NCBI RefSeq assembly: GCF_014879935.1
Contig: NZ_JACSRD010000137.1
Span: 1-64,000, forward strand
Source of the DNA: Prosthecobacter sp.
GTDB taxonomy: Bacteria > Verrucomicrobiota > Verrucomicrobiia > Verrucomicrobiales > Verrucomicrobiaceae
Length of the DNA: 64,000 nucleotides
Reading direction: 5' to 3'
This document shows, one piece after another, positions 1-64,000 of the stretch (the stretch's first letter is position 1; the number at the start of each line of letters is the position of its first letter). Below the pieces are notes generated by a model. That model did not search any database. It worked only from the letters and a program-made list of their open reading frames with translations, and was not told where the DNA came from. Both the position numbers and the translations under genes were made by a program.

Positions 1-66
1 TGCTCGCTTTCGCCGCTGTCATCGATTGGATGCAGCCGCTCAAGAGGTTTTAAAACACTGCCTAAG
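1..66 (+). mobile_element. Right end of a probable IS5-like insertion sequence with the transposase C-terminus
   Basis: An open plus-strand frame enters from the left edge and stops with TAA at 51-53. Its last 16 residues, ending DWMQPLKRF, resemble the hydrophobic C-termini of IS5-group DDE transposases. The adjacent NHL/RCC1 gene loses repeat homology at about 60-66. Read on the minus strand, the bases there are TTAG followed by GGCAGTGTTTTAAAAC, which could be a 4-bp YTAR-type target site followed by an IS terminal inverted repeat. Seen: the frame, its stop and the abrupt loss of repeat homology. Inferred: that this is an IS end. Too little of the element lies in the window to name a family with certainty. 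Confidence 0.45.
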
Positions 67-1563
67 GCCAGTGGGTACCGTCGTCTGTCCCCACCCGTTG
101 GCTCCCCACGATACAACCGTACCATCCGCCTTCAGAGCGACGCTGTGGCTACCTCCTACAGCTACGGCTACCACGCCGCTGAGTCCGGCTGGCACCGTGG
201 CCTGACCATTAAGATTGTTACCCCAAGCGACCAAGGTGCCATCGCCCTTAAGCGCTAGAGTGTGATACCCACCCGCAGCAATGGCCGTCACGCCACTGAG
301 TCCGGCGGGCACGCTGGTCTGGCCCTCACTATTGTCTCCCCAGCCCACAACATTGCCATCAACCTTCAGCGCCACAAAATGCTGCGATCCTGCTGCGACG
401 GCAGTCACGTCGTTGAGTCCGTCCGGTGGCCACGGATAATACAAGTAGCTATAGCCCCAAACCTCAACGCCCTTGTCCACAAACAACGGCGCGCGGTCCA
501 TGCCCCGGCTGATGCGGTGGTTGCTGTGCTCGGCCACGTAGAGGTGGCCGTCAGGCCCGGTGGCGATGCCGCTGGGCAGGGCAAATCGGGCCTTCAGGCC
601 GATGCCGACGGCGCTGCCGCTGACGCCGGGCAGGCCGCCTGTCGTGGTGACGACTCCGGCGGGTGTCACGCGGCGGATCGTCTGGTTGTAAATGTCCGCC
701 ACATGCAGGTTCCCGGCGGCATCCAGGGCGATCTCCGACGGGGAGTAAAAGCGCGCGCTGCTGCCGGCGCCATCCGCACTGCCGCTGCTGCCCGCCAGCC
801 CCGCCACAGTCGTCACCACCCCGGCGGGCGTGACCTTGCGGATGGTGTGGCCGCTGTAATCCGCCAGGAACAGGTTCCCGGCGGCATCCACGGCGATGCC
901 GGTGGGCGAGTTGAAGCGGGCGGCGCTGCCGGTGCCGTTGACGACACCCGCACTGCCCGCCAGCCCGGCCAGGGTGGTCACGACGCCCGCAGGCGTGATT
1001 TTGCGGACGAGGTGGTTGGAGAAATCTCCCACATAGACGTTCCCGGAGGAGTCCGTCGCCACGCTGGTGGGGTAGTTGAAGCGGGCGGCGGTTCCGGTGC
1101 CGTTGGTGCTGCCCGCGCTGCCCGCCAGCCCGGCAAAGGTGCTGACCACGCCTGCGGGCGTGATCTTGCGGATGGTGTGGTTTTCCGCGTCCGCCACATA
1201 GACGTTTCCGGCGGCGTCCACCGCCGTGTCATGGGGCCGCTTGAACCGTGCGGCGCTGCCGGAGCCATCAGCGCTGCCCTGCGCGCCCGCCAGCCCGGCA
1301 AAGGTGCTGACCACGCCCGCCGGGGTGATCTTGCGGATGGTGTTCGCCCCCCACTCGGCCACATACAGGTTCCCGGCGGCATCAAAGGAGAGGCCGTGCG
1401 GGTTCTCAAACCGCGCGGTGGTCCCGGTGGCGTTCGTGCTGCCCGGACTGCCCGCCTGCCCGGCAAAGACCGACCACTGATAGGACTGGGCGGCGGCGGG
1501 TGTGACGAGCACGACCAGCATGCCAGCAAGGACAAGGCGGCGGATCACATAGGATGAGCGCAT
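40..1563 (-). CDS. Secreted NHL-repeat/RCC1-repeat protein, 3' end truncated by probable IS insertion
   Basis: This 507-residue protein has a signal peptide at about residues 1-25 (hydrophobic core, cleavage after AAA-Q). About six NHL beta-propeller repeats of roughly 56 residues follow, each with a core like LDAAGNLYVAD..NHTIRKVTPAG. The C-terminal ~130 residues hold three RCC1-type repeats (AVAAG..H..ALK.DG.VV.WG.N..GQ..VP.GL). The last repeat breaks directly after VPTGL, where the other copies continue SGV.A.AAGG. It is replaced by RQCFKTS and a stop that lies in the probable IS end. The product is therefore probably a truncated allele of a longer exported propeller protein. The upstream sequence before ATG 1563 lacks a Shine-Dalgarno and reads AAACCTCC. 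NHL/RCC1 propellers usually bind proteins or carbohydrates; no enzymatic role can be assigned. Confidence 0.85.
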   Translation of the reverse strand: MRSSYVIRRLVLAGMLVVLVTPAAAQSYQWSVFAGQAGSPGSTNATGTTARFENPHGLSFDAAGNLYVAEWGANTIRKITPAGVVSTFAGLAGAQGSADGSGSAARFKRPHDTAVDAAGNVYVADAENHTIRKITPAGVVSTFAGLAGSAGSTNGTGTAARFNYPTSVATDSSGNVYVGDFSNHLVRKITPAGVVTTLAGLAGSAGVVNGTGSAARFNSPTGIAVDAAGNLFLADYSGHTIRKVTPAGVVTTVAGLAGSSGSADGAGSSARFYSPSEIALDAAGNLHVADIYNQTIRRVTPAGVVTTTGGLPGVSGSAVGIGLKARFALPSGIATGPDGHLYVAEHSNHRISRGMDRAPLFVDKGVEVWGYSYLYYPWPPDGLNDVTAVAAGSQHFVALKVDGNVVGWGDNSEGQTSVPAGLSGVTAIAAGGYHTLALKGDGTLVAWGNNLNGQATVPAGLSGVVAVAVGGSHSVALKADGTVVSWGANGWGQTTVPTGLRQCFKTS

Positions 1564-1827
1564 GGAGGTTTCAGAATGGGTTTGAATGAAAAAGAATACA
1601 GTCCGGGCCAGGAAGACGATTCATGACTCACCACGACGAAGCATGAGCGGTTCCCCGAAGTCCCAGTCTGCGCCCGCAGCTCGGCGACCGTGAAAAGCAA
1701 AGCTCCGGAAACCGGAACTCCAGAGAAACCACGACAAGATGTCTTGCTCTTCGCTTTCCGCCTATCGGTAGGATTACCTATTCAGCAGCCGCAGTGAGCT
1801 TGCTGCCGACAGGCACGCCATCCATTT
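1564..1827. other. Intergenic region with a GGTA-N4-TACC palindrome
   Basis: This 264-bp spacer lies between the LuxR-type gene and the NHL/RCC1 gene, both on the minus strand. I see no ORF or RNA in it. At 1768-1779 there is a perfect inverted repeat GGTAGGATTACC, a plausible small operator for the repeat-protein gene and possibly a target of the neighbouring LuxR-type regulator. That link is inference from position only. Confidence 0.35.
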
Positions 1828-2583
1828 TTATTGGTGGGTCAACGTGGCGACAGCGGCGGTGCGGTTTTCAACGCCTAGCTTGGCCAAGATGGCGCTGACG
1901 TGGTGCGTGACTGTCCGGTGGCTGATGCCAAGGATGATGGCGATTTCCTTGTCCCGCTTGCCTTGGGCCATCCAGTGCAGCACCTCCGCCTCGCGACGGC
2001 TGAGTCCCGCCCGGCGCAGCGGCAGATGGTCCTGTGCCTCCACCACCGAACGCTGCTCAAGGGCCCGGGCCAGCACTTCCTCCGTGTGATGAGCCTGCAC
2101 GACAAACCGCGCAAACTGCGCCGCCAGCCTCACATCCTCCTCCGCAAATGGCCGCCGTCCCTGGCGGTTCAGCGTCAACCCACCAAGATGCGTCTCTGTG
2201 ATCAGGGGAATCGACATCTGGTGGATGACATCAAGAGGACGAAAGGCGACCTGATACAGATCTGTGCTTTTGAACTGGCGCTGACTCACAAAGTCAGCCA
2301 GCCGCACGGGATCAGAACCGCCTCCGGCGATGTATTGGTAGCAAGGGTGCTGCACCGGGACCAACACGCCTACCTGCTGCATGATCTCCTTCTCCTTGGT
2401 GCCGTAATCAATGTCGATCGCGGCTTGATACCCGCCGTCTTCCTTCCGCCAAAGCTCGAGGGAGTGCAAAGTGTCTGAAAAAAGCATCCGGGCCGCTGCG
2501 AACAGCCTGTTGTGGAAAGGACCCGTACCGTGCTCATGGAGCAGGTGGATGGCATCAAGAAGTGCAGAGTTTCGGTCAGTCAT
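1828..2583 (-). CDS. LuxR-family transcriptional regulator with GAF-like sensor domain
   Basis: This 251-residue regulator has an N-terminal ~165 residues resembling a GAF-type sensory fold (for example MSIPLITETHLGGLTLNR). A C-terminal LuxR/FixJ helix-turn-helix follows at about 185-245: LSRREAEVLHWMAQGKRDKEI, then GISHRTVTHHVSAILAKLGVENRTAA, the classic recognition helix and dimerisation stretch. There is no receiver domain or phosphoacceptor Asp, so it probably responds directly to a ligand or partner instead of a kinase. It is transcribed away from the TIM-barrel gene at 2736 and toward the NHL/RCC1 gene, a candidate target. No clear Shine-Dalgarno precedes ATG 2583. Confidence 0.85.
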   Translation of the reverse strand: MTDRNSALLDAIHLLHEHGTGPFHNRLFAAARMLFSDTLHSLELWRKEDGGYQAAIDIDYGTKEKEIMQQVGVLVPVQHPCYQYIAGGGSDPVRLADFVSQRQFKSTDLYQVAFRPLDVIHQMSIPLITETHLGGLTLNRQGRRPFAEEDVRLAAQFARFVVQAHHTEEVLARALEQRSVVEAQDHLPLRRAGLSRREAEVLHWMAQGKRDKEIAIILGISHRTVTHHVSAILAKLGVENRTAAVATLTHQ

Positions 2584-2735
2584 GCAGACAACAGCCAGCA
2601 GAATTCACGCCTTGTTTTAGGCATCTGGCAGTTCGACCACAAGCAAAAAACCACAGGCCAGCCAGGCTCATGCATCCAGCTTCGCAGGCAGCATTCCCCA
2701 TCGACACCGCAGCGGCTTCCGCTAGCATGCGGCGC

Positions 2736-3791
2736 ATGAACCGCCGCTCCTTCCTCGCGCGATCCGTCGCTGCCGCCGCTCTTCCGTCTTTCTCCCAAGC
2801 CGCCATCCAGGGCGGAAAGCTCGCCATCGGGCTGGATCACTTTGCCGTGCGGGGCACGGGCTGGAAGGCGGCGCAGTACATCGACTATGCGGCGTCGTTG
2901 AAGCTCGACACGGTGTTTCTCTCGGAGCTGATCGTGTTGGAAAGCTTTGAAGATGCTTATTTGAAGAGCCTCAAGGATCAGGCGGACCGGCTCGGCATCA
3001 AAGTCTATGTCGGCACCGGCAGCGTGTGCGAAAGCTCGAACACCTGGAAGCCTGCGAACGGCACGGGAGCGGATCACCTCGCTCTGACGATCAAGATCGC
3101 AAAGGCGCTCGGTTCGCCCGTGGCGCGTTGTTACCTCGGGAATCAAAAAGACCGCTCGACTGACGGCGGCATCGACAAACACATCGAAAACACGATCAAG
3201 TCGATCAAGGCCAACCAATCCCGTGCCGAGGCGGAGGGCATCAAGATCGCCATCGAGAACCATGCGGGCGACATGCAGTCGCATGAGCTGAAGGGACTGA
3301 TCGAAGCGGCCGGGAAAGGCTACGTGGGCGCGAACATCGACCCCGGCAACGCCGTCTGGGCGCTGGAGGAGCCGATGAAGCACCTCGAAGTGCTGGGACC
3401 CGTCACCGTGTGCAGCAGCGTGCGTGACAGCATGCTGTGGGAGGACGAGAACGGCGCTGTGTCCGTGCAGTGGACGGCGGTGGGCGAAGGCCAGGTGGAC
3501 TTCAAAGCCTACGCCAAACGTTTTGCCGAGCTGGCTCCGGGCGTGCCGCTCCAGGTCGAGACCATCTCGGGCTTCGCGCGTCCGTTCGAGGTGCAGAAGG
3601 ACGAGATCTGGAAGATTTTCCCCAAACATCGCGACAGCGACATGTTTAAGGCCTGGATGGCGATGGCGAAGCGTGGCAAAAAGATACCCAGCTTCAAAGC
3701 TCCGGACGGTCCCGGCAAGAAAGACGCCGAGATCGCCTACCAGAAAGGCGAGGCGGAGCGCAGCTTTGACTGGCTGCGGGCGAACGCGTGA
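2736..3791 (+). CDS. Tat-exported TIM-barrel protein, sugar phosphate isomerase/epimerase family
   Basis: This 351-residue protein belongs to the xylose-isomerase-like TIM-barrel (AP endonuclease 2) superfamily. ATG 2736 is chosen over in-frame starts at 2562 and 2727. It gives a compact twin-arginine signal (NRRSFLARS followed by a hydrophobic AAAALPSFSQA), and it leaves a 152-bp divergent spacer to the LuxR gene instead of an overlap. Barrel signatures include IKIAIENHAG (metal-ligand Glu region), YVGANIDPGNAVW and LQVETISGF near the C-terminus, the usual acidic metal-binding strands. Such exported members are common in Verrucomicrobiota and Planctomycetota and are usually called sugar epimerases, but the substrate is unknown. 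It ends 4 bp from the convergent pseudopilin gene. Confidence 0.8.
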   Translation: MNRRSFLARSVAAAALPSFSQAAIQGGKLAIGLDHFAVRGTGWKAAQYIDYAASLKLDTVFLSELIVLESFEDAYLKSLKDQADRLGIKVYVGTGSVCESSNTWKPANGTGADHLALTIKIAKALGSPVARCYLGNQKDRSTDGGIDKHIENTIKSIKANQSRAEAEGIKIAIENHAGDMQSHELKGLIEAAGKGYVGANIDPGNAVWALEEPMKHLEVLGPVTVCSSVRDSMLWEDENGAVSVQWTAVGEGQVDFKAYAKRFAELAPGVPLQVETISGFARPFEVQKDEIWKIFPKHRDSDMFKAWMAMAKRGKKIPSFKAPDGPGKKDAEIAYQKGEAERSFDWLRANA

Positions 3792-3795
3792 TGAT

Positions 3796-4437
3796 TCACG
3801 GGCGATAGCTGCGTGTGCGGCCGGTCACGGGGTCGATCTGCACCGTGTAGTAGTTCCGCGGCGCTTCCTCGAGTTCCTCGCGGTAGTTGTTCGAGGAGAC
3901 CAGGGTCATGTACGCGTTGCGCAGCGGCACACGGAGGCTGGTGGTGCCGTTCGGATAGAACAGGATGCGTTTGAAGGTGGCCTCCTTGTCCGCGAATGGC
4001 GGCGTCGTCACCGTGCCGGCGTCGGTGGCGTTGAAGGTGCCGGCGAACAGCGGCGTCAACGCCCCTTCCACCAGGATGACGCGCCCTTCGCTCCAGTAGT
4101 TCGGATTGCCCAGCGGCTTTGACTGGTTCGTCGTCATGTCGTAGGTGATCATCTGCACGGCGTGGCAGCCTTTGACGCCGTCCTTGTCATAGAAGTAGAA
4201 GTCCACTCCGATGGGGCGGTTTTCCGTGACGGCCATCTGCTGGGCGTGGGAGAGCTTCTGCATGAGCGTGTCCCCGGCGGATGTCAGGCTGGCAGCCTGG
4301 ATGGCGGAGAGCGTGTAAGGCGTGGCGAAGGTGAAGATGAGCCCCACGAGGACGACCACGACGAGGATTTCAATCAGAGTGAAGCCTCGCGTAAAGCTGT
4401 GTTGTGCGGACTGTGAGTGAGCAGGTGTTGTTTTCAT
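3796..4437 (-). CDS. Verru_Chthon cassette protein D, type IV pilin-like (pseudopilin)
   Basis: This 213-residue protein has a prepilin leader: a short N-terminus, then RGFTLIEILVVVVLVGLIFTF, with cleavage after Gly and Glu at +5. It matches the last gene of the four-gene Verru_Chthon cassette described in Verrucomicrobium and Chthoniobacter. ATG 4437 is preferred to ATG 4452 because it overlaps the stop of gene C as ATGA, implying translational coupling. The C-terminal globular part contains DPVTGRTRSYRP and shows no enzymatic motif. It is probably a minor pseudopilin of a type II secretion-like or pilus-like envelope machine. No assembly ATPase or platform protein is encoded nearby, so these must be supplied in trans. 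Confidence 0.85.
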   Translation of the reverse strand: MKTTPAHSQSAQHSFTRGFTLIEILVVVVLVGLIFTFATPYTLSAIQAASLTSAGDTLMQKLSHAQQMAVTENRPIGVDFYFYDKDGVKGCHAVQMITYDMTTNQSKPLGNPNYWSEGRVILVEGALTPLFAGTFNATDAGTVTTPPFADKEATFKRILFYPNGTTSLRVPLRNAYMTLVSSNNYREELEEAPRNYYTVQIDPVTGRTRSYRP

Positions 4438-5498
4438 CGGAGAAGACCCCATTTCGAGTTGCGCAGTGTGATGGTGGAGGAAAAGACGCGGTAGTTGAGC
4501 TGCTGGGCCTTCAGCGCGGCCTCGAGCGACGCCATGTCGGCGGCGTAATCCTGCCGCTGGGTGAAGGCACCCTCCGGCACGAGCTGGGGCATGCCTTCAG
4601 GATTGCGGTCGGCCAGATTCCGCGCGGAGCTCTCATCGATGGCGACGAGCGTGACGAGCACGCGCGGCGGCAGCATGTGCTGGGTGCCCTGCGGATTGTC
4701 GGTGGTCTCGTTGGCCAGCTCCGTCGAGTCATAGGCATACCTGGGGGCGATCGACCATGGCTGCGTACTCTTCAAAGCAGCGTCATCCGCCGTGACTTCG
4801 GGAGAGATGATGAGCGCGATGATGTTTTCCGCGATGGGGCGGCTGTGGGACGGCTTGTCGATGCTGTCCGCGTCGCTGATGACGCCGGTGGCCGCCGTTT
4901 GAAACCACTCGCCCGGCTTTGAGATGTAGATCGCGTTCTGCTCCGCCGGCGGCCGGTATTCCCAGAGGCGGAAGCGGCTGCGCATGTCGGTGACATGCTG
5001 CGGGCGGAAGGCCTCATCACTGCTGTGCAGGATGAAGAAGCCGCGGCCGCAAAGGAGACGGCTGAGGCCGTCATAGCCCTCGCGGTCACTCAGGCCGAGG
5101 CGGGCCTGGAAAAACATGGAGTGCGTCACGAGATTCGAGGACTGGCCGCTGCCGAGCAGCGTCGTGGCCGGTCCGGTGATGAACTGCAGCTCGGACTGCC
5201 GGATGTACCTGGTCGGCGCCTGGGTTTTGGACGCCGGCACCGTGGGAGTGTCACCCGTGTTGTATTGATAGGCGTGGTAGGTGTTCAGAATGGCCTGCCG
5301 CAGATCCTGCGTGATGCTCTCAAACGCCATGCGGGCCTCGCGAAACTGCTCCACGCGTGCCACGCCGCGTTTCCACGTGCGTTGCGTCTGGTTGAGCACC
5401 TGCACGGAGACCAGCAGGATGACCGAGAGGATGACCATGGACAGGGACACCTCCACCAGCGTGAAGGCGTGGGGCTTGGGGAAGACCTGACGTTTCAT
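4434..5498 (-). CDS. Verru_Chthon cassette protein C, pseudopilin-like
   Basis: This 354-residue protein starts with KPHAFTLVEVSLSMVILSVILLVSVQVLNQTQRTWKR split around a prepilin-type site: leader residue A (not G) before FTLVE, Glu at +5, then a ~20-residue helix. The long C-terminal domain includes GFFILHSSDE and LWEYRPPAEQN, which I associate with cassette protein C. It lies 33 bp after gene B and overlaps gene D by ATGA. The upstream sequence contains CAACCTCC instead of a Shine-Dalgarno. As the larger pseudopilin it could be equivalent to a GspJ-type minor subunit; this is inferred from size and order. Confidence 0.8.
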   Translation of the reverse strand: MKRQVFPKPHAFTLVEVSLSMVILSVILLVSVQVLNQTQRTWKRGVARVEQFREARMAFESITQDLRQAILNTYHAYQYNTGDTPTVPASKTQAPTRYIRQSELQFITGPATTLLGSGQSSNLVTHSMFFQARLGLSDREGYDGLSRLLCGRGFFILHSSDEAFRPQHVTDMRSRFRLWEYRPPAEQNAIYISKPGEWFQTAATGVISDADSIDKPSHSRPIAENIIALIISPEVTADDAALKSTQPWSIAPRYAYDSTELANETTDNPQGTQHMLPPRVLVTLVAIDESSARNLADRNPEGMPQLVPEGAFTQRQDYAADMASLEAALKAQQLNYRVFSSTITLRNSKWGLLR

Positions 5499-5531
5499 AA
5501 GTTCGATGGAGGTTGAGGTTCGAGCAGGGGC

Positions 5532-6080
5532 TCACTGGCCCATCTGGGCCACGAGCGCGTAGGCGGAAGTCACGCGAAGGGGTGAGGCGGAGGAGAAATC
5601 GAAGGCGGGATCGGCGGAGGTGGCGACGCAGATTTTCACGCGCCGCAGGTAGTTCTCCGAAGCTGCGGACGAGCTGCTGGAGCTGCCGGCAGGAAGAACG
5701 ACATCCAGCGGCTTGTCCGGGATGTAGATCGAGGCCACGTAAGTCAGCGAGGAGGCGAGATCCTCCTCTCCCGTGGCACCGGAGGCGGAGATCTCCATGC
5801 CTTCCGAGGTGAAGTAACGCAGCGGGCTGTAGCCTTGCCAGGTCACCCGGTCCCAGGACATGGATTGCATCTCCCCGCTGAGTTTCTGGATGATCTTCGA
5901 GCCCACGGACATCTCCGCCGAGTTCCGGGCCATGGTGATGCCCTGCGGCAGCAGGCCCAGCAGGGTGATGAACCCCATGGCGGCGATGGCGACGGCGATG
6001 GTGACCTCCACGAGCGAGAATCCCGCCACAGGGACGGCTTTCCGCTGCGTGCGCCAGTTTGAATGCGATGTGTTTTTCAT
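5532..6080 (-). CDS. Verru_Chthon cassette protein B, type IV pilin-like (GspI/PilV-type)
   Basis: This 182-residue protein has a prepilin motif VAGFSLVEVTIAVAIAAMGF followed by ITLLGLLPQG, typical of GspI/PilV-like minor pseudopilins. ATG 6080 is chosen because it leaves a 19-bp gap to gene A. The upstream alternative at 6149 would overlap A and add a non-homologous, low-complexity leader. The C-terminal domain contains a serine-rich stretch (PAGSSSSSSAASEN). It is second in the A-B-C-D operon and probably forms part of the pseudopilus tip. Confidence 0.8.
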   Translation of the reverse strand: MKNTSHSNWRTQRKAVPVAGFSLVEVTIAVAIAAMGFITLLGLLPQGITMARNSAEMSVGSKIIQKLSGEMQSMSWDRVTWQGYSPLRYFTSEGMEISASGATGEEDLASSLTYVASIYIPDKPLDVVLPAGSSSSSSAASENYLRRVKICVATSADPAFDFSSASPLRVTSAYALVAQMGQ

Positions 6081-6099
6081 GCGATGGGCGAGTTGGGGT

Positions 6100-9000
6100 T
6101 CAGGGGTCGAAGCGTTTCTGGGCGATGACGCGGAAGCGGTGCAGTTCATCCAGCGGCTGCTTGGAAAGCGGGTTTCCGCTGGCGTAGTCGAGGTTCTTCT
6201 TCGTATCGAAGGCCGGATCGTTCAGATCGAGGTAGCGTTCGATGACGGCGGAGCCGCGATACTCGGAGGTGACCGAGTCGGAGCCGGGCACAAACGTCGC
6301 CGGATCGGTCGAGCGTGCCTTTTTGATCGCCTGCACGCGCATGTGCACCTGGTAGGTGTTGGAGCGCGTGGTGAGACGCGGATACATGTTCGTGTAGGGG
6401 CGCTCTTTCAGGTTGTCCGCCGTCACGGCGTGGTTCTCCCAGAAGCGGAGGATGCTGCTCGCGTTGTTCGCCTTCAGCAGATCGCTGATGCGGTCGGGCC
6501 AGGAGTTGGGAACCAGCGTGTCGGAGCCGCTCATGCGCTTCGGCAGCAGGTACATCTCGCAGATCTGTGCCGGAGAGATGAAGGCGAAGCCGGAACGGAA
6601 GCGCTCATCGAAGATCTTGAGCGTGGCATCGATGTCGATCTGGCGGTGCCAGTATTTTTTGCCTGATGCGCTCTCGTCATCCTTCCAGAACCAGGTCTGG
6701 CTCTGGTTCGTCGGCGGTTTGGGCGGGCGGGTCAGGTAAACCGGCGCGTCGGAATGAGCCACGGCAGTGAGGTACTCGCTCTTCATCACGGCGGCGAGAC
6801 CCGTGGCGCGTCGGATGTGGCGGAATGGCGCCATCTGGTAGTTCATGTTGATCTTGCCTGCGGTGGAGCCGGGCTCGCTGATCACATAGGGCTCCACCAC
6901 GGGCATCCAGAAGAAGTCCATGAAGAGATGGTCGGGCGGATCGATGCCCTGGATCGGCAGCCCGGCGGTGCCGTTGCCAAAGCCCTTCAATGCCTTCGGT
7001 GCGCCGATGTGGAACTGCTGTCCCTGCTTGGTGCTCCAGCTCTGCGGGCGGAACAACAGCGTGCGCCACGGCTCGCGCTTCATGCCACCCGTGTTGCCAG
7101 ATTGATGCACACCCGTCGGCAGCGATCCAAACATGCCCGGCGAGGCCACCTGCCGGTTCGGCGAGAAATAGGTGGAGCTGCCGACCCAGGCCACCCACGG
7201 ATCGGTGAAGTAGGGCACGAGCTGCTCACCTGTGTTGGTGTTGTACTTGCTGTAGGTGTTGCCCTCATCCGGTTTGTTGATGTAGGCACCGTCGGTCTGG
7301 TTCGAGACACCACGGTCAAAGTCGCCATACTTCTGCAATCCGGCTCCTGTGGCGGCCGAATACGGATGGTCGGGGAGGAAGGAGGCGGCGTAGGCGGCGT
7401 CCTTCACCAGACGCCAGCCTTTTTTGTCCTCGCCACGATCCAGACCGGGGCCTTCGCTCCAATGCCGCAGGACGATGTTGTGAGCCATGCGCTGCTTGCC
7501 GTAGAGCCGGTGCTGCTCGAACTCGGTGTTGGGCACGATGTACTGGCCCATGGTGAGACGTGGATCGCCATGTCGCAGCACCAGGGATTGCAGCGTGTCA
7601 TCCGGCACCACCAGATTCCCGCGGTAATAGGTGCCGCCGAAAGGCACGTCGCCGTAATTGCCAATTTCATTGCCGATGTAGCGGAAGCGGCCGCCCATGC
7701 GGGTGGCAGGATCTGCCGCCGTTGTGGTGATGCGGCCATCCTTGTCACGACCCAGCGCTCCATCGGAGTGGAAGGACCACCAGTACGGCGCAGGCACCGG
7801 CTGGCGCACCCACCACGAGCCGTCGGCGTTTTGTCCCCAGGTCGTGTCCTCGTTCTTCTGCGCCAGCAACGGCGCGGGGAACTGGGACGGCGGGAAGCGG
7901 AAATTGAAGGTCTGCAGCAGCTTCGGTGTGCTGTCATTGGTCATGATCTTCACCGTGACATTGCCTCCGGAGAAGGCGATCTGCCCGCCATCCGCCAGAT
8001 CGATGAAATCGCTGACGAGATTGTACTGGTTGCACCCTTTCAACGCATCCGACCGGCTGGCGTAGGTGTCATAATGCGTGCTGTCATTCCCCGGAATGCG
8101 CGTGTCCGCGTAAAGGATGCTGCCAGCGGTGTAGCCGTTCACGCCCTTGGCCACGGCCGGAAGCTTGCGCTCCTGAAGGAAGGCGCGGTAGGAGATCGTG
8201 CCGCCACGCTGATACACGCCGTTGGCGCTGCTCATGTGCTTGAAGGGACGGATGAGCGTCTTGCCGCCATTGACGGGGAACATCTTCTTGCCGCTGATGG
8301 TCAGCGAGCTGGCATCCACCTCGATGGCGATGTTCGGATTGATCAAGGTCCAACCGGTGGACGGTGTGAACCACTCCAGCAGGAAGGTCGCCTGCACACG
8401 CTTCACGCCATTGTTCAGCGGCGTGTCCTTTTCCAGCGTCCAGTTCCAGTTCATCGGATTGTAGCCCGGATGATTCGGACTGTCGCCCGGCTGCCCTTCG
8501 AGCTGGTGCGAGGCCGGGTAGCGGCTCTTGTAGAATCCCTTGGCGGGGTCCTGGTTGGTCGGGCTGAGCGGCGGAAAGTTCGAGTACCAGTTGCTGCTGT
8601 TGCCCCACAGGCCGCCATTCCACTTCGGCGGCTTGTATCCATTCGGCGCCGGGCCTTTGGGATCGATCTTCGGCGCCGATGCGCCGCCTGCTTGAGTGGT
8701 GCCCTGCGCACAGGCGATGAAGTGCAGACCGACTTCGCTGATCGTCAGGAAGCGGCCCATGCCGCGATAGACCTCGTCCTTGCCCTTCGGCAGCACCGTG
8801 GGCGTCACCTGTCCGTGGCCGGGGAAGCTGCCACCGGTGGAGTTGCGCATCGGCGTGAAGGTCTTTGCCGCCATGCCGGCGGTGTAGGCGTTCGTGCGGG
8901 AGGTGGGCAGGCCTGTGATCGAGGGATCAAGCCCCACGTTCTTTTCCGCGATGTTGTCGTCGTAGAGATTCGTGCTGCGGATGTAGTCAAACATCTCCAC

Positions 9001-10626
9001 GAGGATCTGCTGGCGATTGTCGCCGTATTTCCGGGCAAACGTGGCGCTCTGCGCACCGAAACCGGGAATCGGCTGGTCTGTGAGCGCCATGAGGTAGTCA
9101 AAGAGCTGCTTGTTGCGGGCGATCCCGGAAAGCTCGGTCTGGCTGGTGCTGTCCTGCCGCGTGAAGAAGTAATCCTTGCCCGCCAGACGCGCGCTGTAGG
9201 CGATCGTGCGGTCATACACGGAGCGGAACTGCTCCGTCGTCGTGCGGTGGATCGGCCACATGCTGATCTTCGGCAGTCCGAAGGGATTCGTCTCCGGCGC
9301 ACGGCTGCGCGGCGTGAGGAAGGGGCGCAGACGCTCGATCACCTCGTGATTCTCCAGCCCGGACCACATCTTGCCGATGCCGAGGTCGATCTCATCACGT
9401 CCCTTGCCCGCCTGGCCGTTGGCCCGCAGGAGAAACTCATCCACGCTGGGGAAAAGCCGCTCGCCCAGGGCCTTCTGCACCTCCTTGAAGTCCGTCGGGC
9501 TGAAATTGCGGTCCACAGGAACCAGCACGGAGCCTGCCTTCGACCCGCCGGGCAGCAGCTTCGGCATCAGGTCGTAAATCGCCTCCTTGTAGGTCAGCGC
9601 ACGCTGGAAGGCTGTGTCATCCGACGACGGCGGATTCATGTTCTGGCCGGGAAACAGCACCGCGCTCATGCAGACCGTGGCCGGATGCCCGGGATACCGC
9701 TGGTACTCATACGCCATCGGCTGGTAGCGGGCCCAGTCGCCATCGCGATCATGAAACAGGCGCGGCGTGTCCCACGGCGTGCCTTCACCGGCGGTGTTGA
9801 TGTTGATCTTCGTGCTTTCATCATCCGTCCAGAAGGCGATGCGGGAGATGATCGGATTCGCGCGGGTCGCCTCCACATTGCCGGCGCCGATGAATTTGCC
9901 GGTGTTGTCGATGTATCCCAGCGTGCCGTCCTTCAGCATGTAAAGCCACTCCACCGGCATCGGCAGCCGTTGCGTGCTGCCATCTCCGCCCGTGGGCGCC
10001 ACCACGCCGTTCAGCGACTGGCCGGAGAGTCCGTTCGCATACGTGGTGTAGGTGAAACCTTCCACGGAATGGCCCGCATCGGTGGAGTAGGCCCGCGGAT
10101 CAAGGATCGGGAAGAAGATGCGCGGCTTGCCGCCCGGATCGTCCACGTTCGGGCGCATGACCGGCTCGTTCATGTCCACATACTGCGCCGGACGCTTGTC
10201 CCAGTCCGTCGGCGGCACGTCGGCGGCGATCTCGGCCTCGGTCGTCGCCACCATCTTGCTGTCGGAGTAGAGCTTTGCGCCGCGCAGCAGGGTGCCATCC
10301 TCCTTGTACTGGCGCACCATGCCCGGCTGGGAGGTCCAGATCTCGCGGCCCGTGGTCTTGTCATCCTGGTGCGCCACACGCTGGATCTGGCTGATCGCCA
10401 GGTTGACCGCCGAATCGGCATGCAGACGCGCTTTCGCGCCTTCGACCTGGGCGGCCGTGGAGTTGTATTCGACCCGTGTCGCGCTCAGCAGCGCGGTCAG
10501 CAGCACCATGCTCAGTGCCAGCACGCTCAGCACGGTGATGAGCGCCACGGCACGCCGGCGGCGCACGTTTCCGCCCGCCAGCAACCGGCTGCCTTTGGAC
10601 ATACTTTGTATGGATGATGTATTCAT
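6100..10626 (-). CDS. Verru_Chthon cassette protein A, giant GspK-like protein (1,508 aa)
   Basis: The N-terminus RRRRAVALITVLSVLALSMV, then LLTALLSATRVEYN, is the hydrophobic helix typical of GspK/PilX-type proteins, with A instead of G before the VALITVL core. A stretch of about 1,400 residues follows (for example WTDDESTKININTAGEGTPWDTP, typical of this family). Length above 1,000 residues and first position in the operon match cassette protein A. ATG 10626 (MNTSSIQS) is preferred to ATG 10713 because it places the basic N-region and helix near the start. A 20-bp element shared with the giant PEP-CTERM gene lies 105-125 bp upstream (10731-10750). The function of this family is unproven; an envelope assembly or secretion role for surface proteins is inferred. 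Confidence 0.85.
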   Translation of the reverse strand: MNTSSIQSMSKGSRLLAGGNVRRRRAVALITVLSVLALSMVLLTALLSATRVEYNSTAAQVEGAKARLHADSAVNLAISQIQRVAHQDDKTTGREIWTSQPGMVRQYKEDGTLLRGAKLYSDSKMVATTEAEIAADVPPTDWDKRPAQYVDMNEPVMRPNVDDPGGKPRIFFPILDPRAYSTDAGHSVEGFTYTTYANGLSGQSLNGVVAPTGGDGSTQRLPMPVEWLYMLKDGTLGYIDNTGKFIGAGNVEATRANPIISRIAFWTDDESTKININTAGEGTPWDTPRLFHDRDGDWARYQPMAYEYQRYPGHPATVCMSAVLFPGQNMNPPSSDDTAFQRALTYKEAIYDLMPKLLPGGSKAGSVLVPVDRNFSPTDFKEVQKALGERLFPSVDEFLLRANGQAGKGRDEIDLGIGKMWSGLENHEVIERLRPFLTPRSRAPETNPFGLPKISMWPIHRTTTEQFRSVYDRTIAYSARLAGKDYFFTRQDSTSQTELSGIARNKQLFDYLMALTDQPIPGFGAQSATFARKYGDNRQQILVEMFDYIRSTNLYDDNIAEKNVGLDPSITGLPTSRTNAYTAGMAAKTFTPMRNSTGGSFPGHGQVTPTVLPKGKDEVYRGMGRFLTISEVGLHFIACAQGTTQAGGASAPKIDPKGPAPNGYKPPKWNGGLWGNSSNWYSNFPPLSPTNQDPAKGFYKSRYPASHQLEGQPGDSPNHPGYNPMNWNWTLEKDTPLNNGVKRVQATFLLEWFTPSTGWTLINPNIAIEVDASSLTISGKKMFPVNGGKTLIRPFKHMSSANGVYQRGGTISYRAFLQERKLPAVAKGVNGYTAGSILYADTRIPGNDSTHYDTYASRSDALKGCNQYNLVSDFIDLADGGQIAFSGGNVTVKIMTNDSTPKLLQTFNFRFPPSQFPAPLLAQKNEDTTWGQNADGSWWVRQPVPAPYWWSFHSDGALGRDKDGRITTTAADPATRMGGRFRYIGNEIGNYGDVPFGGTYYRGNLVVPDDTLQSLVLRHGDPRLTMGQYIVPNTEFEQHRLYGKQRMAHNIVLRHWSEGPGLDRGEDKKGWRLVKDAAYAASFLPDHPYSAATGAGLQKYGDFDRGVSNQTDGAYINKPDEGNTYSKYNTNTGEQLVPYFTDPWVAWVGSSTYFSPNRQVASPGMFGSLPTGVHQSGNTGGMKREPWRTLLFRPQSWSTKQGQQFHIGAPKALKGFGNGTAGLPIQGIDPPDHLFMDFFWMPVVEPYVISEPGSTAGKINMNYQMAPFRHIRRATGLAAVMKSEYLTAVAHSDAPVYLTRPPKPPTNQSQTWFWKDDESASGKKYWHRQIDIDATLKIFDERFRSGFAFISPAQICEMYLLPKRMSGSDTLVPNSWPDRISDLLKANNASSILRFWENHAVTADNLKERPYTNMYPRLTTRSNTYQVHMRVQAIKKARSTDPATFVPGSDSVTSEYRGSAVIERYLDLNDPAFDTKKNLDYASGNPLSKQPLDELHRFRVIAQKRFDP

Positions 10627-10730
10627 GCGGTTGAGAGTCTGACAACCCGCGACGTTTTTGCCTATGAGCGCGCGGTTGACGTGTGAATCCGCCCCCGGCA
10701 TGCCGCCTCCCACAGCATCATTTTAGACCC

Positions 10731-10750
10731 ACCGAAGAATTTGCTTAGTT
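10731..10750. promoter_or_regulatory. Shared 20-bp element, copy 1 (upstream of pseudopilin cassette)
   Basis: The sequence ACCGAAGAATTTGCTTAGTT matches 29862-29881 (ACTGAAGGATTTGCTTAGCT) at 17 of 20 positions, and all three differences are transitions. This copy is in the divergent spacer between cassette gene A (minus) and the secreted-protein gene at 10852 (plus). I found no third copy while scanning for the TTGCTTAG core. It could be a regulator binding site or part of a promoter for an alternative sigma factor. Confidence 0.55.
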
Positions 10751-10780
10751 GTTAAGTTTCGCCCGTGACAGCCCACAAGC

Positions 10781-10794
10781 TTCACAGTAGTGAA
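10781..10794. promoter_or_regulatory. Perfect TTCAC-N4-GTGAA palindrome (possible operator)
   Basis: TTCACAGTAGTGAA is a 14-bp 5-4-5 inverted repeat located 57 bp upstream of ATG 10852 in the divergent spacer. Size and symmetry fit a dimeric repressor site. No regulator can be assigned from the sequence. Confidence 0.35.
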
Positions 10795-10851
10795 CCGATC
10801 AGATGTAGGAACGCGCCCGCTCCCACAGCAACATTCAATCCCTACCACCTC

Positions 10852-12009
10852 ATGAAGCTCATCTGTTATGTAGTTCTGTTGGCATCAATCATGGTGTCTC
10901 TGGCACCGGCACAATCTGTAAGCGTTCTCGGACTCACGAAAACGCGGCACCACGACCAGACTGCGGCAGGAACAACCGCCTTTTATGAATATAGTCTCCG
11001 GGGCTTCGTGGAAGGCCAGTCCCTCAGCGCCAGCTTCCCTTCTCCATCCAACCGGTTCACTCGCTCAGGCGGTGGTCCTTATGTTTTGGGATATGTGAAC
11101 GGCCGTTGGGATTATGAAGAGTTCTTTTCCTCCAAGGCACTTCTCGATGCCGCCTTTCCAAACACAAGTTATGACTTCCTTGTGGGTGCTTCGCCTGCTG
11201 TGTCGCTCACCTTTGCGTCGGACGGCTATCCCACCCAACCCGTGATCACTGTCTCCGCAGGTACATGGCACCAAGGCCGTCTTCTCATTTCTCCTGCCCA
11301 GGCTGCCTCTGGTTTCACACTGACCAGCAACCCGTCGAACGGCAATGGATTCCTCACGCTTCAGGTATTCTCCAGCGCCACAGACATAGTTGATGAAGTT
11401 GTCACGCTCAATCCAGGCCTCGACGCGACGATCTCCGGAACCGTTCCCCCTGGAAGTCTCGAGATTCAACAGTTCTACGACGTGCATGCGGAATTTGACC
11501 ACGTTACGTCCAGCGCCTCGCTGACTGGACAGACTTGGGCCGCCCCGAACAGTTTTGGCTATGCGCTGTTCAGCTCCAACACCTGGTTTGAAATCGAGGT
11601 GCTGAATGAACTCACCGCCTGGCGCCTTCAGTATCTGGGCACCATTGAAAACACTGGCACCGCTGCTGACGATGCCGATGCGGATGGTGACGGCATCGTC
11701 AACGCGATGGAATTCGCCACGGGTCAGCATCCCGCCACTCGTGGCGTGCTAAACACCTCAGTCACGCGCACGGGTGGGAACGTGGAGTTCGTCTATCCCC
11801 GGAATGTTGCAGCCTTTGCCGCAGGCACAGAATACTTTGTGGAGTGGAGCGATTCCCTGCCTGGCACTTCCTGGAGCACCGTAGGCGTCGTCGAGGAAGT
11901 GCAGTCAGACAACGGCACTCTCCAGCAAATCAAAGCCACTCTTCCCGCGGGCACTGGCAACAAACGCTTCGTGCGCCTCCGTATAACCCTGCCAGCCCCG
12001 ATCGAGTAG
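10852..12009 (+). CDS. Secreted protein with C-terminal calcium-loop motif, function unknown
   Basis: This 385-residue protein has a clear signal peptide (MKLICYVVLLASIMVSLAPAQ). ATG 10852 is chosen because the in-frame ATG/GTG region at 10765 adds a non-signal leader. The body is beta-rich with no catalytic motif I recognise. Near residue 285 it carries DDADADGDGIVNAMEFATG, a DxDxDG calcium-binding loop of the dockerin/thrombospondin-3 type often seen before the C-terminal domain of exported Verrucomicrobiota proteins. The last ~90 residues (EYFVEWSDSLPGTSW...FVRLRI) form the beta-sandwich module that usually accompanies that loop. There is no PEP-CTERM tail. It diverges from the pseudopilin cassette and is a candidate client or partner. 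Confidence 0.75.
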   Translation: MKLICYVVLLASIMVSLAPAQSVSVLGLTKTRHHDQTAAGTTAFYEYSLRGFVEGQSLSASFPSPSNRFTRSGGGPYVLGYVNGRWDYEEFFSSKALLDAAFPNTSYDFLVGASPAVSLTFASDGYPTQPVITVSAGTWHQGRLLISPAQAASGFTLTSNPSNGNGFLTLQVFSSATDIVDEVVTLNPGLDATISGTVPPGSLEIQQFYDVHAEFDHVTSSASLTGQTWAAPNSFGYALFSSNTWFEIEVLNELTAWRLQYLGTIENTGTAADDADADGDGIVNAMEFATGQHPATRGVLNTSVTRTGGNVEFVYPRNVAAFAAGTEYFVEWSDSLPGTSWSTVGVVEEVQSDNGTLQQIKATLPAGTGNKRFVRLRITLPAPIE

Positions 12010-12039
12010 TCGATAAAGCAACGGACACGGCATCCACAG

Positions 12040-12064
12040 GTCACCCGGCTTGCCCCTGGGTGAC
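12040..12064. terminator. Hairpin between convergent genes (possible bidirectional terminator)
   Basis: GTCACCC (12040-12046) and GGGTGAC (12058-12064) form a perfect 7-bp stem with an 11-base loop. It lies in the 76-bp gap between the convergent stops at 12009 and 12086. There is no strong T-tract, so it may act as a Rho-assisted or mRNA-end-stabilising structure. Confidence 0.4.
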
Positions 12065-12085
12065 ATGTCGAGAAGAAGCCTGTAC

Positions 12086-15000
12086 TCAACGGCGACGGCG
12101 GCGGAGGAACAGCAGCATCAAACCGCCGAACAGGAGGCTCATGCGGCCGGGTTCGGGCACCACGATGATGATGCCGTGGCTGAGGAAGAGGCTGGTGTCG
12201 AACACGAAGCCGGAAAGGCTCAGATCGGGCAGTTCCAGGTCTCCCAGCAGGCCGCCGGAGCGGAAGCTGCCGCTGTTGCCGACATCAAAGCCGTTCGAGG
12301 TGACGGAGGTCCAGTCGATGAGATTGAACACATCCCCCATCACCGGCTGGTAGTCCGAACCGGTGCTGGTGAAGCGGATGATGCCGCCGCTGTCCATGCT
12401 GAAGGACCCGCTGACGTTCACGCGGTCATGATTGCCTCCGGTCTGCGAGTCGTAGAAGGCGGCCTGGCTGGCCACGTAGCTGTTGAAGGTGCCCGCGCCG
12501 AGGCTGGCACTGATGCCGGCGGCATCGTTGTAGTCCGCGCCGCCCGTGGCCCCCATCTGCAAAGTGAGGCGGGTGGCGCCAGTGGCGTCGCCAGTCAGCA
12601 CCAGGTTGCCATTCACCGTGAGAACGCCGATCTGGTCGCCTGCGGTGGCGATATTGCCAGGCGCGGAGGACATGCCCGGGCGCAACTGGCCGAGACCACC
12701 ATCGCTGCCGATGATGAGGCTCATGGCGGGGTCGGTGACCACGGTGCCGGAGCCGCTGAAGGTCTGGTCGAACACGAGATCCGCGTCGGTGGCGTCAAAG
12801 TCGAAGGTCGCTCCGTTGTTCACCTCGATCCAACTGGTGGACGCGATCGATCCGGCTCCCGACAGCGCCAGAGTGCCTTCGGCCACGGTCGTCTTGCCGG
12901 TGTAGGTGTTTGTGTTGGTGAAGGTCACCGTTCCCGGGCCCACCTTCTTGATTCCAAGGGTGTCACCAAAATCGGATTCCGAGATGACGCCGGTGAAGAT
13001 GACGCCCTTCTCGCCAGCGCCCGCGTCGTCGTTCGACGAGGAGGTGACGGTGACCTCGGCCACATTGTCCACGCCCGCGATGGAGCTGTGCTGCAGGGTG
13101 ATGTTCCCCACGAAGTAGCTGTAACCGGAGGTGAAGCTGCCGCCCAGGATCACGCTGCCGGCGCCGTTGGTGTCATTGATGTCGATGTCATTGAAGATCA
13201 TGAGGTCCGGCGCGGCGGCGATGAGGGCAACGTCCGGATTTGCCACATCAGCCAGCCAGTGCACGGGGTCGGTGTCATCGCCATTGACGGTGGAGATGTC
13301 CGTGGAGGCCATGAAGAAGCGGCCGCCCGCCTGGGTGACACCGCCGGTGACGGCGATGCTGGTGCCGTAGAGCATCTCGGACGATTCGTCGAAGTCTGCG
13401 GCGCGCACGAGGTTCATCACGGACTGCGATTCATTCACGCTGACGACGACATAGACGCCGTTGCGCTCCGGATGGTCGCCCTCGTCCTTCACCAGGATGC
13501 GTTTGCCGATATCGGCGGTCGTGAGCGTCACGCCATCGACCACGGAGCCCACATTGAGGAAGGCGCCGTTGCCTGCGCCGCCCGCGCCATCGCCGGCCGG
13601 ATCAAAGCTGCTGCTGGCGGAGGAGATCAGGGACTTCGTGGTGGCGAGGTAGGCGTCAGAGCCCAGCGTGTGGCGGGTGTCACCCAGCTCGACCGCGGTG
13701 GAGGACAGCGCGTTGCTGTCAAAGACGCTCAGCGTGCCGCTGCGGATGATGGTGCCGCCATCAATCGCGAGCCCGGCCGATCCGGCGCCCGCCGCGTAGG
13801 TGTTCGAGCTGTGGAACTCGACCGTGCCGGTGCCGATCTTGCGCAGCGGCGTCGTGCCGAAACTGATGTCATTGATGGCGCCGTTGAACTGCAGGATGGA
13901 GGAGCCGTCCGCCTCGACGAAGACATTGTTGGACATGTCCTGATAGAGCAGCATGGAGGCCGTGGCATCGAATCCATAGGTGCCGGAGGTCTCACGCGTG
14001 CCGATGACGGTGATGCCTTCGTCATTGCCGTCCACATTGTTCATGGAGACCGGATTGAGCACGGCATTGGCCGTTCCGGAGAGGAGGAACTCGACCTTGG
14101 CATCAATCGGATTCACCGAGACGAAGGGTGAGCCGCCGAGATACATCGTGTTGCCCGGATCGCCGAGGGCGGTGTTGTTGGTGATGACGAGGGTGCCCAT
14201 GACGACGCCCAGATTGCCCGCGAACGTGTTCACACCCGACAAGGTCTGCGTTCCGGAGCCGACTTTGAACAAGCTGCCCGCACCGCTGATGACGCCGGAG
14301 AATTCAGCGTCGTGGGTGTTGTCACCACCGATGCTGAGCGTGGAGTTGTCGATGTTCACCAGGGCGCCTGAGGTGCCCGACAGGGAACCGATGGTGACGA
14401 TCCAGCCGGTGCCCGCGTTGTCCCAGTAGGGGCTCAGTTTGGCACCGTCACTCACGATGAAGCGGGAGTAAGGCGAGAAGGAGTTGTTCGACCCGGCATA
14501 CAGGGTGCCCTCCTGCACGAGGGTGTTGCCCGTGTAGTTGCTGAAGGCGTCCACGACGTCGTTGCCGCCCGTGCTGGCGCCAAAGACCGTTTCACCAGCG
14601 CCGGTCTTCACGACCGTGAGCGGGGAGCTGCCGCCGCCGAAGTAGGCGCCGGCCACGCCATCACTGAGGCCGACGCCGATGTCCTGGTAGTTCGGGCCGC
14701 TCTGAGTGCCGGAGTCAAAGGTGATCGTGGCGGCGATGTTGGAGCCGTTTTCAATGCGGGAGCTGGGGGCCATGCCCGCGCCGCCGGTGAAGAGGAAATC
14801 CTGCGTGAAGGTGCGGCTCAGACCGCCGATCTGCAGGCGGCTGTTGTTGCGGAAGTTCACCGTGTTGGTGCCGAGGGCGGTCAGCGTGCCCAGACGCACG
14901 ATCTGGGCGTCGTCCTCGTCCAGCGTGGTGCCGGCGTCGGCACCGATGGTCAGCGTGCCGGTCCAGGCCAGGTTGTCCCCCCGCAGCCAGATGGTGAAGT

Positions 15001-18000
15001 CGATGTTGTTGTCATCGTTGGCGCTGCCGCCTTCGTTCGCATCCACCCAGATGTTGTTGGAGCCGGTGATGTTCCCGCTGATGTCGAAAATGGCGTGCTG
15101 CAGGTGGCCGACGAGGTTCGGATCGAGGTTTGTCGTGTCCTCATAGTAGAAGCGCACCGGAACGCCCGCCGAGGAGCCGCTGCCGACATAGATGCTGTTG
15201 GTGAAGTGGACGACGGAGCTGGCGGGGAAGTAACCGGCGGCGATGCGCACCTCCTGCTTGATGTTGTCGCGGATGATGATGTCGCGATTGAAGGTGAGGT
15301 CGATCTCAGGGGAATCGATGCTCGTGGTGGAGTTGCCGAAGAAGGCGTTTTCAATGCGAAGCTGGATGGTGGAGGTCTGCGCGAGCGTGGGATCGCCGAA
15401 GTACACGACGCCGTTCGGATTGAACAGGGCGCCGGAGTTCATCTGCATGCCCACAAAGCCGTCCTGGATGTCGAAGTCACCCGTCCAGGTGTGCAGCGGC
15501 CGGTAGATGCGCAGATTGCCGTCTCCCAGCTTGATGATGTCGCCCGTGCCCATGACACCACCCTCGTTGGGATTGATGAGGAACTCGGAGTTGCCCGTGC
15601 TGCCGGCATCTCCATAGCGGTTGCCCTGCGTCTGGAAGGTGAGGTCGCCGATGATGTTGAGAATGCCGTCAAAGGTCGGCTGGCGCTGCGTGCTGCCGTC
15701 GAACAGGATCTGGTCGCCAGCCTGCTCGCCGATCTGGAACCACTCGCGGAAGCGGATCTGGCCGTCGCGGCTGCCGTCACCGCGTTTCATGGAGAATTCG
15801 ATGATGGCGTTGTTGCGCACGATGGTGGCATCCGCCCACGATTCGGTGGTGCCGAAGATGGAATACTGCGCGTTGTCGTTGCCCTGGCCCTGGATGTCCA
15901 CGCGGATGGCGTTGACGCCGTCGCCAATGATGGTCAGGCCGGTGTAGTTGTTCACCACGCCGAGCAGGTCCTGTGTGGCACCGTTGACCGCGCTACGGTC
16001 GCCAAACTGCACGGTGCCGGAGCCGACGATCGTCAGGCCGCCCGCGTTCGGATTGTTGGTGCCGTAGGCGGAGATGATGTTGTTGGCCTCGGAGGAGATC
16101 TGATTGGCCGCGGTGCCCCGAATGATGAAGGTGCTGCCGGGATCGGTGACGCTCAGCGTGCCGTTGCCGCCACCCAGGACGATGTTCTGGGTCAGGTAGG
16201 CGCTGAACGCCCCGGTTTCGGAGTAATTGAGCGTGCCGCCGTTGAGGAAGATGCCGGAGGCGGTGCCAAACGCGCCGAGATTGTTGAACGACACCGTCGA
16301 GTCACCCACCACGTGCAGACCGCCCGTGAAGGTGTTCGTCACGTCGTAGGTGGTGTTGGAATAGGTCAGGTCCACAGTGCCCGAGCCCGTGACCATGCGG
16401 GAGAGCGTCAGCGTGGTGCCATCGACGATGCTGACGATCTTCGTTCCGGCGGCGATGTTCATGCCGGTGACGTCCATTCCGGCGACAAGGCCGGTCGTGT
16501 CCGCCAGGGTGACGTTGTAGGAGTTCGTGCTGGTGGTGCTGCTGAGAATGGTCTCCGCAGCGGAGCTGCCGGCGACGAAGGACAGCTCGCCAGAACCTGC
16601 CACAACGACGTTTTGCGCGCCGGTGATGCTGCCATCAAAGCTGACCGCGCCTGTGGCGAAGTTGTGGATGATGAGGTCCGTGCCCGCACCGCCGGTCGTG
16701 ACGCCCACGCCGGCACCGATGATCGTTCCGCCGGTGTGGTTGCTGGTGATGAGGATGCCGCCGTCCGCGAGGGTGATGGAACCGCTGGTGATCTCGCCCG
16801 CAGTGGTGTTGAAGCGCAGGGAATTGACCGCGCCGCCGGCGATGGTGCCGGTGACATCGACATTGGAGGCATCGTAGCCGGTGAAGGCCACCACATTGCC
16901 GGAGGCGTCCGTGGCCGCCCAGTCCGTGGCAAAGGGTTCGAAGGCCGCGTTTGCTCCAAACGTTGCGTAGGAGCCGATGCGCGTGACATTCTTCATCGCC
17001 GCGTTGGAGAAATTGACCACGCCGCCGCCGATGGACTGGAAGTGCACGGTTCCCGCCGCTGCACGCGTGATGGACGACCCGGCGATGCTCACCGTGCCAA
17101 AGCTGGAAACGCCATTGCCTGCCGCGGCGATGGCATTACCGCCCTGATTGAGCTTCAGGCTGCCGAAGTTCTCCGTGAAGGTGGCTCCGCTGCCATCCAT
17201 GACCAGCGTGCCGCCTGCGAGGGTCAGGCCGGCGCCATTGCCCACGCGGCGGTTCAGATTCGTGCCGTAGTCGGTCATGTTCAGGATGCCGCCCATGACG
17301 TTCACACTTTCCACGGTGCTGTCACCCGCGCTGGAACCCATGAGATTGACCTGGCCCGCGCCCAGCTTCGTGATGGAGGAGGTCACCAGGTTGCCGCCAT
17401 CGACGAAGTTCACGCGGAACGACACCTCGCCACCACGTGCGGCGAAGAGGCCGACATCACGCGTGTAAGTGGCCGTGCCCTGCGTGATGAACACGCTGCC
17501 ATCGCCCGTGCCGAAGGTGACCATGCCGCTGATGTTCACACCGCCCATGGTGGTGTTCCCCGTCGTGTTGCCGAGGCCGTAGTTGCCGTTGCCGGTGGAG
17601 TTGCTGGGATCGTAGGTCTCCACGCCGACTTCCCAGGACTTGAGATTGAAGTTCGAGCCGCCGTTGAGCAGGAAGAAGCCGAGATTGGCCGCGCCCGTGC
17701 CGTTTCCGGACAGAATGTCACGGCCGCCCATCTGGAGGCCGATCATCGGATTCGTGGCGGCGGAGTTCACCGTGGCAGCAGCGTCGTCGGTGTAGAAGTT
17801 GCCCGTGCCGCCATAGTACAAGCTGCCGCGGATGATGCGGATGCGGCCTGCCGCGTCATGCTGCTGGTTGAGTTGCACGGCGGACTCGTTGTTCGTGGCC
17901 GTGACTTCCATGCGCAGAACCTGCGACTGGTTGTAAATGTCCACCGGGCCGGTGAGAGCGCCGGAGACGCTGTCACGCACCTGTCCGGTGATGTTGAACA

Positions 18001-21000
18001 GGCCGAACGCGCCAGTGTAGGTGGAGAACATGCGCGAATCCGTCAGCGCTCCGCTGCCGACCGGCGTGGAGCCTCCATAGATGTTTCCTTCCAGGGTGGC
18101 GAGGCCCGTGGTGTTGCTAAACACACGCGGGGTGAAGGTGCGTGCGTAGCTGGTGGCTCCGGCGGAGTCCACATTGTCCACGATCACATTCCCGGCCCAG
18201 ACGGAGTTGTTTTCGATTTGCAGCGCCGTGTTGGTGCCGTTGATCTTGCCGATGTAGAGATCGATGCCCGCGATGCGCGAGCCCAGTCCGATGGCAAAGC
18301 CGCCGCCGGCCATGACATTGACCTGCGTGGTGGCCCCCAGCGCCTTGTCATGACGCGCATACAGGGTGCCCAGGTTCACGTTGGTGGGTCCCGTGTAGTA
18401 GTTCGGTGCCTGCAGGAACAATGAGGACGATCCAGTCTTCGTGAGACCGTTCGCGTTCATGATGCTGGAGTTCATGAAGAAGTAATTGTTGTCACCGTCG
18501 GTGGTGCGGTAGGCGTTGAGCGAGTCGCTGGTGTTGTAATGCACCCACAGGCTGCCCAGGTAGAAGTGCGCCTCCTGGCCGTCGAAGTTCACCGAGCCGC
18601 CGTTGAGCGAGCTGCGAATGTCGAGGTTCTGATTGGCGTCGTAAGCGGCTCCGTTGCGGTTCTGCACGCCGAAGTTGGCCATCTGGATGACACCCGACTT
18701 GATGGTGAGCACGTCGCCGTCACCCAGCATGAGGGTGGTCCAGTTGCCACGGCCGTTCACGCCATCAGCGAAGGTTTCGGAAGCAAAGGTCAGCGAGTTG
18801 ACCTCGGCGGACTCCGGACTGTCGCTGGAACCGAGGGTGAGGATGGAATTGCGGCGGTTGGTGAACTCACCGGCACCGATGCCCGTGTCGGTGATCACAC
18901 CGACGAGCTTCAGGTTCTGGTCCGCGTTGATGCCCTGGTCGCCCCAGTAAATCGAGGTGGTCTGAGCCGTGTCAGGATTGGCGATGATCTTGTATTCGGA
19001 ATCGAGCAACGGGCGCAGGTAATGGTTGCCGCTGAGATCCGTGTCCACCGTCACCAGGCGTGAGGCGGTGTAATCCTCGTTGAAAATGTTGCCGGTGCCG
19101 CTGCCGTTGACCCAGGCTGGCCGCACGCCGCCGAAGAAGCCGGGCACGATCGCCGCGTTGCCATTGCTGCCATCGCCCGTGCCCACCAGGGCCGGCATCA
19201 CGTCCACCTGCACCACGGCGCGGTTGCTGCCGCTGTTGAGGAAAGGACTGAAGGTGGAATCCGCGAACAGGGTGCCCGAATCGAACAACCGCAGATGCAC
19301 GGAGCTGCCCTGCGTGCGCACGATTTCGCTGAACTGCCAGCCGGCGAAGTCATTCACCAGCTTTGGCGCACCGCCGACCAGCGTGGCACCGAGATCGAAC
19401 TCGATGCCGAACACACCGGCGTTCACCGTGGCCACACCCACCCTTTCAAAGCCGGAAAACACGCCGCCGCTGGCCTCCAGACGCATGCGTGTGTAACCGT
19501 CGGCAAAGACCGGCATGTCGTCGCGCAGACGGTCGCTGAACTCGTCCACCGAGGTGCTGGAAGCCTCGAGGCCGAAGTAGGCATTGCGCTCCAGCACCAA
19601 CTTGCCCATGCCCTGCACGTGACCCGCGACGCCATAGACGCGGTTCAGACCGGAGGTGGCGATGAAATCGCCCGTCCAGCCGGGAATGTTGCCATAGAAG
19701 CGGAATTCGCCGTTGCCGATCCTGATGATGTCCCCGGAACCAAAGGCATCGCCACCGCCGTTGTTCAGGTAGAGGTTGCTGCCGTTGCGCAGATTGAAGA
19801 CGGCGTCGCTGCGGAACTCGGTGTGTCCGCGCAGATAGTTGCTGCGGGCCGTGCTGTTGGACTGGATCACACCGCCGCCCTGGTAGCCCTGACCATCGAG
19901 CGTGAGCCACTCGTAGATGGTGGGGTCGGACGTGGCGCTGAGCAGCAGGGTGCCGTTCGGGCCGATGTAGGTGCTGTCCACCCAGCCACCGTAAGTGCCG
20001 AGGATGCTCGTGGCGGAGCTGCCGGCGCTGGAGATCTGGATCGTGCCGTTGTTGATCATCGTCAGCGCGTTGTAGCCGTTGTACATGTTCGAGCGGATCA
20101 CGTTGTCCGGAGCGCCCGTCAGCACCAGCGTGCCGCCGCCTTCCACCACCAGACCGCCGATGTAGGGACGGGTCGCGTCCACAGGCAGGTCGTTGGCGGG
20201 AAGGTCGGTCACATCGCTGGTGATGTAGCCGTTGATGGTCAGCGTCTTGCCTGCCGCCAGGTCAAACGTGCCGCCGCTGGCGCCAAGGAAGATGGTACGC
20301 GCACCGTTGAGCGTGATGTCATCGGTCACCGCCAGCGTGCCGCCATCAAGGTGCAGGTTGCCGCTGTCAAAGATGGCCCAGATGCCGGCGTTGCCTGTGC
20401 CGGCGGCCAGGGTGTTGACATACACGCCGCTGTCGTAGCCGGAACCGCCATTGGTCAGCGTGGTGCTGGTGACGACATTGCTGGAGGCGGTGAAGGTGCC
20501 CGTGGCACCGCTGCCGGAACCGCCGCCGATGAAAGTGAGATTGCCGGAGGCGCCGCTGTTGTTGCCGCTGTTCTCACGCACGAGCCTGGCGATGGAGCCA
20601 TTGATGGCGCCAAGCTGCGACTCGCTGGAGATCTGCAGCACACCGCCGTTCACGTAGGTGTCGCCCGTGTAGGTGTTGGACCCGCTCAGGATGGTGGTGC
20701 CGGTGCCGCCGGTGACGAGGTTCACTTTGCCGCCGCCATCGGTGATGTTCGCGGAGATCGTGGCGGTTCCGTAGTTGTGCAGGAGGATGTCACCGGCTCC
20801 GGCACGTGTGAGGGTGCCGTTGGTGATGCTCACCGGCCCGCCGGCATCATGACTGACGAGCATGCCGCCATTTTCGACCGTCAGCGTGTTTCCGCCGAGG
20901 TTCAGCGTGGCCGCGGCACCGAAACGGATCGAATTCGTGACCGTGTCGGAGCCGAAGGTGCCTCCGGTGGTCACATTGGTGTTGTTGCCGCTGCTGAAGG

Positions 21001-24000
21001 CGTTCAGATCATAGCCGGTGAAGGCCTGCACTCCGGTGGTGCCCTGACGTGCGGCCCAATCCGTGACCTGGCCGAGAACATTGCCATAGACGGCCCAGTA
21101 GCCGAACCTTTCGCCGTCCGTGGTGGTCAATCCGGGAGCGCTGATGTTGATCTGGCCGCCGCTGTCCTCGATGAACGCCATCGTCACGCCGGAAGCGGGG
21201 TTCAGGGTGAGGCTGGAGTTGATGTTGACCGTCGCATTGCCACGCACGGCCAGGCGTGAGCCGCCGGAGTTCAGCGTGAGGTCGCCAAAATCCTCCTGCG
21301 CGGTGCCCGCGAGCGCGTCCACGATGAGATAGCCGCCGCTGAGCGTCAGAGCCGCTCCATTGCCGACACGACGGCTGGCGTTCACGTCATAACCGGTCAG
21401 CACCAGCGTGCCGCCGAGCATTTTCAGCGCTTCCACGGTGCTGTCGCCAGCGGATGAGCCGAGCAGGTTCATGGTGCCCGCGCCGATCTTGGTGATGGAG
21501 GAGTTCACGAAGTCGCCGCCGTCCACAAAATTCACCCGCATGTCCACCGTGCCGCCCCGAGCCGCGTAGAGGCTGATGTTGCGGTCATAAAGCGTCGTCG
21601 CCTGGGTGTAGCGGATGCTTCCCGTGCCCGTGCCGAAGGTGATGGTGCCCGTGGTGTTCTCACCGCCGATGGTGGTGTTGCCAGTCGTGTTGCCCAGGCC
21701 GTAGTTGCTGTTGCCAGTGAGGTTCTCCGGATCGGTGGTGTCCACGCCGACGTTCCAGGAGGACAGATTGAAGGTGCTGCCGCCATTGCGCATGAACAGC
21801 GCCACGTCCTGGGCACCGATGCCCACATTGCTGTCGATGATCGAGCGGCCACCCATCTGGAGGCCGGACATGTCATTGTCCGGATTGATCGCCAGAGCGG
21901 CGGCGTCGGTGTAGAAATTGCCATCGCCCATGTAGCGCAGCACACCGCGCACGAGCTGGATGCGGCCGGTGGCATCGTAGGACTGCAGAAGATTCACCGT
22001 GGCGAGGTCGGTGGTGCCGGACACCTCCATGCGCAACGAGTCATTCACACTGCCGGCCGGCGTGAGAGCGCCGGTGGACTTGTCGGAGACCTGGCCGCGC
22101 AGGATGAGCGTGGAGTTCGTGGCGGCCGTGTAGGTGGTGAAGATGCGCGGGTCAGAGCCCTGGGCGCCAGGAGCGATCGGCGTGTCGCCGCCGAAGATGT
22201 CGCCATCGATGAAGAAGACGGTGTTCGAGCTGCCGATCTGGACACGCGGCACAAAACTGCGGACGTAGCCGCCTGCGGTGCCGGTGGAATCGACGTTGTC
22301 GATGATCACATTGCCACCCCACTGCGCGCCTTCGCCTTCGGCATAGAGAGCCAGGTTGCTGCCGTTGAGTTTGCCCACGTAGAGGTCCACACCAAAGATC
22401 CGGGCGCTGTTGCCGATGATGAAATTCCCCGCGCCGGTGACTTCCATGCGCGTGCTCTGGCCGAGCGCCAGGTTGTGACGCGCGTAGAGGTTCCCCTGCG
22501 TCACGCGGGTGTCACCAGTGTAGTAGTTCGCGCCATCGAGCGTCACGCTGGACGCGCCGGTCTTCGTGAGGCCGAAGCCGCCGGTGTTCATGATGCTGGT
22601 GCGCAGCACGCCCGTGGTGTTGTCACCGTCCGTGTTGCGGTGGGCGTTCAACTGGTCGCTGGTGTTGTACTGCGTCCACTCGCTGCCGGAGTAGATGATG
22701 GCCTCACGTCCATTGAAGTCCAGGACGCCGCCCTGGATGAAGTTGTTCATGGAAACGTTGCGGTTGGTGTCGCTGCCACCACCGGCACGGTCCATCACAC
22801 CCGAGTTGGCAAACATGAGCACGCCGGAGTTGATCTTGATGTTCCCCTCACGACCGAGATAAAGGTAGATGTCGTTCCCCGCGTTGCTGGTGTTGTTGAC
22901 AACGGTGTGGGCGCCGAAGCTGACAGAGTTGACCTCCAGGGCGCTGTCGAGTTGCAGCGCGGAATTGATCCGGGAGGTGAAGCCACTGCCAATCACGTCC
23001 GCCTCGATGCCAACAATGCGCAGATTCTGGTCGGCGGCGATGCCGCTGGAGGCCAGATCGACCGGCACGGTGCCGGAGGTGTTGCCTGGATCGGAGATGA
23101 TCTTGTAATCCGTCGAGCCGGGCGCGTCGGAGAGCGGGCGGAGGTAGTTCACCGTGGCTCCGGTCACCGGATTGATGCCCTGCTCCACCGTCACGAGGTA
23201 GCGTGACGTGCGGTCCTCATCCCAGATGACGCCGGTGGTGGTGTTGAAGAACTCAGGCCGCGAGCCGCCAAAGAAGCCGGGCGCGATGGAGGTGTTGCCA
23301 TTGGAGCCGTCTCCTGTTCCGACCGTGGGAGGGGCGGTGTCCACCGCCACGCCAGCCACGTCACCCCACTGGCTGACGCCAAAGTCGGCCGAGGCGAACT
23401 CCGTGCCGGGATCAAGCGACCGCAGATGCACGACGCTGCCGGGAGTGCGGACGATTTCATCAAAGTGCCACAATCCGTAGTCGCCCTGCTGGCGGAGTGC
23501 TCCATTGACGACGTCGGTGCCGAGGTCGAACTCCAGGCCGAGCACACCGCCACGGACGGTGAGCACTCCCGCGTCCTCCTCCCCGGAATAGACACCGGCG
23601 TTCGGACGCAGACGCATGCGGATGTAGCCCTCCGTGAAGATGGGCAGCGTGTCCGAGAAGCGGTCACGCATCTCGTCGATGGAGGTGGAGCCCGCGTCGT
23701 AGTAGAGGATGGTGTTGCGCTCGAGAGTCAGGCTGGACATGCCCTGCAAATTGCTGGCGCTGGTCATGTAGAAGTCGCCGGAACCGTTGTAGATGCCGCC
23801 GGTCCAGTCGGGCGCGTTGCCATAGATCTGCAGGGTGCCGTTGCCGGTGCGGAAGATGTCGCCGTCGCCGTAAATGGTGCCGCCGCCTTCGTTGAAGCGC
23901 ACGTTGCTGCCGTTCCGGTTCTTGATGAACATGTCCTCCTCAATGTAAAGCTGCCCGGAGAGACGGTAGGTGCGGGCCGTGCCGACAGTCTGCACGGTGC

Positions 24001-27000
24001 CACGACCTTCATAACCACGGCCGCGGAAGGTCATCCACTCACGAATGAGCGGATCTGAGGTGGTGTTCAGCAGCAGGGTGCCCTGGTCGCCGATGATGGT
24101 GCCGTCGATCCACGAACGGTTCGTCCCCAGAATGCCATCAGAGGCGGAACTGCCGGCGCTGGCGATGCGCAGGATGCCCTCGTTGACCCAGGTGATGCCG
24201 CCGTAGCTGTTGTACATGTTCGCCTGCGCGGTTCCATTTGGCGCTCCGGTCAGGGTCACCGTGCCGCCGCCGGTGATGATGAGATCACCGATGTCCGGAT
24301 TGCGGTCGCTGGCCGGCCGGAAGTCCGCGCCGATCTGATTGGAATTGGTGAAGCCATTCGCCGTGGTGACGTGGTTGAACTCGCTGCTGATGTAACCGTT
24401 GATCGTGAGGTTCTTGCCCGCATCGACCATGAGCGTGCCGCCATTGCCGCCCAGGAAGATGGTGCGGGCGCCGTTGAGCTCCATCGTCTCAGTCACATGC
24501 AGGGTGCCGCCGTCGAAGTGCAGATTGCCCGAGTCGAGGATCGCCCACATGCCCGCCTTGTTCTCCGTGGTCCGGCTGGCGTCCTCGAGATTCACCCAGA
24601 TGCCGGAAGAGTAACCGGAACCGCCGCTGGTCAGCGTGGTGGAGGTGACCACGGTGCTGCTGGAGTTGAACGTGCCGGTGGCGGCCACCGCAGGAGCGAC
24701 CTGTGTGTCGAAGATGATCGATGTCCCGGTCTGGCTCGTGTAAGCAGCCGAGCTGGAGGATGACGAGTTGCCGCCATTGCTGACACGGATGAGCTGCACG
24801 ATGGAGCCGTTCACCAGGCCGAGGTTCGCATCACTGGAGATCTGCACCACGCCGCCGTTGAGGTAGGTGTCGCCCGTGTAGGTGTTGCTGCCGGTGAGGA
24901 CCGTGGTGCCATCGCCTGCATTCACCAGATTCACCTTGCCCGCGTTGTCTGCGATGACAGCGGAGACAGACGCGATGCCCGTTCCATAGTGGTGGAGCAT
25001 GAGATCGTTGCTTCCACCGGTCCAGCCGCTGGTCAGGGTGCCGTTCGTGATGCTGACCGCGCCTGCGTTGGTGGCGGGCACGAGGATGCCGCCCTCATCC
25101 ACGGTGAGCGTGTGACCGCCGAGGTTCAAAGCGCCCGCGCCTTCAAAACGGACGGTGGCGGTGTTGGTATCGGCTCCGAGAGCGATTCCAGTCGTGAGGT
25201 TTGTGTGCAGACCGGCGCCGAAGGCGTCGCTCGTGTAAGCCGTCAAGGCCTGCACACCCGTGGTGCCCTGACGGGCCGCCCAATCGGTGACACCACCGGC
25301 AGCGCTGCCGTAAACAGCCCAGGAACCGAGGAAGTCGCCATCCGTGGTGCTCAGCCCGGTGGCGCTGATGTTCACCGCGCCATTGCCATCCTCCAGGAAG
25401 GCGAGCGACGAACCGGCCTTGCGAGTCAGGTTCGCGGCGGCATTGCCGAGCGTGAGCGTGGTGTTGTTCTGCGTGTTGACGAAGCTGGAGCCGTTGAAGA
25501 GCCAGATGTGGCTGTTGAGCTGCTGGCTGCGGGCCGTGCCCTGCGCATCCAGCACCAGGCCGCCACCGCCCCAGCTCGACTGGCCCGCAAGCGCCTGCGT
25601 GGAGTTGCTGGCGAACTGGTCATTGCCCGTCATCTCACCCCAATGCGCCTCGCCCGCCATGAAGTTCCAGCGGTCAATGTCGGAGTTGCCGACGTTGTTG
25701 CGGTTGAAGATGACGGTTCCGGGACCGACGATGGAAACGGACGAATTGAAGCTCTGCACCGTGCTGTTTTCATCATCCAGACGGCCGTTCCAGACCATCG
25801 TGCCGCCACGCACCTGGAGGAAGCGCACATCACGCTCGGCGGTCTGGTTGACGAACTGCAGGCTGAAGTTCTGATTGTTCGTCATGCTGCCGAAATAAAC
25901 CGTCCCGGACTCGTTTTCGCCGCCGATCGTCAGTGTGCCGTTGCGGTTGTCGTTGTAGGCGTAGAGATAGGGCGCGTTGAACACCTGGCCGTCCTTCGTC
26001 AGCATCAAATGGCTGTGGTAGGCGTTGGTGGTGCTGGTTCCGTCCGCACCGAGCACGGCGCGGGTGAAATAGTCGTTCGGCGTGATCAAGGCGCGTGCTC
26101 CGTCCGTGTAGAAACCGCCGGAACCCGCGGCTGTGAGCGGATCATACAGGATGCGGAAGTAACCCTGGCGCATGTCGATGCGGCCGGTGGCGTCCCACTG
26201 CTGGAACACGTTCACATTGCCTTCATCGTGGCCCGTCATCTGGAAGCGCAGCGCGTGATTCGTGTCGAGACGCGTGGCGGAGTCGCCGGTGCGGTAAACG
26301 GAGGTGATCGCGGCGTTCAGCGGGTCGGTCGCGAGGTTGCCCGTTGCCACGTCGCGGAACTGGCCACGAAGATTCACCGTGTAAGTCTCGCCAAAGCTCG
26401 TGGAGACGATCGGCGGATCAACGAAGGAGTCCGAGTCGCTGAAGTTCTCGTTGTGGTCGGTGTAGATGTTCCCGTACACCGACAACGTGCCGTTCGCACG
26501 GGCGGTGACCACATAGCTCTGGAATTCAGAGGAGCCGGTGCCATCGGCGACGTCGAGAATGATGTCTCCGCCCCAGGTGCTGTGCGTGGTGCCCTCATTG
26601 CGCAGGGCGGTGACACTGCTCTGAGTGGTGTTGCTCACGCGCAGATTGATGCCGCTGATGTTCGTGCCGTATTCAAGCAGGAAGGCGGAGCCGCCGCCGA
26701 TCTGCACCTCACGCCCCGGACCGCCGGCACCGAGCGCACGGTTGTGACGCGCGATGATGGAGCCCTGCTCGCTGATGTAGATCGTGCCGCTGATGTCGTT
26801 CCAGGTGTCGAGATACAGGTTGTTGCGGCCGCTCTTGGTCAGATCGGTCGTGTTAATGAGGTGGGAGCGGATGTAGGAGCTGTTGCCCGTGATCACTTCA
26901 TACCAGTTCGGCGTGTCGCGGTCGAGATCGTGCCAGACGGTGCTCGCATTGATCACAGCGGGGCCGCCGTTCATGTCGAGGTTGCCGCCGCGGATCAGGG

Positions 27001-29704
27001 CCTCGACGTTGGCCGAGTTGGCCTCCACGAAGCTGATGAAGTTGATCACGCCGGAGTTCACGGTCAGCGTCTTGCCGTTCTCGATGATGATGTAGTCCTT
27101 CGCGGCCGTGGGAACCGCCTGGCCGGAGGTGCCTGCGTCAAAGCTGATGGTGAGCGAGTTCACCGCCACATCCGAGGTCACGTTGCGGCCGGCGTAGTTG
27201 TTGCGGTCCGAGAAGTTTCCGCCTGTCGGCGAGATGTAGCCGTTCACCAGCCAGTTAGTGCCCGCCACCGGCGTCATGCCGACGTTGTACTCGGAGGCGG
27301 TCAAAGGACGGAGGTAGCCGTTGTCCAAGGTCATGAGGCCGGTGCCGCCGCCGCTGAACATGAAGCTGCCCTGCACCGATTCGAGCGGACGGGTGTGGGT
27401 GCTGATGGTTGGCGTGGCCAGAGTGGGCAGGACACCGCCAAAAACGCCCACCACGATCTTCTGCGTGTCCGTGCCGACCGCGTCAGCGCCCACAGTCACC
27501 AGTCCGGCGCTGTTGAGCAGTTCGATCCGGTCGTCCCCGGCGCCAATCCCGAAGGTGTGGCTCGGATTGGTGTCGTAGATCTTCAGGACGGAGCCGTTGT
27601 TGAGTGTGAGGCTCTGGAACGCGCCGTCAAACTGGCCGCCGGCACGGGTGTCGAGGTAGATGTAGTTCGTTCCGTAGTCGGAGACGATGTTGCCCAGGTT
27701 TTCCTGGTTCTTCGTCGTCACGTCCGTCTCCAGCAGCAGGTAGCCATTGCGGAAGTTGGTGAAGCCGGTGTCATTGATGCGGTCGTCGTTGTTGACGCTG
27801 GCATAAACCGGGTTGGCGGAGTTGTTCAGCAGCGCCACAGAGCCCCAGCGCGTGATCGTGATCGAGTTCGCCTGGTTGAGGCTGCCGTTCGCGCCCGCCA
27901 GGGACATGTTGAAGTAAACCGAGGCCGCCTGGCCGCCGTTGGAGCGGTCAAAACTGTTGCTGATCCAGCGTCCGGTGGACTGCTTTACCAGGACGTCGCC
28001 ATCGAAGCCGGTGCTGTTCCCGGTGAGGCGCAGCTCACGTGAGCCACGGACCGCAAAACCGGTGCCGTTGTTTCCGGAGCTGGTGTTGTCAAAGACGCCG
28101 TTGATCTCCGTCACTCCGGGATGATCGAACGTGCCTGTGGTGCTGTTGTAAACGCCGGAACCGCCTTGAATGTCGAACAGGTTGCCGGTGCCGAAGTCAT
28201 CCGGCGCGAAGCCACCGCCGACGAGATTGATCGTCACGTTGTTGAAGATGTGGTCGAAGGTTCGGCCGGCCTCGCCGTTGCCCTCACGCTGGAACACGCC
28301 GTTGTTCAAGTTGAACGTCATGGCGTTGAAGGTCAGCGTCTCCTTCGTCTGCTCCGCCAGCGTTCCTGTGTTGGCCACGCTCGCGCCCCAATAGGAACCC
28401 ACGGAGAAGCGCGCGTTGCTGATCGAGTTCCCCTGGGTGGCGCTCTGGTTGATGTTCACGCCGAAAAGGTCAGTCGTGGTGCGGCTGCCATTCAGCGGAT
28501 CGACGTTGTCATAAGGATTGCGGTTGTAGCTGATGTTGACGGTGAGGCCGTCGAGATTGATGCCGGTGGAGGCGCCGGTGCCGTTCAGCAGGCCGCGTGA
28601 CTCGAAACGGACCTCGCCTTCGTAGATGTTCAACGTGGCGCCGTCCGCGTTCAGCACGTCCGCACCACGGATGATGAAGTCAGCGGCTCCGATCTTGGAA
28701 AGGGTGTTGTTGGTGGCACCGAAATCAAGCACCGAGGCCACGCCGGCCGTGGTGCTGGAGTCCTGATGGCGCTCGAGAACGATGGTGCCCTGCGAATTGA
28801 CCAGCGCGTTCCAAGTCAGCTCCAGATGGGAAAGGTAGGCGGTCCCGGAGGAGTTCCGCAGAGCCCCCAGGCCATTCGGGCCCGTGCCTTCGATCTTGAA
28901 GATCTCCGTGAAGTCGTTCGCCGCATTGAAATCGTGGTCGCGCAGATCCACACCACCGTCACCGAGGACAATGGTCTCGTTGCCAACACCCACGGCACCG
29001 GCGTAGGAGGTGGTGTTGCTGCCATCAAAACGGATCAGGCCTGAATTGGCGACGATCTGCCCCTCAAAGGTGTTGGCCCCCTGAAGAACGAGGAAATTGA
29101 GCGATCCGGTGCTACTCGTGGCGGGCGAGAGGTCCGTCAGCGTGATGGTGGCACTGCCATTGGTGCCGCCGGAGATGGGTCCGTTGATCGTGAGCCCCTG
29201 GCTGTTGCTCACATCCGAGATCGTCACATCCAGCGGGTCTTGAATGGTGATCGCGGAGGAGATGGTGTTGTTGTTTCCGTTGGGCCCCATGTTGATCTGG
29301 GAGTTGGAGCCGTTGTTGTTGAGCACCAGCGTACCTCCGGAGATCACGAACGAATTGCTGCCGTTCGAATCGCCAAAATTGATGACCCCGAGCGTCACAA
29401 TCGACCCCGGCATTCCACCATCGATCGTGACCGTGCGCGTGCCGTTGATGTCGTTGGTGAAGTTGGCGATGTCACCCGCGCCGTTGGGGATCACGCCCCC
29501 GACCCAACTGCCCGTAGCGCTCCAGTTGCCGTTGGCGTTGACGTTCCAAGTGCCCTCCGTCTGGGCGGTGGCTGTGGCCGGGAGGAGCGCGAGAAGCGCT
29601 CCTGCCAGAAGCATGACGAGCATGCGCTCCTTGCGACTCGATCCGCCATAGGCTCCGGGAAAACTGGCGTGCGGATGAGACTCGTGGGAAGACATCGTAT
29701 TCAT
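12086..29704 (-). CDS. Giant PEP-CTERM surface protein with autotransporter-associated beta-strand repeats (5,872 aa)
   Basis: ATG 29704 gives an extended signal region with the hydrophobic core MLVMLLAGALLALLPATATA at residues 28-47. The body is almost wholly right-handed beta-helix-like and rich in Gly, Asn, Thr and Ser. Many copies resemble the autotransporter-associated beta-strand repeat, for example KVGPGTVTFTNTNTYTGKTT and VAEGTLALSGAG. Three tandem units of about 1,380 residues occupy residues ~797-4,800. The protein ends with a PEP-CTERM sorting signal: VPEP, a hydrophobic helix and a five-Arg tail, recognised by an exosortase. There is no C-terminal autotransporter barrel, so export is expected by Sec plus exosortase, perhaps helped by the pseudopilin cassette. 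Upstream of the ATG there is CAACCTCA instead of a Shine-Dalgarno. Its role is probably adhesion or surface layer; the single uninterrupted frame over 17.6 kb argues for selection. Confidence 0.9.
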   Translation of the reverse strand: MNTMSSHESHPHASFPGAYGGSSRKERMLVMLLAGALLALLPATATAQTEGTWNVNANGNWSATGSWVGGVIPNGAGDIANFTNDINGTRTVTIDGGMPGSIVTLGVINFGDSNGSNSFVISGGTLVLNNNGSNSQINMGPNGNNNTISSAITIQDPLDVTISDVSNSQGLTINGPISGGTNGSATITLTDLSPATSSTGSLNFLVLQGANTFEGQIVANSGLIRFDGSNTTSYAGAVGVGNETIVLGDGGVDLRDHDFNAANDFTEIFKIEGTGPNGLGALRNSSGTAYLSHLELTWNALVNSQGTIVLERHQDSSTTAGVASVLDFGATNNTLSKIGAADFIIRGADVLNADGATLNIYEGEVRFESRGLLNGTGASTGINLDGLTVNISYNRNPYDNVDPLNGSRTTTDLFGVNINQSATQGNSISNARFSVGSYWGASVANTGTLAEQTKETLTFNAMTFNLNNGVFQREGNGEAGRTFDHIFNNVTINLVGGGFAPDDFGTGNLFDIQGGSGVYNSTTGTFDHPGVTEINGVFDNTSSGNNGTGFAVRGSRELRLTGNSTGFDGDVLVKQSTGRWISNSFDRSNGGQAASVYFNMSLAGANGSLNQANSITITRWGSVALLNNSANPVYASVNNDDRINDTGFTNFRNGYLLLETDVTTKNQENLGNIVSDYGTNYIYLDTRAGGQFDGAFQSLTLNNGSVLKIYDTNPSHTFGIGAGDDRIELLNSAGLVTVGADAVGTDTQKIVVGVFGGVLPTLATPTISTHTRPLESVQGSFMFSGGGTGLMTLDNGYLRPLTASEYNVGMTPVAGTNWLVNGYISPTGGNFSDRNNYAGRNVTSDVAVNSLTISFDAGTSGQAVPTAAKDYIIIENGKTLTVNSGVINFISFVEANSANVEALIRGGNLDMNGGPAVINASTVWHDLDRDTPNWYEVITGNSSYIRSHLINTTDLTKSGRNNLYLDTWNDISGTIYISEQGSIIARHNRALGAGGPGREVQIGGGSAFLLEYGTNISGINLRVSNTTQSSVTALRNEGTTHSTWGGDIILDVADGTGSSEFQSYVVTARANGTLSVYGNIYTDHNENFSDSDSFVDPPIVSTSFGETYTVNLRGQFRDVATGNLATDPLNAAITSVYRTGDSATRLDTNHALRFQMTGHDEGNVNVFQQWDATGRIDMRQGYFRILYDPLTAAGSGGFYTDGARALITPNDYFTRAVLGADGTSTTNAYHSHLMLTKDGQVFNAPYLYAYNDNRNGTLTIGGENESGTVYFGSMTNNQNFSLQFVNQTAERDVRFLQVRGGTMVWNGRLDDENSTVQSFNSSVSIVGPGTVIFNRNNVGNSDIDRWNFMAGEAHWGEMTGNDQFASNSTQALAGQSSWGGGGLVLDAQGTARSQQLNSHIWLFNGSSFVNTQNNTTLTLGNAAANLTRKAGSSLAFLEDGNGAVNISATGLSTTDGDFLGSWAVYGSAAGGVTDWAARQGTTGVQALTAYTSDAFGAGLHTNLTTGIALGADTNTATVRFEGAGALNLGGHTLTVDEGGILVPATNAGAVSITNGTLTSGWTGGSNDLMLHHYGTGIASVSAVIADNAGKVNLVNAGDGTTVLTGSNTYTGDTYLNGGVVQISSDANLGLVNGSIVQLIRVSNGGNSSSSSSAAYTSQTGTSIIFDTQVAPAVAATGTFNSSSTVVTSTTLTSGGSGYSSGIWVNLEDASRTTENKAGMWAILDSGNLHFDGGTLHVTETMELNGARTIFLGGNGGTLMVDAGKNLTINGYISSEFNHVTTANGFTNSNQIGADFRPASDRNPDIGDLIITGGGTVTLTGAPNGTAQANMYNSYGGITWVNEGILRIASAGSSASDGILGTNRSWIDGTIIGDQGTLLLNTTSDPLIREWMTFRGRGYEGRGTVQTVGTARTYRLSGQLYIEEDMFIKNRNGSNVRFNEGGGTIYGDGDIFRTGNGTLQIYGNAPDWTGGIYNGSGDFYMTSASNLQGMSSLTLERNTILYYDAGSTSIDEMRDRFSDTLPIFTEGYIRMRLRPNAGVYSGEEDAGVLTVRGGVLGLEFDLGTDVVNGALRQQGDYGLWHFDEIVRTPGSVVHLRSLDPGTEFASADFGVSQWGDVAGVAVDTAPPTVGTGDGSNGNTSIAPGFFGGSRPEFFNTTTGVIWDEDRTSRYLVTVEQGINPVTGATVNYLRPLSDAPGSTDYKIISDPGNTSGTVPVDLASSGIAADQNLRIVGIEADVIGSGFTSRINSALQLDSALEVNSVSFGAHTVVNNTSNAGNDIYLYLGREGNIKINSGVLMFANSGVMDRAGGGSDTNRNVSMNNFIQGGVLDFNGREAIIYSGSEWTQYNTSDQLNAHRNTDGDNTTGVLRTSIMNTGGFGLTKTGASSVTLDGANYYTGDTRVTQGNLYARHNLALGQSTRMEVTGAGNFIIGNSARIFGVDLYVGKLNGSNLALYAEGEGAQWGGNVIIDNVDSTGTAGGYVRSFVPRVQIGSSNTVFFIDGDIFGGDTPIAPGAQGSDPRIFTTYTAATNSTLILRGQVSDKSTGALTPAGSVNDSLRMEVSGTTDLATVNLLQSYDATGRIQLVRGVLRYMGDGNFYTDAAALAINPDNDMSGLQMGGRSIIDSNVGIGAQDVALFMRNGGSTFNLSSWNVGVDTTDPENLTGNSNYGLGNTTGNTTIGGENTTGTITFGTGTGSIRYTQATTLYDRNISLYAARGGTVDMRVNFVDGGDFVNSSITKIGAGTMNLLGSSAGDSTVEALKMLGGTLVLTGYDVNASRRVGNGAALTLSGGYLIVDALAGTAQEDFGDLTLNSGGSRLAVRGNATVNINSSLTLNPASGVTMAFIEDSGGQINISAPGLTTTDGERFGYWAVYGNVLGQVTDWAARQGTTGVQAFTGYDLNAFSSGNNTNVTTGGTFGSDTVTNSIRFGAAATLNLGGNTLTVENGGMLVSHDAGGPVSITNGTLTRAGAGDILLHNYGTATISANITDGGGKVNLVTGGTGTTILSGSNTYTGDTYVNGGVLQISSESQLGAINGSIARLVRENSGNNSGASGNLTFIGGGSGSGATGTFTASSNVVTSTTLTNGGSGYDSGVYVNTLAAGTGNAGIWAIFDSGNLHLDGGTLAVTDDITLNGARTIFLGASGGTFDLAAGKTLTINGYITSDVTDLPANDLPVDATRPYIGGLVVEGGGTLVLTGAPDNVIRSNMYNGYNALTMINNGTIQISSAGSSATSILGTYGGWVDSTYIGPNGTLLLSATSDPTIYEWLTLDGQGYQGGGVIQSNSTARSNYLRGHTEFRSDAVFNLRNGSNLYLNNGGGDAFGSGDIIRIGNGEFRFYGNIPGWTGDFIATSGLNRVYGVAGHVQGMGKLVLERNAYFGLEASSTSVDEFSDRLRDDMPVFADGYTRMRLEASGGVFSGFERVGVATVNAGVFGIEFDLGATLVGGAPKLVNDFAGWQFSEIVRTQGSSVHLRLFDSGTLFADSTFSPFLNSGSNRAVVQVDVMPALVGTGDGSNGNAAIVPGFFGGVRPAWVNGSGTGNIFNEDYTASRLVTVDTDLSGNHYLRPLLDSEYKIIANPDTAQTTSIYWGDQGINADQNLKLVGVITDTGIGAGEFTNRRNSILTLGSSDSPESAEVNSLTFASETFADGVNGRGNWTTLMLGDGDVLTIKSGVIQMANFGVQNRNGAAYDANQNLDIRSSLNGGSVNFDGQEAHFYLGSLWVHYNTSDSLNAYRTTDGDNNYFFMNSSIMNANGLTKTGSSSLFLQAPNYYTGPTNVNLGTLYARHDKALGATTQVNVMAGGGFAIGLGSRIAGIDLYIGKINGTNTALQIENNSVWAGNVIVDNVDSAGATSYARTFTPRVFSNTTGLATLEGNIYGGSTPVGSGALTDSRMFSTYTGAFGLFNITGQVRDSVSGALTGPVDIYNQSQVLRMEVTATNNESAVQLNQQHDAAGRIRIIRGSLYYGGTGNFYTDDAAATVNSAATNPMIGLQMGGRDILSGNGTGAANLGFFLLNGGSNFNLKSWEVGVETYDPSNSTGNGNYGLGNTTGNTTMGGVNISGMVTFGTGDGSVFITQGTATYTRDVGLFAARGGEVSFRVNFVDGGNLVTSSITKLGAGQVNLMGSSAGDSTVESVNVMGGILNMTDYGTNLNRRVGNGAGLTLAGGTLVMDGSGATFTENFGSLKLNQGGNAIAAAGNGVSSFGTVSIAGSSITRAAAGTVHFQSIGGGVVNFSNAAMKNVTRIGSYATFGANAAFEPFATDWAATDASGNVVAFTGYDASNVDVTGTIAGGAVNSLRFNTTAGEITSGSITLADGGILITSNHTGGTIIGAGVGVTTGGAGTDLIIHNFATGAVSFDGSITGAQNVVVAGSGELSFVAGSSAAETILSSTTSTNSYNVTLADTTGLVAGMDVTGMNIAAGTKIVSIVDGTTLTLSRMVTGSGTVDLTYSNTTYDVTNTFTGGLHVVGDSTVSFNNLGAFGTASGIFLNGGTLNYSETGAFSAYLTQNIVLGGGNGTLSVTDPGSTFIIRGTAANQISSEANNIISAYGTNNPNAGGLTIVGSGTVQFGDRSAVNGATQDLLGVVNNYTGLTIIGDGVNAIRVDIQGQGNDNAQYSIFGTTESWADATIVRNNAIIEFSMKRGDGSRDGQIRFREWFQIGEQAGDQILFDGSTQRQPTFDGILNIIGDLTFQTQGNRYGDAGSTGNSEFLINPNEGGVMGTGDIIKLGDGNLRIYRPLHTWTGDFDIQDGFVGMQMNSGALFNPNGVVYFGDPTLAQTSTIQLRIENAFFGNSTTSIDSPEIDLTFNRDIIIRDNIKQEVRIAAGYFPASSVVHFTNSIYVGSGSSAGVPVRFYYEDTTNLDPNLVGHLQHAIFDISGNITGSNNIWVDANEGGSANDDNNIDFTIWLRGDNLAWTGTLTIGADAGTTLDEDDAQIVRLGTLTALGTNTVNFRNNSRLQIGGLSRTFTQDFLFTGGAGMAPSSRIENGSNIAATITFDSGTQSGPNYQDIGVGLSDGVAGAYFGGGSSPLTVVKTGAGETVFGASTGGNDVVDAFSNYTGNTLVQEGTLYAGSNNSFSPYSRFIVSDGAKLSPYWDNAGTGWIVTIGSLSGTSGALVNIDNSTLSIGGDNTHDAEFSGVISGAGSLFKVGSGTQTLSGVNTFAGNLGVVMGTLVITNNTALGDPGNTMYLGGSPFVSVNPIDAKVEFLLSGTANAVLNPVSMNNVDGNDEGITVIGTRETSGTYGFDATASMLLYQDMSNNVFVEADGSSILQFNGAINDISFGTTPLRKIGTGTVEFHSSNTYAAGAGSAGLAIDGGTIIRSGTLSVFDSNALSSTAVELGDTRHTLGSDAYLATTKSLISSASSSFDPAGDGAGGAGNGAFLNVGSVVDGVTLTTADIGKRILVKDEGDHPERNGVYVVVSVNESQSVMNLVRAADFDESSEMLYGTSIAVTGGVTQAGGRFFMASTDISTVNGDDTDPVHWLADVANPDVALIAAAPDLMIFNDIDINDTNGAGSVILGGSFTSGYSYFVGNITLQHSSIAGVDNVAEVTVTSSSNDDAGAGEKGVIFTGVISESDFGDTLGIKKVGPGTVTFTNTNTYTGKTTVAEGTLALSGAGSIASTSWIEVNNGATFDFDATDADLVFDQTFSGSGTVVTDPAMSLIIGSDGGLGQLRPGMSSAPGNIATAGDQIGVLTVNGNLVLTGDATGATRLTLQMGATGGADYNDAAGISASLGAGTFNSYVASQAAFYDSQTGGNHDRVNVSGSFSMDSGGIIRFTSTGSDYQPVMGDVFNLIDWTSVTSNGFDVGNSGSFRSGGLLGDLELPDLSLSGFVFDTSLFLSHGIIIVVPEPGRMSLLFGGLMLLFLRRRRR
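12089..12163 (-). other. PEP-CTERM sorting signal of the giant protein
   Basis: The last 25 codons encode VVPEPGR, then the hydrophobic stretch MSLLFGGLMLLFL, then RRRRR. This is the tripartite exosortase recognition signal (Pro-Glu-Pro, transmembrane helix, basic tail). No exosortase gene lies in the window. Confidence 0.9.
13200..13560 (-). other. Phage tail-fibre-like module inside the giant protein
   Basis: At roughly residues 5,380-5,500 the beta-strand repeats are interrupted. The new segment has GKRILVKDEGDHPERNGVYVV, then VRAADFDESSEM, then YGTSIAVTGG, then GGRFFMAST. The pattern 'VLVKD...ENGVY.V...RA.D.D...E...G....V..G' is one I know from phage structural and tail-fibre proteins. 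It differs from the rest of the protein in charge and composition (many Asp, Glu, Arg). Homology is a judgement from pattern; boundaries are approximate. Confidence 0.5.
15300..19022 (-). repeat. Giant-protein tandem unit 3 (diverged, C-terminal part lost)
   Basis: This unit begins at LRPLLDSEYKI (about 19022) and matches units 1 and 2 through landmarks such as NYGLGNTTGNTT (about 17540-17600) and SSAGDSTVE (about 17320). Homology fades after WTGDFDI and TTSID at about 15300-15480. It also carries a local insertion around 16350-16530 (GLVAGMDVTGMNIAAGTKI...DGTTLTLSR). Confidence 0.65.
19023..23147 (-). repeat. Giant-protein tandem unit 2 (about 4.1 kb)
   Basis: This unit begins at LRPLSDAPGSTDYKI (about 23147). 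Landmarks repeat in the same order as in unit 3, offset by about 4.12 kb: NYGLGNTTGNTT (about 21660-21715), ITKIGAGTMNLLGSSAGDS (about 21430-21510) and RRVGNGA (about 21360). Local DNA identity to unit 3 is obvious by eye, indicating a fairly recent duplication. Confidence 0.75.
23148..27316 (-). repeat. Giant-protein tandem unit 1 (about 4.2 kb)
   Basis: This unit begins at LRPLTASEYNV (about 27316). Landmarks shared with unit 2 at a 4.1-4.2 kb offset include LTGSNTYTGDTY (24857-24892 versus 20650-20690), NGARTIFLGG (about 24460 versus 20295) and LTTDGDFLGSWAVYGSA (about 25330 versus 21110 for the FGYWAVYGNV version). It is more diverged in its first third. Confidence 0.7.
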
Positions 29705-30038
29705 TGAGGTTGGCTGGACTTGAATGAGCGAAGCTGCCGGGGCACAGCTCCGAGATTTGGCCGCCATTCTGCCTGAATGGATGTTTCTTCCTATTGGGCG
29801 CGCAGTTTGGTATTAGCTGGGCTTTCAGCGTGCGATGGAATACACTTTCCAATCAGACATGACTGAAGGATTTGCTTAGCTCTCTGCGCAGCGCAGGACA
29901 GAGCTGCGCCGGCGCTCAATTCGCCCAAAAATTTTGATTTCATGGGGCGTTCATCTGGTCTCATGCCTTCCCCTCCGGTGCCGTCGGCACCGGCCATTTC
30001 AAAAAAAACTCCCCTGCCACCGCGCACATCGTTTGAAC
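29705..30038. other. 334-bp divergent control region of the giant gene
   Basis: No gene is visible here. The region separates the giant gene (minus) from the 30039 gene (plus). It contains the second copy of the shared 20-bp element (29862-29881). It also has a 7-bp stem hairpin, GCGCAGC (29886-29892) with GCTGCGC (29903-29909), directly beside that element. I could not fix a convincing sigma-70 promoter for either gene. Confidence 0.6.
29862..29881. promoter_or_regulatory. Shared 20-bp element, copy 2 (upstream of giant PEP-CTERM gene)
   Basis: ACTGAAGGATTTGCTTAGCT matches the element at 10731-10750 at 17/20 positions with only transitions differing. It is about 160-180 bp from both divergent start codons (29704 minus, 30039 plus). 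The orientation relative to the minus-strand gene is the same in both copies. Confidence 0.55.
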
Positions 30039-31298
30039 ATGTTTCTTCCCGCCTCGTCACGTCATTCCATCGGATCATCATCGGCCCTCAGCAGCCGTTC
30101 CCATAAGCAACTGTGCCGGCTGGCCCTCCTCCTGGCGTTCACTTTCATCTCCAGCCTCCACGGGGAGGACGAGGTGCCCGCGGATCGGGGCGACCAGGAG
30201 GTGCAGAGCTCGGCTGAGGGTCCCTGGGGACGGCTGAGCTATTACCATTACTACTTGGAGGCGCCGGACTACGTGGTGGCCCAGTTTCCGCTGCCCGGTA
30301 CGATCACGAAGTGGGTGTTCAACATCGGAGACTACGACAAGATCGAACCTCTGCTTGCTGGTGCGGGGATGGCACCGGAACGCATCGAGCAGATTATCCT
30401 GCCCCGCCGTGTGGTGAAGGATGAACGCTACGTGTATCTGTTCCCGTCGGCCGCCGACATCGAAAGTCTGACACCCGAGACGCGGTCCGCCATTTACACC
30501 GAGCTGGCCCGCAATCCGGCCAACGTCTTCCACTATTCTCCGGTCTTCTTCCTCGCGGACTCCGTGCAGGAGTGGGCAAAGGAATCCGGCCTGCCCGATG
30601 AAACCGTGTCCACGATCGAAAGACTGGCCTACCGGTCCGGCGACGCGCTGGTGTTTTCAGACATCCCGCTGCTGCTCACGCACGCGCAAAACGTCTCGGA
30701 GGCACGTCTCATCATGCAAAAGCTCACACGCGTGCGCACTTTGATGGCGGAGCTCGAAATATCGGAGGACGACTCGATCCCCGACCTGCTGAACTACTGG
30801 TCCACCGGCCTGGGCTTGCGACGCAAGGAGATGGAACCGCTGATGAAGGCGATCGTGAACACCAAGGGGGTCTCCCACCTCGACATCCTGCACCTGCTGC
30901 CGCCACTGCCCCGCAAGCTGCTCTACACCTACCCGGACATGAGCTATGCCACCGAGGGCCGCATGCCGGACTGTCACTGGACCAGCCTGAATTTCTTCAA
31001 CATCCGGCCGCAGCAGTTCCTGCTCGACACCCATCTGGCCACCAGCCTGGTGAAGCAGGACTTCGAGAAGGTGGACCCGCCCTTCAGGTATGGGGACGTG
31101 CTCATGTTCATCGAACCGGACGGCAAGGCAGTCCACTCCGCCACTTATCTGGCGGACGACATCATGTTCAGCAAGAACGGCTCGAACATCCTCGCGCCAT
31201 GGCTGCTCATGCGCCTGCAGGACCTGATGAAACTCTACAACGTCAGACCCGGACAGACGCGCATCGAAGGCTTCCGTCACCGGAAGGGCGCGTCATGA
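30039..31298 (+). CDS. Secreted protein with possible NlpC/P60-like Cys/His pair, function uncertain
   Basis: This 419-residue protein has a signal sequence (HKQLCRLALLLAFTFISSLHG, about residues 23-43). ATG 30039 is preferred to the open frame start at 29934, whose extra residues are non-signal. The C-terminal third contains DCHWTSLNFF and later FRYGDVLMFI, AVHSATYLADDIMFSKNGS. The order Cys at a helix start, Gly-Asp before a strand, then His in 'HSA.Y....F.K.G' is reminiscent of NlpC/P60 cysteine peptidases/amidases. This is a motif-level guess. The N-terminal ~280 residues are not recognised. It diverges from the giant PEP-CTERM gene and shares its control region, so a role in wall remodelling or maturation of that protein is possible. 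Its stop overlaps the convergent regulator gene by 6 bp. Confidence 0.65.
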   Translation: MFLPASSRHSIGSSSALSSRSHKQLCRLALLLAFTFISSLHGEDEVPADRGDQEVQSSAEGPWGRLSYYHYYLEAPDYVVAQFPLPGTITKWVFNIGDYDKIEPLLAGAGMAPERIEQIILPRRVVKDERYVYLFPSAADIESLTPETRSAIYTELARNPANVFHYSPVFFLADSVQEWAKESGLPDETVSTIERLAYRSGDALVFSDIPLLLTHAQNVSEARLIMQKLTRVRTLMAELEISEDDSIPDLLNYWSTGLGLRRKEMEPLMKAIVNTKGVSHLDILHLLPPLPRKLLYTYPDMSYATEGRMPDCHWTSLNFFNIRPQQFLLDTHLATSLVKQDFEKVDPPFRYGDVLMFIEPDGKAVHSATYLADDIMFSKNGSNILAPWLLMRLQDLMKLYNVRPGQTRIEGFRHRKGAS

Positions 31299-32012
31299 AC
31301 GGCCAAGCTTGTGTGACTCCACCCAGCGGATGGCGAAACGCGTGACGGCGGCCCCGTCTTCGAGCTTCAGCTTCGTGCGGATGTTCATGCGATGCACATC
31401 CACCGTCTTCGGGCTGATGCGCAACGCGTCGGCGATCTCATGCGTGCCACGGCCGTCGCCGATCATCTGGAAGATTTCAAACTCGCGGTCGGTCAGCGCG
31501 TCGAGGCCGCCCTCCATCCGCGGTTTGGTCCCGCTGGTGTAGGCCTGGAGGATTTCCTCGGACATCCTGTCGCTCAACCAGCTTCCACCGGCCGCCACGC
31601 GGCGCAGGGCCGTCTCGTAGAGGTCGTGGCTCATGTTTTTCATCATGTAGCCCTTCGCACCCGCCTTCAGCGCCCGATGCGCGTAGTAGGCCTCGTCGTG
31701 CATGGACACCACCAGCATGGCCAGGTCTGGATGAATGGAGTGCACGTCCTTGATGAATTCGAGGCCGTTGCGGTCCGGCAGGGTGATGTCCACCAAAAGA
31801 ATGTCCGGCATGTCCGCCTCGATTTTCTGCATCGCCGTCTTGCAGTCGCCCGCCTCCCAGCAGCATTCAAAATCCGGCAGGCTGTCGATGAACACCTTCA
31901 TCCCCCCACGCATCATGGTGTGATCGTCGAGGATGGCCACGCGTTTGAAGGGCGGGGCGCCGGGTCTGGAGGGTGCGGTGCTCATGAGTGGTGTCGGAAA
32001 CTGATTTGTCAT
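31293..32012 (-). CDS. NarL/FixJ-family response regulator
   Basis: This 239-residue protein has a receiver domain at ~23-145 with acidic pocket D29-D30, phosphoacceptor D75 (ILLVDITLPDRNG), a Ser in VVSMHDE and Lys in YMMKN. A LuxR-type HTH is at ~170-232 (LTDREFEIFQMIGDGRGTHEIA, then ISPKTVDVHRMNIRTKLKL). ATG 32012 overlaps the kinase stop as TGATG; a GTG at 32015 is the alternative. It is the last gene of the binding protein-kinase-regulator operon and the expected partner of that kinase. The nearest independent transcripts are the giant PEP-CTERM and 30039 genes, possible targets by proximity only. Confidence 0.9.
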   Translation of the reverse strand: MTNQFPTPLMSTAPSRPGAPPFKRVAILDDHTMMRGGMKVFIDSLPDFECCWEAGDCKTAMQKIEADMPDILLVDITLPDRNGLEFIKDVHSIHPDLAMLVVSMHDEAYYAHRALKAGAKGYMMKNMSHDLYETALRRVAAGGSWLSDRMSEEILQAYTSGTKPRMEGGLDALTDREFEIFQMIGDGRGTHEIADALRISPKTVDVHRMNIRTKLKLEDGAAVTRFAIRWVESHKLGRS

Positions 32013-33751
32013 CACTGCGCAAGAGGCATTTCGCAGATTGCGAGTGTCCCGCCGCGCGCCACATCCAGCGGCTGGAAGGTCAGCGCCGCGCCGAGGGCGT
32101 CCGCCCGCTGGCGCAGCAGATGAAGTCCCATGCCCCGTTTGCGGGTGCGTGATCCTGGGTCAAAAGTGTTCCCGTCGTTGGCCACTTCAAGCCGTAACAC
32201 ACGACGGTCATGCATCAGGCTGATGGCCACCCATGTCCCTCCCCCATGCTTCGCAGCGTTGGTCGCCAGCTCCTGCGCAATACGGTAAATCTGCGCGGCC
32301 TCCTGCGGCTTCAGCATTTCCGACACATCCTCGCACGAAAGACGGCAGGACACATTGAAACCGCGTTCCAGGAACTTCCGCAGATCCTCCAAGGCCTCCG
32401 GCAGCTCCTGCGCACCGACCACCACCGGAGCGAGACCACGCGCATAACCCCGCGCCACCTCTGTCGCCTCCGCGAGTTCGCGTGCCACCATCGCGGCAAG
32501 GGCCGCCTGGGGATGTTTTGCCGACTCCAGGCTCGCGCCCAGCACGCCGCACTTCAACTGCGCCGCCGCGAGCCGCTGGCACACATCATCATGCAGGTCC
32601 CGGCCGATGCGGCGCCTTTCATTCTCCGCCGCTTCCAGAAGGTGCCGCTCCATGTCCTTTTCCGCGGTGATCACCGCGGCCACGCCAGCCACCTGCAGGA
32701 TGTCTTCTTCCCCATGACGCGTGGTGGAGAACCCGCGGCACCGCAGCCACTCCGTGCGCCCGTCCACCTGCAGGCGCAGCGCCACCTCCATCTCTCCCGG
32801 CTCGCGCCGCAGTTGACGCAGCAGACTCAAAGCCGGACGCACGTCCTCGCGCGGCAGCGACTTCAGCCAGTCCCAACGATGCGACATCAGCCGGCTGGCT
32901 GGCCTTCCAAACAGCGTTTCATACGCCTTGTTCACGTAAATCGGCTCGCCATCGGGTGGAGCCACCCAGAACAGGTCGCGCATGTTCGAGGCGATCTGGC
33001 TGAAACGCCATTCGGAATCCTTCAGGCGGTGGGCCGCCTCCTCGATGCTTTTGGAAATGATCGCGAGTTCGTCATCCCCGGGAATCGGCCCCGCCACATT
33101 CTCATCCGGTCCGATGTGACGTGTCTGCTCCACGATCAAGGCCACGCGTTCCGTCACCAGCAGCCGCAGCAGCGACCACAGAAGCAGGCAGCCGCCGGAA
33201 AGCAGGCAGGCCTGCACCAGCGACTCGTGCCATGCGTGGTTAACGGCCGCGGCAAAGACTGCCTTCAAATCGTACTCCAGCACCACCAGCCCCTGCTTCA
33301 TCTCCCCTTTCACATCCATGAACGGGAAGATGGCCGTCAGCCTCCCGCTGCGGAAATCCTCTGCTATCGCGCCTTCCGACTTCTTTTTCGCCTCGCGGAT
33401 CAAATGCGGCGAGATCGCCAGCGGACTGTCCCACAACGACATTCCCCGCCACTGCTTCTGCGTGGCATTGCGGATGATGTCCTCGCCATCGGTGATCACT
33501 CCCAGCATCAGATCCGGCTGCACGGACGCATAGCTGATCGCCAGATCCGCGGATTGAGGGAGGCCGCGCCGGAAGAAGTGCTGTGCCAGGCTCGCCAGCC
33601 GGGTCCCCTCCTGGTAAGCCTCGATCCGCACCTGCTGCACGCGCGATTCCACATCCCGTTTGTACTGGCGAGCGATGCTCATGCCGACCAGCACGAGGCC
33701 GAAGCCGAACATCAGCGCCGAAAGCCGGAACTGCAGCGTGTTAAAGCTCAT
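32012..33751 (-). CDS. Membrane sensor histidine kinase with PAS domain (NarX/DegS-type, HisKA_3)
   Basis: This 579-residue protein has TM1 at about 8-27, a periplasmic sensor of ~150 residues and TM2 at about 179-200. A HAMP-like linker follows, then a PAS domain at about 255-370 (IASNMRDLFWVAPPDGEPIYV). The HisKA_3 dimerisation box ERRRIGRDLHDDVCQRLA has phosphoacceptor H387. The HATPase domain is at about 485-575 (N-box ELATNAAKHG, G-box RGMGLHLLRQRA). ATG 33751 is preceded by GGGAGG and overlaps the binding-protein stop as ATGA. The translational coupling indicates that a periplasmic ligand-binding protein works with the sensor. It should phosphorylate the downstream NarL-type regulator. 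Confidence 0.92.
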   Translation of the reverse strand: MSFNTLQFRLSALMFGFGLVLVGMSIARQYKRDVESRVQQVRIEAYQEGTRLASLAQHFFRRGLPQSADLAISYASVQPDLMLGVITDGEDIIRNATQKQWRGMSLWDSPLAISPHLIREAKKKSEGAIAEDFRSGRLTAIFPFMDVKGEMKQGLVVLEYDLKAVFAAAVNHAWHESLVQACLLSGGCLLLWSLLRLLVTERVALIVEQTRHIGPDENVAGPIPGDDELAIISKSIEEAAHRLKDSEWRFSQIASNMRDLFWVAPPDGEPIYVNKAYETLFGRPASRLMSHRWDWLKSLPREDVRPALSLLRQLRREPGEMEVALRLQVDGRTEWLRCRGFSTTRHGEEDILQVAGVAAVITAEKDMERHLLEAAENERRRIGRDLHDDVCQRLAAAQLKCGVLGASLESAKHPQAALAAMVARELAEATEVARGYARGLAPVVVGAQELPEALEDLRKFLERGFNVSCRLSCEDVSEMLKPQEAAQIYRIAQELATNAAKHGGGTWVAISLMHDRRVLRLEVANDGNTFDPGSRTRKRGMGLHLLRQRADALGAALTFQPLDVARGGTLAICEMPLAQ

Positions 33752-34734
33752 CGCCCGCCTCCCTTCACAAAGCCAGCATTCAGGAGAACTTCTGTCCGCA
33801 CATCCCCCGTCAAAAGCCCCGCTTCGGCCATCTCCGCTGCCATTTTGCGCAGACACTTCACCAGTTCGCCGGTCTCTGGATCCATCAGCCGCTGGTTTTC
33901 TTCCGCCGTGGGAAAATGGATCAAGCTCAACGTCCTGCCCCACTGCGCCGGGGTCAGGCCTTCACGCCGCAGGATCGCATCCAGGCCGCTGCTGTCGCCC
34001 GCCTCCCGAAAATCCGTGACGAGACGCAGATGCGCCTCCACCAGCAGCCGGATCGCCTCCGCATGCGCGTCAATGGCTTCCTCCCGGACAACGAGCACCC
34101 GGGTCAATTCCAGACCCGCCTGGCTCGAATCAAACAAGACGGCGGCTCCTTTGTCCTTCAAGCGCGTGCACCATGGATCAGACGTAACCACAGCGTCGAG
34201 ATTGTCCGCCACAAAGGCCGACTCGGTCTCCGCCAGATTCAGCGGCACACGCTCCACATCGCTCAACATCATCCGATTCTCCCGCAACGCACGCATCAGC
34301 AGGTATTCGCCGCCGGATCGCAGCTCCACCCCCACACGCTTTCCCCGCAAGTCCGGCACTCCCTTCAAAAGCGGCCGGGCGAGAACGGCGTCCGACCCTT
34401 TCGACACTCCCAGGATCAACACCGCCCGAGGCCGGGCACCGTCCGCCTCCAGCCGCAGCAATTCATCCAGCGACACCACCGCCGCGTCCACCACACGCTT
34501 CCGGAAAGCCCCGGCTACCGCCGTCGGCCATGACATCTCCACGAAATTGATGCGGGTGGCGTTCGAACGTGCCGCCTGCCCGCCCATCAGCAGCGCCTCC
34601 ATCCCCGGCCACACCGTCACCGCCACCGTGAACGGCCGCTCATCCCTCGAAGCCGGCCAGAACATCGCCGCCACGCACAGCACCAGCCCCACGAGCACGG
34701 TTGGAAGAATCTGTTGCTTCGCGGAAGGTTTCAT
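33748..34734 (-). CDS. Periplasmic/lipid-anchored substrate-binding protein, NMT1/SsuA-like
   Basis: This 328-residue protein has an N-terminal membrane anchor or signal (LPTVLVGLVLCVAAMFWPA). It has the fold signature of nitrate/sulfonate/taurine-type binding proteins: VAVTVWPGMEALLMGG, FVEMSWPTAVAGAFRKRVVDAAVVSLDE, LRGKRVGVELRSGGEYLLMRAL, LDAVVTSDPWCTRL. GAGGAG upstream of ATG 34734 is a good Shine-Dalgarno. No permease or ATPase is encoded nearby. Instead the gene overlaps the histidine-kinase gene, so the protein probably presents a small organic or anionic ligand to the sensor and does not feed an ABC transporter. The ligand is unknown. Confidence 0.85.
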   Translation of the reverse strand: MKPSAKQQILPTVLVGLVLCVAAMFWPASRDERPFTVAVTVWPGMEALLMGGQAARSNATRINFVEMSWPTAVAGAFRKRVVDAAVVSLDELLRLEADGARPRAVLILGVSKGSDAVLARPLLKGVPDLRGKRVGVELRSGGEYLLMRALRENRMMLSDVERVPLNLAETESAFVADNLDAVVTSDPWCTRLKDKGAAVLFDSSQAGLELTRVLVVREEAIDAHAEAIRLLVEAHLRLVTDFREAGDSSGLDAILRREGLTPAQWGRTLSLIHFPTAEENQRLMDPETGELVKCLRKMAAEMAEAGLLTGDVRTEVLLNAGFVKGGGR

Positions 34735-34833
34735 GGCGGCAGCTCCTCGGCCGTACTCGGCTCATGAGTCGCAGAGATCAAGTCGGCAAACCTTCGTTCC
34801 TGCCCGCACCGGCGGCCGCCCCCGTCTATCTGC

Positions 34834-34862
34834 TTGCACAAATCTCACGACCAGCCTAGAGA
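34834..34862 (+). promoter_or_regulatory. Possible sigma-70 promoter of tRNA-Val
   Basis: TTGCAC (34834-34839) and TAGAGA (34857-34862) are separated by exactly 17 bp and lie 48 bp before the tRNA. The -35 is good and the -10 is weak (3/6). Confidence 0.3.
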
Positions 34863-34909
34863 CCCGGACGCAAGAACAAGCCGGGGTTTCACAGCCCTTC
34901 CCTGCATCT

Positions 34910-34984
34910 GCGTGGATAGCTCAGTGGTAGAGCGGCTCGTTTACACCGAGTTGGTCGGGGGTTCGAATCCCTCTCCGCGCACCA
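34910..34984 (+). tRNA. tRNA-Val (anticodon TAC), CCA encoded
   Basis: A full cloverleaf is readable. The acceptor GCGTGGA pairs with TCCGCGC (one G-T). The D-arm is GCTC AGTGGTA GAGC. The anticodon stem GCTCG/CGAGT encloses loop TTTACAC with anticodon TAC at 34942-34944. The T-arm is GGGGG TTCGAAT CCCTC, followed by discriminator A and an encoded CCA at 34982-34984. It reads GUA and other GUN valine codons. Confidence 0.97.
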
Positions 34985-35000
34985 GATGCCGATTGGAGAC

Positions 35001-38000
35001 TTACCGGCTCACGTGAAGCCACTTCACGGCCTCCATGCCACTGGCGAGCTCTTTCACGCGGATCTCCCACGTTCCAGGCTCCTCATTCGGAGCGATGTCG
35101 AGGGACAGTTGCACGAGGCCATTCTCCGCCGCGTAGAACCCGGTGCCTTCGGTCGTCCTGCCACTCGCATCGCGGATGTCCACCCGCATGGGTATCACCG
35201 CCTTTGTTGGTGCTTCCTGAGTCGTTGTGATGCCAGCGCTGATTTTGACCTGGTTGCCGACCGTCGCCGTTCCCGGCACTTCGAGCTTCATTCCGAGGAG
35301 CGGCTTTGAGGTGATCATGAAGATCCGGCCGTCGCAGGGCCCCAGTTCGACCGGCCAGTTCAGCACTCCGTCGTCCCCCCGTTTCGGAACGATGAACTGA
35401 GTGCCCGTCAGCTCATACACGTTTGCAGACTCGCCCTTCACACTCACCACCCCCTTGGATGGCCGGCCGTTTTCCATCACCAAGCCATGCTGGCCCACGT
35501 AGCTGCCGTATTCGCGTTGGTCGTTCACGACGAAGACATAGGTCGCATCGCCAAACTTCCGGGTGCGAACGATGATCTCGGGATTGTCGCACGTCGCCTT
35601 CTGCGGCAGTCCGAATCCGCCGAGCGTCTTGGCCAGTTCCAGCACCTTGCCCTTGTCCTCGGCCGCCTTTTTTTCGCGTTTGAAGCTTTGAATGGTGAAG
35701 TCGGCCTTCAAACCCGGGCACAGGAACTCATCCGCGACGATCTTGCCGCCCTTCTTCTGCCAGTCGGCGATGCGGGCGACGACAGACTTCGTCAGCACAT
35801 CGCAATACGGCATGACCAGCACCTTGCGGCCGCTCAGACCGCTCTTCGTGAGCAAGGTCTCCTCATAAAGAATGTCCGTCTGCACGTGCGCATGCTGCAG
35901 GGCCAGCCAAACGTCCGCCTCCCAGCCGTTGTTCGAGCCGTAACCGCCGCGCCGCGCGAACATCTGCGAAGTGAAGCTCTCCAGGAACGCCACCTCGCTG
36001 CGTTCGTCAGGAATCGCCATCAGCGTCGGCCCAAGCGGCTCGATCACGTCATGAATGAGCTGTTTCAAAACCGGTGCGGTATTTGGATTCGTGAAACGAT
36101 AACCGCCCGGGCTGTCCGTCTGCACCAGCGACTGCCAGCCGTGATACATGATTCCCTGGATCGGTCGTGCGATCTTCGTCCACAGCGCTTCCTTCAGATG
36201 CATTGGCGCAATCGTGATGTAAGCGGCCTCAGGATCGTGGTCCTCCCACGCCACGACTTCACCCGGCGCCTTGCTGCCCATCGGTGCCGTTTGTGAGCGA
36301 TACCAGATGAGCTGTGTCATCTTCATCACACGCTGGCGTTTGCCGCTCGCCTCGCTCATCGCGAAGAGCTGGTCGGCACACATGCCGATCTTCTGCGGAT
36401 CGGGATAGGTATAGGTCCAGTGCGAGATCACATCCACACCACCGCCCGCGCCGCTGATGCTCGGCTGCCGCACCGCCGGATCGAAGAACGTCCACACCCG
36501 GCTCGCCGTGCTCTTGATGCCGCGATGGAGCGACGTGTGCAGGTTGTTCCAGCCGTCACCCACCGTCCAGAACCAGCGCAGGTATTTCAAAATGGGATGA
36601 TCATCCGCAATGACACGATCCGCCGGGAAATCCTTCAACTTCGTCCAGTCCACGCCCCCCTTCGTCGCGATCTCGGCAGGAATGTCCGCATTGGCAAACT
36701 TCCTGTAAGCCTCCACATCGACCGGGTTGAAGCTCACCTGGCTGCTATCGCGCACCTCCGTGTCGATCAGCGTCGTCGTGAACGCGGGATGATCACCATA
36801 CGCCTTCCCCACGCTCATGCCCACCACTTGGAAAAACGACGCGAAATCCGGCAGCGACGCGCAGATGTCCTGACGCGTGTAAGGCTTCCCGTCACGTCCG
36901 ACACGCAGGTTCTTCGCGTCCGACTCGAGAAACCGGCTCGGTGACAGGCTGGCGACGACTTCGAGGCCGTTCGCGAGCGCCTCATCGAGCATCGAGCGAT
37001 TCTTCGCGATGACTTCCGGCTTTGCAGGCGGCGAAACTTTCTTTTGCTGCCACATCTCGCCGTAGTCCGCGCCGAGCCCGATGAAATGTGTGAAGCCGAT
37101 GTCCTTCAGCCGCGCGATCTCGCTGCCGCTCGCTCCCCACATGATCACAGGCATGCGCACCGGCATGCGCGGCACGATTTTCAACGCCGCATTCTGCTCC
37201 GTCGCATAGCCGCCGCTTTCAAAACGAGCGCGCAGGTCGTAGTCGCCCGCCTTCAGCGCCGTGTTCAGCGTGTATCGCGCTGTGAAAGCTTTTCCTGCTG
37301 CCAAATCGGGCACGATGAAGCTCTCCGTCTTGCCGCCGAGGCTCACCTTCAGCGCCGCACCCTTCATCGTCTCGCGTTTCAGGTTCGTCACGACGATGTC
37401 GATTGGCTTCGCCGTCTCCATGCGACGCCAAACCGACCTCGTCGCCGCGATCTGCATCGCCACGCGCTCGAAGCTCAGCACACCCTCGCAGATGCGCACC
37501 TCGTCGATGAAGCCTGGAAACCCGCCGTAGTTGCTGCCCAGCCGGTCACCGATGCTCAGCGCCTTCACGCCTGGCGTCACCGCTCCAAAGCCCGCCAGCT
37601 TCCCGCCGCCGAGCGCCACGCCGTCGCGATAAAACTTCCCCTCACCCGCGCCATCATACGTGAAGGCCACATGCTGCCACTCCTCACCCATCTTGAACGG
37701 CAGCGAATAAATCTGCTTCGACTCCGCACCGAAACCCAGCGTCACAAACATCCGCCGCATGCCGCCTTTGTCCGCCTCGCCGATCTGCCACTGGTAGTCC
37801 GTGTGATCAACATACTTCTTGTCGAGCAGGAAGCAGCGCAGCTCCGGTTTGAACTCCGCCTTCGCCCTGATCCACATCTCCAGCGTGAACGCCCCTTTCG
37901 GCGACAGCTTCGGCTTCGCCGCCGTCACCGCTCCATGCCGCTTGTCCTGCACCGGAAACCCCGGAAACGCTTCCAGCCCGCCATCGAATTTGCCCTTCGA

Positions 38001-38210
38001 GCTCAACACCGCGCCTTGCAGCGTCAGATCGTTCCCCTTGCCCGAAGCATCCTTCAAAGCCGCCTCACCATCGAACTTCCAATACCCCAGCACATGCGCG
38101 CCCGTGGCATCTTCCTTCGAATAACCCCTCTCCCAGGTCTCCTGAAGCGCAAACGCGGACAACGGCAGACACAAAACACCAAGGAGAATAAGTCGGGACG
38201 GTTGAAACAT
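35001..38210 (-). CDS. Exported LamG/TIM-barrel glycosidase-like protein (1,069 aa)
   Basis: A signal peptide (ILLGVLCLPLSAFA) is followed by a LamG/concanavalin-like domain at about 38-245 (HVLGYWKFDGEAALKDASG ... GFIDEVRI). An Ig-like linker spans about 260-345. A TIM-barrel region at about 350-720 starts VRMPVIMWGASGSEIARLKDIG. A Rossmann-like beta-galactosidase trimerisation-type domain (GLSGRKVLVMPYCDVLTKS) and a C-terminal beta-sandwich follow. The set resembles verrucomicrobial polysaccharide-acting proteins. I cannot place the two catalytic acids, so substrate and even activity are uncertain. The minus-strand gene lies alone after the convergently read tRNA; GGTGAG 3 bases before the ATG is a weak, badly spaced SD. 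Confidence 0.75.
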   Translation of the reverse strand: MFQPSRLILLGVLCLPLSAFALQETWERGYSKEDATGAHVLGYWKFDGEAALKDASGKGNDLTLQGAVLSSKGKFDGGLEAFPGFPVQDKRHGAVTAAKPKLSPKGAFTLEMWIRAKAEFKPELRCFLLDKKYVDHTDYQWQIGEADKGGMRRMFVTLGFGAESKQIYSLPFKMGEEWQHVAFTYDGAGEGKFYRDGVALGGGKLAGFGAVTPGVKALSIGDRLGSNYGGFPGFIDEVRICEGVLSFERVAMQIAATRSVWRRMETAKPIDIVVTNLKRETMKGAALKVSLGGKTESFIVPDLAAGKAFTARYTLNTALKAGDYDLRARFESGGYATEQNAALKIVPRMPVRMPVIMWGASGSEIARLKDIGFTHFIGLGADYGEMWQQKKVSPPAKPEVIAKNRSMLDEALANGLEVVASLSPSRFLESDAKNLRVGRDGKPYTRQDICASLPDFASFFQVVGMSVGKAYGDHPAFTTTLIDTEVRDSSQVSFNPVDVEAYRKFANADIPAEIATKGGVDWTKLKDFPADRVIADDHPILKYLRWFWTVGDGWNNLHTSLHRGIKSTASRVWTFFDPAVRQPSISGAGGGVDVISHWTYTYPDPQKIGMCADQLFAMSEASGKRQRVMKMTQLIWYRSQTAPMGSKAPGEVVAWEDHDPEAAYITIAPMHLKEALWTKIARPIQGIMYHGWQSLVQTDSPGGYRFTNPNTAPVLKQLIHDVIEPLGPTLMAIPDERSEVAFLESFTSQMFARRGGYGSNNGWEADVWLALQHAHVQTDILYEETLLTKSGLSGRKVLVMPYCDVLTKSVVARIADWQKKGGKIVADEFLCPGLKADFTIQSFKREKKAAEDKGKVLELAKTLGGFGLPQKATCDNPEIIVRTRKFGDATYVFVVNDQREYGSYVGQHGLVMENGRPSKGVVSVKGESANVYELTGTQFIVPKRGDDGVLNWPVELGPCDGRIFMITSKPLLGMKLEVPGTATVGNQVKISAGITTTQEAPTKAVIPMRVDIRDASGRTTEGTGFYAAENGLVQLSLDIAPNEEPGTWEIRVKELASGMEAVKWLHVSR

Positions 38211-38263
38211 GGCTCACCAATACGAAGCCGGGCGACGGATTCGCTCAGCGAAGCCGAGCTGAA

Positions 38264-39304
38264 CTACGTCTTCACCGCCCAACGCAGCTTCGCTGGTGCA
38301 GCGCGTGGATTGTCACGTGTTTCTTGAGGTGAAGAGCGGATCACCTCGTCGTTCGTCGCGCTGAACACGCCACCTCGCAAACCATCACGAAAAAGGTGCT
38401 TCACACGGCGGTCTTCGCCGGAGTGGAAGGTCAAAATGGCCACGCGAGCACCGGGGCGCAGACAATTCGGCAGTTGATGCAGAAACGTGTCGAGCGCGGT
38501 GAATTCCTCGTTCACGGCGATGCGCAGGGCCTGGAAGACCCGGCGCACGGTGGCCTCGCGTTCTTCGTCATCGACGCGATGCGGCAGGGCGCGACGCACG
38601 GCCTCGGTCAATGAGCGCGTTGTCGCATGATCCGTTCCAGCGAGTGCCTCCGCGAGCAATGCAGCGTGACGTTCGTCGGCATTTTCTTCGAAGATCGTCT
38701 TCAGCTTGGCGGCGGAGAGCTTTTGCAGCAGGTCGCTGGCGGAGACGCCACGCTGAGGATTCATGCGCATGTCGAGCGGGCCGTCGTGTTTGAAGCTGAA
38801 ACCGCGGGCGGGATTGTCGAACTGCATCGAGGAGCAGCCGAGATCGGCCAGCAAGACGTCCACGCCATCACTCCAGCCGAGTTCAGCAAGCGCTCTTGGC
38901 AAGCCAGCGAAGTTCATGCGCTTCACGACGAGCGCGGACTCCTCGCAGCCACCAGCACGCAGTCGCGCCTCGGTCCGGACGATCTCGATGGGATCTTGAT
39001 CGAGCGCGAGCAGCGTGCCGCCCGGTTGCACCGCTTTCAGCAACGCACTGGCGTGGCCGCCATAGCCGAGCGTGCAATCCACGGCACGTTCACCGGGCTG
39101 CGGGGCGAGGATTTGCATGATTTCCGGCAAAAGGATCGGCACATGCTGCCCCGCAGGCGTTTTGCCGGACGCGCGCACCTTTGCGATGGTCTCGGCGTAG
39201 CGCTCGGGATTCAGCTCCTTGTATTTATCCTCAAAACGACGCGGGTTCTTGCCCGAGTAGCGCGGACGACGGCGATGCGGCGTTGGAGTTTCCGCTTCGC
39301 TCAC
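38264..39304 (-). CDS. rsmH: 16S rRNA (cytosine(1402)-N(4))-methyltransferase RsmH
   Basis: This 346-residue enzyme methylates N4 of C1402 in the 16S rRNA P-site region using SAM. Motif I is VDCTLGYGGHASALL, followed by LLALDQDP. The family block DVLLADLGCSSMQFD then GFSFKHDGPLDMRMN is present, as is the C-terminal VAILTFHSGEDRRVKHLF. A basic N-terminal extension of about 50 residues (PHRRRPRYSGKNPRRFEDKY) precedes the usual start HVPILLPEI. Translation begins with GTG 39304, overlapping the MazG-like gene stop as GTGA. It is normally the second gene of the division/cell-wall (mra) cluster; here no ftsL or ftsI follows, so it has left that cluster. Confidence 0.95.
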   Translation of the reverse strand: MSEAETPTPHRRRPRYSGKNPRRFEDKYKELNPERYAETIAKVRASGKTPAGQHVPILLPEIMQILAPQPGERAVDCTLGYGGHASALLKAVQPGGTLLALDQDPIEIVRTEARLRAGGCEESALVVKRMNFAGLPRALAELGWSDGVDVLLADLGCSSMQFDNPARGFSFKHDGPLDMRMNPQRGVSASDLLQKLSAAKLKTIFEENADERHAALLAEALAGTDHATTRSLTEAVRRALPHRVDDEEREATVRRVFQALRIAVNEEFTALDTFLHQLPNCLRPGARVAILTFHSGEDRRVKHLFRDGLRGGVFSATNDEVIRSSPQETRDNPRAAPAKLRWAVKT

Positions 39305-39645
39305 AGTTCGTTGTATTTGGCGTTGGAACCGCGTGCCTTCGCCACGGGATAGCGCTTCTCATTGCGCTCGATCTTGTCCAGCATCGCCTGGCCGAGATCG
39401 ACGCCGAGATTGCTGGCCAGTTCAAACAGCAGGATGCCCACATCGGCCATCTCGTCCTTCAACTCCGGCATTTTGTCCTTCACGCGCTGCTCGATCTGCC
39501 CCGGCTGCTGCCAGACAAAGTGCTGCAGCAACTCCCCCGCCTCGGCGGTGATGGCGACGGCCATTTCCTTCGGATTGTGAAACTGCATCCAGTCCCGGGC
39601 GTCGCGAAACGCGCAGATGCGTTGGGTGATGTGTTCGATGGTCAT
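39301..39645 (-). CDS. MazG-like nucleotide pyrophosphohydrolase
   Basis: This 114-residue all-alpha NTP-PPase resembles the short MazG/dCTPP1 (RS21-C6) family. The metal-binding helices read AVAITAEAGELLQHF (E..E) and MPELKDEMADVGILLFELA (E..D), the ExxE plus ExxD pattern that binds Mg2+. It hydrolyses (d)NTPs to (d)NMP and PPi, a house-cleaning role. It is upstream of and overlaps rsmH by GTGA, so the two are co-translated. No strong Shine-Dalgarno precedes ATG 39645. Confidence 0.9.
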   Translation of the reverse strand: MTIEHITQRICAFRDARDWMQFHNPKEMAVAITAEAGELLQHFVWQQPGQIEQRVKDKMPELKDEMADVGILLFELASNLGVDLGQAMLDKIERNEKRYPVAKARGSNAKYNEL

Positions 39646-39746
39646 GCCGCATCATGCGACGCAATTCTTAGAGGGCAACGATTTGCAGACAGGCGGCGTG
39701 GTCCTTGACAGGAAAAATCCAGGAGACGTGAGTACTGTTCAGCATC

Positions 39747-42287
39747 ATGGAGCCCATTGCTTATTACATCGTCCACCATGCCCAACAGGCAGGCCCCTTT
39801 ACGCAAGAGCAGTTGCAGGAGATGGTGGCCACGGGAACAATCACGCGCGATCAGGCTGGCTGGCGGATGGGCATGAATGAATGGAGACCACTGGGCGAAT
39901 TGCTCCCAACAATTGTCCCCAGAACCCAGAAACCGAACTTGCAGCCTGCGCCTCCAGTGGTCATGCCAGAGCGGACCGAAGTCAGAAAGAAATCAAGGAC
40001 GTGGCTTTGGGTGACACTGACGGTGCTTGTGTTTCTATTTGGCGCAGGTGCGCTGATTGTCCATGCCATGAGGGCCGTCATCAAGAGAGGCACAGCGGAT
40101 CTGGCCTTTGTTCCACTGCAGGAGGAACGCAGGGAGCATGAGATCAAGTGGAAGAACAACGGGCCAAAATCCATCGGCCCAACTGACCAGCCGGACGGCA
40201 GGAACTTCCAGTTGGTGAGCTATGATTCACCAGCAGGAAAACTTTCAGCGTATCTGACACCAGACCCGAAAGACAGCAAAAGACACCCTGCCATTGTCTG
40301 GGCGCATAGCTCTTCTGGAGGTATCGACGATTCTTGCTGGCTGCCCACGGAAGACGGATACAATCTGTCGGCGCGCGCTTTTCGTGAGAAGGGGATTGTC
40401 ATGATGTGTCCCTCATGGCGGGGCGAAAACGAGAATCCAGGTCGAATCGAGCTGCTCTATGGCGAGGTGGACGATCTGCTGGCCGCCATCGAACATGTCA
40501 AAAGGCTTCCTTATGTGGACCCTGCACAGGTTTACATCGGCGGACACAACGTGGGAGGAACGCTCGTGCTGCTGGCAGCATGCGCCTCAGACCAGTTCCG
40601 CGCGGCATTCTCGTTCGGAGGCATGGTGGACGGAGCTGCAATGCTGCGGAAATCGAAGCACGCCGAGCTGCCTTTCGTCCGCGAATCAGAACGTGATCTC
40701 GAATTGCGCAGCCCTTTGCGTTATGCGGCCTTCATCCGAAGGCCCGTGTTCTACTTCGAGGCCGTCAACTCCTTCGAGCACACTGCAGTCCGGCAGATGG
40801 AGCGTCGTGCACGGCCTCATTTTCAAGCATTTGTGATGCCTGGAACTCATTTCGACATTGTTCACCCGACGACACAATTGATTGCGGAAAAGATCGCAGC
40901 CGGTTCGGAACTCCATTTCACCAACGAGGAGCTGATCCGAAGCCATCGACTGGCCGACTACAACGATCAAAAAGCTCTTCTGGCCAGCCCGATCCATGAT
41001 GACCACGGCCTTTCCGGGGTATTGGCGAAAGCAGTGCCTGGAAACACAAGCTTCCTCACCTTCAGCGATGTCAAGATCCTCGAAAACGCGCTGATCACAT
41101 TCCATGAAAAGAAGGACTTGCGACCGGAGACGATGGTCATGATGGGCAAGATGGCAGCTCTCCGGCAAAGAATCAATGACGCGCAGGTCATCCGGTCATT
41201 CGACGTCAATGTGCCCCATTGGCTCTCCAAGCTGGCGCTCATGCGGCTCCAACTTCCTGCGGAGATAACTCAAGAAGAAGAAAACAGCATGTTCAACATC
41301 ATGCTGGCCGTTGCAGGCACACCCGAAGGCATCGCTGCGGATCTGGTTGCCGAACTTGCAGTCAGAGGTCTTGGACCAGACGCAAAGCTCGAATGGGTCC
41401 GGTTGTTCACCATCTATGACGTCAGGCATTCGCAAACTGGACGCTTTCTCAACGCATTTGCCGGCAGTCCGCCTGGAGGCCCTGTCGGAGAGGCGTTACT
41501 CACACACATCAATCATTTGATTTCACAGGGCTGGGAGGGTGCCAATCCCTACAATTCAGCGCAAGGATCAGGCGTTCTACGAAGTTGGGTGGAGGACAGA
41601 AATCCGAATGAGCTTGTCCGAGCCTGCATCGCAGTACAGATGGCGGCCTTCCTTGATGCTGCGCTCCGTGAAGAGCTGCTTCAGCTTGCACTCAAGCACC
41701 CCAACAAAGCGGTCCACGTGCAGGCAGCGTGGTCAGACGTCAAAAGTGGCGGCACTTGGGGTGTGAAAGCGCTCAAAAACGCCTGCTTGGACATCGAGGT
41801 GTCAACATCGGCCCAAAATTGCCTGAGATCTTTGCTGCTCGAAGACGAAATACCAGAAACAGCCTCCAACCCCGACAACATCGCCAAGTCCACCCTCTCG
41901 CAAATGCTGGCACAACCCGGCCAGCTCGGGACCCAGCCTTTGAGCATTGAAGTTTATGATCAGAGGAATCTGTTCTGGCCGCCAGCCAAGGAGCGGCTCG
42001 ACATCTGGCTCATCAAATTCACCTTCAAGGCCAGGGATCGTGACGAGATCATGACAAGCTACGCTTGCTACTCAAAGAACACACTGTGGTGGTCCTTGCA
42101 GGGAGATCTCAAGCCGGCCTCACCCCAGGAACTCTACCTGCATCTTTGCACCGAGGACCTGGCGTCCAGAGCGCGCAGAGCAGGCACTCCGCTCACGATG
42201 ATAGATGCCAGGAGAAAGGCACTGATGGCACTGCGTGAAAACAATCCAGCTTTCTTTGATTCCGTGCGCGTCTCTGCGAAACCTTGA
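39747..42287 (+). CDS. GYF_2-domain membrane protein with inactivated alpha/beta hydrolase domain (paralogue 1)
   Basis: This 846-residue protein has a GYF_2 (DUF4339) domain at 4-55 (YYIVHHAQQAGPFTQEQLQEM). A Pro-rich linker, one TM helix (about 87-110) and an S9/dienelactone-type alpha/beta hydrolase domain (about 150-390) follow, then a ~450-residue uncharacterised C-terminal region. The nucleophile elbow reads GGHNVGG, with N268 replacing the Ser found in the neighbouring paralogue. The oxyanion loop is HSSSGG instead of HGGFGG. The acid position is E344 versus D350; H368 remains. It is probably catalytically dead with a binding or regulatory role. Codon use is visibly more A/T-rich than that of paralogue 2. 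No Shine-Dalgarno is seen before ATG 39747. Confidence 0.85.
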   Translation: MEPIAYYIVHHAQQAGPFTQEQLQEMVATGTITRDQAGWRMGMNEWRPLGELLPTIVPRTQKPNLQPAPPVVMPERTEVRKKSRTWLWVTLTVLVFLFGAGALIVHAMRAVIKRGTADLAFVPLQEERREHEIKWKNNGPKSIGPTDQPDGRNFQLVSYDSPAGKLSAYLTPDPKDSKRHPAIVWAHSSSGGIDDSCWLPTEDGYNLSARAFREKGIVMMCPSWRGENENPGRIELLYGEVDDLLAAIEHVKRLPYVDPAQVYIGGHNVGGTLVLLAACASDQFRAAFSFGGMVDGAAMLRKSKHAELPFVRESERDLELRSPLRYAAFIRRPVFYFEAVNSFEHTAVRQMERRARPHFQAFVMPGTHFDIVHPTTQLIAEKIAAGSELHFTNEELIRSHRLADYNDQKALLASPIHDDHGLSGVLAKAVPGNTSFLTFSDVKILENALITFHEKKDLRPETMVMMGKMAALRQRINDAQVIRSFDVNVPHWLSKLALMRLQLPAEITQEEENSMFNIMLAVAGTPEGIAADLVAELAVRGLGPDAKLEWVRLFTIYDVRHSQTGRFLNAFAGSPPGGPVGEALLTHINHLISQGWEGANPYNSAQGSGVLRSWVEDRNPNELVRACIAVQMAAFLDAALREELLQLALKHPNKAVHVQAAWSDVKSGGTWGVKALKNACLDIEVSTSAQNCLRSLLLEDEIPETASNPDNIAKSTLSQMLAQPGQLGTQPLSIEVYDQRNLFWPPAKERLDIWLIKFTFKARDRDEIMTSYACYSKNTLWWSLQGDLKPASPQELYLHLCTEDLASRARRAGTPLTMIDARRKALMALRENNPAFFDSVRVSAKP

Positions 42288-42402
42288 GTTACCCTCTGAT
42301 CATCTGCACAGAAATCAGATGGCTGCCTTCTGGCAAGGCATCAGCCCTCCCGAAGAACGTGTCTCGAATAAGACGCGGCCATAGCAAACTCACATCCCAT
42401 TC

Positions 42403-44967
42403 ATGGAACCCATCCCATACCACATCATTCATCAGGGACAGCAGGCCGGGCCGTTCACGATGGAGCAGCTGCAGCAGATGCTGGCAGCCGGGCAGGTCAC
42501 GCCGGATCACATGGTGTGGAAGCCGGGACTGGCGGAGTGGCAGCCACTGAAACGATTTCTTCCACCGCCGCTGCCACCAATCCCCTCCGTTCCAGCACGG
42601 CCGGCCATGCCCGCCCAGGCACCGGTGCTGACCGTCCCTGTGGCAGCCAAGCCGAAGAAGAAGTCGATGGCCTGGCTGTGGGTCACGCTGGCCCTGCTGT
42701 TCATGATCGTGGGAATCGGCGTCGTGGCTGCTTTCCTGGTGAAAGACGTGATGAAGGAAGGCACGGATGAGCTGGCTTTCCGGCCGCTGTTTGAGGAACG
42801 GCAGAACCACTTCCCCCAGTGGCGGGAGTCGAGTTTCGAAGCGGCGGGCCCGGCTGATGTGCCGGACGGCAAGATCTTTGAACTGATCCGTTATCAAAGC
42901 CCAGGCGGCAAAATGGCCGCCTATCTGACGCCGGATCCGAAGGACGGGCAGAGGCATCCGGCGATCGTGTGGGCGCATGGCGGATTCGGCGGCATCGGCA
43001 GCTATTTCTGGGAACCGGCAGGCAAACGCAACGACCAGTCGGCCCGTGCCTTCCGCGAAAAGGGCATCGTGATGATGTGCCCGTCGTGGCGTGGCGAGAA
43101 CGACAATCCCGGCCGCTTCGAGCTGTTCTACAACGAGCTCCGGGACTTCCTCTCAGCCATCGATCACGTGAAAAGGCTGCCCTATGTCGATCCGCAGCGG
43201 GTGTACATCGGCGGACACAGCACTGGCGGCACGATGACGCTGCTGGCGGCTGTCTCCTCAGACCAGTTCCGCGCGGCGTTCTCCTTTGGCGGCATGATCG
43301 ATGGCGTGCAGACGCTGGGCGATGGCGAAGGCTACGGCAACACGCCCTACGATCCGAACTCAAACATCGACCACCGCCTGCGCAGCCCGATGCGCTACGC
43401 CAGCTTCATCCGCAGGCCCACCTTCTACTTTGAAGGCGGCGAGTATTACGACGAGGGCTCGGCGGGATTGATGCAACTGCGTGCGCTGACGCACTTCGAG
43501 TCGTTCCACCTGCCGGGCGATCATTTCGACATCCTGCATCCAATCACGCATCTGATCGCGGAGAAGATCATCCAGGACACAGGTGCGCAGTGCAACATCC
43601 GCTTCACCGAGTCCGAGCTGCGACAGCGCTACAACGCGGCCTTCGCGACGAGCCTGGCCACTGAGCTCAATCGCTGGAGCCAACATGGAGGGAGCCTGGC
43701 CGAGGCCTTGAAGAAGGCCGATCCCGACGATGCCGTGCCACGGACCGAGACGGACATGATCGCGCTCAACCGCGCCGCGGAGCAGATCGTGAAGAAGAAT
43801 GACCTCTCAGCCGGAGCCGCCGCCAGCATCGCCACCCTGGCGGCGATGCGTGACGAGATCGAGGACGAGAAGCTTATCGGATACTTCGACACCTTTGCGA
43901 TGAAACCGCTGGTCGTATGGGCACAGGCGCGGCTGAAGCACCCTGGCCCCTTCAGCAAGGAAGAGGCTGAATCCTATTTCGAGACGCTGGCCGCCCTGGC
44001 GACCTGTGAGAAAGTGGAGGCGGCCGATCTGGTCATCTCAGCCGTCAGAAGCGGAAGGCTGCCGGACACCTATCAGTGGAACAGCGTGTTCAGGACCTAT
44101 GACGAGGAACATCCGCACACGGAGCATCTCATGGCGACTTTCGCGGAGAACCCGCCCGTGACTTTCGCAGGCGTGCTGCTGCTGGACAGCGTGAACCAGC
44201 TCTTTCTCGACGACTGGGACGGAACGAATCCTTTCAACTCACCGCAAGGCGTCGCCGCGCTCAAGAACTGGCTGGAGAGCAGGAACCCTGACTACTACAG
44301 CCACGCGCACAGTGCCGCCCTTGGAACAGCGTTCATCGATGAAAAACTCCGTGCGGAAGTGCTGCCGCTCGCTCTTCAACATCCCGATCTGGCCGTCCGG
44401 ATGGAAGGTGCATGGGCGGATGTGAAGAACGGCGGCTCTCAGGGGCTCACGCTTCTCAAACAAACCTGTCTCGAGTTGCACCAGTCCGATCGTGCGCAGG
44501 GTTACCTGAAGGAGTTGAAGCATGAGCAGGACATCCCGCCGGAGGCGCTGGAGCCGGCTTTTGCCGCGCAGGCCGTGATGTCACGCTGGCTGCAGCATCC
44601 GAACGAGCTGGGGGACGTTCCCAAGAGCATCGAGATCTTCGATCACAAGAAGCTCTTCTGGCCGCCTGCCGGCGAGGAGCGTGAGATGTGGCTCATCAAA
44701 TTCACCTACCAGTTCAAAGACGATGCCGCGCCAAAGACCGGCTACGGCTGCGTGGGCAGCATGACCTGGTCCTCGTTCGAGGAATACCCGACGCCGCCGA
44801 AGCCGGAGGAGCTGTACCTGCACCACTGCGCACTGGAGATGGAGCGTGACGAGAAACGCAGCGAACAGGCCGCCAAGGCCGAGGATGCGAATGCGCGGGC
44901 GCTGAATGCATTGAAAAAGGGCAATCCTGGCGTGTTTGACTCGCTCGCTGTTCCCCCGAAACCCTGA
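42403..44967 (+). CDS. GYF_2-domain membrane protein with alpha/beta hydrolase domain (paralogue 2, intact triad)
   Basis: This 854-residue protein has the same architecture as its upstream neighbour: GYF_2 at 4-55 (YHIIHQGQQAGPFTMEQLQQM), a Pro/Ala linker, a TM helix at about 90-112, a hydrolase domain at about 150-395 and a long C-terminal region (YQWNSVFRTYDEEHPHTE...). The elbow GGHSTGG gives nucleophile S273, with H374 (PGDHFDILHP) and probable acid D350; the HGGFGG loop forms the oxyanion hole. It is probably a membrane-anchored esterase or peptidase. The N-terminal domain should face the cytosol if the N-terminus is inside, putting the hydrolase in the periplasm. Substrate unknown. It is 115 bp after paralogue 1, a tandem duplication. 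Confidence 0.87.
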   Translation: MEPIPYHIIHQGQQAGPFTMEQLQQMLAAGQVTPDHMVWKPGLAEWQPLKRFLPPPLPPIPSVPARPAMPAQAPVLTVPVAAKPKKKSMAWLWVTLALLFMIVGIGVVAAFLVKDVMKEGTDELAFRPLFEERQNHFPQWRESSFEAAGPADVPDGKIFELIRYQSPGGKMAAYLTPDPKDGQRHPAIVWAHGGFGGIGSYFWEPAGKRNDQSARAFREKGIVMMCPSWRGENDNPGRFELFYNELRDFLSAIDHVKRLPYVDPQRVYIGGHSTGGTMTLLAAVSSDQFRAAFSFGGMIDGVQTLGDGEGYGNTPYDPNSNIDHRLRSPMRYASFIRRPTFYFEGGEYYDEGSAGLMQLRALTHFESFHLPGDHFDILHPITHLIAEKIIQDTGAQCNIRFTESELRQRYNAAFATSLATELNRWSQHGGSLAEALKKADPDDAVPRTETDMIALNRAAEQIVKKNDLSAGAAASIATLAAMRDEIEDEKLIGYFDTFAMKPLVVWAQARLKHPGPFSKEEAESYFETLAALATCEKVEAADLVISAVRSGRLPDTYQWNSVFRTYDEEHPHTEHLMATFAENPPVTFAGVLLLDSVNQLFLDDWDGTNPFNSPQGVAALKNWLESRNPDYYSHAHSAALGTAFIDEKLRAEVLPLALQHPDLAVRMEGAWADVKNGGSQGLTLLKQTCLELHQSDRAQGYLKELKHEQDIPPEALEPAFAAQAVMSRWLQHPNELGDVPKSIEIFDHKKLFWPPAGEEREMWLIKFTYQFKDDAAPKTGYGCVGSMTWSSFEEYPTPPKPEELYLHHCALEMERDEKRSEQAAKAEDANARALNALKKGNPGVFDSLAVPPKP

Positions 44968-45047
44968 AGGGCGGCCAAAATCGGCCCAGCCTCACGCAAC
45001 GCATGCAAAGACGTGCAAGACTTCCGCGTTGAGCATTTCACCACACC

Positions 45048-45455
45048 ATGAAACGCACAGCCATCCTCCTCGCCGTACTTGGACTTGTCCCCGCCGCTCT
45101 TCATGCCGCCGAGGATCCTCCCGTCGATTTCGTGAAGCAGGTCAAGCCGATCCTCGCTGACCGCTGCGTGGAGTGTCACAACTCCGAGACGATCTTCGGG
45201 GAACTGAACCTGCAGAACCGGGAACTCGCCTTCCGCAAACGCAAGACGAGTCCGGCAATCGTGGCCGGATCACCCGAGAAGAGCATGCTCTATCTGGCGC
45301 TGACCTTGCCGCCAAAGGACAAGAAGGCCATGCCAGCCACCGGCCACCGCATTCCAAAGGATGAGGTGAACACCATCCGCCAGTGGATCGCAGAAGGCGC
45401 GAAGTGGCCGGAAGGCAAGGACGGCGCGATCTCCGTCAAGCATCCCAAACCGTAA
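45048..45455 (+). CDS. Small secreted PSCyt1-type c-type cytochrome domain protein
   Basis: This 135-residue protein has a signal peptide (MKRTAILLAVLGLVPAALHA). A single planctomycete-type cytochrome c domain follows (DFVKQVKPILADRCVECHNSE, heme motif CVECH), ending IPKDEVNTIRQWIAEGAKW. In this phylum the domain usually sits at the N-terminus of large PSCyt2-PSD1 proteins; here it stands alone. It is 41 bp before the intradiol dioxygenase gene on the same strand and could be a periplasmic electron carrier or sensor acting with it. The start is preceded by CACCACACC, not by a Shine-Dalgarno. Confidence 0.85.
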   Translation: MKRTAILLAVLGLVPAALHAAEDPPVDFVKQVKPILADRCVECHNSETIFGELNLQNRELAFRKRKTSPAIVAGSPEKSMLYLALTLPPKDKKAMPATGHRIPKDEVNTIRQWIAEGAKWPEGKDGAISVKHPKP

Positions 45456-45496
45456 GTCAGGCGATTCTCTGAAACGAAGCTTGTGACGCAGGGTTC

Positions 45497-46267
45497 ATGG
45501 CGCACCACGTCATGAACCCTTTTCACATCCCCCAAAGCCGTCGCGCCTTGCTGCGCAGCCTGCTGCTGACCACCGGCGGCATCATCACGGGCGACCTTTA
45601 TGCCGAGGCGCTCACTCTCACGCCGCGTGCGACCGAAGGGCCGTATTACCCCGATCATCTGCCGCTCGATCAGGACAACGACCTCACACAAATCCTCGGC
45701 GGCAAAGCACCTGCTGGAGGCGTGGTGACGGAGTTTGGTGGTCGTTTGCTCAACGCGGACGGCAAACCGCTCTCCGGTCACATCGTCGAGCTCTGGCAGG
45801 CGGATGTGAACGGCTGCTACATCCACAGCAATGGCACGCAACGTGGCAAGGAGCGTGATCCGAACTTCCAGGGCTTCGGGAAGATCGAGACCAATGCGAA
45901 AGGCGAGTATCGCTTCCGCACGATCAAGCCGGGCCTCTACACCGGACGCACGATCCACTGGCACATCGCTGTCAAAAAAGGCGACCAGCGCTTCCTCACC
46001 ACGCAGCTTTTCATCGCTGGCGTGCCGCAGAATGATCGCGATGGCATCTTGCGTGGCATGGGCTCGGAACAGCAGCGTCTGTCGGTCATTCGCGAGTTCA
46101 AACCGATGAGCAAGGACAGCCAGGAGCTCGTCGGCACCTGGGACATCGTGCTCGGCATGACTCCAGAGGAGCCAGAACAGCGCCGCAGTCCAGGAGGCCG
46201 GCCTCCGCGACGTCGTGCCGCCGGTCAGGACATCAAGGACCTGCTCTTTGGCCCGCCGCCGTTTTGA
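45497..46267 (+). CDS. Exported intradiol ring-cleavage dioxygenase-like protein
   Basis: This 256-residue protein belongs to the protocatechuate 3,4-dioxygenase/catechol 1,2-dioxygenase beta-sandwich fold. The Fe(III) ligands are all present: Y108 (GCYIHSNG), Y138 (EYRFRTIKPGLY), H154 and H156 (TIHWHI). The family opener ATEGPYYPD is at about 44-52. A twin-arginine-like signal (SRRALLRSLLLTTGG) indicates export, common for this class in environmental bacteria. ATG 45497 or 45512 may be the start. The C-terminal tail (EEPEQRRSPGGRPPRRRAAG) is Arg/Pro-rich and unusual. It should open catechol-type rings of plant or humic aromatics with O2; the exact substrate is unknown. Confidence 0.88.
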   Translation: MAHHVMNPFHIPQSRRALLRSLLLTTGGIITGDLYAEALTLTPRATEGPYYPDHLPLDQDNDLTQILGGKAPAGGVVTEFGGRLLNADGKPLSGHIVELWQADVNGCYIHSNGTQRGKERDPNFQGFGKIETNAKGEYRFRTIKPGLYTGRTIHWHIAVKKGDQRFLTTQLFIAGVPQNDRDGILRGMGSEQQRLSVIREFKPMSKDSQELVGTWDIVLGMTPEEPEQRRSPGGRPPRRRAAGQDIKDLLFGPPPF

Positions 46268-46273
46268 TGGCTG

Positions 46274-46852
46274 TCACTTCTTTGCCATCCGCTGCCGCAC
46301 GCACTCGAACAGGCACACGCCGGTCGCGACGCTCACATTCAAACACTCGACTTTGCCGGCCATAGGAATCTTCACGAGAAAATCGCAGTGCTCTCCGGTC
46401 AGGCGGCGCATCCCGGGGCCTTCCGCGCCCATGACGATGCCGATGCCGCCTTTCAGATCGAGATCGTAGAGGCTCTGCGTGGCTTCATCGGCCGTGCCCA
46501 CAAGCCAGACGCCGAGTTCCTTCAGCTTGTCCATGGCACGGGCGAGGTTCGTCACCCGCACCAGCGGGATGTTTTCCGCACCACCGCAGGCCACGCGGAT
46601 GACCGTCTCGCTGATCGGCGCGGATTTGTCCTTCGGCATCACGACCATCGCCACGCCCGCAGCGTCCGCAGTGCGCAGGCAGGCGCCGAGATTGTGGGGG
46701 TCCTGCACGCAATCGAGGATGAGCACCAGCGGGTCTTTTTTGTCCTCGAGGAGCGTGGCGAGATCGCTCTCGTCGTAGGTGCGCACGTTGCCATCGCTCC
46801 TGGCGTGGCGGTTTTGGCGGGCGATGGGCTGGTCGTGTCGGTTCGGGCGCAT
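46274..46852 (-). CDS. SpoU/TrmH-family RNA 2'-O-methyltransferase, short form
   Basis: ATG 46852 gives 192 residues containing the full SPOUT knot: motif 1 [21 protein letters not shown], motif 2 [13 protein letters not shown], motif 3 [16 protein letters not shown]. These bind SAM and methylate ribose 2'-OH of rRNA or tRNA. RlmB and TrmH relatives carry an extra N-terminal substrate-binding domain; here only about 30 basic residues ([18 protein letters not shown]) precede the knot. An upstream open frame to 47281 lacks any family resemblance and runs through the sanA gene, so it is not used. The target RNA is unknown; rlmB-like by sequence. Confidence 0.85.
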
Positions 46853-46945
46853 GAAAAGGGCCTGACATTGGCTGCGGAACCGCGTTTGGCAAAATCTTCG
46901 CGCAGCCAGCTTGCGATCTGTGTGAACTGACGGGAGACGTTTGCC

Positions 46946-47602
46946 ATGGAAGCCGTTTTGAAACGCTGGTGCCTGCGATTCGCCGTCGTGCTGGGCGCAG
47001 TTGTGGTCATGCTGATCTGCGGGAGCGAGTGGCGGATCGCGAACCTGGCGAAGGAACGCTGCCTGGATGACGTGAACGCACTTCCAGAAGCGCCTGCGGC
47101 CGTGGTCCTGGGCGCTTCGCCCACCCTGGCCGATGGCCGGGCGAATCTGTTCTTTCTCCCACGCCTGGAGGCCGCGGCGGCGCTGTTCAATGCGGGCAAG
47201 GTGAAGGCGCTCATCGTCAGCGGTGACAATGGATCGCGGCAATACGATGAACCGACCGAGATGAAGCGCCTTCTGGTGCACCTGGGCGTTCCAGAAACGA
47301 AGATCGTGTGCGATTACGCCGGCTTTCGCACGCTGGACTCGATCGTGCGCGCCAGGGAGGTCTTCGGCCAGCCACGCTTCATCGTTGTTTCACAACGCTT
47401 TCACAATCAGCGGGCTGTTTACCTTGCGAAAGCGTTCGGGATCGACGCTTGGGGCCTCAACGCAAAGGACGTGCCCGTGGCATTGTCCTGGAAGACATTT
47501 CTGCGTGAAAAACTGGCCTGCGTGAAGGCCGTGCTCGATGTGAACGTGCTTCATACACAGCCAAAGTTCCTCGGCGAAAAGGTGGCGGTGCCGGTGGAGT
47601 GA
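46946..47602 (+). CDS. sanA: SanA/YdcF-family (DUF218) membrane protein
   Basis: This 218-residue protein has an N-terminal TM helix ([15 protein letters not shown]). A DUF218 domain follows: [85 protein letters not shown]. These blocks match E. coli SanA closely, including [14 protein letters not shown]. SanA affects envelope barrier function and vancomycin exclusion at high temperature; its biochemical activity is not established. GGGAG upstream of ATG 46946 is a Shine-Dalgarno. It is divergent from the RNA methyltransferase gene. Confidence 0.92.
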
Positions 47603-47612
47603 GATGAAATGC

Positions 47613-47637
47613 GGCCGCGTTCTGGCAGTCAGCGGCC
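47613..47637. terminator. GC-rich hairpin between convergent genes
   Basis: GGCCGC (47613-47618) and GCGGCC (47632-47637) form a 6-bp stem with a 13-base loop between the convergent stops of sanA (47602) and the PSCyt protein (47674). No T-tract is present, so terminator function is tentative. Confidence 0.3.
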
Positions 47638-47673
47638 CTCCGCCGCTTTCGCGGCCGGCATGTCGTGAGGATG

Positions 47674-50022
47674 TCATAACCGCAGCAAAAACTCGTTCGA
47701 GGCGAGGAGGGCGTGGGTGAGTTCGATCCAGGCTTTGTCGGCGGGGAGCGATTCGAGGAAGGCATTCGCCTCATCGCGCTCGGTGCTGGTGATGGGACGG
47801 CTGAGGATGCGGAGCCAGAGGGCTTCGAGGCGTGCGCCGGGGTTCGGTTCGGCCTGCGTGACGAGTTTGGCGATGTCGGTGGCGCGGGCACGGACGAGGT
47901 CGCTGTTGATGAGGAAGAGCGATTGCGTGGGCACGGCCGTTTCGGCGCGTTTTCCGGCGATCTGCGCGGGCTGGGTGAAGTCGAAGACATCGCGCAGGCG
48001 TGCGGAGCCAGGTTGAGCGGCGGTGCGGATGACGGGCTGGTAGATCGTGCGCTCGAACTCCTGAATGGGGCGCGTCTTTTTAAAACTGAACGCGGGAGGG
48101 TTCACCGCGCCGGGATTGAGGCTGCTGACATTCTCCGGAAACTCGAGTGGGAGCGCTGTGCCGCCGCTGGAGGGCATCAAACGGCCGCTGATGGCGAGCA
48201 TGGCGTCGCGGATGGCCTCGGCATCCAAGCGCGGGCGGTTCATGCGTGTCAGGAGGCGGTTTTCGTCGGACTTGTCAGACAAGTCGGACCGGTCGGACGC
48301 TTGCCGGTAAGTTCGAGAAAGCACGAGTTCACGAATGAGGCGCTTTTGCGACCAGCCGTGCTTCATGAACTGCGCGGCGAGATGATCGAGGAGTTCGGGG
48401 TGCGTGGGTTTTTCGCCGCGGGTGCCGAAGTAGTCCACGGTGCGCACGAGGCCTTCGCCGAAGAGTTTTTGCCAGATGCGGTTCACGGTGACGCGAGCGG
48501 TGAGAGGATTGCGCGAGTCGGTGAGCCACTCGGCGAGTTGGACGCGGCCGCTTTGATTTGGCGGGATCGGCGGAAAATCGGCCCAGTTCGCGACGCGGAG
48601 TGTGCCGCGTTTCACGGGTTCGCCGAGCGCATACGGGTTTCCGCGGATGGTGATGCGCATGTCGGCTGGTTTTTCGACATCGTGCACGGCGAAGGCCTTC
48701 GGCGTGTTGGGCGCGAAAAACTTCGCGTGCTCGATTTGGGCCTTCAGAGCCTTCGTATCGGCTTTTTCGGCCGTTTTGGCCTTCAAATCGGCTTCAAGAG
48801 CTTGGAGGCGTGATTCGTGATGGGTGAGCTGTTTTTCGCGGGCGGCCTTCTGCGCGGGTGTTTCGGGCAGATCGGCCTTGTGGACGCTGCTCCACACGCC
48901 GTTGTCGGTTTTGTAGGTGCTGCTGGTGCTGCGGAACATGCCCGCGAGCGCGTAGTAGTCCGTCTGCGCGATGGGATCGAATTTGTGATCGTGACAGCGC
49001 ACGCAGCCGAGCGTCATCCCGAGGAAGGCGGTGCCGATTTTGCTGACCTGCTGATCGACGAGGTCATGCTCCATCTTCAATTTATCCACGGCGACGATTT
49101 CGACGTCGCCGAGCACGAGAAAGCCGGTGGCGGTGATGCTGTCCGCCGTCGGAGCGATGAGGTCTCCGGCAATTTGTTCGCGGATGAACTGATCGAAAGG
49201 TTTGTCGCTGTTGAAGGCGCGGATGACGTAGTCGCGATAACGCCATGCATGCTCGGCGAAGACGTTGTTCGAGGTGCCGATCTGGTCCGCGTAGCCGGTG
49301 AGGTCGAGCCAGTGACGCGCCCAGCGTTCTCCGAAGGACGGGCTGTTGAGTAGTTTGTCCACGATGCGTGTTTGCGCTTCGGACGGATCGGACTTGTCGG
49401 ACAGATCCGACATGAAGGCGGTGATTTCCTCCGGCGTGGGCGGTAAGCCGGTGAGATCGAGATAGACGCGGCGCAGCCAGGTGTGTGCTTCGGCATCCGG
49501 CGCGGGTGCGAGGCCGGCGGATTCTTGTTTGGCCAAAATGAAGCGATCGATGTCATTCACGGGCCAGTTCGTGTTTTTGACCGCAGGTGGCTGTGAATCG
49601 CGCACGGGCTGGAAGGCCCAAAACTGCTTTCCGGCTTCGATGTTGATGCCGGTCGCTTTCACGACAGCGCCTGAGCGTGGGTCTGGCGCGCCCATCGACA
49701 CCCACTTTTCGAGCACTGCGATCTCGTTGGCGGCGAGTTTGCCTTTCGGCGGCATCTCCATGTCCGGATTCGTGTAGCGAACGGCTTCGACGAGGAGGCT
49801 TTTCGAGACGTTCCCGGGTGTGATGGCCGCGCCGTGATCACCGCCGGTTTGCCAGCCGGATTTCGAATCGAGTGCGAGTCCGCCTTTGATCTTGGATTCG
49901 TGCGAATGGCAATCGTAGCAGCGCTGCTGAAGGATGGGCAGCACCTTCGATTCAAAGAACGCCGTGCCATCCTCCGCATGAGCGGAGACGGCGAGCAACA
50001 GGCATGCAACGAGGCGTTTCAC
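47674..50022 (-). CDS. PSCyt1-PSCyt2 (DUF1549)-PSD1 (DUF1553) exported protein
   Basis: GTG 50022 gives 782 residues beginning with a signal peptide (KRLVACLLLAVSAHA); ATG 50127 would add 35 non-signal residues. Next comes a PSCyt1 heme domain (ILQQRCYDCHSHES), then DUF1549 with the invariant CVRCHDHKFDP block and FGERWARHWLDLTGYAD, and a C-terminal DUF1553 (LAEWLTDSRNPLTARVTVNRIWQKLFGEGLV). The family is hugely expanded in Planctomycetota and Verrucomicrobiota and is associated with sulfatases and polysaccharide degradation; its reaction is unproven. Two Ser-Asp repeat tracts (SDLSDKSD) are inserted in loops of DUF1549 and DUF1553. Its usual DUF1501 partner is not adjacent. Confidence 0.88.
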   Translation of the reverse strand: MKRLVACLLLAVSAHAEDGTAFFESKVLPILQQRCYDCHSHESKIKGGLALDSKSGWQTGGDHGAAITPGNVSKSLLVEAVRYTNPDMEMPPKGKLAANEIAVLEKWVSMGAPDPRSGAVVKATGINIEAGKQFWAFQPVRDSQPPAVKNTNWPVNDIDRFILAKQESAGLAPAPDAEAHTWLRRVYLDLTGLPPTPEEITAFMSDLSDKSDPSEAQTRIVDKLLNSPSFGERWARHWLDLTGYADQIGTSNNVFAEHAWRYRDYVIRAFNSDKPFDQFIREQIAGDLIAPTADSITATGFLVLGDVEIVAVDKLKMEHDLVDQQVSKIGTAFLGMTLGCVRCHDHKFDPIAQTDYYALAGMFRSTSSTYKTDNGVWSSVHKADLPETPAQKAAREKQLTHHESRLQALEADLKAKTAEKADTKALKAQIEHAKFFAPNTPKAFAVHDVEKPADMRITIRGNPYALGEPVKRGTLRVANWADFPPIPPNQSGRVQLAEWLTDSRNPLTARVTVNRIWQKLFGEGLVRTVDYFGTRGEKPTHPELLDHLAAQFMKHGWSQKRLIRELVLSRTYRQASDRSDLSDKSDENRLLTRMNRPRLDAEAIRDAMLAISGRLMPSSGGTALPLEFPENVSSLNPGAVNPPAFSFKKTRPIQEFERTIYQPVIRTAAQPGSARLRDVFDFTQPAQIAGKRAETAVPTQSLFLINSDLVRARATDIAKLVTQAEPNPGARLEALWLRILSRPITSTERDEANAFLESLPADKAWIELTHALLASNEFLLRL
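48262..48305. repeat. 9-bp periodic TCGGACNNG repeat encoding SD-x-SD-x-SD (copy 1)
   Basis: Four consecutive 9-mers follow the pattern TCGGACTTG / TCAGACAAG / TCGGACCGG / TCGGACGCT. On the minus-strand gene they encode SDRSDLSDKSD in the DUF1553 region (after TYRQA). Related tracts occur at 49375 and 57277. Confidence 0.7.
49375..49412. repeat. 9-bp periodic TCGGACNNG repeat encoding SD-x-SD-x-SD (copy 2)
   Basis: Units TCGGACGGA / TCGGACTTG / TCGGACAGA / TCCGACATG encode MSDLSDKSDPSE in the DUF1549 domain of the same PSCyt protein, between the helix ITAF and the segment RIVDKLL. Confidence 0.7.
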
Positions 50023-50136
50023 GGGCAGGAGACGTTTCGGGACCTCCTGCTGTTGCTCGTGCGCTGATTTTATTCGCCCGTGGGGAGCATTTGACGCCGG
50101 TCGGGCGGTTGGGACGACATGGCTCAAATGCTAAAC

Positions 50137-50165
50137 TTGCCACATCGTGGTTGGGACTGTAGATT
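50137..50165 (+). promoter_or_regulatory. Sigma-70 promoter of the imuA-imuB-dnaE2 operon
   Basis: The -35 TTGCCA (50137-50142, 5/6) and -10 TAGATT (50160-50165, 4/6) have the optimal 17-bp spacer. The predicted transcription start, 7 bases past the -10, is 50172, the first base of the imuA GTG codon. Confidence 0.6.
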
Positions 50166-50178
50166 GTTCACGTGAACA
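50165..50178. promoter_or_regulatory. LexA (SOS) box
   Basis: TGTTCACGTGAACA is a perfect 14-bp palindrome identical in form to the TGTTC-N4-GAACA LexA motif reported for Verrucomicrobia. It starts at the last base of the -10 and covers the predicted transcription start and the imuA start codon, an ideal position for repression. Its placement in front of imuA-imuB-dnaE2, a known SOS operon type, strongly supports function. Confidence 0.88.
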
Positions 50179-50852
50179 GCATCGACTCACCGCTGAACAT
50201 CATCGCTTTCAGGGACTTTCTGAAGGCGCGTTTTCCAGAGGCGCATGCCGATTTGCCTGCGTGCGATGCTCCAGCGGCCGCTGCGACCAAGGTTTCGTGC
50301 GTGGAGGCGCTGGGCTTGCGCAAAGGGGCCATCACGGAGGTCGTCGCTGCCACTGGCAGTTGTGGCGGAGGGGTGTTGATCGCCGGTCTGCTGGAAAGGG
50401 AGGACACGTGCCGGGAACTGACGGCCTTGGTGGACGGGTCGGATGCGTTCGATCCCTGGAGCCTCGCTGCGGCTGCGCTGGAGAAAATGCTGTGGGTGCG
50501 CTGCCGTGAGCCCGCGCAGGCGATTCGCGCCTGCGACCTCCTGCTGCGCGATGGGAACATCCCACTGATCGTGCTGGATCTGCAATCGCACCCGGCACGT
50601 GCCGTGCAGGGGCTGCCATCGAGCGTGTGGCACCGCCTGCGCATGCTGGCGGAGAAAAGCGGCGTGTGCCTGTGCGTCTTCACACCTGTGCGTGCGGTGA
50701 GTTGTGCGCAGACGCGCGTGCTGCTGCAGCATCGCTGGAACCTGATGGATCAATATGAGGAACGCTCCGTATTGCTGAGTGCGCTGCCGGTGCGGATGGA
50801 CCGCCAGCGCCCACGAGTGGTGATGCCGGAAGGGCTCAAGGCCACGGCTTGA
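50172..50852 (+). CDS. imuA: ImuA, RecA-like accessory protein of the mutagenesis operon
   Basis: This 226-residue protein corresponds to ImuA (SulA/RecA-like). It has GLRKGAITEVVAATGSCGGGVL in the place of the RecA nucleotide-binding loop, but the Walker A Lys-Thr/Ser is missing (GSCGGG), as is common for ImuA. A hydrophobic strand, IPLIVLDLQS, follows. ImuA and ImuB act with DnaE2 in translesion synthesis after DNA damage. GTG 50172 is the only reasonable start: no in-frame ATG occurs for over 100 codons, and it lies on the predicted transcription start, so the message is probably leaderless. imuB follows after 17 bp. Confidence 0.85.
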   Translation: MNSIDSPLNIIAFRDFLKARFPEAHADLPACDAPAAAATKVSCVEALGLRKGAITEVVAATGSCGGGVLIAGLLEREDTCRELTALVDGSDAFDPWSLAAAALEKMLWVRCREPAQAIRACDLLLRDGNIPLIVLDLQSHPARAVQGLPSSVWHRLRMLAEKSGVCLCVFTPVRAVSCAQTRVLLQHRWNLMDQYEERSVLLSALPVRMDRQRPRVVMPEGLKATA

Positions 50853-50854
50853 GG

Positions 50855-50862
50855 AGGAGGTG
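50855..50862 (+). promoter_or_regulatory. Perfect Shine-Dalgarno of imuB
   Basis: AGGAGGTG, fully complementary to the 16S tail, lies 7 bases before ATG 50870. It fixes the imuB start and contrasts with imuA, which has no leader. Confidence 0.8.
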
Positions 50863-50869
50863 ATGTGTC

Positions 50870-52354
50870 ATGTTCGCGGCGCTCTGGCTTCCACGGTTTC
50901 AACTGCAGGCGGTGCTGCGTGCACAGCCGATGAAGCAGAAGAAACCGCTGGTGGTGCTGCTGGATGAGACATCCGCCGGTTCGCGTGACAAGGAACGCAT
51001 CCTGCACGCGAGCGAAGCGGCGGAGCATCAGGGCATTCACGCGGGCATGACTGCATCCCAGGCACAGGCACGGTGCTCGGCGCTGCTCTTTTTGCATCGT
51101 GATGCCGTGAAAGAGGCGGAGGCCCAGCGTGACCTGCTGCAGTGCGCCTCCGAGTGGACTCCTGACCACGAAGCCACGCTGCCTGGCTGCTGTGTGCTGG
51201 ATCTGCGACGGCGGCGTGAGGCAGCAGGTCGGGAAGAGGCGAACGGCCTCAAAATATGCGAGCAGCTGCGGCAACGGCAGCTCGATGCGCGTGTGGGCTT
51301 CGCTACGAACGCGGATCTGGCCATGCTGGCCGCGCAAGCGGCACGACCGGTGATCGTTTTGCGTCATGAAGACGACGAGGCCCGCTTTCTCCATGAACTG
51401 CCCGTTTCAGTGCTGCGTCCTTCCGCGGACGTGCAGGAGGTGCTGGCACTGTGGGGTGTGCGAACGCTGGGTGGCCTGATCAAACTGCCGCGCGCGGATG
51501 TCACCGCACGACTCGGACGTGAAGGTCGTCTTTTATGGGACATGGCCACGGGAGGACGCCAGCGGCTGCTGAAGCTCGTGCGGCCGGCGGTGGATTTTCA
51601 TGAGGAGATGGACCTGGAGCATCCGGTCGAGTGCCTGGAGCCGCTGCTTTTCATCCTGCGCCGGCTGTTGCAGGGGCTGTGCGAACGGCTGGCGGATGTC
51701 TGGCTCGTCGCCGCGTCGCTCCTGCTGACGTTGCGATTTGAGGACAAGACGGAGCATCATCGCGAACTGCACGTGGCGGAGCCTGTGCGGGATGTGGAGC
51801 TGCTGTTTCGGGTGTTGCATGTGCATCTCGACGGCCTCAGCGCCGCGGCTCCCATTGCATTCGTGGCACTGGCGGTCAGGCCGGTGCGTCCCGCTGGCAG
51901 CCAGGGCCAGCTTTTCGAGCGTGCGCTGCGTGATCCGAACCGCTTCGCGGAAACGCTGACGCAACTGGAAGCGCTGCTCGGTGCGGGATGCGTGGGGCGG
52001 GCCTGCCTGCTGCCCAGCCGCCGCACGGATGCATTCCAGATCGTCGGCTTCAGCGAACCGATGTCCGACACATCAAACATCATCCACAAACCCGCTGGCA
52101 TGCCGCTGCGCCGGCGGCGGCCGTCACCCACGGTCGAAGTGAGAATGGTTCAAGGCAGGCCGGGAGAGTTTCGCCAAGGAAGAGTGCATCACATCATCGC
52201 CCATGCAGAAGGGCCATGGCTTTTGTCAGGCGACTGGTGGGACGCGAACACGCGTTGGGACAAGGAAGTGTGGGCCGTGCAGACTGATGATGGCACGATC
52301 CATCAGCTCGCGCGGCAAAACGGTGTCTGGCTGCTGGAGGGCACCCTGGGATAG
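50870..52354 (+). CDS. imuB: ImuB, catalytically inactive Y-family polymerase-like protein
   Basis: This 494-residue protein has the Y-family palm/fingers organisation but lacks the catalytic acids: it begins MFAALWLPRFQLQAVLRAQ, where active polymerases have a DxD-type start. The little-finger/HhH part includes LWGVRTLGGLIKLPRADVTARLGREG. ImuB serves as the hub linking DnaE2, ImuA and the beta clamp; a QGQLFERAL segment in the C-terminal part is a possible clamp-binding motif. It is the second gene of the operon; dnaE2 begins 4 bp after its stop. Length is typical for ImuB. Confidence 0.92.
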   Translation: MFAALWLPRFQLQAVLRAQPMKQKKPLVVLLDETSAGSRDKERILHASEAAEHQGIHAGMTASQAQARCSALLFLHRDAVKEAEAQRDLLQCASEWTPDHEATLPGCCVLDLRRRREAAGREEANGLKICEQLRQRQLDARVGFATNADLAMLAAQAARPVIVLRHEDDEARFLHELPVSVLRPSADVQEVLALWGVRTLGGLIKLPRADVTARLGREGRLLWDMATGGRQRLLKLVRPAVDFHEEMDLEHPVECLEPLLFILRRLLQGLCERLADVWLVAASLLLTLRFEDKTEHHRELHVAEPVRDVELLFRVLHVHLDGLSAAAPIAFVALAVRPVRPAGSQGQLFERALRDPNRFAETLTQLEALLGAGCVGRACLLPSRRTDAFQIVGFSEPMSDTSNIIHKPAGMPLRRRRPSPTVEVRMVQGRPGEFRQGRVHHIIAHAEGPWLLSGDWWDANTRWDKEVWAVQTDDGTIHQLARQNGVWLLEGTLG

Positions 52355-52358
52355 CGTC

Positions 52359-55300
52359 ATGGCCTTCGCGGAACTCCATGCTCGCAGCGCTTTCAGCTTC
52401 CTTCGCGGCGCATCATCGCCGGAGGAGATGGTCACACGTGCGGCGGAGCTCGGCATGAGCCACCTCGCCCTCCTGGACCGCGATGGCGTGTATGGTTCCG
52501 CGCGTGCCCATCACAAGGCGCAGGAACTCGGTCTGCGGGCCATCGTCGGAGCCGAACTGACAATGAACGATGGCAGCGCACAACCGGTGCTGGTGGCCAC
52601 ACGCACCGGTTATCAAAATCTCTGCCAGCTCCTCACGATGGCAAAGCTGCGTGCGCCGAAAGGCCAGAGCCGCATCGAGTGGCATGAGCTGGAGTCCTTT
52701 GCCGAAGGCCTCATCGCACTCAGCGGCGATGAGGATTCGCCTTTGCACCGTGCGCTGGCCGGTGATCCTGCCTCCGCTCCGGAAGTGATGGAAAAACTCA
52801 CCCGCCTTTTCGGAAAGGAGCGCGTGTTCGTCGAATTGCAGCGGCATCGCGTGCGTGGCGAGGCACGACGCAACCGGCAGCTCATCGAACTGGCCGAACG
52901 CAGCGGCCTGCACCTCGTCGCCAGCAACGGGCCGGGTTACGCGAGACGTGAAGGCCGCCTGTTGCAGGATGCGTTCACCGCTTTGCGGAACCACACAAGC
53001 CTGGATGGCGCCGGATTGCTGCTGGCGGCGAATTCCCAGCGTCATCTGAAGGGTCGTGAGCAGATGAGCGGCCTTTTCGCGGACATGCCACAGTTGATCG
53101 ACAACACCCAGCGCGTGGTCGATCTCATCGACTTCTCACTGGAGAATCTCGGCTACGAGTTTCCCTGCCAGGTGCCCGAAGGACGCGATCCCGAGTCGTT
53201 TTTGCGTGAACGGACCTTCGCGGGTGCTCGCGAACGCTATCCAAAGCTGACTTCGGAGATCAAAAACCAGCTCGAGCACGAGTTGCGCATCATCAGCAAG
53301 CTCGGCTTCTGCGGCTACTTCCTCATCATCCAGGACATCGTTCGTTTTGCCCGGGACAACGGCATCCTCGTGCAAGGACGCGGCAGCGCGGCGAACAGCG
53401 CGGTCTGCTACGCACTCGGCATCACGGCGTTCGATCCCATCGCCGGCATCAAGGGCAGGCTGTTGTTCGAGCGCTTTCTCAGCGAGGGCCACAAGAGCTG
53501 GCCGGACATCGATCTCGATCTGCCGAGCGGCGATCAACGCGAACGCGTCATCCAGGAGATGTATCGTCGCTTTGCCCCACACGGTGCTGCCATGACGGCG
53601 AATGTGATCACCTATCGCGGCCGCAGCGCGATCCGGGAGATGGGAAAGGCCCTCAGCCTTTCCGAAGATGTGATCGCCCGCTTCAGCGACCTGTATCCCC
53701 ACGGCGACTACCAGCACACGCTGGAGCTGAATGAGCAATTGAGACGTGCCGGACTGCCGGACGAGCATCCGCGCATGGCCTCGCTCGTGCGGCTGTATCG
53801 CCTCGCCTACGGGCTGCCGCGGCATCTCGGCCAGCACAGCGGCGGCATGGTGCTATGCACGGCCGGACTGCACAAAATCGTGCCTCTGGAACCTGCGTCG
53901 ATGCCCGGACGCGTCGTGGTGCAGTGGGACAAGGACGACTGCGAGGACCTAGGCATCATCAAAGTCGATCTGCTCGGTCTCGGCATGATGGCGGCCATTG
54001 AGGACACGCTAAAGATGTGCGCGGCACGCGGACGCCCGGTGGACATCACCCGCATCCCGAAGGACGACCCCGCCACGTATGAAATGATGCAGCAGGCGGA
54101 CACGATCGGTGTCTTCCAGATCGAAAGCAGGGCGCAGATGGCCACGCTGCCGCGCATGAAGCCGAAGGAGTTTTACGATGTGGTGGTCGAAGTGGCCATC
54201 ATCCGTCCCGGACCCATTGTCGGCAATCTGGTGCATCCTTATCTCAGGCGGCGTGGCCTGCCCGGGCCGCATGAGTGCATCCATCCCATGTTTGAGGACA
54301 TCCTGCAGCGGACTTTGGGCGTGCCGTTGTTCCAGGAGCAGGTGCTGCAGATGGCCATGCGCATCGCTGATTTCGATGGCAGCGAGGCCAACGAGCTGCG
54401 CCGTGCCATCAGCTTTCATCGTTCCGATGAGCGCATGAAAAAGGTGATGAAGAAGCTGCGCGACCGCATGGAGGCCAAAAATGTGGAGAAGGAGGTGCAG
54501 GACCGCGTGGAGCAATCCATCCGCTCCTTCGCCTTGTATGGTTTCCCGGAGTCGCATGCCATCAGCTTCGCCCTGCTCGCGTATGCCAGTGTGTGGTTCA
54601 AGGTGCACCGTCCGGTCGAGTTCTACGCCGCGCTGCTCAACAACCAGCCCATGGGTTTCTACTCCCGCGCCACGCTCGTGCGCGATGCCAAGGCACGTGG
54701 CATCAAGGTGCGGCCCGCATGCATCGTGCACTCAGAGCTGAACTGCACGGTGGAGGCGGACGATGTCCTGCGTCTGGGTTTGAATCAGTTGAACGGCGTC
54801 AGCCGCCATTCGCTGCGGCGCATCCTGGCGGAGCGCAAGCAGCGACCCTGGCGCGATCTCGATGACTTTCTGCTGCGTTGCTCGTTGCCGAAGGATGAAC
54901 GCCGTGTTTTCGCCAGTTCGGGAGTGCTGAATGCGCTCGGGCATCATCGTCGCAGCGCCCTGTGGCGTGTGGAGGAAGCGCGGGAGGCAGACCTGTTCTC
55001 CCATGGCGGCATATCTGGCAATTCTGACGGAAAATCCGCGCTGGAGCCGATGTCTCCCACCGAACGTCTGGAGGCCGATTATCACACGCAAAGCCTCACC
55101 ACCGGCCCGCATCCGATGGCCTACATGCGCGGCCGGATTTCACAGGTGTGCCGTGCCAGCGATCTCAAAAGCATGCGCCACGGCCAGCCTGTCTCGATCT
55201 CCGGGCAGGTCATCTGCCGTCAGCGGCCCGGCACCGCGAATGGGCACGTTTTCATCAGCCTCGAGGACGAAACCGGCATCTCCAACGCCTTCGTTCATTC

Positions 55301-55463
55301 AGAGTTGTTCGAGAGGCTGAGGCTCGTCATCACCCAGGAGCCGTTTCTGCTCATCAAAGGCACCTTGCAGAACGTCGAAAACGTCATCTCCGTCTATGCG
55401 CTCGACATCGAGGCGCTGAACTTCAGCGCGGTCATCGGCTCGCACTCCCATGACTTCCATTGA
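52359..55463 (+). CDS. dnaE2: DnaE2, error-prone DNA polymerase III alpha subunit
   Basis: This 1,034-residue polymerase starts at ATG 52359 (GGAGGG upstream, inside the end of imuB). The PHP domain begins FAELHARSAFSFLRGAS, the DnaE2-type opener. The catalytic acids are in WPDIDLDLPSG (D383 and D385). The palm continues GQHSGGMVLC, then WDKDDCEDLGIIKVDLLGLGM and TIGVFQIESRAQM, ending with an OB-fold (VSISGQVICRQRPGTANGHV). DnaE2 carries out mutagenic lesion bypass with ImuB during the SOS response. It is under the LexA box at 50165 as the third gene of the operon. Confidence 0.96.
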   Translation: MAFAELHARSAFSFLRGASSPEEMVTRAAELGMSHLALLDRDGVYGSARAHHKAQELGLRAIVGAELTMNDGSAQPVLVATRTGYQNLCQLLTMAKLRAPKGQSRIEWHELESFAEGLIALSGDEDSPLHRALAGDPASAPEVMEKLTRLFGKERVFVELQRHRVRGEARRNRQLIELAERSGLHLVASNGPGYARREGRLLQDAFTALRNHTSLDGAGLLLAANSQRHLKGREQMSGLFADMPQLIDNTQRVVDLIDFSLENLGYEFPCQVPEGRDPESFLRERTFAGARERYPKLTSEIKNQLEHELRIISKLGFCGYFLIIQDIVRFARDNGILVQGRGSAANSAVCYALGITAFDPIAGIKGRLLFERFLSEGHKSWPDIDLDLPSGDQRERVIQEMYRRFAPHGAAMTANVITYRGRSAIREMGKALSLSEDVIARFSDLYPHGDYQHTLELNEQLRRAGLPDEHPRMASLVRLYRLAYGLPRHLGQHSGGMVLCTAGLHKIVPLEPASMPGRVVVQWDKDDCEDLGIIKVDLLGLGMMAAIEDTLKMCAARGRPVDITRIPKDDPATYEMMQQADTIGVFQIESRAQMATLPRMKPKEFYDVVVEVAIIRPGPIVGNLVHPYLRRRGLPGPHECIHPMFEDILQRTLGVPLFQEQVLQMAMRIADFDGSEANELRRAISFHRSDERMKKVMKKLRDRMEAKNVEKEVQDRVEQSIRSFALYGFPESHAISFALLAYASVWFKVHRPVEFYAALLNNQPMGFYSRATLVRDAKARGIKVRPACIVHSELNCTVEADDVLRLGLNQLNGVSRHSLRRILAERKQRPWRDLDDFLLRCSLPKDERRVFASSGVLNALGHHRRSALWRVEEAREADLFSHGGISGNSDGKSALEPMSPTERLEADYHTQSLTTGPHPMAYMRGRISQVCRASDLKSMRHGQPVSISGQVICRQRPGTANGHVFISLEDETGISNAFVHSELFERLRLVITQEPFLLIKGTLQNVENVISVYALDIEALNFSAVIGSHSHDFH

Positions 55464-55604
55464 CGGCGGTTCGAGACGTGAACCACCTCGACCGCCATTC
55501 AACTCCGTGCGCACGATGGCCTTGGCATCGCATCGGGTGATGGGTTGCCTGAGGACATGACAAAGCCCGTGACAAAAAGCCGGCGCGGCCGCTGTATTGA
55601 CCGC

Positions 55605-57026
55605 ATGCGCACGCTCGCCCTTCTCTTCTTCACTGCTGTTTTCTCCCTGCATGCCGCCGACGCGCCGCTGCGTGCGGGCGCGGCCACATCGAACATCACG
55701 CCGGAGCTCGGCGGTGAAGTCGTCGGCGGTTTCGCCCCCTTCCCTTGCACGCACATTCACGATGAACTGCATGCGCGATGCCTTGTGCTGGATGACGGGA
55801 AAACAAAGCTGGCGCTGGTGGTGTGCGATCTGCTGGGCCTGCATCGCAGCGTGTCGCTGAAGGCCCGCGAGTTCATCGAGGCGGAAACTGGCATCCCGGC
55901 GGCGAACGTGCTGATCTCCGGCACGCACACGCATTCCGCCGTCAATGCGCTCGGCGGACCGGTGCGCGGCTATTTTTCGGACTTTGAACTCACGGATTAC
56001 CAGAAGTTCGTCGCGCGACGCATCGCGGACGGGGTGCGGCGCGCGGCAAACCTGCTGCGTCCGGCGGAGATCGCGTTTGGCACCGTGGACGTACCGGAGC
56101 ATGTGCACATCCGCCGTTGGTTTCTCAAAGAAGGCTCCATGCCGCCGAATCCCTTCGGGAAGATCGATAAGGTGAAGATGAATCCCGGCGCGGGCAATCC
56201 AGCGCTCGTCGAGCCGGCTGGCGAACCTGATCCCACGATCAGCATCATCGCGCTACGCGAGCCCGGCGGACGCATGATCTCGGTGTATTCGGCTTACTCG
56301 CTGCATTACGTCGGCGGCGTGAATGGCGCCGACATTTCGGCCGACTACTACGGCTACTACTGCGAGGCTTTGAAGCAACTGCAGACCGGTGGTGGCGAGT
56401 ACCCGCCGTTTGTCGCGATGATGGCCAACGGCACCAGCGGCGATGCGAACAACGTCAACTTCCGCACGCCGCAGCCGCGCAAAAAGCCGTATGAGCAGAT
56501 GCGCTACGTCGCCGAGGACGTCGCGGCGAAGGTGCACGCGACTTTGCAGAATCTGAAATGGCAAAGCGAGGCACTGCTGGCCTCACGCTATCGCGAACTC
56601 GATGTGAAATGGCGCAGCATCCCGGCTGAACTCATCGCATGGGCCAAGGAAACTGAGGCCAAGGCTCCGCGCATCCAGGGCGGCAAGGCGGATCTGCCGC
56701 TGGCCTATGCCGGACGCGTGCAACGCCTCGCCCAAGCGAGCCCGGAGACCAAATTCCCCGCGCAGATCCTGCGCATCGGCGACATCTGCATCGGTTCATC
56801 GCCCTGCGAGACCTTTGCGGAGACCGGCGTCGAATTCCGCAAGCGCAGTCCTTTTGCGAAGTCCTTCATGGTCGAGCTGGCGCACGGTTACTACGGCTAC
56901 ATGCCCACACCGCGTCACTTTGAGCTCGGCGGCTACGAAACGTGGCCCGGCACGAACAACACGGAGTCGCAGGCCTCCGTGAAACTCATGAATGCGCTGC
57001 TGGAAATGGCCGCGGAGGTAAAATGA
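55605..57026 (+). CDS. Secreted neutral/alkaline ceramidase-like hydrolase
   Basis: This 473-residue protein has a signal peptide (MRTLALLFFTAVFSLHAAD). ATG 55605 is chosen; the frame to 55545 adds a charged leader. It is related to the neutral ceramidase N-terminal domain family: GAATSNITPELGGEVVG, then ARCLVLDDGKTKLALVVCDLLG, the His pair in LISGTHTHSAVN, and MMANGTSGDANNVNF. These match the Zn-binding amidase core. Verrucomicrobial members are frequently found with sulfatases and PSD1 proteins, so the true substrate may be an amide in a polysaccharide or lipid; this is inference. The PSCyt2-PSD1 gene starts 7 bp after its stop. Confidence 0.8.
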   Translation: MRTLALLFFTAVFSLHAADAPLRAGAATSNITPELGGEVVGGFAPFPCTHIHDELHARCLVLDDGKTKLALVVCDLLGLHRSVSLKAREFIEAETGIPAANVLISGTHTHSAVNALGGPVRGYFSDFELTDYQKFVARRIADGVRRAANLLRPAEIAFGTVDVPEHVHIRRWFLKEGSMPPNPFGKIDKVKMNPGAGNPALVEPAGEPDPTISIIALREPGGRMISVYSAYSLHYVGGVNGADISADYYGYYCEALKQLQTGGGEYPPFVAMMANGTSGDANNVNFRTPQPRKKPYEQMRYVAEDVAAKVHATLQNLKWQSEALLASRYRELDVKWRSIPAELIAWAKETEAKAPRIQGGKADLPLAYAGRVQRLAQASPETKFPAQILRIGDICIGSSPCETFAETGVEFRKRSPFAKSFMVELAHGYYGYMPTPRHFELGGYETWPGTNNTESQASVKLMNALLEMAAEVK

Positions 57027-57033
57027 GCCCGTC

Positions 57034-59136
57034 ATGAGCCTTCGCACCTTGGTTTTCATTTTGGCACTCGCGGGAACTTCCGCGATAGCCGCTGGATTGA
57101 GCCTGGAGGAAGGCCGGAAGCTCTGGAGCCTCCAACCACCTCAAATCGTGCCCGGTGCGAGCATCGACAGTCTCGTGGAGGCGAAGCTGGCGGAGAAAAA
57201 GCTCAAGCCAAACGCGCCTGCGAGTCGGGCGGCGCTCGTGCGCAGGCTTTACTTGGATTTGACCGGGCTGCCGCCGTCTGACTTGTCGGACCGGTCGGAC
57301 CTTTCCGACGTTGTTGATACGTTGTTGAAGAGTCCGCACTTCGGCGAGCGCTGGGGGCGGCACTGGCTGGACATTGCACGCTATGCGGACAGCAACGGGC
57401 GCGACCGCAATGTCATGAACTACCACGCGTGGCGTTATCGCGACTATGTCATCGCGTCGTTCAATGCGGACAAGCCATACGATGTGTTCGTCCAAGAGCA
57501 GATCGCGGGCGATTTGATGCCGGCGAAGGACAACGCGCAGCGAGATGAGCGACTCACGGCCACGGCCTTCCTGGCGCTGGGCGCGAAGGCCTTTGAGGAG
57601 CTGAAGCAGGATCTGTTTCACATGGATGTCGTCGATGAGCAGATCGACGTCATCGGGCGTGGGGTGCTTGGCTTGTCGGTGGCGTGTGCGCGGTGTCACG
57701 ATCACAAATTCGATCCCATTCCCATGGCCGACTACTACGCCATCGCGGGCATTTTGCGCAGCACGCAGCCGCTTTACGGTCACGGGCCGCGTGGCATCAA
57801 GACGACGATGTTTCACCACACCGAGTTTCACGCGCTCGGTGGTGAGGCGGGGCAAAAGCTTGCTCCGGCTGCGCTCGCTTACTTCACGAAGCTGGATGCC
57901 GACATGCTCGCCATGCACACAGCGCGCAGCGATCGCTATCGCTATCGCATCCAGAAGCGTCTGCCGGAGGCGAAGCGTGCAGTCGAATCGGCCACGGGAG
58001 AGGCCAAAGCGAAGGCAGACGCCGATTTAAAGGCCATGGAGGCCGAGATCGCCGAGTGGAACGTCACAATCAAAAAACTCGAAGACGACGTGGAGGCGCT
58101 CAAAGACGTCGCGCCGCCGCAACCGGCCTGGACGATGGGCGCACGTGATCGCGAGGCCATTTCGGACTGCCGCATCCACCTTCGCGGTGAAACGACGAGT
58201 CTCGGTGACACGGTGCCGCGCGGCTTTTTGCAGGTGATCTCGATTCCCAGTGCCAAACCGCCTGCGAAGACGCAAAGCGGCCGTCTGGAACTCGCGCAGT
58301 GGCTCACGCATCGCGACAATCCGCTCACCGCCCGCGTGATGGTGAACCGCGTGTGGCAGAAGCTCTTTGGTCGGGCCTTGGTGACCACGCCGGATGATTT
58401 TGGCGTGAACGGCGCGAAGCCGAGCCATCCCGAGTTGCTCGATTACCTCGCGGTGCGCTTCATGCAGCAGGGTTGGAGTGTGAAGAAGCTCATTCGCGAG
58501 ATCGTGCTGAGTAGGGCTTATCAACGAAGCACGGATCGTTCGGAGAACGCGACGCTGAGCGATCCGGACAATGTTTGGCTCTGGCGCATGGCACCGCGTC
58601 CGGTCGAGGTGGAGGTGCTGCGCGACTCAATTCTCGCGCTAAGCGGCCAGTTGGACCCGTATCCGCCGCAGCGGCAGTTTCTCGACCGTTTTCATCCGCA
58701 GAAGGACGCGGAGCTTTTCACCTTCAAGCCCTTCCTGACGGTCGAGGCCATCGTGGATCATCATCGCAGTGTGTACCTACCCGTGGTGCGAGGCACGCTG
58801 CCGGAAATGTTCCCGCTCTTCAACTTCGCACCACCCGAGCGGCCCGTGGCGCAGCGCGAGGAGAGCCTCGTGCCCGCGCAGTCGCTCTTTTTGATGAACA
58901 ACGCCTGGGTGCTGGAGCAGGCGCGCCACGCCGCCACGCGTCTGCTCAGTGACACGAGCCTCACCGACGACACGCAGCGCCTGCGCAGGCTTTACGAGCG
59001 TGCTTTCTCACGCCCTCCGACGGCTGCGGAGCAAACTCGTGCGCTCGCGTATTTGAAAACCGGCGGCCCCGAGACCGCCTGGACCAGTCTTTGCCAAACC
59101 ATTATCGCCAGCGCGGAGTTTCGCGTTGTGAGATAA
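57034..59136 (+). CDS. PSCyt2 (DUF1549)-PSD1 (DUF1553) exported protein without PSCyt1 heme domain
   Basis: This 700-residue protein has a signal peptide (LVFILALAGTSAIA). DUF1549 spans about 35-245, with FGERWGRHWLDIARYADSNG and CARCHDHKFDPIP. A charged coiled coil is at about 305-355 (KADADLKAMEAEIAEW...KLEDDVEAL). DUF1553 follows at about 405-665 (LAQWLTHRDNPLTARVMVNR). The N-terminal PSCyt1 heme domain seen in the 47674 protein is absent. A Ser-Asp tract (SDLSDRSDLSD) lies in DUF1549. GGAGGT precedes ATG 57034. It sits directly upstream of a DUF1501 gene, the standard pair. Confidence 0.9.
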   Translation: MSLRTLVFILALAGTSAIAAGLSLEEGRKLWSLQPPQIVPGASIDSLVEAKLAEKKLKPNAPASRAALVRRLYLDLTGLPPSDLSDRSDLSDVVDTLLKSPHFGERWGRHWLDIARYADSNGRDRNVMNYHAWRYRDYVIASFNADKPYDVFVQEQIAGDLMPAKDNAQRDERLTATAFLALGAKAFEELKQDLFHMDVVDEQIDVIGRGVLGLSVACARCHDHKFDPIPMADYYAIAGILRSTQPLYGHGPRGIKTTMFHHTEFHALGGEAGQKLAPAALAYFTKLDADMLAMHTARSDRYRYRIQKRLPEAKRAVESATGEAKAKADADLKAMEAEIAEWNVTIKKLEDDVEALKDVAPPQPAWTMGARDREAISDCRIHLRGETTSLGDTVPRGFLQVISIPSAKPPAKTQSGRLELAQWLTHRDNPLTARVMVNRVWQKLFGRALVTTPDDFGVNGAKPSHPELLDYLAVRFMQQGWSVKKLIREIVLSRAYQRSTDRSENATLSDPDNVWLWRMAPRPVEVEVLRDSILALSGQLDPYPPQRQFLDRFHPQKDAELFTFKPFLTVEAIVDHHRSVYLPVVRGTLPEMFPLFNFAPPERPVAQREESLVPAQSLFLMNNAWVLEQARHAATRLLSDTSLTDDTQRLRRLYERAFSRPPTAAEQTRALAYLKTGGPETAWTSLCQTIIASAEFRVVR
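57277..57316. repeat. 9-bp periodic TCGGACNNG repeat encoding SD-x-SD-x-SD (copy 3)
   Basis: Units TCTGACTTG / TCGGACCGG / TCGGACCTT / TCCGACGTT encode SDLSDRSDLSD after TGLPP in DUF1549, about the same loop as copy 2 in the other PSCyt protein. Because GTCGGAC is nearly self-complementary, either orientation encodes Ser-Asp. Confidence 0.7.
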
Positions 59137-59150
59137 ACAACTCTTGTGTC

Positions 59151-60479
59151 ATGACTTCACGCCGTCAGCTCCTTCAGCAAGCCTCCGCAGGGTTTGGTTA
59201 TCTCGCGTTTGCAGGTATGGCGTCCGGGGAGGGCCGGATGGCTTCGCATTTTCCGGCGCTGGCGAAGCGGGTGATTTTTCTGTGCATGCGCGGTGGGCCG
59301 TCGCACATGGAGACGTTTGATCCGAAGCCGGAGCTCACGCGGCGGCATGGTGAGCCGGGGAGGAACAAAGGAACGAAGATGCTCGGCTCGCGTTGGAAGT
59401 TTGCGAAGCATGGACAGAGCGGCATCGACATCGTGGAGCTGTTTCCGGAGCTGGCGAGGCAGGCGGACAAGCTGTGCGTGCTGCGCGGCATGCACACGGA
59501 CAACGAAAACCATCCGCAGGCGCTGCAACAGCTCCACACGGGAAGTTTTCAGTTTGTTCGGCCGTCGATGGGCTCGTGGACGGTTTACGGGCTCGGATCG
59601 GAAAACGAGAGCCTGCCAGGTTTCATCAGCATCAATCCGCTCACCGCGCTCGGCGGCCTGAGTTACTACTCCAGCGCGTTTTTGCCTGCGTCCACCTCCG
59701 CGACGTTGCTCGGCAACGCGAATCAGCCCGGCGCGAAGCTTCAACTCGGCAACATCACCAATTCGAGGCTCGACAACGTCGCGCAGCGTCAGCAACTCGA
59801 CTTGTTGCAGGCGATGAATCGCGATTTGCTCGCACAAACCGGCGATCCGCGCGTGGAAGGCATCATCTCATCCTACGAGCTCGCCTTTCGCATGCAGGGC
59901 GAGCTGCCGCGCGTGATGGATCTGAGCAGTGAGAGCAAAGCCACGCTGCAACTCTACGGCGCGGACAAATCGCCCACGGAGACTTTTGGCCGCCAGTGCT
60001 TGCTTGCGCGTCGATTCGCCGAGGCGGGTGTGCGTTTCATCGAGATCAGCCACATGGAGTGGGATCTGCACGGCTCGTTGCAAAGCGGCATGACACGTAA
60101 TTGCTCGCAAATCGACAAACCCATCGCCGGACTGCTGCACGATCTCGATCAGCGTGGTCTGCTGGAGGACACACTCGTGCTTTGGGGAGGTGAGTTTGGC
60201 CGCACGCCTGACGACGCCACGCAGGACGGTCGCGGGCACAACAACAAAGGCTACAGCATGTGGATGGCCGGTGGTGGCGTGAAAGCCGGCCACATCCACG
60301 GCGCGACCGACGATCTCGGCATCGAAGCCATCGACGGCAAAGTCCACATCCACGATCTGCACGCGACAATGCTGCACTTGCTCGGCCTCGATCACGAGAG
60401 GCTCACGTTCCGCTACGGTGGTCGTGATTTCCGACTCACGGATGTGAAGGGGAAAGTCGTGAAGGAGATCCTCGCATGA
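59151..60479 (+). CDS. Tat-exported DUF1501 protein
   Basis: This 442-residue protein has a twin-arginine signal (TSRRQLLQQASAGFGYLAFAG). Its DUF1501 fold resembles alkaline phosphatase/sulfatase-type metal hydrolases: VIFLCMRGGPSHMETFDPKPEL near the N-terminus, and ISHMEWDLHG, LEDTLVLWGGEFGRTP and DGRGHNNKGYSMWMAGGG near the C-terminus. ATG 59151 follows the PSD1 stop by 14 bp, and the PSCyt2-PSD1/DUF1501 pair is the standard operon in this phylum. The biochemical role is unproven; association with degradation of sulfated glycans is inferred from genomic context. Confidence 0.92.
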   Translation: MTSRRQLLQQASAGFGYLAFAGMASGEGRMASHFPALAKRVIFLCMRGGPSHMETFDPKPELTRRHGEPGRNKGTKMLGSRWKFAKHGQSGIDIVELFPELARQADKLCVLRGMHTDNENHPQALQQLHTGSFQFVRPSMGSWTVYGLGSENESLPGFISINPLTALGGLSYYSSAFLPASTSATLLGNANQPGAKLQLGNITNSRLDNVAQRQQLDLLQAMNRDLLAQTGDPRVEGIISSYELAFRMQGELPRVMDLSSESKATLQLYGADKSPTETFGRQCLLARRFAEAGVRFIEISHMEWDLHGSLQSGMTRNCSQIDKPIAGLLHDLDQRGLLEDTLVLWGGEFGRTPDDATQDGRGHNNKGYSMWMAGGGVKAGHIHGATDDLGIEAIDGKVHIHDLHATMLHLLGLDHERLTFRYGGRDFRLTDVKGKVVKEILA

Positions 60480-60508
60480 AGACGCTATAGTCTGATAATC
60501 ACCAAACA

Positions 60509-61036
60509 ATGCCAACTACGTCGTCCCAACCTGCGTCACGCACTGAACAGCCTCCCCGTGGAGTTTGCATGGTGTGCGGAATGGACTGGCGTCCGCTCCT
60601 TGAAGCGAAGGATCTGTCTGCTTCGCTACCAGGTCGACTGTCCAGGTGGAAATCACGGATGGACATCATTCTCGGGCTTTATTTAGGAGTTCAGATCACA
60701 GCCTGCCTTGCCTGTGAACGACTTGGCATCCCGCTGATTTACACAGGATGGAAGGCATGGATCGCTGTGCTGTTGTTCGCAGGTCCTTTAGTTGCGCTGA
60801 TTGTAGTGTGCGCAGTCGGCTCCATCAGAATCGAACGAAGTGTGAGCCGTGAAGCCGGAGTGTGCTGCGTGAGTTGCGGACGTGCTCCGCGATCGAATGA
60901 AATGGCCAATTGGATAGCTCTCAATCGTTGCGGGCAGTGTGGAGGGCTGCTGGCAAAGGATTTTTCCTTTATCCATTACAAAGACACGTGGCCACAGTGG
61001 CAAGATCACGGCTGTGAAACAGCCGAGGGGCATTGA
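60509..61036 (+). CDS. Small membrane protein with four CxxC zinc-ribbon knuckles, function unknown
   Basis: This 175-residue protein contains CMVCG (about residue 20), CLACE (about 67), CVSCG and CGQCG near the C-terminus, i.e. two possible zinc ribbons. Two hydrophobic stretches lie between them (LGLYLGVQITACLA, WIAVLLFAGPLVALIVVCAVG). Both ribbons probably face the cytosol if the two helices form a hairpin. The DNA is noticeably more A/T-rich than the flanking genes, suggesting a recent arrival or low expression. It lies between the DUF1501 gene and the convergent sulfatase gene and has no obvious functional link to them. Confidence 0.65.
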   Translation: MPTTSSQPASRTEQPPRGVCMVCGMDWRPLLEAKDLSASLPGRLSRWKSRMDIILGLYLGVQITACLACERLGIPLIYTGWKAWIAVLLFAGPLVALIVVCAVGSIRIERSVSREAGVCCVSCGRAPRSNEMANWIALNRCGQCGGLLAKDFSFIHYKDTWPQWQDHGCETAEGH

Positions 61037-61065
61037 AGGAGATTCTCGCGTGAGACGATGAAGAG

Positions 61066-62526
61066 TCACTTCTTCAGCGGAAACTGCGAACGAAGCAGCT
61101 TCTCCGCCTCTCCGAGGGCGGCCTGGTCCGGCGGCTTAGCAATGACGTTGTCGAGTTCCGGCTGGTCGGAGGTGTGGTCGTAGAGTTCGCGGGCCTCGAT
61201 CGCGCCGGTCTGCCAGTTGCGCCACTCGGTGTAGCGCCAGTTGGCGGTGCGGACGCTGTAACCCATCGCGGTAGGTTGTTTGGATGGCGTGCGGTCGGCG
61301 TAGGCGGGACGCGGATGCTGCGTGAAGGCTCCACGTTTCACAATGGCCGATGGATCATCGAGCACGGGCACGAGACTGGTGCCTTCGAGACCGGGTGCGG
61401 CGGGCAGGTCGCAAAGGGCGTTGAGCGTGGGGAAGATATCGAGCATTTCGGCCAGCGCGGCGGTTTGCACGCCGCGTTGTTTGGTCTGTGGTGGCGCGAT
61501 GATGAACGGCACGCGTGCATCGAGCTCGAAGTTGCTCGTTTTGGCCCACAGGCCGTGCTCGCCGAGGTGGTAGCCGTGGTCGCCCCAGAAGACGATCACG
61601 GTGTTGTCGAGCAGGCCGTGCTCCTTCAGCGCGGCGATGACCTTCCCCACCTGCGCGTCCACGTAGCTGATGCCGGCGAAGTAACCATGACGCATCTCGG
61701 CGATCTGCTCCGGCGTGGGCTGCTTTTGCTGGTCGGGCGGGCCGAGGATCTCGGTGCTCTGATGGAAGGCGATCTCGGGCGCGTGCGCAGGGCGCGCCGG
61801 GTTCAGCGCGGGGATTTGGGCGCGGTCGTAGAGGTCCCAGTATTTTTTCGGCGCGTTGAACGGCGCGTGCGGTTTCCAAAAGCCAACCGCGAGGAAAAAC
61901 GGCCCGTTTTTCAGCTCATGAATGATGCGCACGGCCTCGGCAGCGACGCGGCCATCGTAGTAGGCCTTGTCGGGGACGTCGTAGCTCTCGCACATGCCCA
62001 CGGAACCGTACTTGCGCAGGCCTTCGCTGAATTTTGCGTGATTCTCCGGCAGCGGGCCGCTGATCTGCGGCGTGTCTTCGCCGTGGTTGGCGTAGTGGAG
62101 GAATTCCGGCGCGGACCAGGAGCGCGCGTCGCCTTTTTCCTTCGTGTGCCAGTTGTGGAAGAGCTTGCCGCTGCAGCGCGTCGTGTAGCCGTGCTCCTTG
62201 AACCACAGCGGTAGCGTGGTGACGTCGGGCTTCAACTCGCGGAAGTGCGTGCCGTTGACGTAGAGGCCCAGCGTGCCCGGTCGCAGGCCGGTGAGCATGC
62301 TGGAGCGGCTGGGATTGCACACCGCCTGCTGGCAGTAGGCCTTCGTAAACGTGGTGCCGCGTGCCGCGATGGCATCGAGGTTCGGCGTCTTGGCCACCGA
62401 GCCGTAGCAGCCGAGTTCGGGGCGCAGGTCGTCGGCGGTGATGAGGAGGACATTCGGCGGCGCGGCATCGAGACGAGGCAGAATGGAGAACAAACCAAGA
62501 AGGATGATGGCGCTGACAGATTTCAT
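61066..62526 (-). CDS. Secreted type I sulfatase (iduronate-2-sulfatase-like)
   Basis: This 486-residue protein has a signal peptide ([16 protein letters not shown]); ATG 62526 is chosen over 62568. Type I sulfatase motifs: metal ligands D32-D33 ([16 protein letters not shown]) and the formylglycine site C70 in [14 protein letters not shown], which requires an FGE-type maturase elsewhere. [32 protein letters not shown] and [24 protein letters not shown] match the iduronate-2-sulfatase/choline-sulfatase branch. It would remove sulfate esters from glycans such as marine or host polysaccharides. It is divergent from the second ceramidase-like gene (68-bp spacer). Confidence 0.93.
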   Translation of the reverse strand: [486 protein letters not shown]

Positions 62527-62594
62527 GGTGGTGCAAGACGACTGACGTTCGGCGCGATAGTCGGACATCCGTTTGTCACTTCAACGTCTTTGCC

Positions 62595-63932
62595 ATGAAA
62601 CCCCTTCTCCTGCTGCTCCTGTTTGTTTCGTCTCACGCGTTCGCAGGATGGCAGGCGGGCGCAGCGAAGGCAGACATCACGCCAACGGAGTCCGTGCCGC
62701 TCGCCGGCTATGGTGGCAAGACACGCATGTCGCAACGCATCGAGCACGCCATCTGGCTGAAGGCGCTCGCGCTCAAAGACGACTCGGGCGCGACCTCGGT
62801 GCTCGTCACCGCCGATCTCGTCGGTTTGAGCGACAAGATGATCGCCGTGATCGCCAAGAATGCGCTAGAGAAGCATGGCGTGATGCGGGAGCGGCTGATC
62901 TTGAACACCTCGCACAATCACTCGTGCCCGGTGACGGAGGATGTGTTGTGGTTGTATTATGAATTCACGCCAGAGGAGGCTGCAGCAAAGGATCGCTACA
63001 CGGCCATGGTCTATGCGAAGTATGATGAGGTGATCGGCCAAGCGATCGCGGCACTCGCACCAGCGGCGCTCGCCTTTGAGCAGGGTTTGGCCGGTGTGGC
63101 GGTGAATCGACGACGATCGCGTGGGCCGGAGAGCCGTGCGCTTGGCGGTCAGGTGGATCAGGATGTGCCGGTGATCACCGTCAAGGCTGGAACTGATCTC
63201 AAGGCCATCGTCTTCGGCTATTCGTGCCACACGACGGCGCTCGGCGGACTGAGCATCAATGGCGATTACGCCGGCTTCGCTCAGTTGGTCTTGGAAAAGA
63301 CCTTCCCAGGCGCGGTGGCGATGTTTGTGCAGAACTGCGGCGGCGATGCGAATCCGCTGCCGCGCATACGCGGGAAAGATGTCGAGGCGACCGAACTGGC
63401 AGGCATGTATGGCAAGATTTTGTCCGAAGCGGTTCGTCAGGTCGTCGTGGGCACGATGAAACCGCTCAGCGGGCGGATTCGCGCGGCGATGGGCGAGACT
63501 GAGCTTTTGCTCCAGCCCGGCATCCCGCTGGATGAATTGAAGCAGCGTGTCCCGAATCTCACCGGCATGCCAAAGCGTGAGTTCGAGCACTTCATCCGGC
63601 AATACGAGACCCTCGGCTCGCCGCCGGATCGTGTGAAGTATCCGGTGCAGGTCTGGCAGTTCGGCACGGACCTCACCTTCATCGCGCTCACGGGCGAAAC
63701 CGTGGTGGATTACTCGCTGAAGTTCAAAGGAACCTATGGCTGGAACACCACCTGGGTCTGCGGTTACAACAACGACCTCACCAGCTACATCCCCAGCCTG
63801 CGTGTGCTCAATGAAGGTGGCTACGAAGGTGTCAGCGGCATGTTTGAATACGGCCACCGTGCGCCTTACACCGAGACGGTGGAGGAGCGGATCACGACGA
63901 AGGTCGAGGAGCTGGTCAGAACGACAAAGTAG
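62595..63932 (+). CDS. Secreted neutral/alkaline ceramidase-like hydrolase (second copy)
   Basis: This 445-residue protein has a signal peptide (KPLLLLLLFVSSHAFA). The family core is present: GAAKADITPTESVPLAGYGG, SVLVTADLVGLSD, His pair NTSHNHSCP, YSCHTTALGGLSINGDYAG, FVQNCGGDANPLPR. It is a distant relative of the 55605 protein. No Shine-Dalgarno precedes ATG 62595. Being divergent from the sulfatase gene, it may be co-expressed with it from a shared control region. Confidence 0.8.
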   Translation: MKPLLLLLLFVSSHAFAGWQAGAAKADITPTESVPLAGYGGKTRMSQRIEHAIWLKALALKDDSGATSVLVTADLVGLSDKMIAVIAKNALEKHGVMRERLILNTSHNHSCPVTEDVLWLYYEFTPEEAAAKDRYTAMVYAKYDEVIGQAIAALAPAALAFEQGLAGVAVNRRRSRGPESRALGGQVDQDVPVITVKAGTDLKAIVFGYSCHTTALGGLSINGDYAGFAQLVLEKTFPGAVAMFVQNCGGDANPLPRIRGKDVEATELAGMYGKILSEAVRQVVVGTMKPLSGRIRAAMGETELLLQPGIPLDELKQRVPNLTGMPKREFEHFIRQYETLGSPPDRVKYPVQVWQFGTDLTFIALTGETVVDYSLKFKGTYGWNTTWVCGYNNDLTSYIPSLRVLNEGGYEGVSGMFEYGHRAPYTETVEERITTKVEELVRTTK

Positions 63933-63942
63933 TGGAGAGCTT

Positions 63943-64000
63943 TAGCTCGTGGGCGATGCGCTCTGCGGCAAAATGACCATGCCAAGCCCCCGACGAGCTA
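63943..64000. repeat. Inverted repeat after the last gene
   Basis: TAGCTCGT (63943-63950) and ACGAGCTA (63993-64000) are perfect inverted copies, extended imperfectly by GGG/CCC, with a 42-base loop. It may be a terminator or a short interspersed repeat; the right edge of the window cuts the context. Confidence 0.4.

Follow-up and report, generated by a model that had tools for sequence, protein, structure and literature searches.

A conserved upstream module common to a giant PEP-CTERM gene and a Verru_Chthon pseudopilin cassette in Prosthecobacter

Transcriptional control of PEP-CTERM genes has been described for proteobacteria by Haft et al. (2006; PMC1569441). In the sections of that paper drawn on here, a 17-nt distal motif is followed by a spacer with a mean length of 62.8 nt (s.d. 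10.6) and by a promoter motif, the latter lying on average 71 nt from the start codon of PEP-CTERM genes; motif 2 is consistent with sigma-54, with which the regulator PrsR interacts. The same sections report 65 PEP-CTERM genes and no PrsK, PrsR or PrsT in V. spinosum, confine the motif to proteobacteria, and note that more regulators and motifs are yet to be discovered both within and outside that group. Two other systems resemble the Prosthecobacter locus presented below in part. The pepA gene of Aquincola likewise encodes a PEP-CTERM protein, has a promoter of its own and is preceded by a predicted enhancer, but in the portions of the report consulted (PMC9850573) it is RpoN-dependent and has a sigma-54-type promoter with a determined start, unlike the locus described here. 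The EmbRS and BmfRS systems share with it the LuxR-type two-component control of an extracellular or biofilm matrix, but they are proteobacterial, and neither a corresponding DNA site nor a link to a giant protein is given in the relevant portions of the source (PMC3684757). In the open-licence literature, no paper was found that names the Verru_Chthon cassette or describes its control, and none on PEP-CTERM in Prosthecobacter or on promoters in connection with both PEP-CTERM and exosortase in Verrucomicrobia; the titles and abstract openings found there describe no comparable control module.

The window, i.e. the whole stretch of 64,000 nucleotides of Prosthecobacter DNA that was analysed, contains a giant PEP-CTERM gene flanked by a pseudopilin cassette and by a regulator operon, with the following genes:

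3796-4452, 4434-5498 and 5532-6149, after A: Verru_Chthon D, C and B, respectively (TIGR02596, TIGR02599 and TIGR02598, all over cut-off)
6100-10626, minus strand: Verru_Chthon cassette protein A (TIGR02600, 981.6 bits)
10852-12009, plus strand: gene between the giant gene and A
12086-29704, minus strand: giant PEP-CTERM gene with autotransporter-type repeat, 5872 codons from the ATG at 29704
30039-31298, plus strand: conserved gene divergent from the giant gene, 69-71% identical to its counterparts in G011, G014, G027, G029 and G030
31293-32015, minus strand: NarL/FixJ-type response regulator, receiver and GerE domains (PF00072, 73.2 bits; PF00196, 57.9 bits)
32012-33943, minus strand: sensor histidine kinase with PAS, HisKA_3 and HATPase domains, which probably starts only near 33750
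33748-34734, minus strand: NMT1/SsuA-like solute-binding protein, encoded at the head of the regulator operon

The cassette is complete, with A, B, C and D in order and all four over the NCBIfam cut-offs. The C-terminal 638 residues of the giant protein match TIGR02595 and TIGR02601 over cut-off, and its last 24 residues form the PEP-CTERM domain itself (TIGR02595, 24.1 bits, cut-off 16). For the product of 30039-31298, neither Pfam nor NCBIfam gave a match at E<=0.01.

Two 20-bp sequences of the window, ACCGAAGAATTTGCTTAGTT at 10731-10750 and ACTGAAGGATTTGCTTAGCT at 29862-29881, both read on the plus strand, had been noted in a preliminary description as a shared element, and they do agree at 17 of 20 bases, with all three differences being transitions. 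Both point toward minus-strand genes, as was described, and end 104 bp upstream of the start of A (10626) and 157 bp upstream of that of the giant gene (29704). Their assignment to divergent control regions extends, at the giant gene, from the window to relatives; at A, the gene on the divergent side (10852-12009) was matched in none of 21 related loci at E<=1e-5. No third copy of the 20-mer was found in the window at up to three mismatches, and the 17-base IUPAC core has exact matches in its own genome (7.7 Mb) at these two sites only. The genome-wide motif search that had been proposed yields no enrichment: at up to three mismatches, the 17-base core has 26 matches in its own genome as compared with 36 for a backward control, and the bare 20-mer has 57 as compared with 51 in 56 genomes, the own one included. 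Nine bare-motif places in relatives were inspected, of which one, in G011, is a true leader; those in G002, G004, G020 and G022 have one common coding-looking context, which we take to be galE, and the other four, that of G015 included, look intergenic or coding. Shuffling of the two spacers alone reproduced a 17/20 match in 3 of 1000 trials; when all 14 spacers of the window, as defined from an approximate gene list, were shuffled, at least one pair as good was present in 9 of 20 sets. A chance match had been considered unlikely, which does not survive this window-wide correction. Because the whole window had been scanned when the pair was noticed, the match in a single genome is by itself not evidence, and the case has to be carried by comparative data.

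The comparative sample consisted of 48 genomes of the genus of the window, its own included. The first 300 residues of the giant gene product were matched in 12 of them, again with the own genome included (E<=1e-25), and orthologues of A are 73-78% identical in G004, G011, G027, G029, G030 and G031 and 67% identical in G017. A module of about 145 bp, common to the giant gene and Verru_Chthon_A, lies upstream of both in these congeneric genomes. It was seen in five leaders of the giant gene (besides the window, in G011, G027, G029 and G030) and in five of A (besides the window, in G004, G027, G029 and G030), the A leader of G011, which is broken at contig ends, having been left out of the alignment. 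Conservation in close relatives, on which the preliminary description had made its proposal depend, is therefore found upstream of orthologues of both genes. The corresponding features of the window are:

29862-29881, minus strand: box 1 before the giant gene (copy 2), minus-strand sequence AGCTAAGCAAATCCTTCAGT, with the TAAGCAA core at 29872-29878
29742-29885, minus strand: entire conserved module before the giant gene (alignment; model R1, E=2.3e-24, a training sequence)
29766-29793, minus strand: putative promoter core TAGGAA-N16-CAGAAT before the giant gene, with -35 and -10 parts predicted from sequence only
10731-10750, minus strand: box 1 before Verru_Chthon_A (copy 1), minus-strand sequence AACTAAGCAAATTCTTCGGT, with the TAAGCAA core at 10741-10747
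10638-10750, minus strand: degenerate copy of the module before Verru_Chthon_A (model R1, outside training)

The module consists, in this order, of box 1 (TAAGCAA and its extension), TAGGCA or an equivalent and CARAAT, and is followed by the ATG. The consensus of box 1, TAAGCAAAAGCTKYA, is the minus-strand form of the 20-mer, and its TAAGCAA is kept in all five aligned leaders of the giant gene (group 1 in the following) as well as in all five aligned leaders of A. From TAAGCAA to TAGGCA the spacing is 84-86 bp in nine of the ten leaders, if that of A in G004 is taken at the equivalent TGG; it is 63 bp in the giant-gene leader of G030 owing to a deletion of 23 bp, i.e. about two helical turns. 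Eight leaders were aligned by MAFFT with single-base gaps only, and CARAAT is kept in all eight. Between the leaders of the giant gene and those of A, identity amounts to 82-89% at box 1 (10-bp windows), 28-42% in the spacer behind it and 66-71% around ATAGG, while the values of 0.25-0.42 at columns ~106-130 understate the -10 region, where the hand alignment is offset by one base. Since the spacers between the conserved boxes are near background in both gene families, the boxes are under selection, and the difference between box 1 and the spacer next to it argues that box 1 has been selected and not merely inherited.

A sequence-only model of the module, designated R1, was trained on eight leaders, without those of A in the window, of the giant gene in G030 and of A in G011. 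Searched against the 48 genomes, with filters that lose some weak matches, it gave 12 matches at E<1e-4, all of which are leaders of the giant gene or A and none of which lies at any other gene. Four of the 12 are outside the training set, namely the A leader of the window (31.4 bits, E=1.2e-6), the giant-gene leader of G030 (67.2 bits) and two pieces near two contig ends of G011 (54.1 and 29.0 bits), which overlap at model positions 58-76 and are read as one broken A leader. The next match, that of G014 (E=0.0115), is located upstream of its giant homologue, and the profile of the giant-gene leaders gives this leader 13.2 bits as compared with 8.3 bits for the best of 2400 shuffles. The two leader families also recognise each other: the giant-gene profile scores A leaders at 9.2-25.6 bits (best of 2000 shuffles, 13.1) and the A profile scores giant-gene leaders at 24.0-36.5 bits (best of 2000 shuffles, 7.1). 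Nine of the ten leaders exceed all 2000 of their shuffles; the A leader of the window, with 9.2 bits, is beaten by one of 2000 and is thus the weakest copy of the module.

The module is restricted to two targets. In the genome of the window R1 finds at E<=10 the two sites and only one further match, of 13.5 bits. Among 22 Verrucomicrobiales loci around A homologues, R1 matched five, all of them close orthologues, and none with a more distant A protein; the second Verru_Chthon cassette of the same genome (contig C134) shows no box in the 300 bp that precede its A gene, and ten further upstream regions of A were found to have no module. With the leader DNA as a query, matches at E<1e-8 were confined to the own genome, G011, G027, G029 and G030; there were 12 weak matches besides, of which that in G004 is the coding-looking bare-motif place mentioned above. 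The composite pattern TAAGCAA-N74-82-TAGGMAR has 13 matches in the 48 genomes, eight at leaders of the giant gene or A and five elsewhere, a count that alone proves nothing because the backward control gives about 62. With two targets of R1, a second cassette lacking the box and a bare motif without enrichment, the broad regulon suggested in the preliminary description finds no support; this is a dedicated two-target module. As a separate observation, another conserved stretch, GTARTTACAAMATAAATACCTTG, is present upstream of Verru_Chthon_A of the second type in the own contig C134 and in G008 (L128 and L129), and perhaps represents a second promoter class.

The two sites had been regarded as two loci 19 kb apart, but those 19 kb are the giant gene itself, and in relatives the giant gene and A stand in tandem, next to each other and in the same direction. 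The gap between them is 495 bp in G004, 455 bp in G029, 475 bp in G030 and 476 bp in G027; in the window it reaches 1459 bp and holds the plus-strand gene 10852-12009, and it comprises 47 bp in G031 and, as read from the sequence, about 25 bp in G017. The A orthologues behind a gap of 455-1459 bp (window, G004, G027, G029 and G030) carry the module. R1 has no match at A in G031 and G017, with gaps below 50 bp, and there transcription might continue from the giant gene into A. Whether by a module of its own or by such read-through, A would be linked in expression to the giant gene, which may be taken as an argument for their co-function. Between the stop of the giant gene and the module of A, three of the related loci (L112, L114 and L116) have a further conserved stretch, TGTTATTACTTKGTAAAA, and a fourth (L120) has TGTTGTTACTTCGTAAAA; the TGTTATTACTTKGTAAAA-type stretch was not seen in the 700 bp of the window inspected. 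The giant gene itself is variable, its orthologue in G027 (L112 and L113) having 7309 codons as compared with 5872 in the window, and on contig C81 of G011 (L119 and L167-L169) it looks interrupted, an ORF of 1192 aa for the N-terminus being separated by about 36 kb from a frame of several thousand aa for the C-terminus.

Taken together, the 20-mer is probably the distal operator of a module of about 145 bp that co-expresses the giant gene and the Verru_Chthon cassette, before which modules of the same orientation and near-equal geometry would bring about this co-expression. Box 1 would bind an activator, and the block 84-86 bp downstream would hold a sigma-70-like promoter, TAGGCA-N16/17-CARAAT, so that box 1 would lie about 105-120 bp upstream of the predicted transcription start. 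That the module acts as protein-bound DNA, where its promoter lies and that it activates rather than represses, we infer. The promoter-like pattern TAGG[CA]A-N16/17-CA[AGC]AAT is present in eight of the ten leaders, with N16 in five of the giant gene and N17 in three of A. The exceptions are the A leader of G004, in which the -35 part differs, and that of the window, in which TAGGCA is found at 10659-10664 and the expected -10 part (10636-10641) reads CAGACT. A spacing of 16 or 17 bp between the hexamers would be as expected for -35 and -10 parts; the likeness of the block to the sigma-70 consensus is moderate only. A sigma-54 promoter was also considered. The strict -24 GG/-12 GC pattern occurred in one of 16 leaders, at its edge, the loose GG-N10-GC pattern was found at index 98-99 in three of five A leaders and there in none of the five giant-gene leaders, and a distal motif ending in TTTACA was absent from all 16; with no site common to the leaders of both genes, this reading was rejected.

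Box 1 could instead be the -35 region of a sigma-70-type promoter, so that the two genes would share a promoter class and no separate operator would be needed. Such a promoter can be recognised in four of the five A leaders, where a -10-like hexamer (TAAAAT, TAGAAT, TAAAAC or TAGGTC) stands 16-17 bp after TAAGCA, and it suits A of the window in particular: its CAGACT ends 9 bp before the ATG and transcription would start almost at the ATG, and TAAGCA-N16-TAAAAT fits better as a promoter, the exact position of which is uncertain in this leader. The pattern is, however, seen in none of the five giant-gene leaders, which leads us to prefer the operator role, and neither the extent of conservation at box 1, about 15 bp, nor the near-constant distance of 84-86 bp to a second conserved block is expected of a -35 region. 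As the explanation of the shared element it is therefore unlikely, and a second, promoter role of box 1 at A is possible. By eye, box 1 is partly dyad-symmetric and the window copy is no clean palindrome. Somewhat less likely still is common ancestry alone, by which the leader of the giant gene was duplicated before A and persists as a remnant without joint regulation. A duplication is indeed indicated by the near gap-free colinearity over 145 bp and by the beginning ATGAATAC that the giant gene and A share in the window and in G030, but a mere remnant does not explain why the spacer has decayed to 28-42% identity between the two leader families and box 1 has been kept at 82-89%, in genomes the A proteins of which are 73-78% identical to that of the window.

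A structured, riboswitch-like leader RNA in both mRNAs would account for a long conserved leader, and a small CATTC/GAATG inverted repeat can be seen by eye in several giant-gene leaders. All ten leaders, however, fold no better than their shuffles (z-scores 0.35 to -1.55); the leaders of the window have no Rfam match over gathering, and in six leader loci the Rfam matches at E<=5 were limited to two, both unrelated and below gathering. With these results action at the level of DNA is favoured, and the structured RNA was rejected as very improbable. Chance in one genome, for which the equally good pairs in shuffled spacer sets and the unenriched bare motif could be invoked, is contradicted by the orthologous conservation and by the R1 matches outside training, and is hardly credible. 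The operator of a module shared by the giant gene and the cassette thus remains the preferred reading.

The activator would be the NarL-type regulator of the operon beside the giant gene, which encodes the solute-binding protein, the PAS kinase and the regulator. Regulator orthologues of 77-85% identity adjoin the giant gene in G011, G014, G027, G029 and G030, so that the regulator is beside it in the window and in five of the 11 relatives with a match to the giant N-terminus; in the other six the best regulator homologue is found elsewhere. The kinase is seen beside the giant gene directly in G014, and via antisense frames only in G011, G027, G029 and G030. A two-component system is thereby associated with the giant gene. 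In G009, G034 and G056, a homologue of the regulator (57-71%) stands immediately before an ORF related to the N-terminal part of the giant protein; these ORFs run past the end of the sequence examined and measure at least 3209, 701 and 942 aa, respectively. In G059 the operon is followed by other ORFs, and in G018, G033, G064 and G017 (contig C2) by an RNA-like element, presumably RNase P RNA. The regulator belongs to a large family, with a match at E<=1e-40 in all 48 genomes, so that proximity is the sole link between it and box 1, of which it may be considered a candidate binder. Its Pfam matches are Response_reg and GerE, with no sigma-54 activation domain among them. The regulator operon has at its promoter a conserved CTTTA-N8-TAAAG dyad (L241, L242, L243, L245 and L248), which is possibly an autoregulatory site. 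Downstream of the cassette, the window encodes another regulator with GAF and GerE domains (1828-2583, minus strand) and a partial likeness to EpsA (TIGR03020, 60.8 bits, cut-off 170); having no match in 21 related loci, this LuxR-GAF protein was set aside as controller.

More distant giant homologues, in G017, G018, G033, G034, G059 and G064 (group 2), have a common leader of their own, in which 78-80 bp separate TAAAG from AATAG. By eye it resembles the module of group 1 in CAAGCC...AATAG and in spacing, and CAAAAT follows 26 bp on in three of the six. The group-1 profile gave no score with any of the six leaders, so profiles do not link the groups and the group-2 leader is treated as a possible homologue only. 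A group-2 model, R2, matched outside its training the leader of G009, where the operon is accompanied by the giant-like ORF (E=7.4e-8). A weak R2 match before the kinase operon of G018 (13.9 bits) is, like the CTTTA-N8-TAAAG dyad there, a lead and not a result.

That the model finds the module at only two transcription units in the genome is evidence that the giant gene and the cassette act together. The shared control suggests a role in giant-protein export, the function named in the preliminary description, and makes it testable whether the pseudopilins handle the giant protein. We put forward tentatively, and with more doubt than confidence, a Verrucomicrobiota counterpart of the Prs system in which the operon would control giant PEP-CTERM genes and the cassette through a dyad operator in distal position and a core of the sigma-70 type and would regulate itself, the pseudopilins exporting or assembling the giant protein. 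Membership of PrsK/PrsR proper was rejected, as the sigma-54 motif, TTTACA and the NtrC-type regulator were all lacking. As far as the cited sections on the proteobacterial system allow a comparison, the present locus differs from PrsK/PrsR in having no common sigma-54 site and no TTTACA, in its regulator, composed of receiver and GerE, and in the pseudopilin cassette as one of its two targets. It resembles PrsK/PrsR in the succession of distal motif, spacer, promoter motif and PEP-CTERM gene, and in the two-component system, and it offers a candidate cis-site and a candidate regulator for PEP-CTERM genes outside the Proteobacteria.
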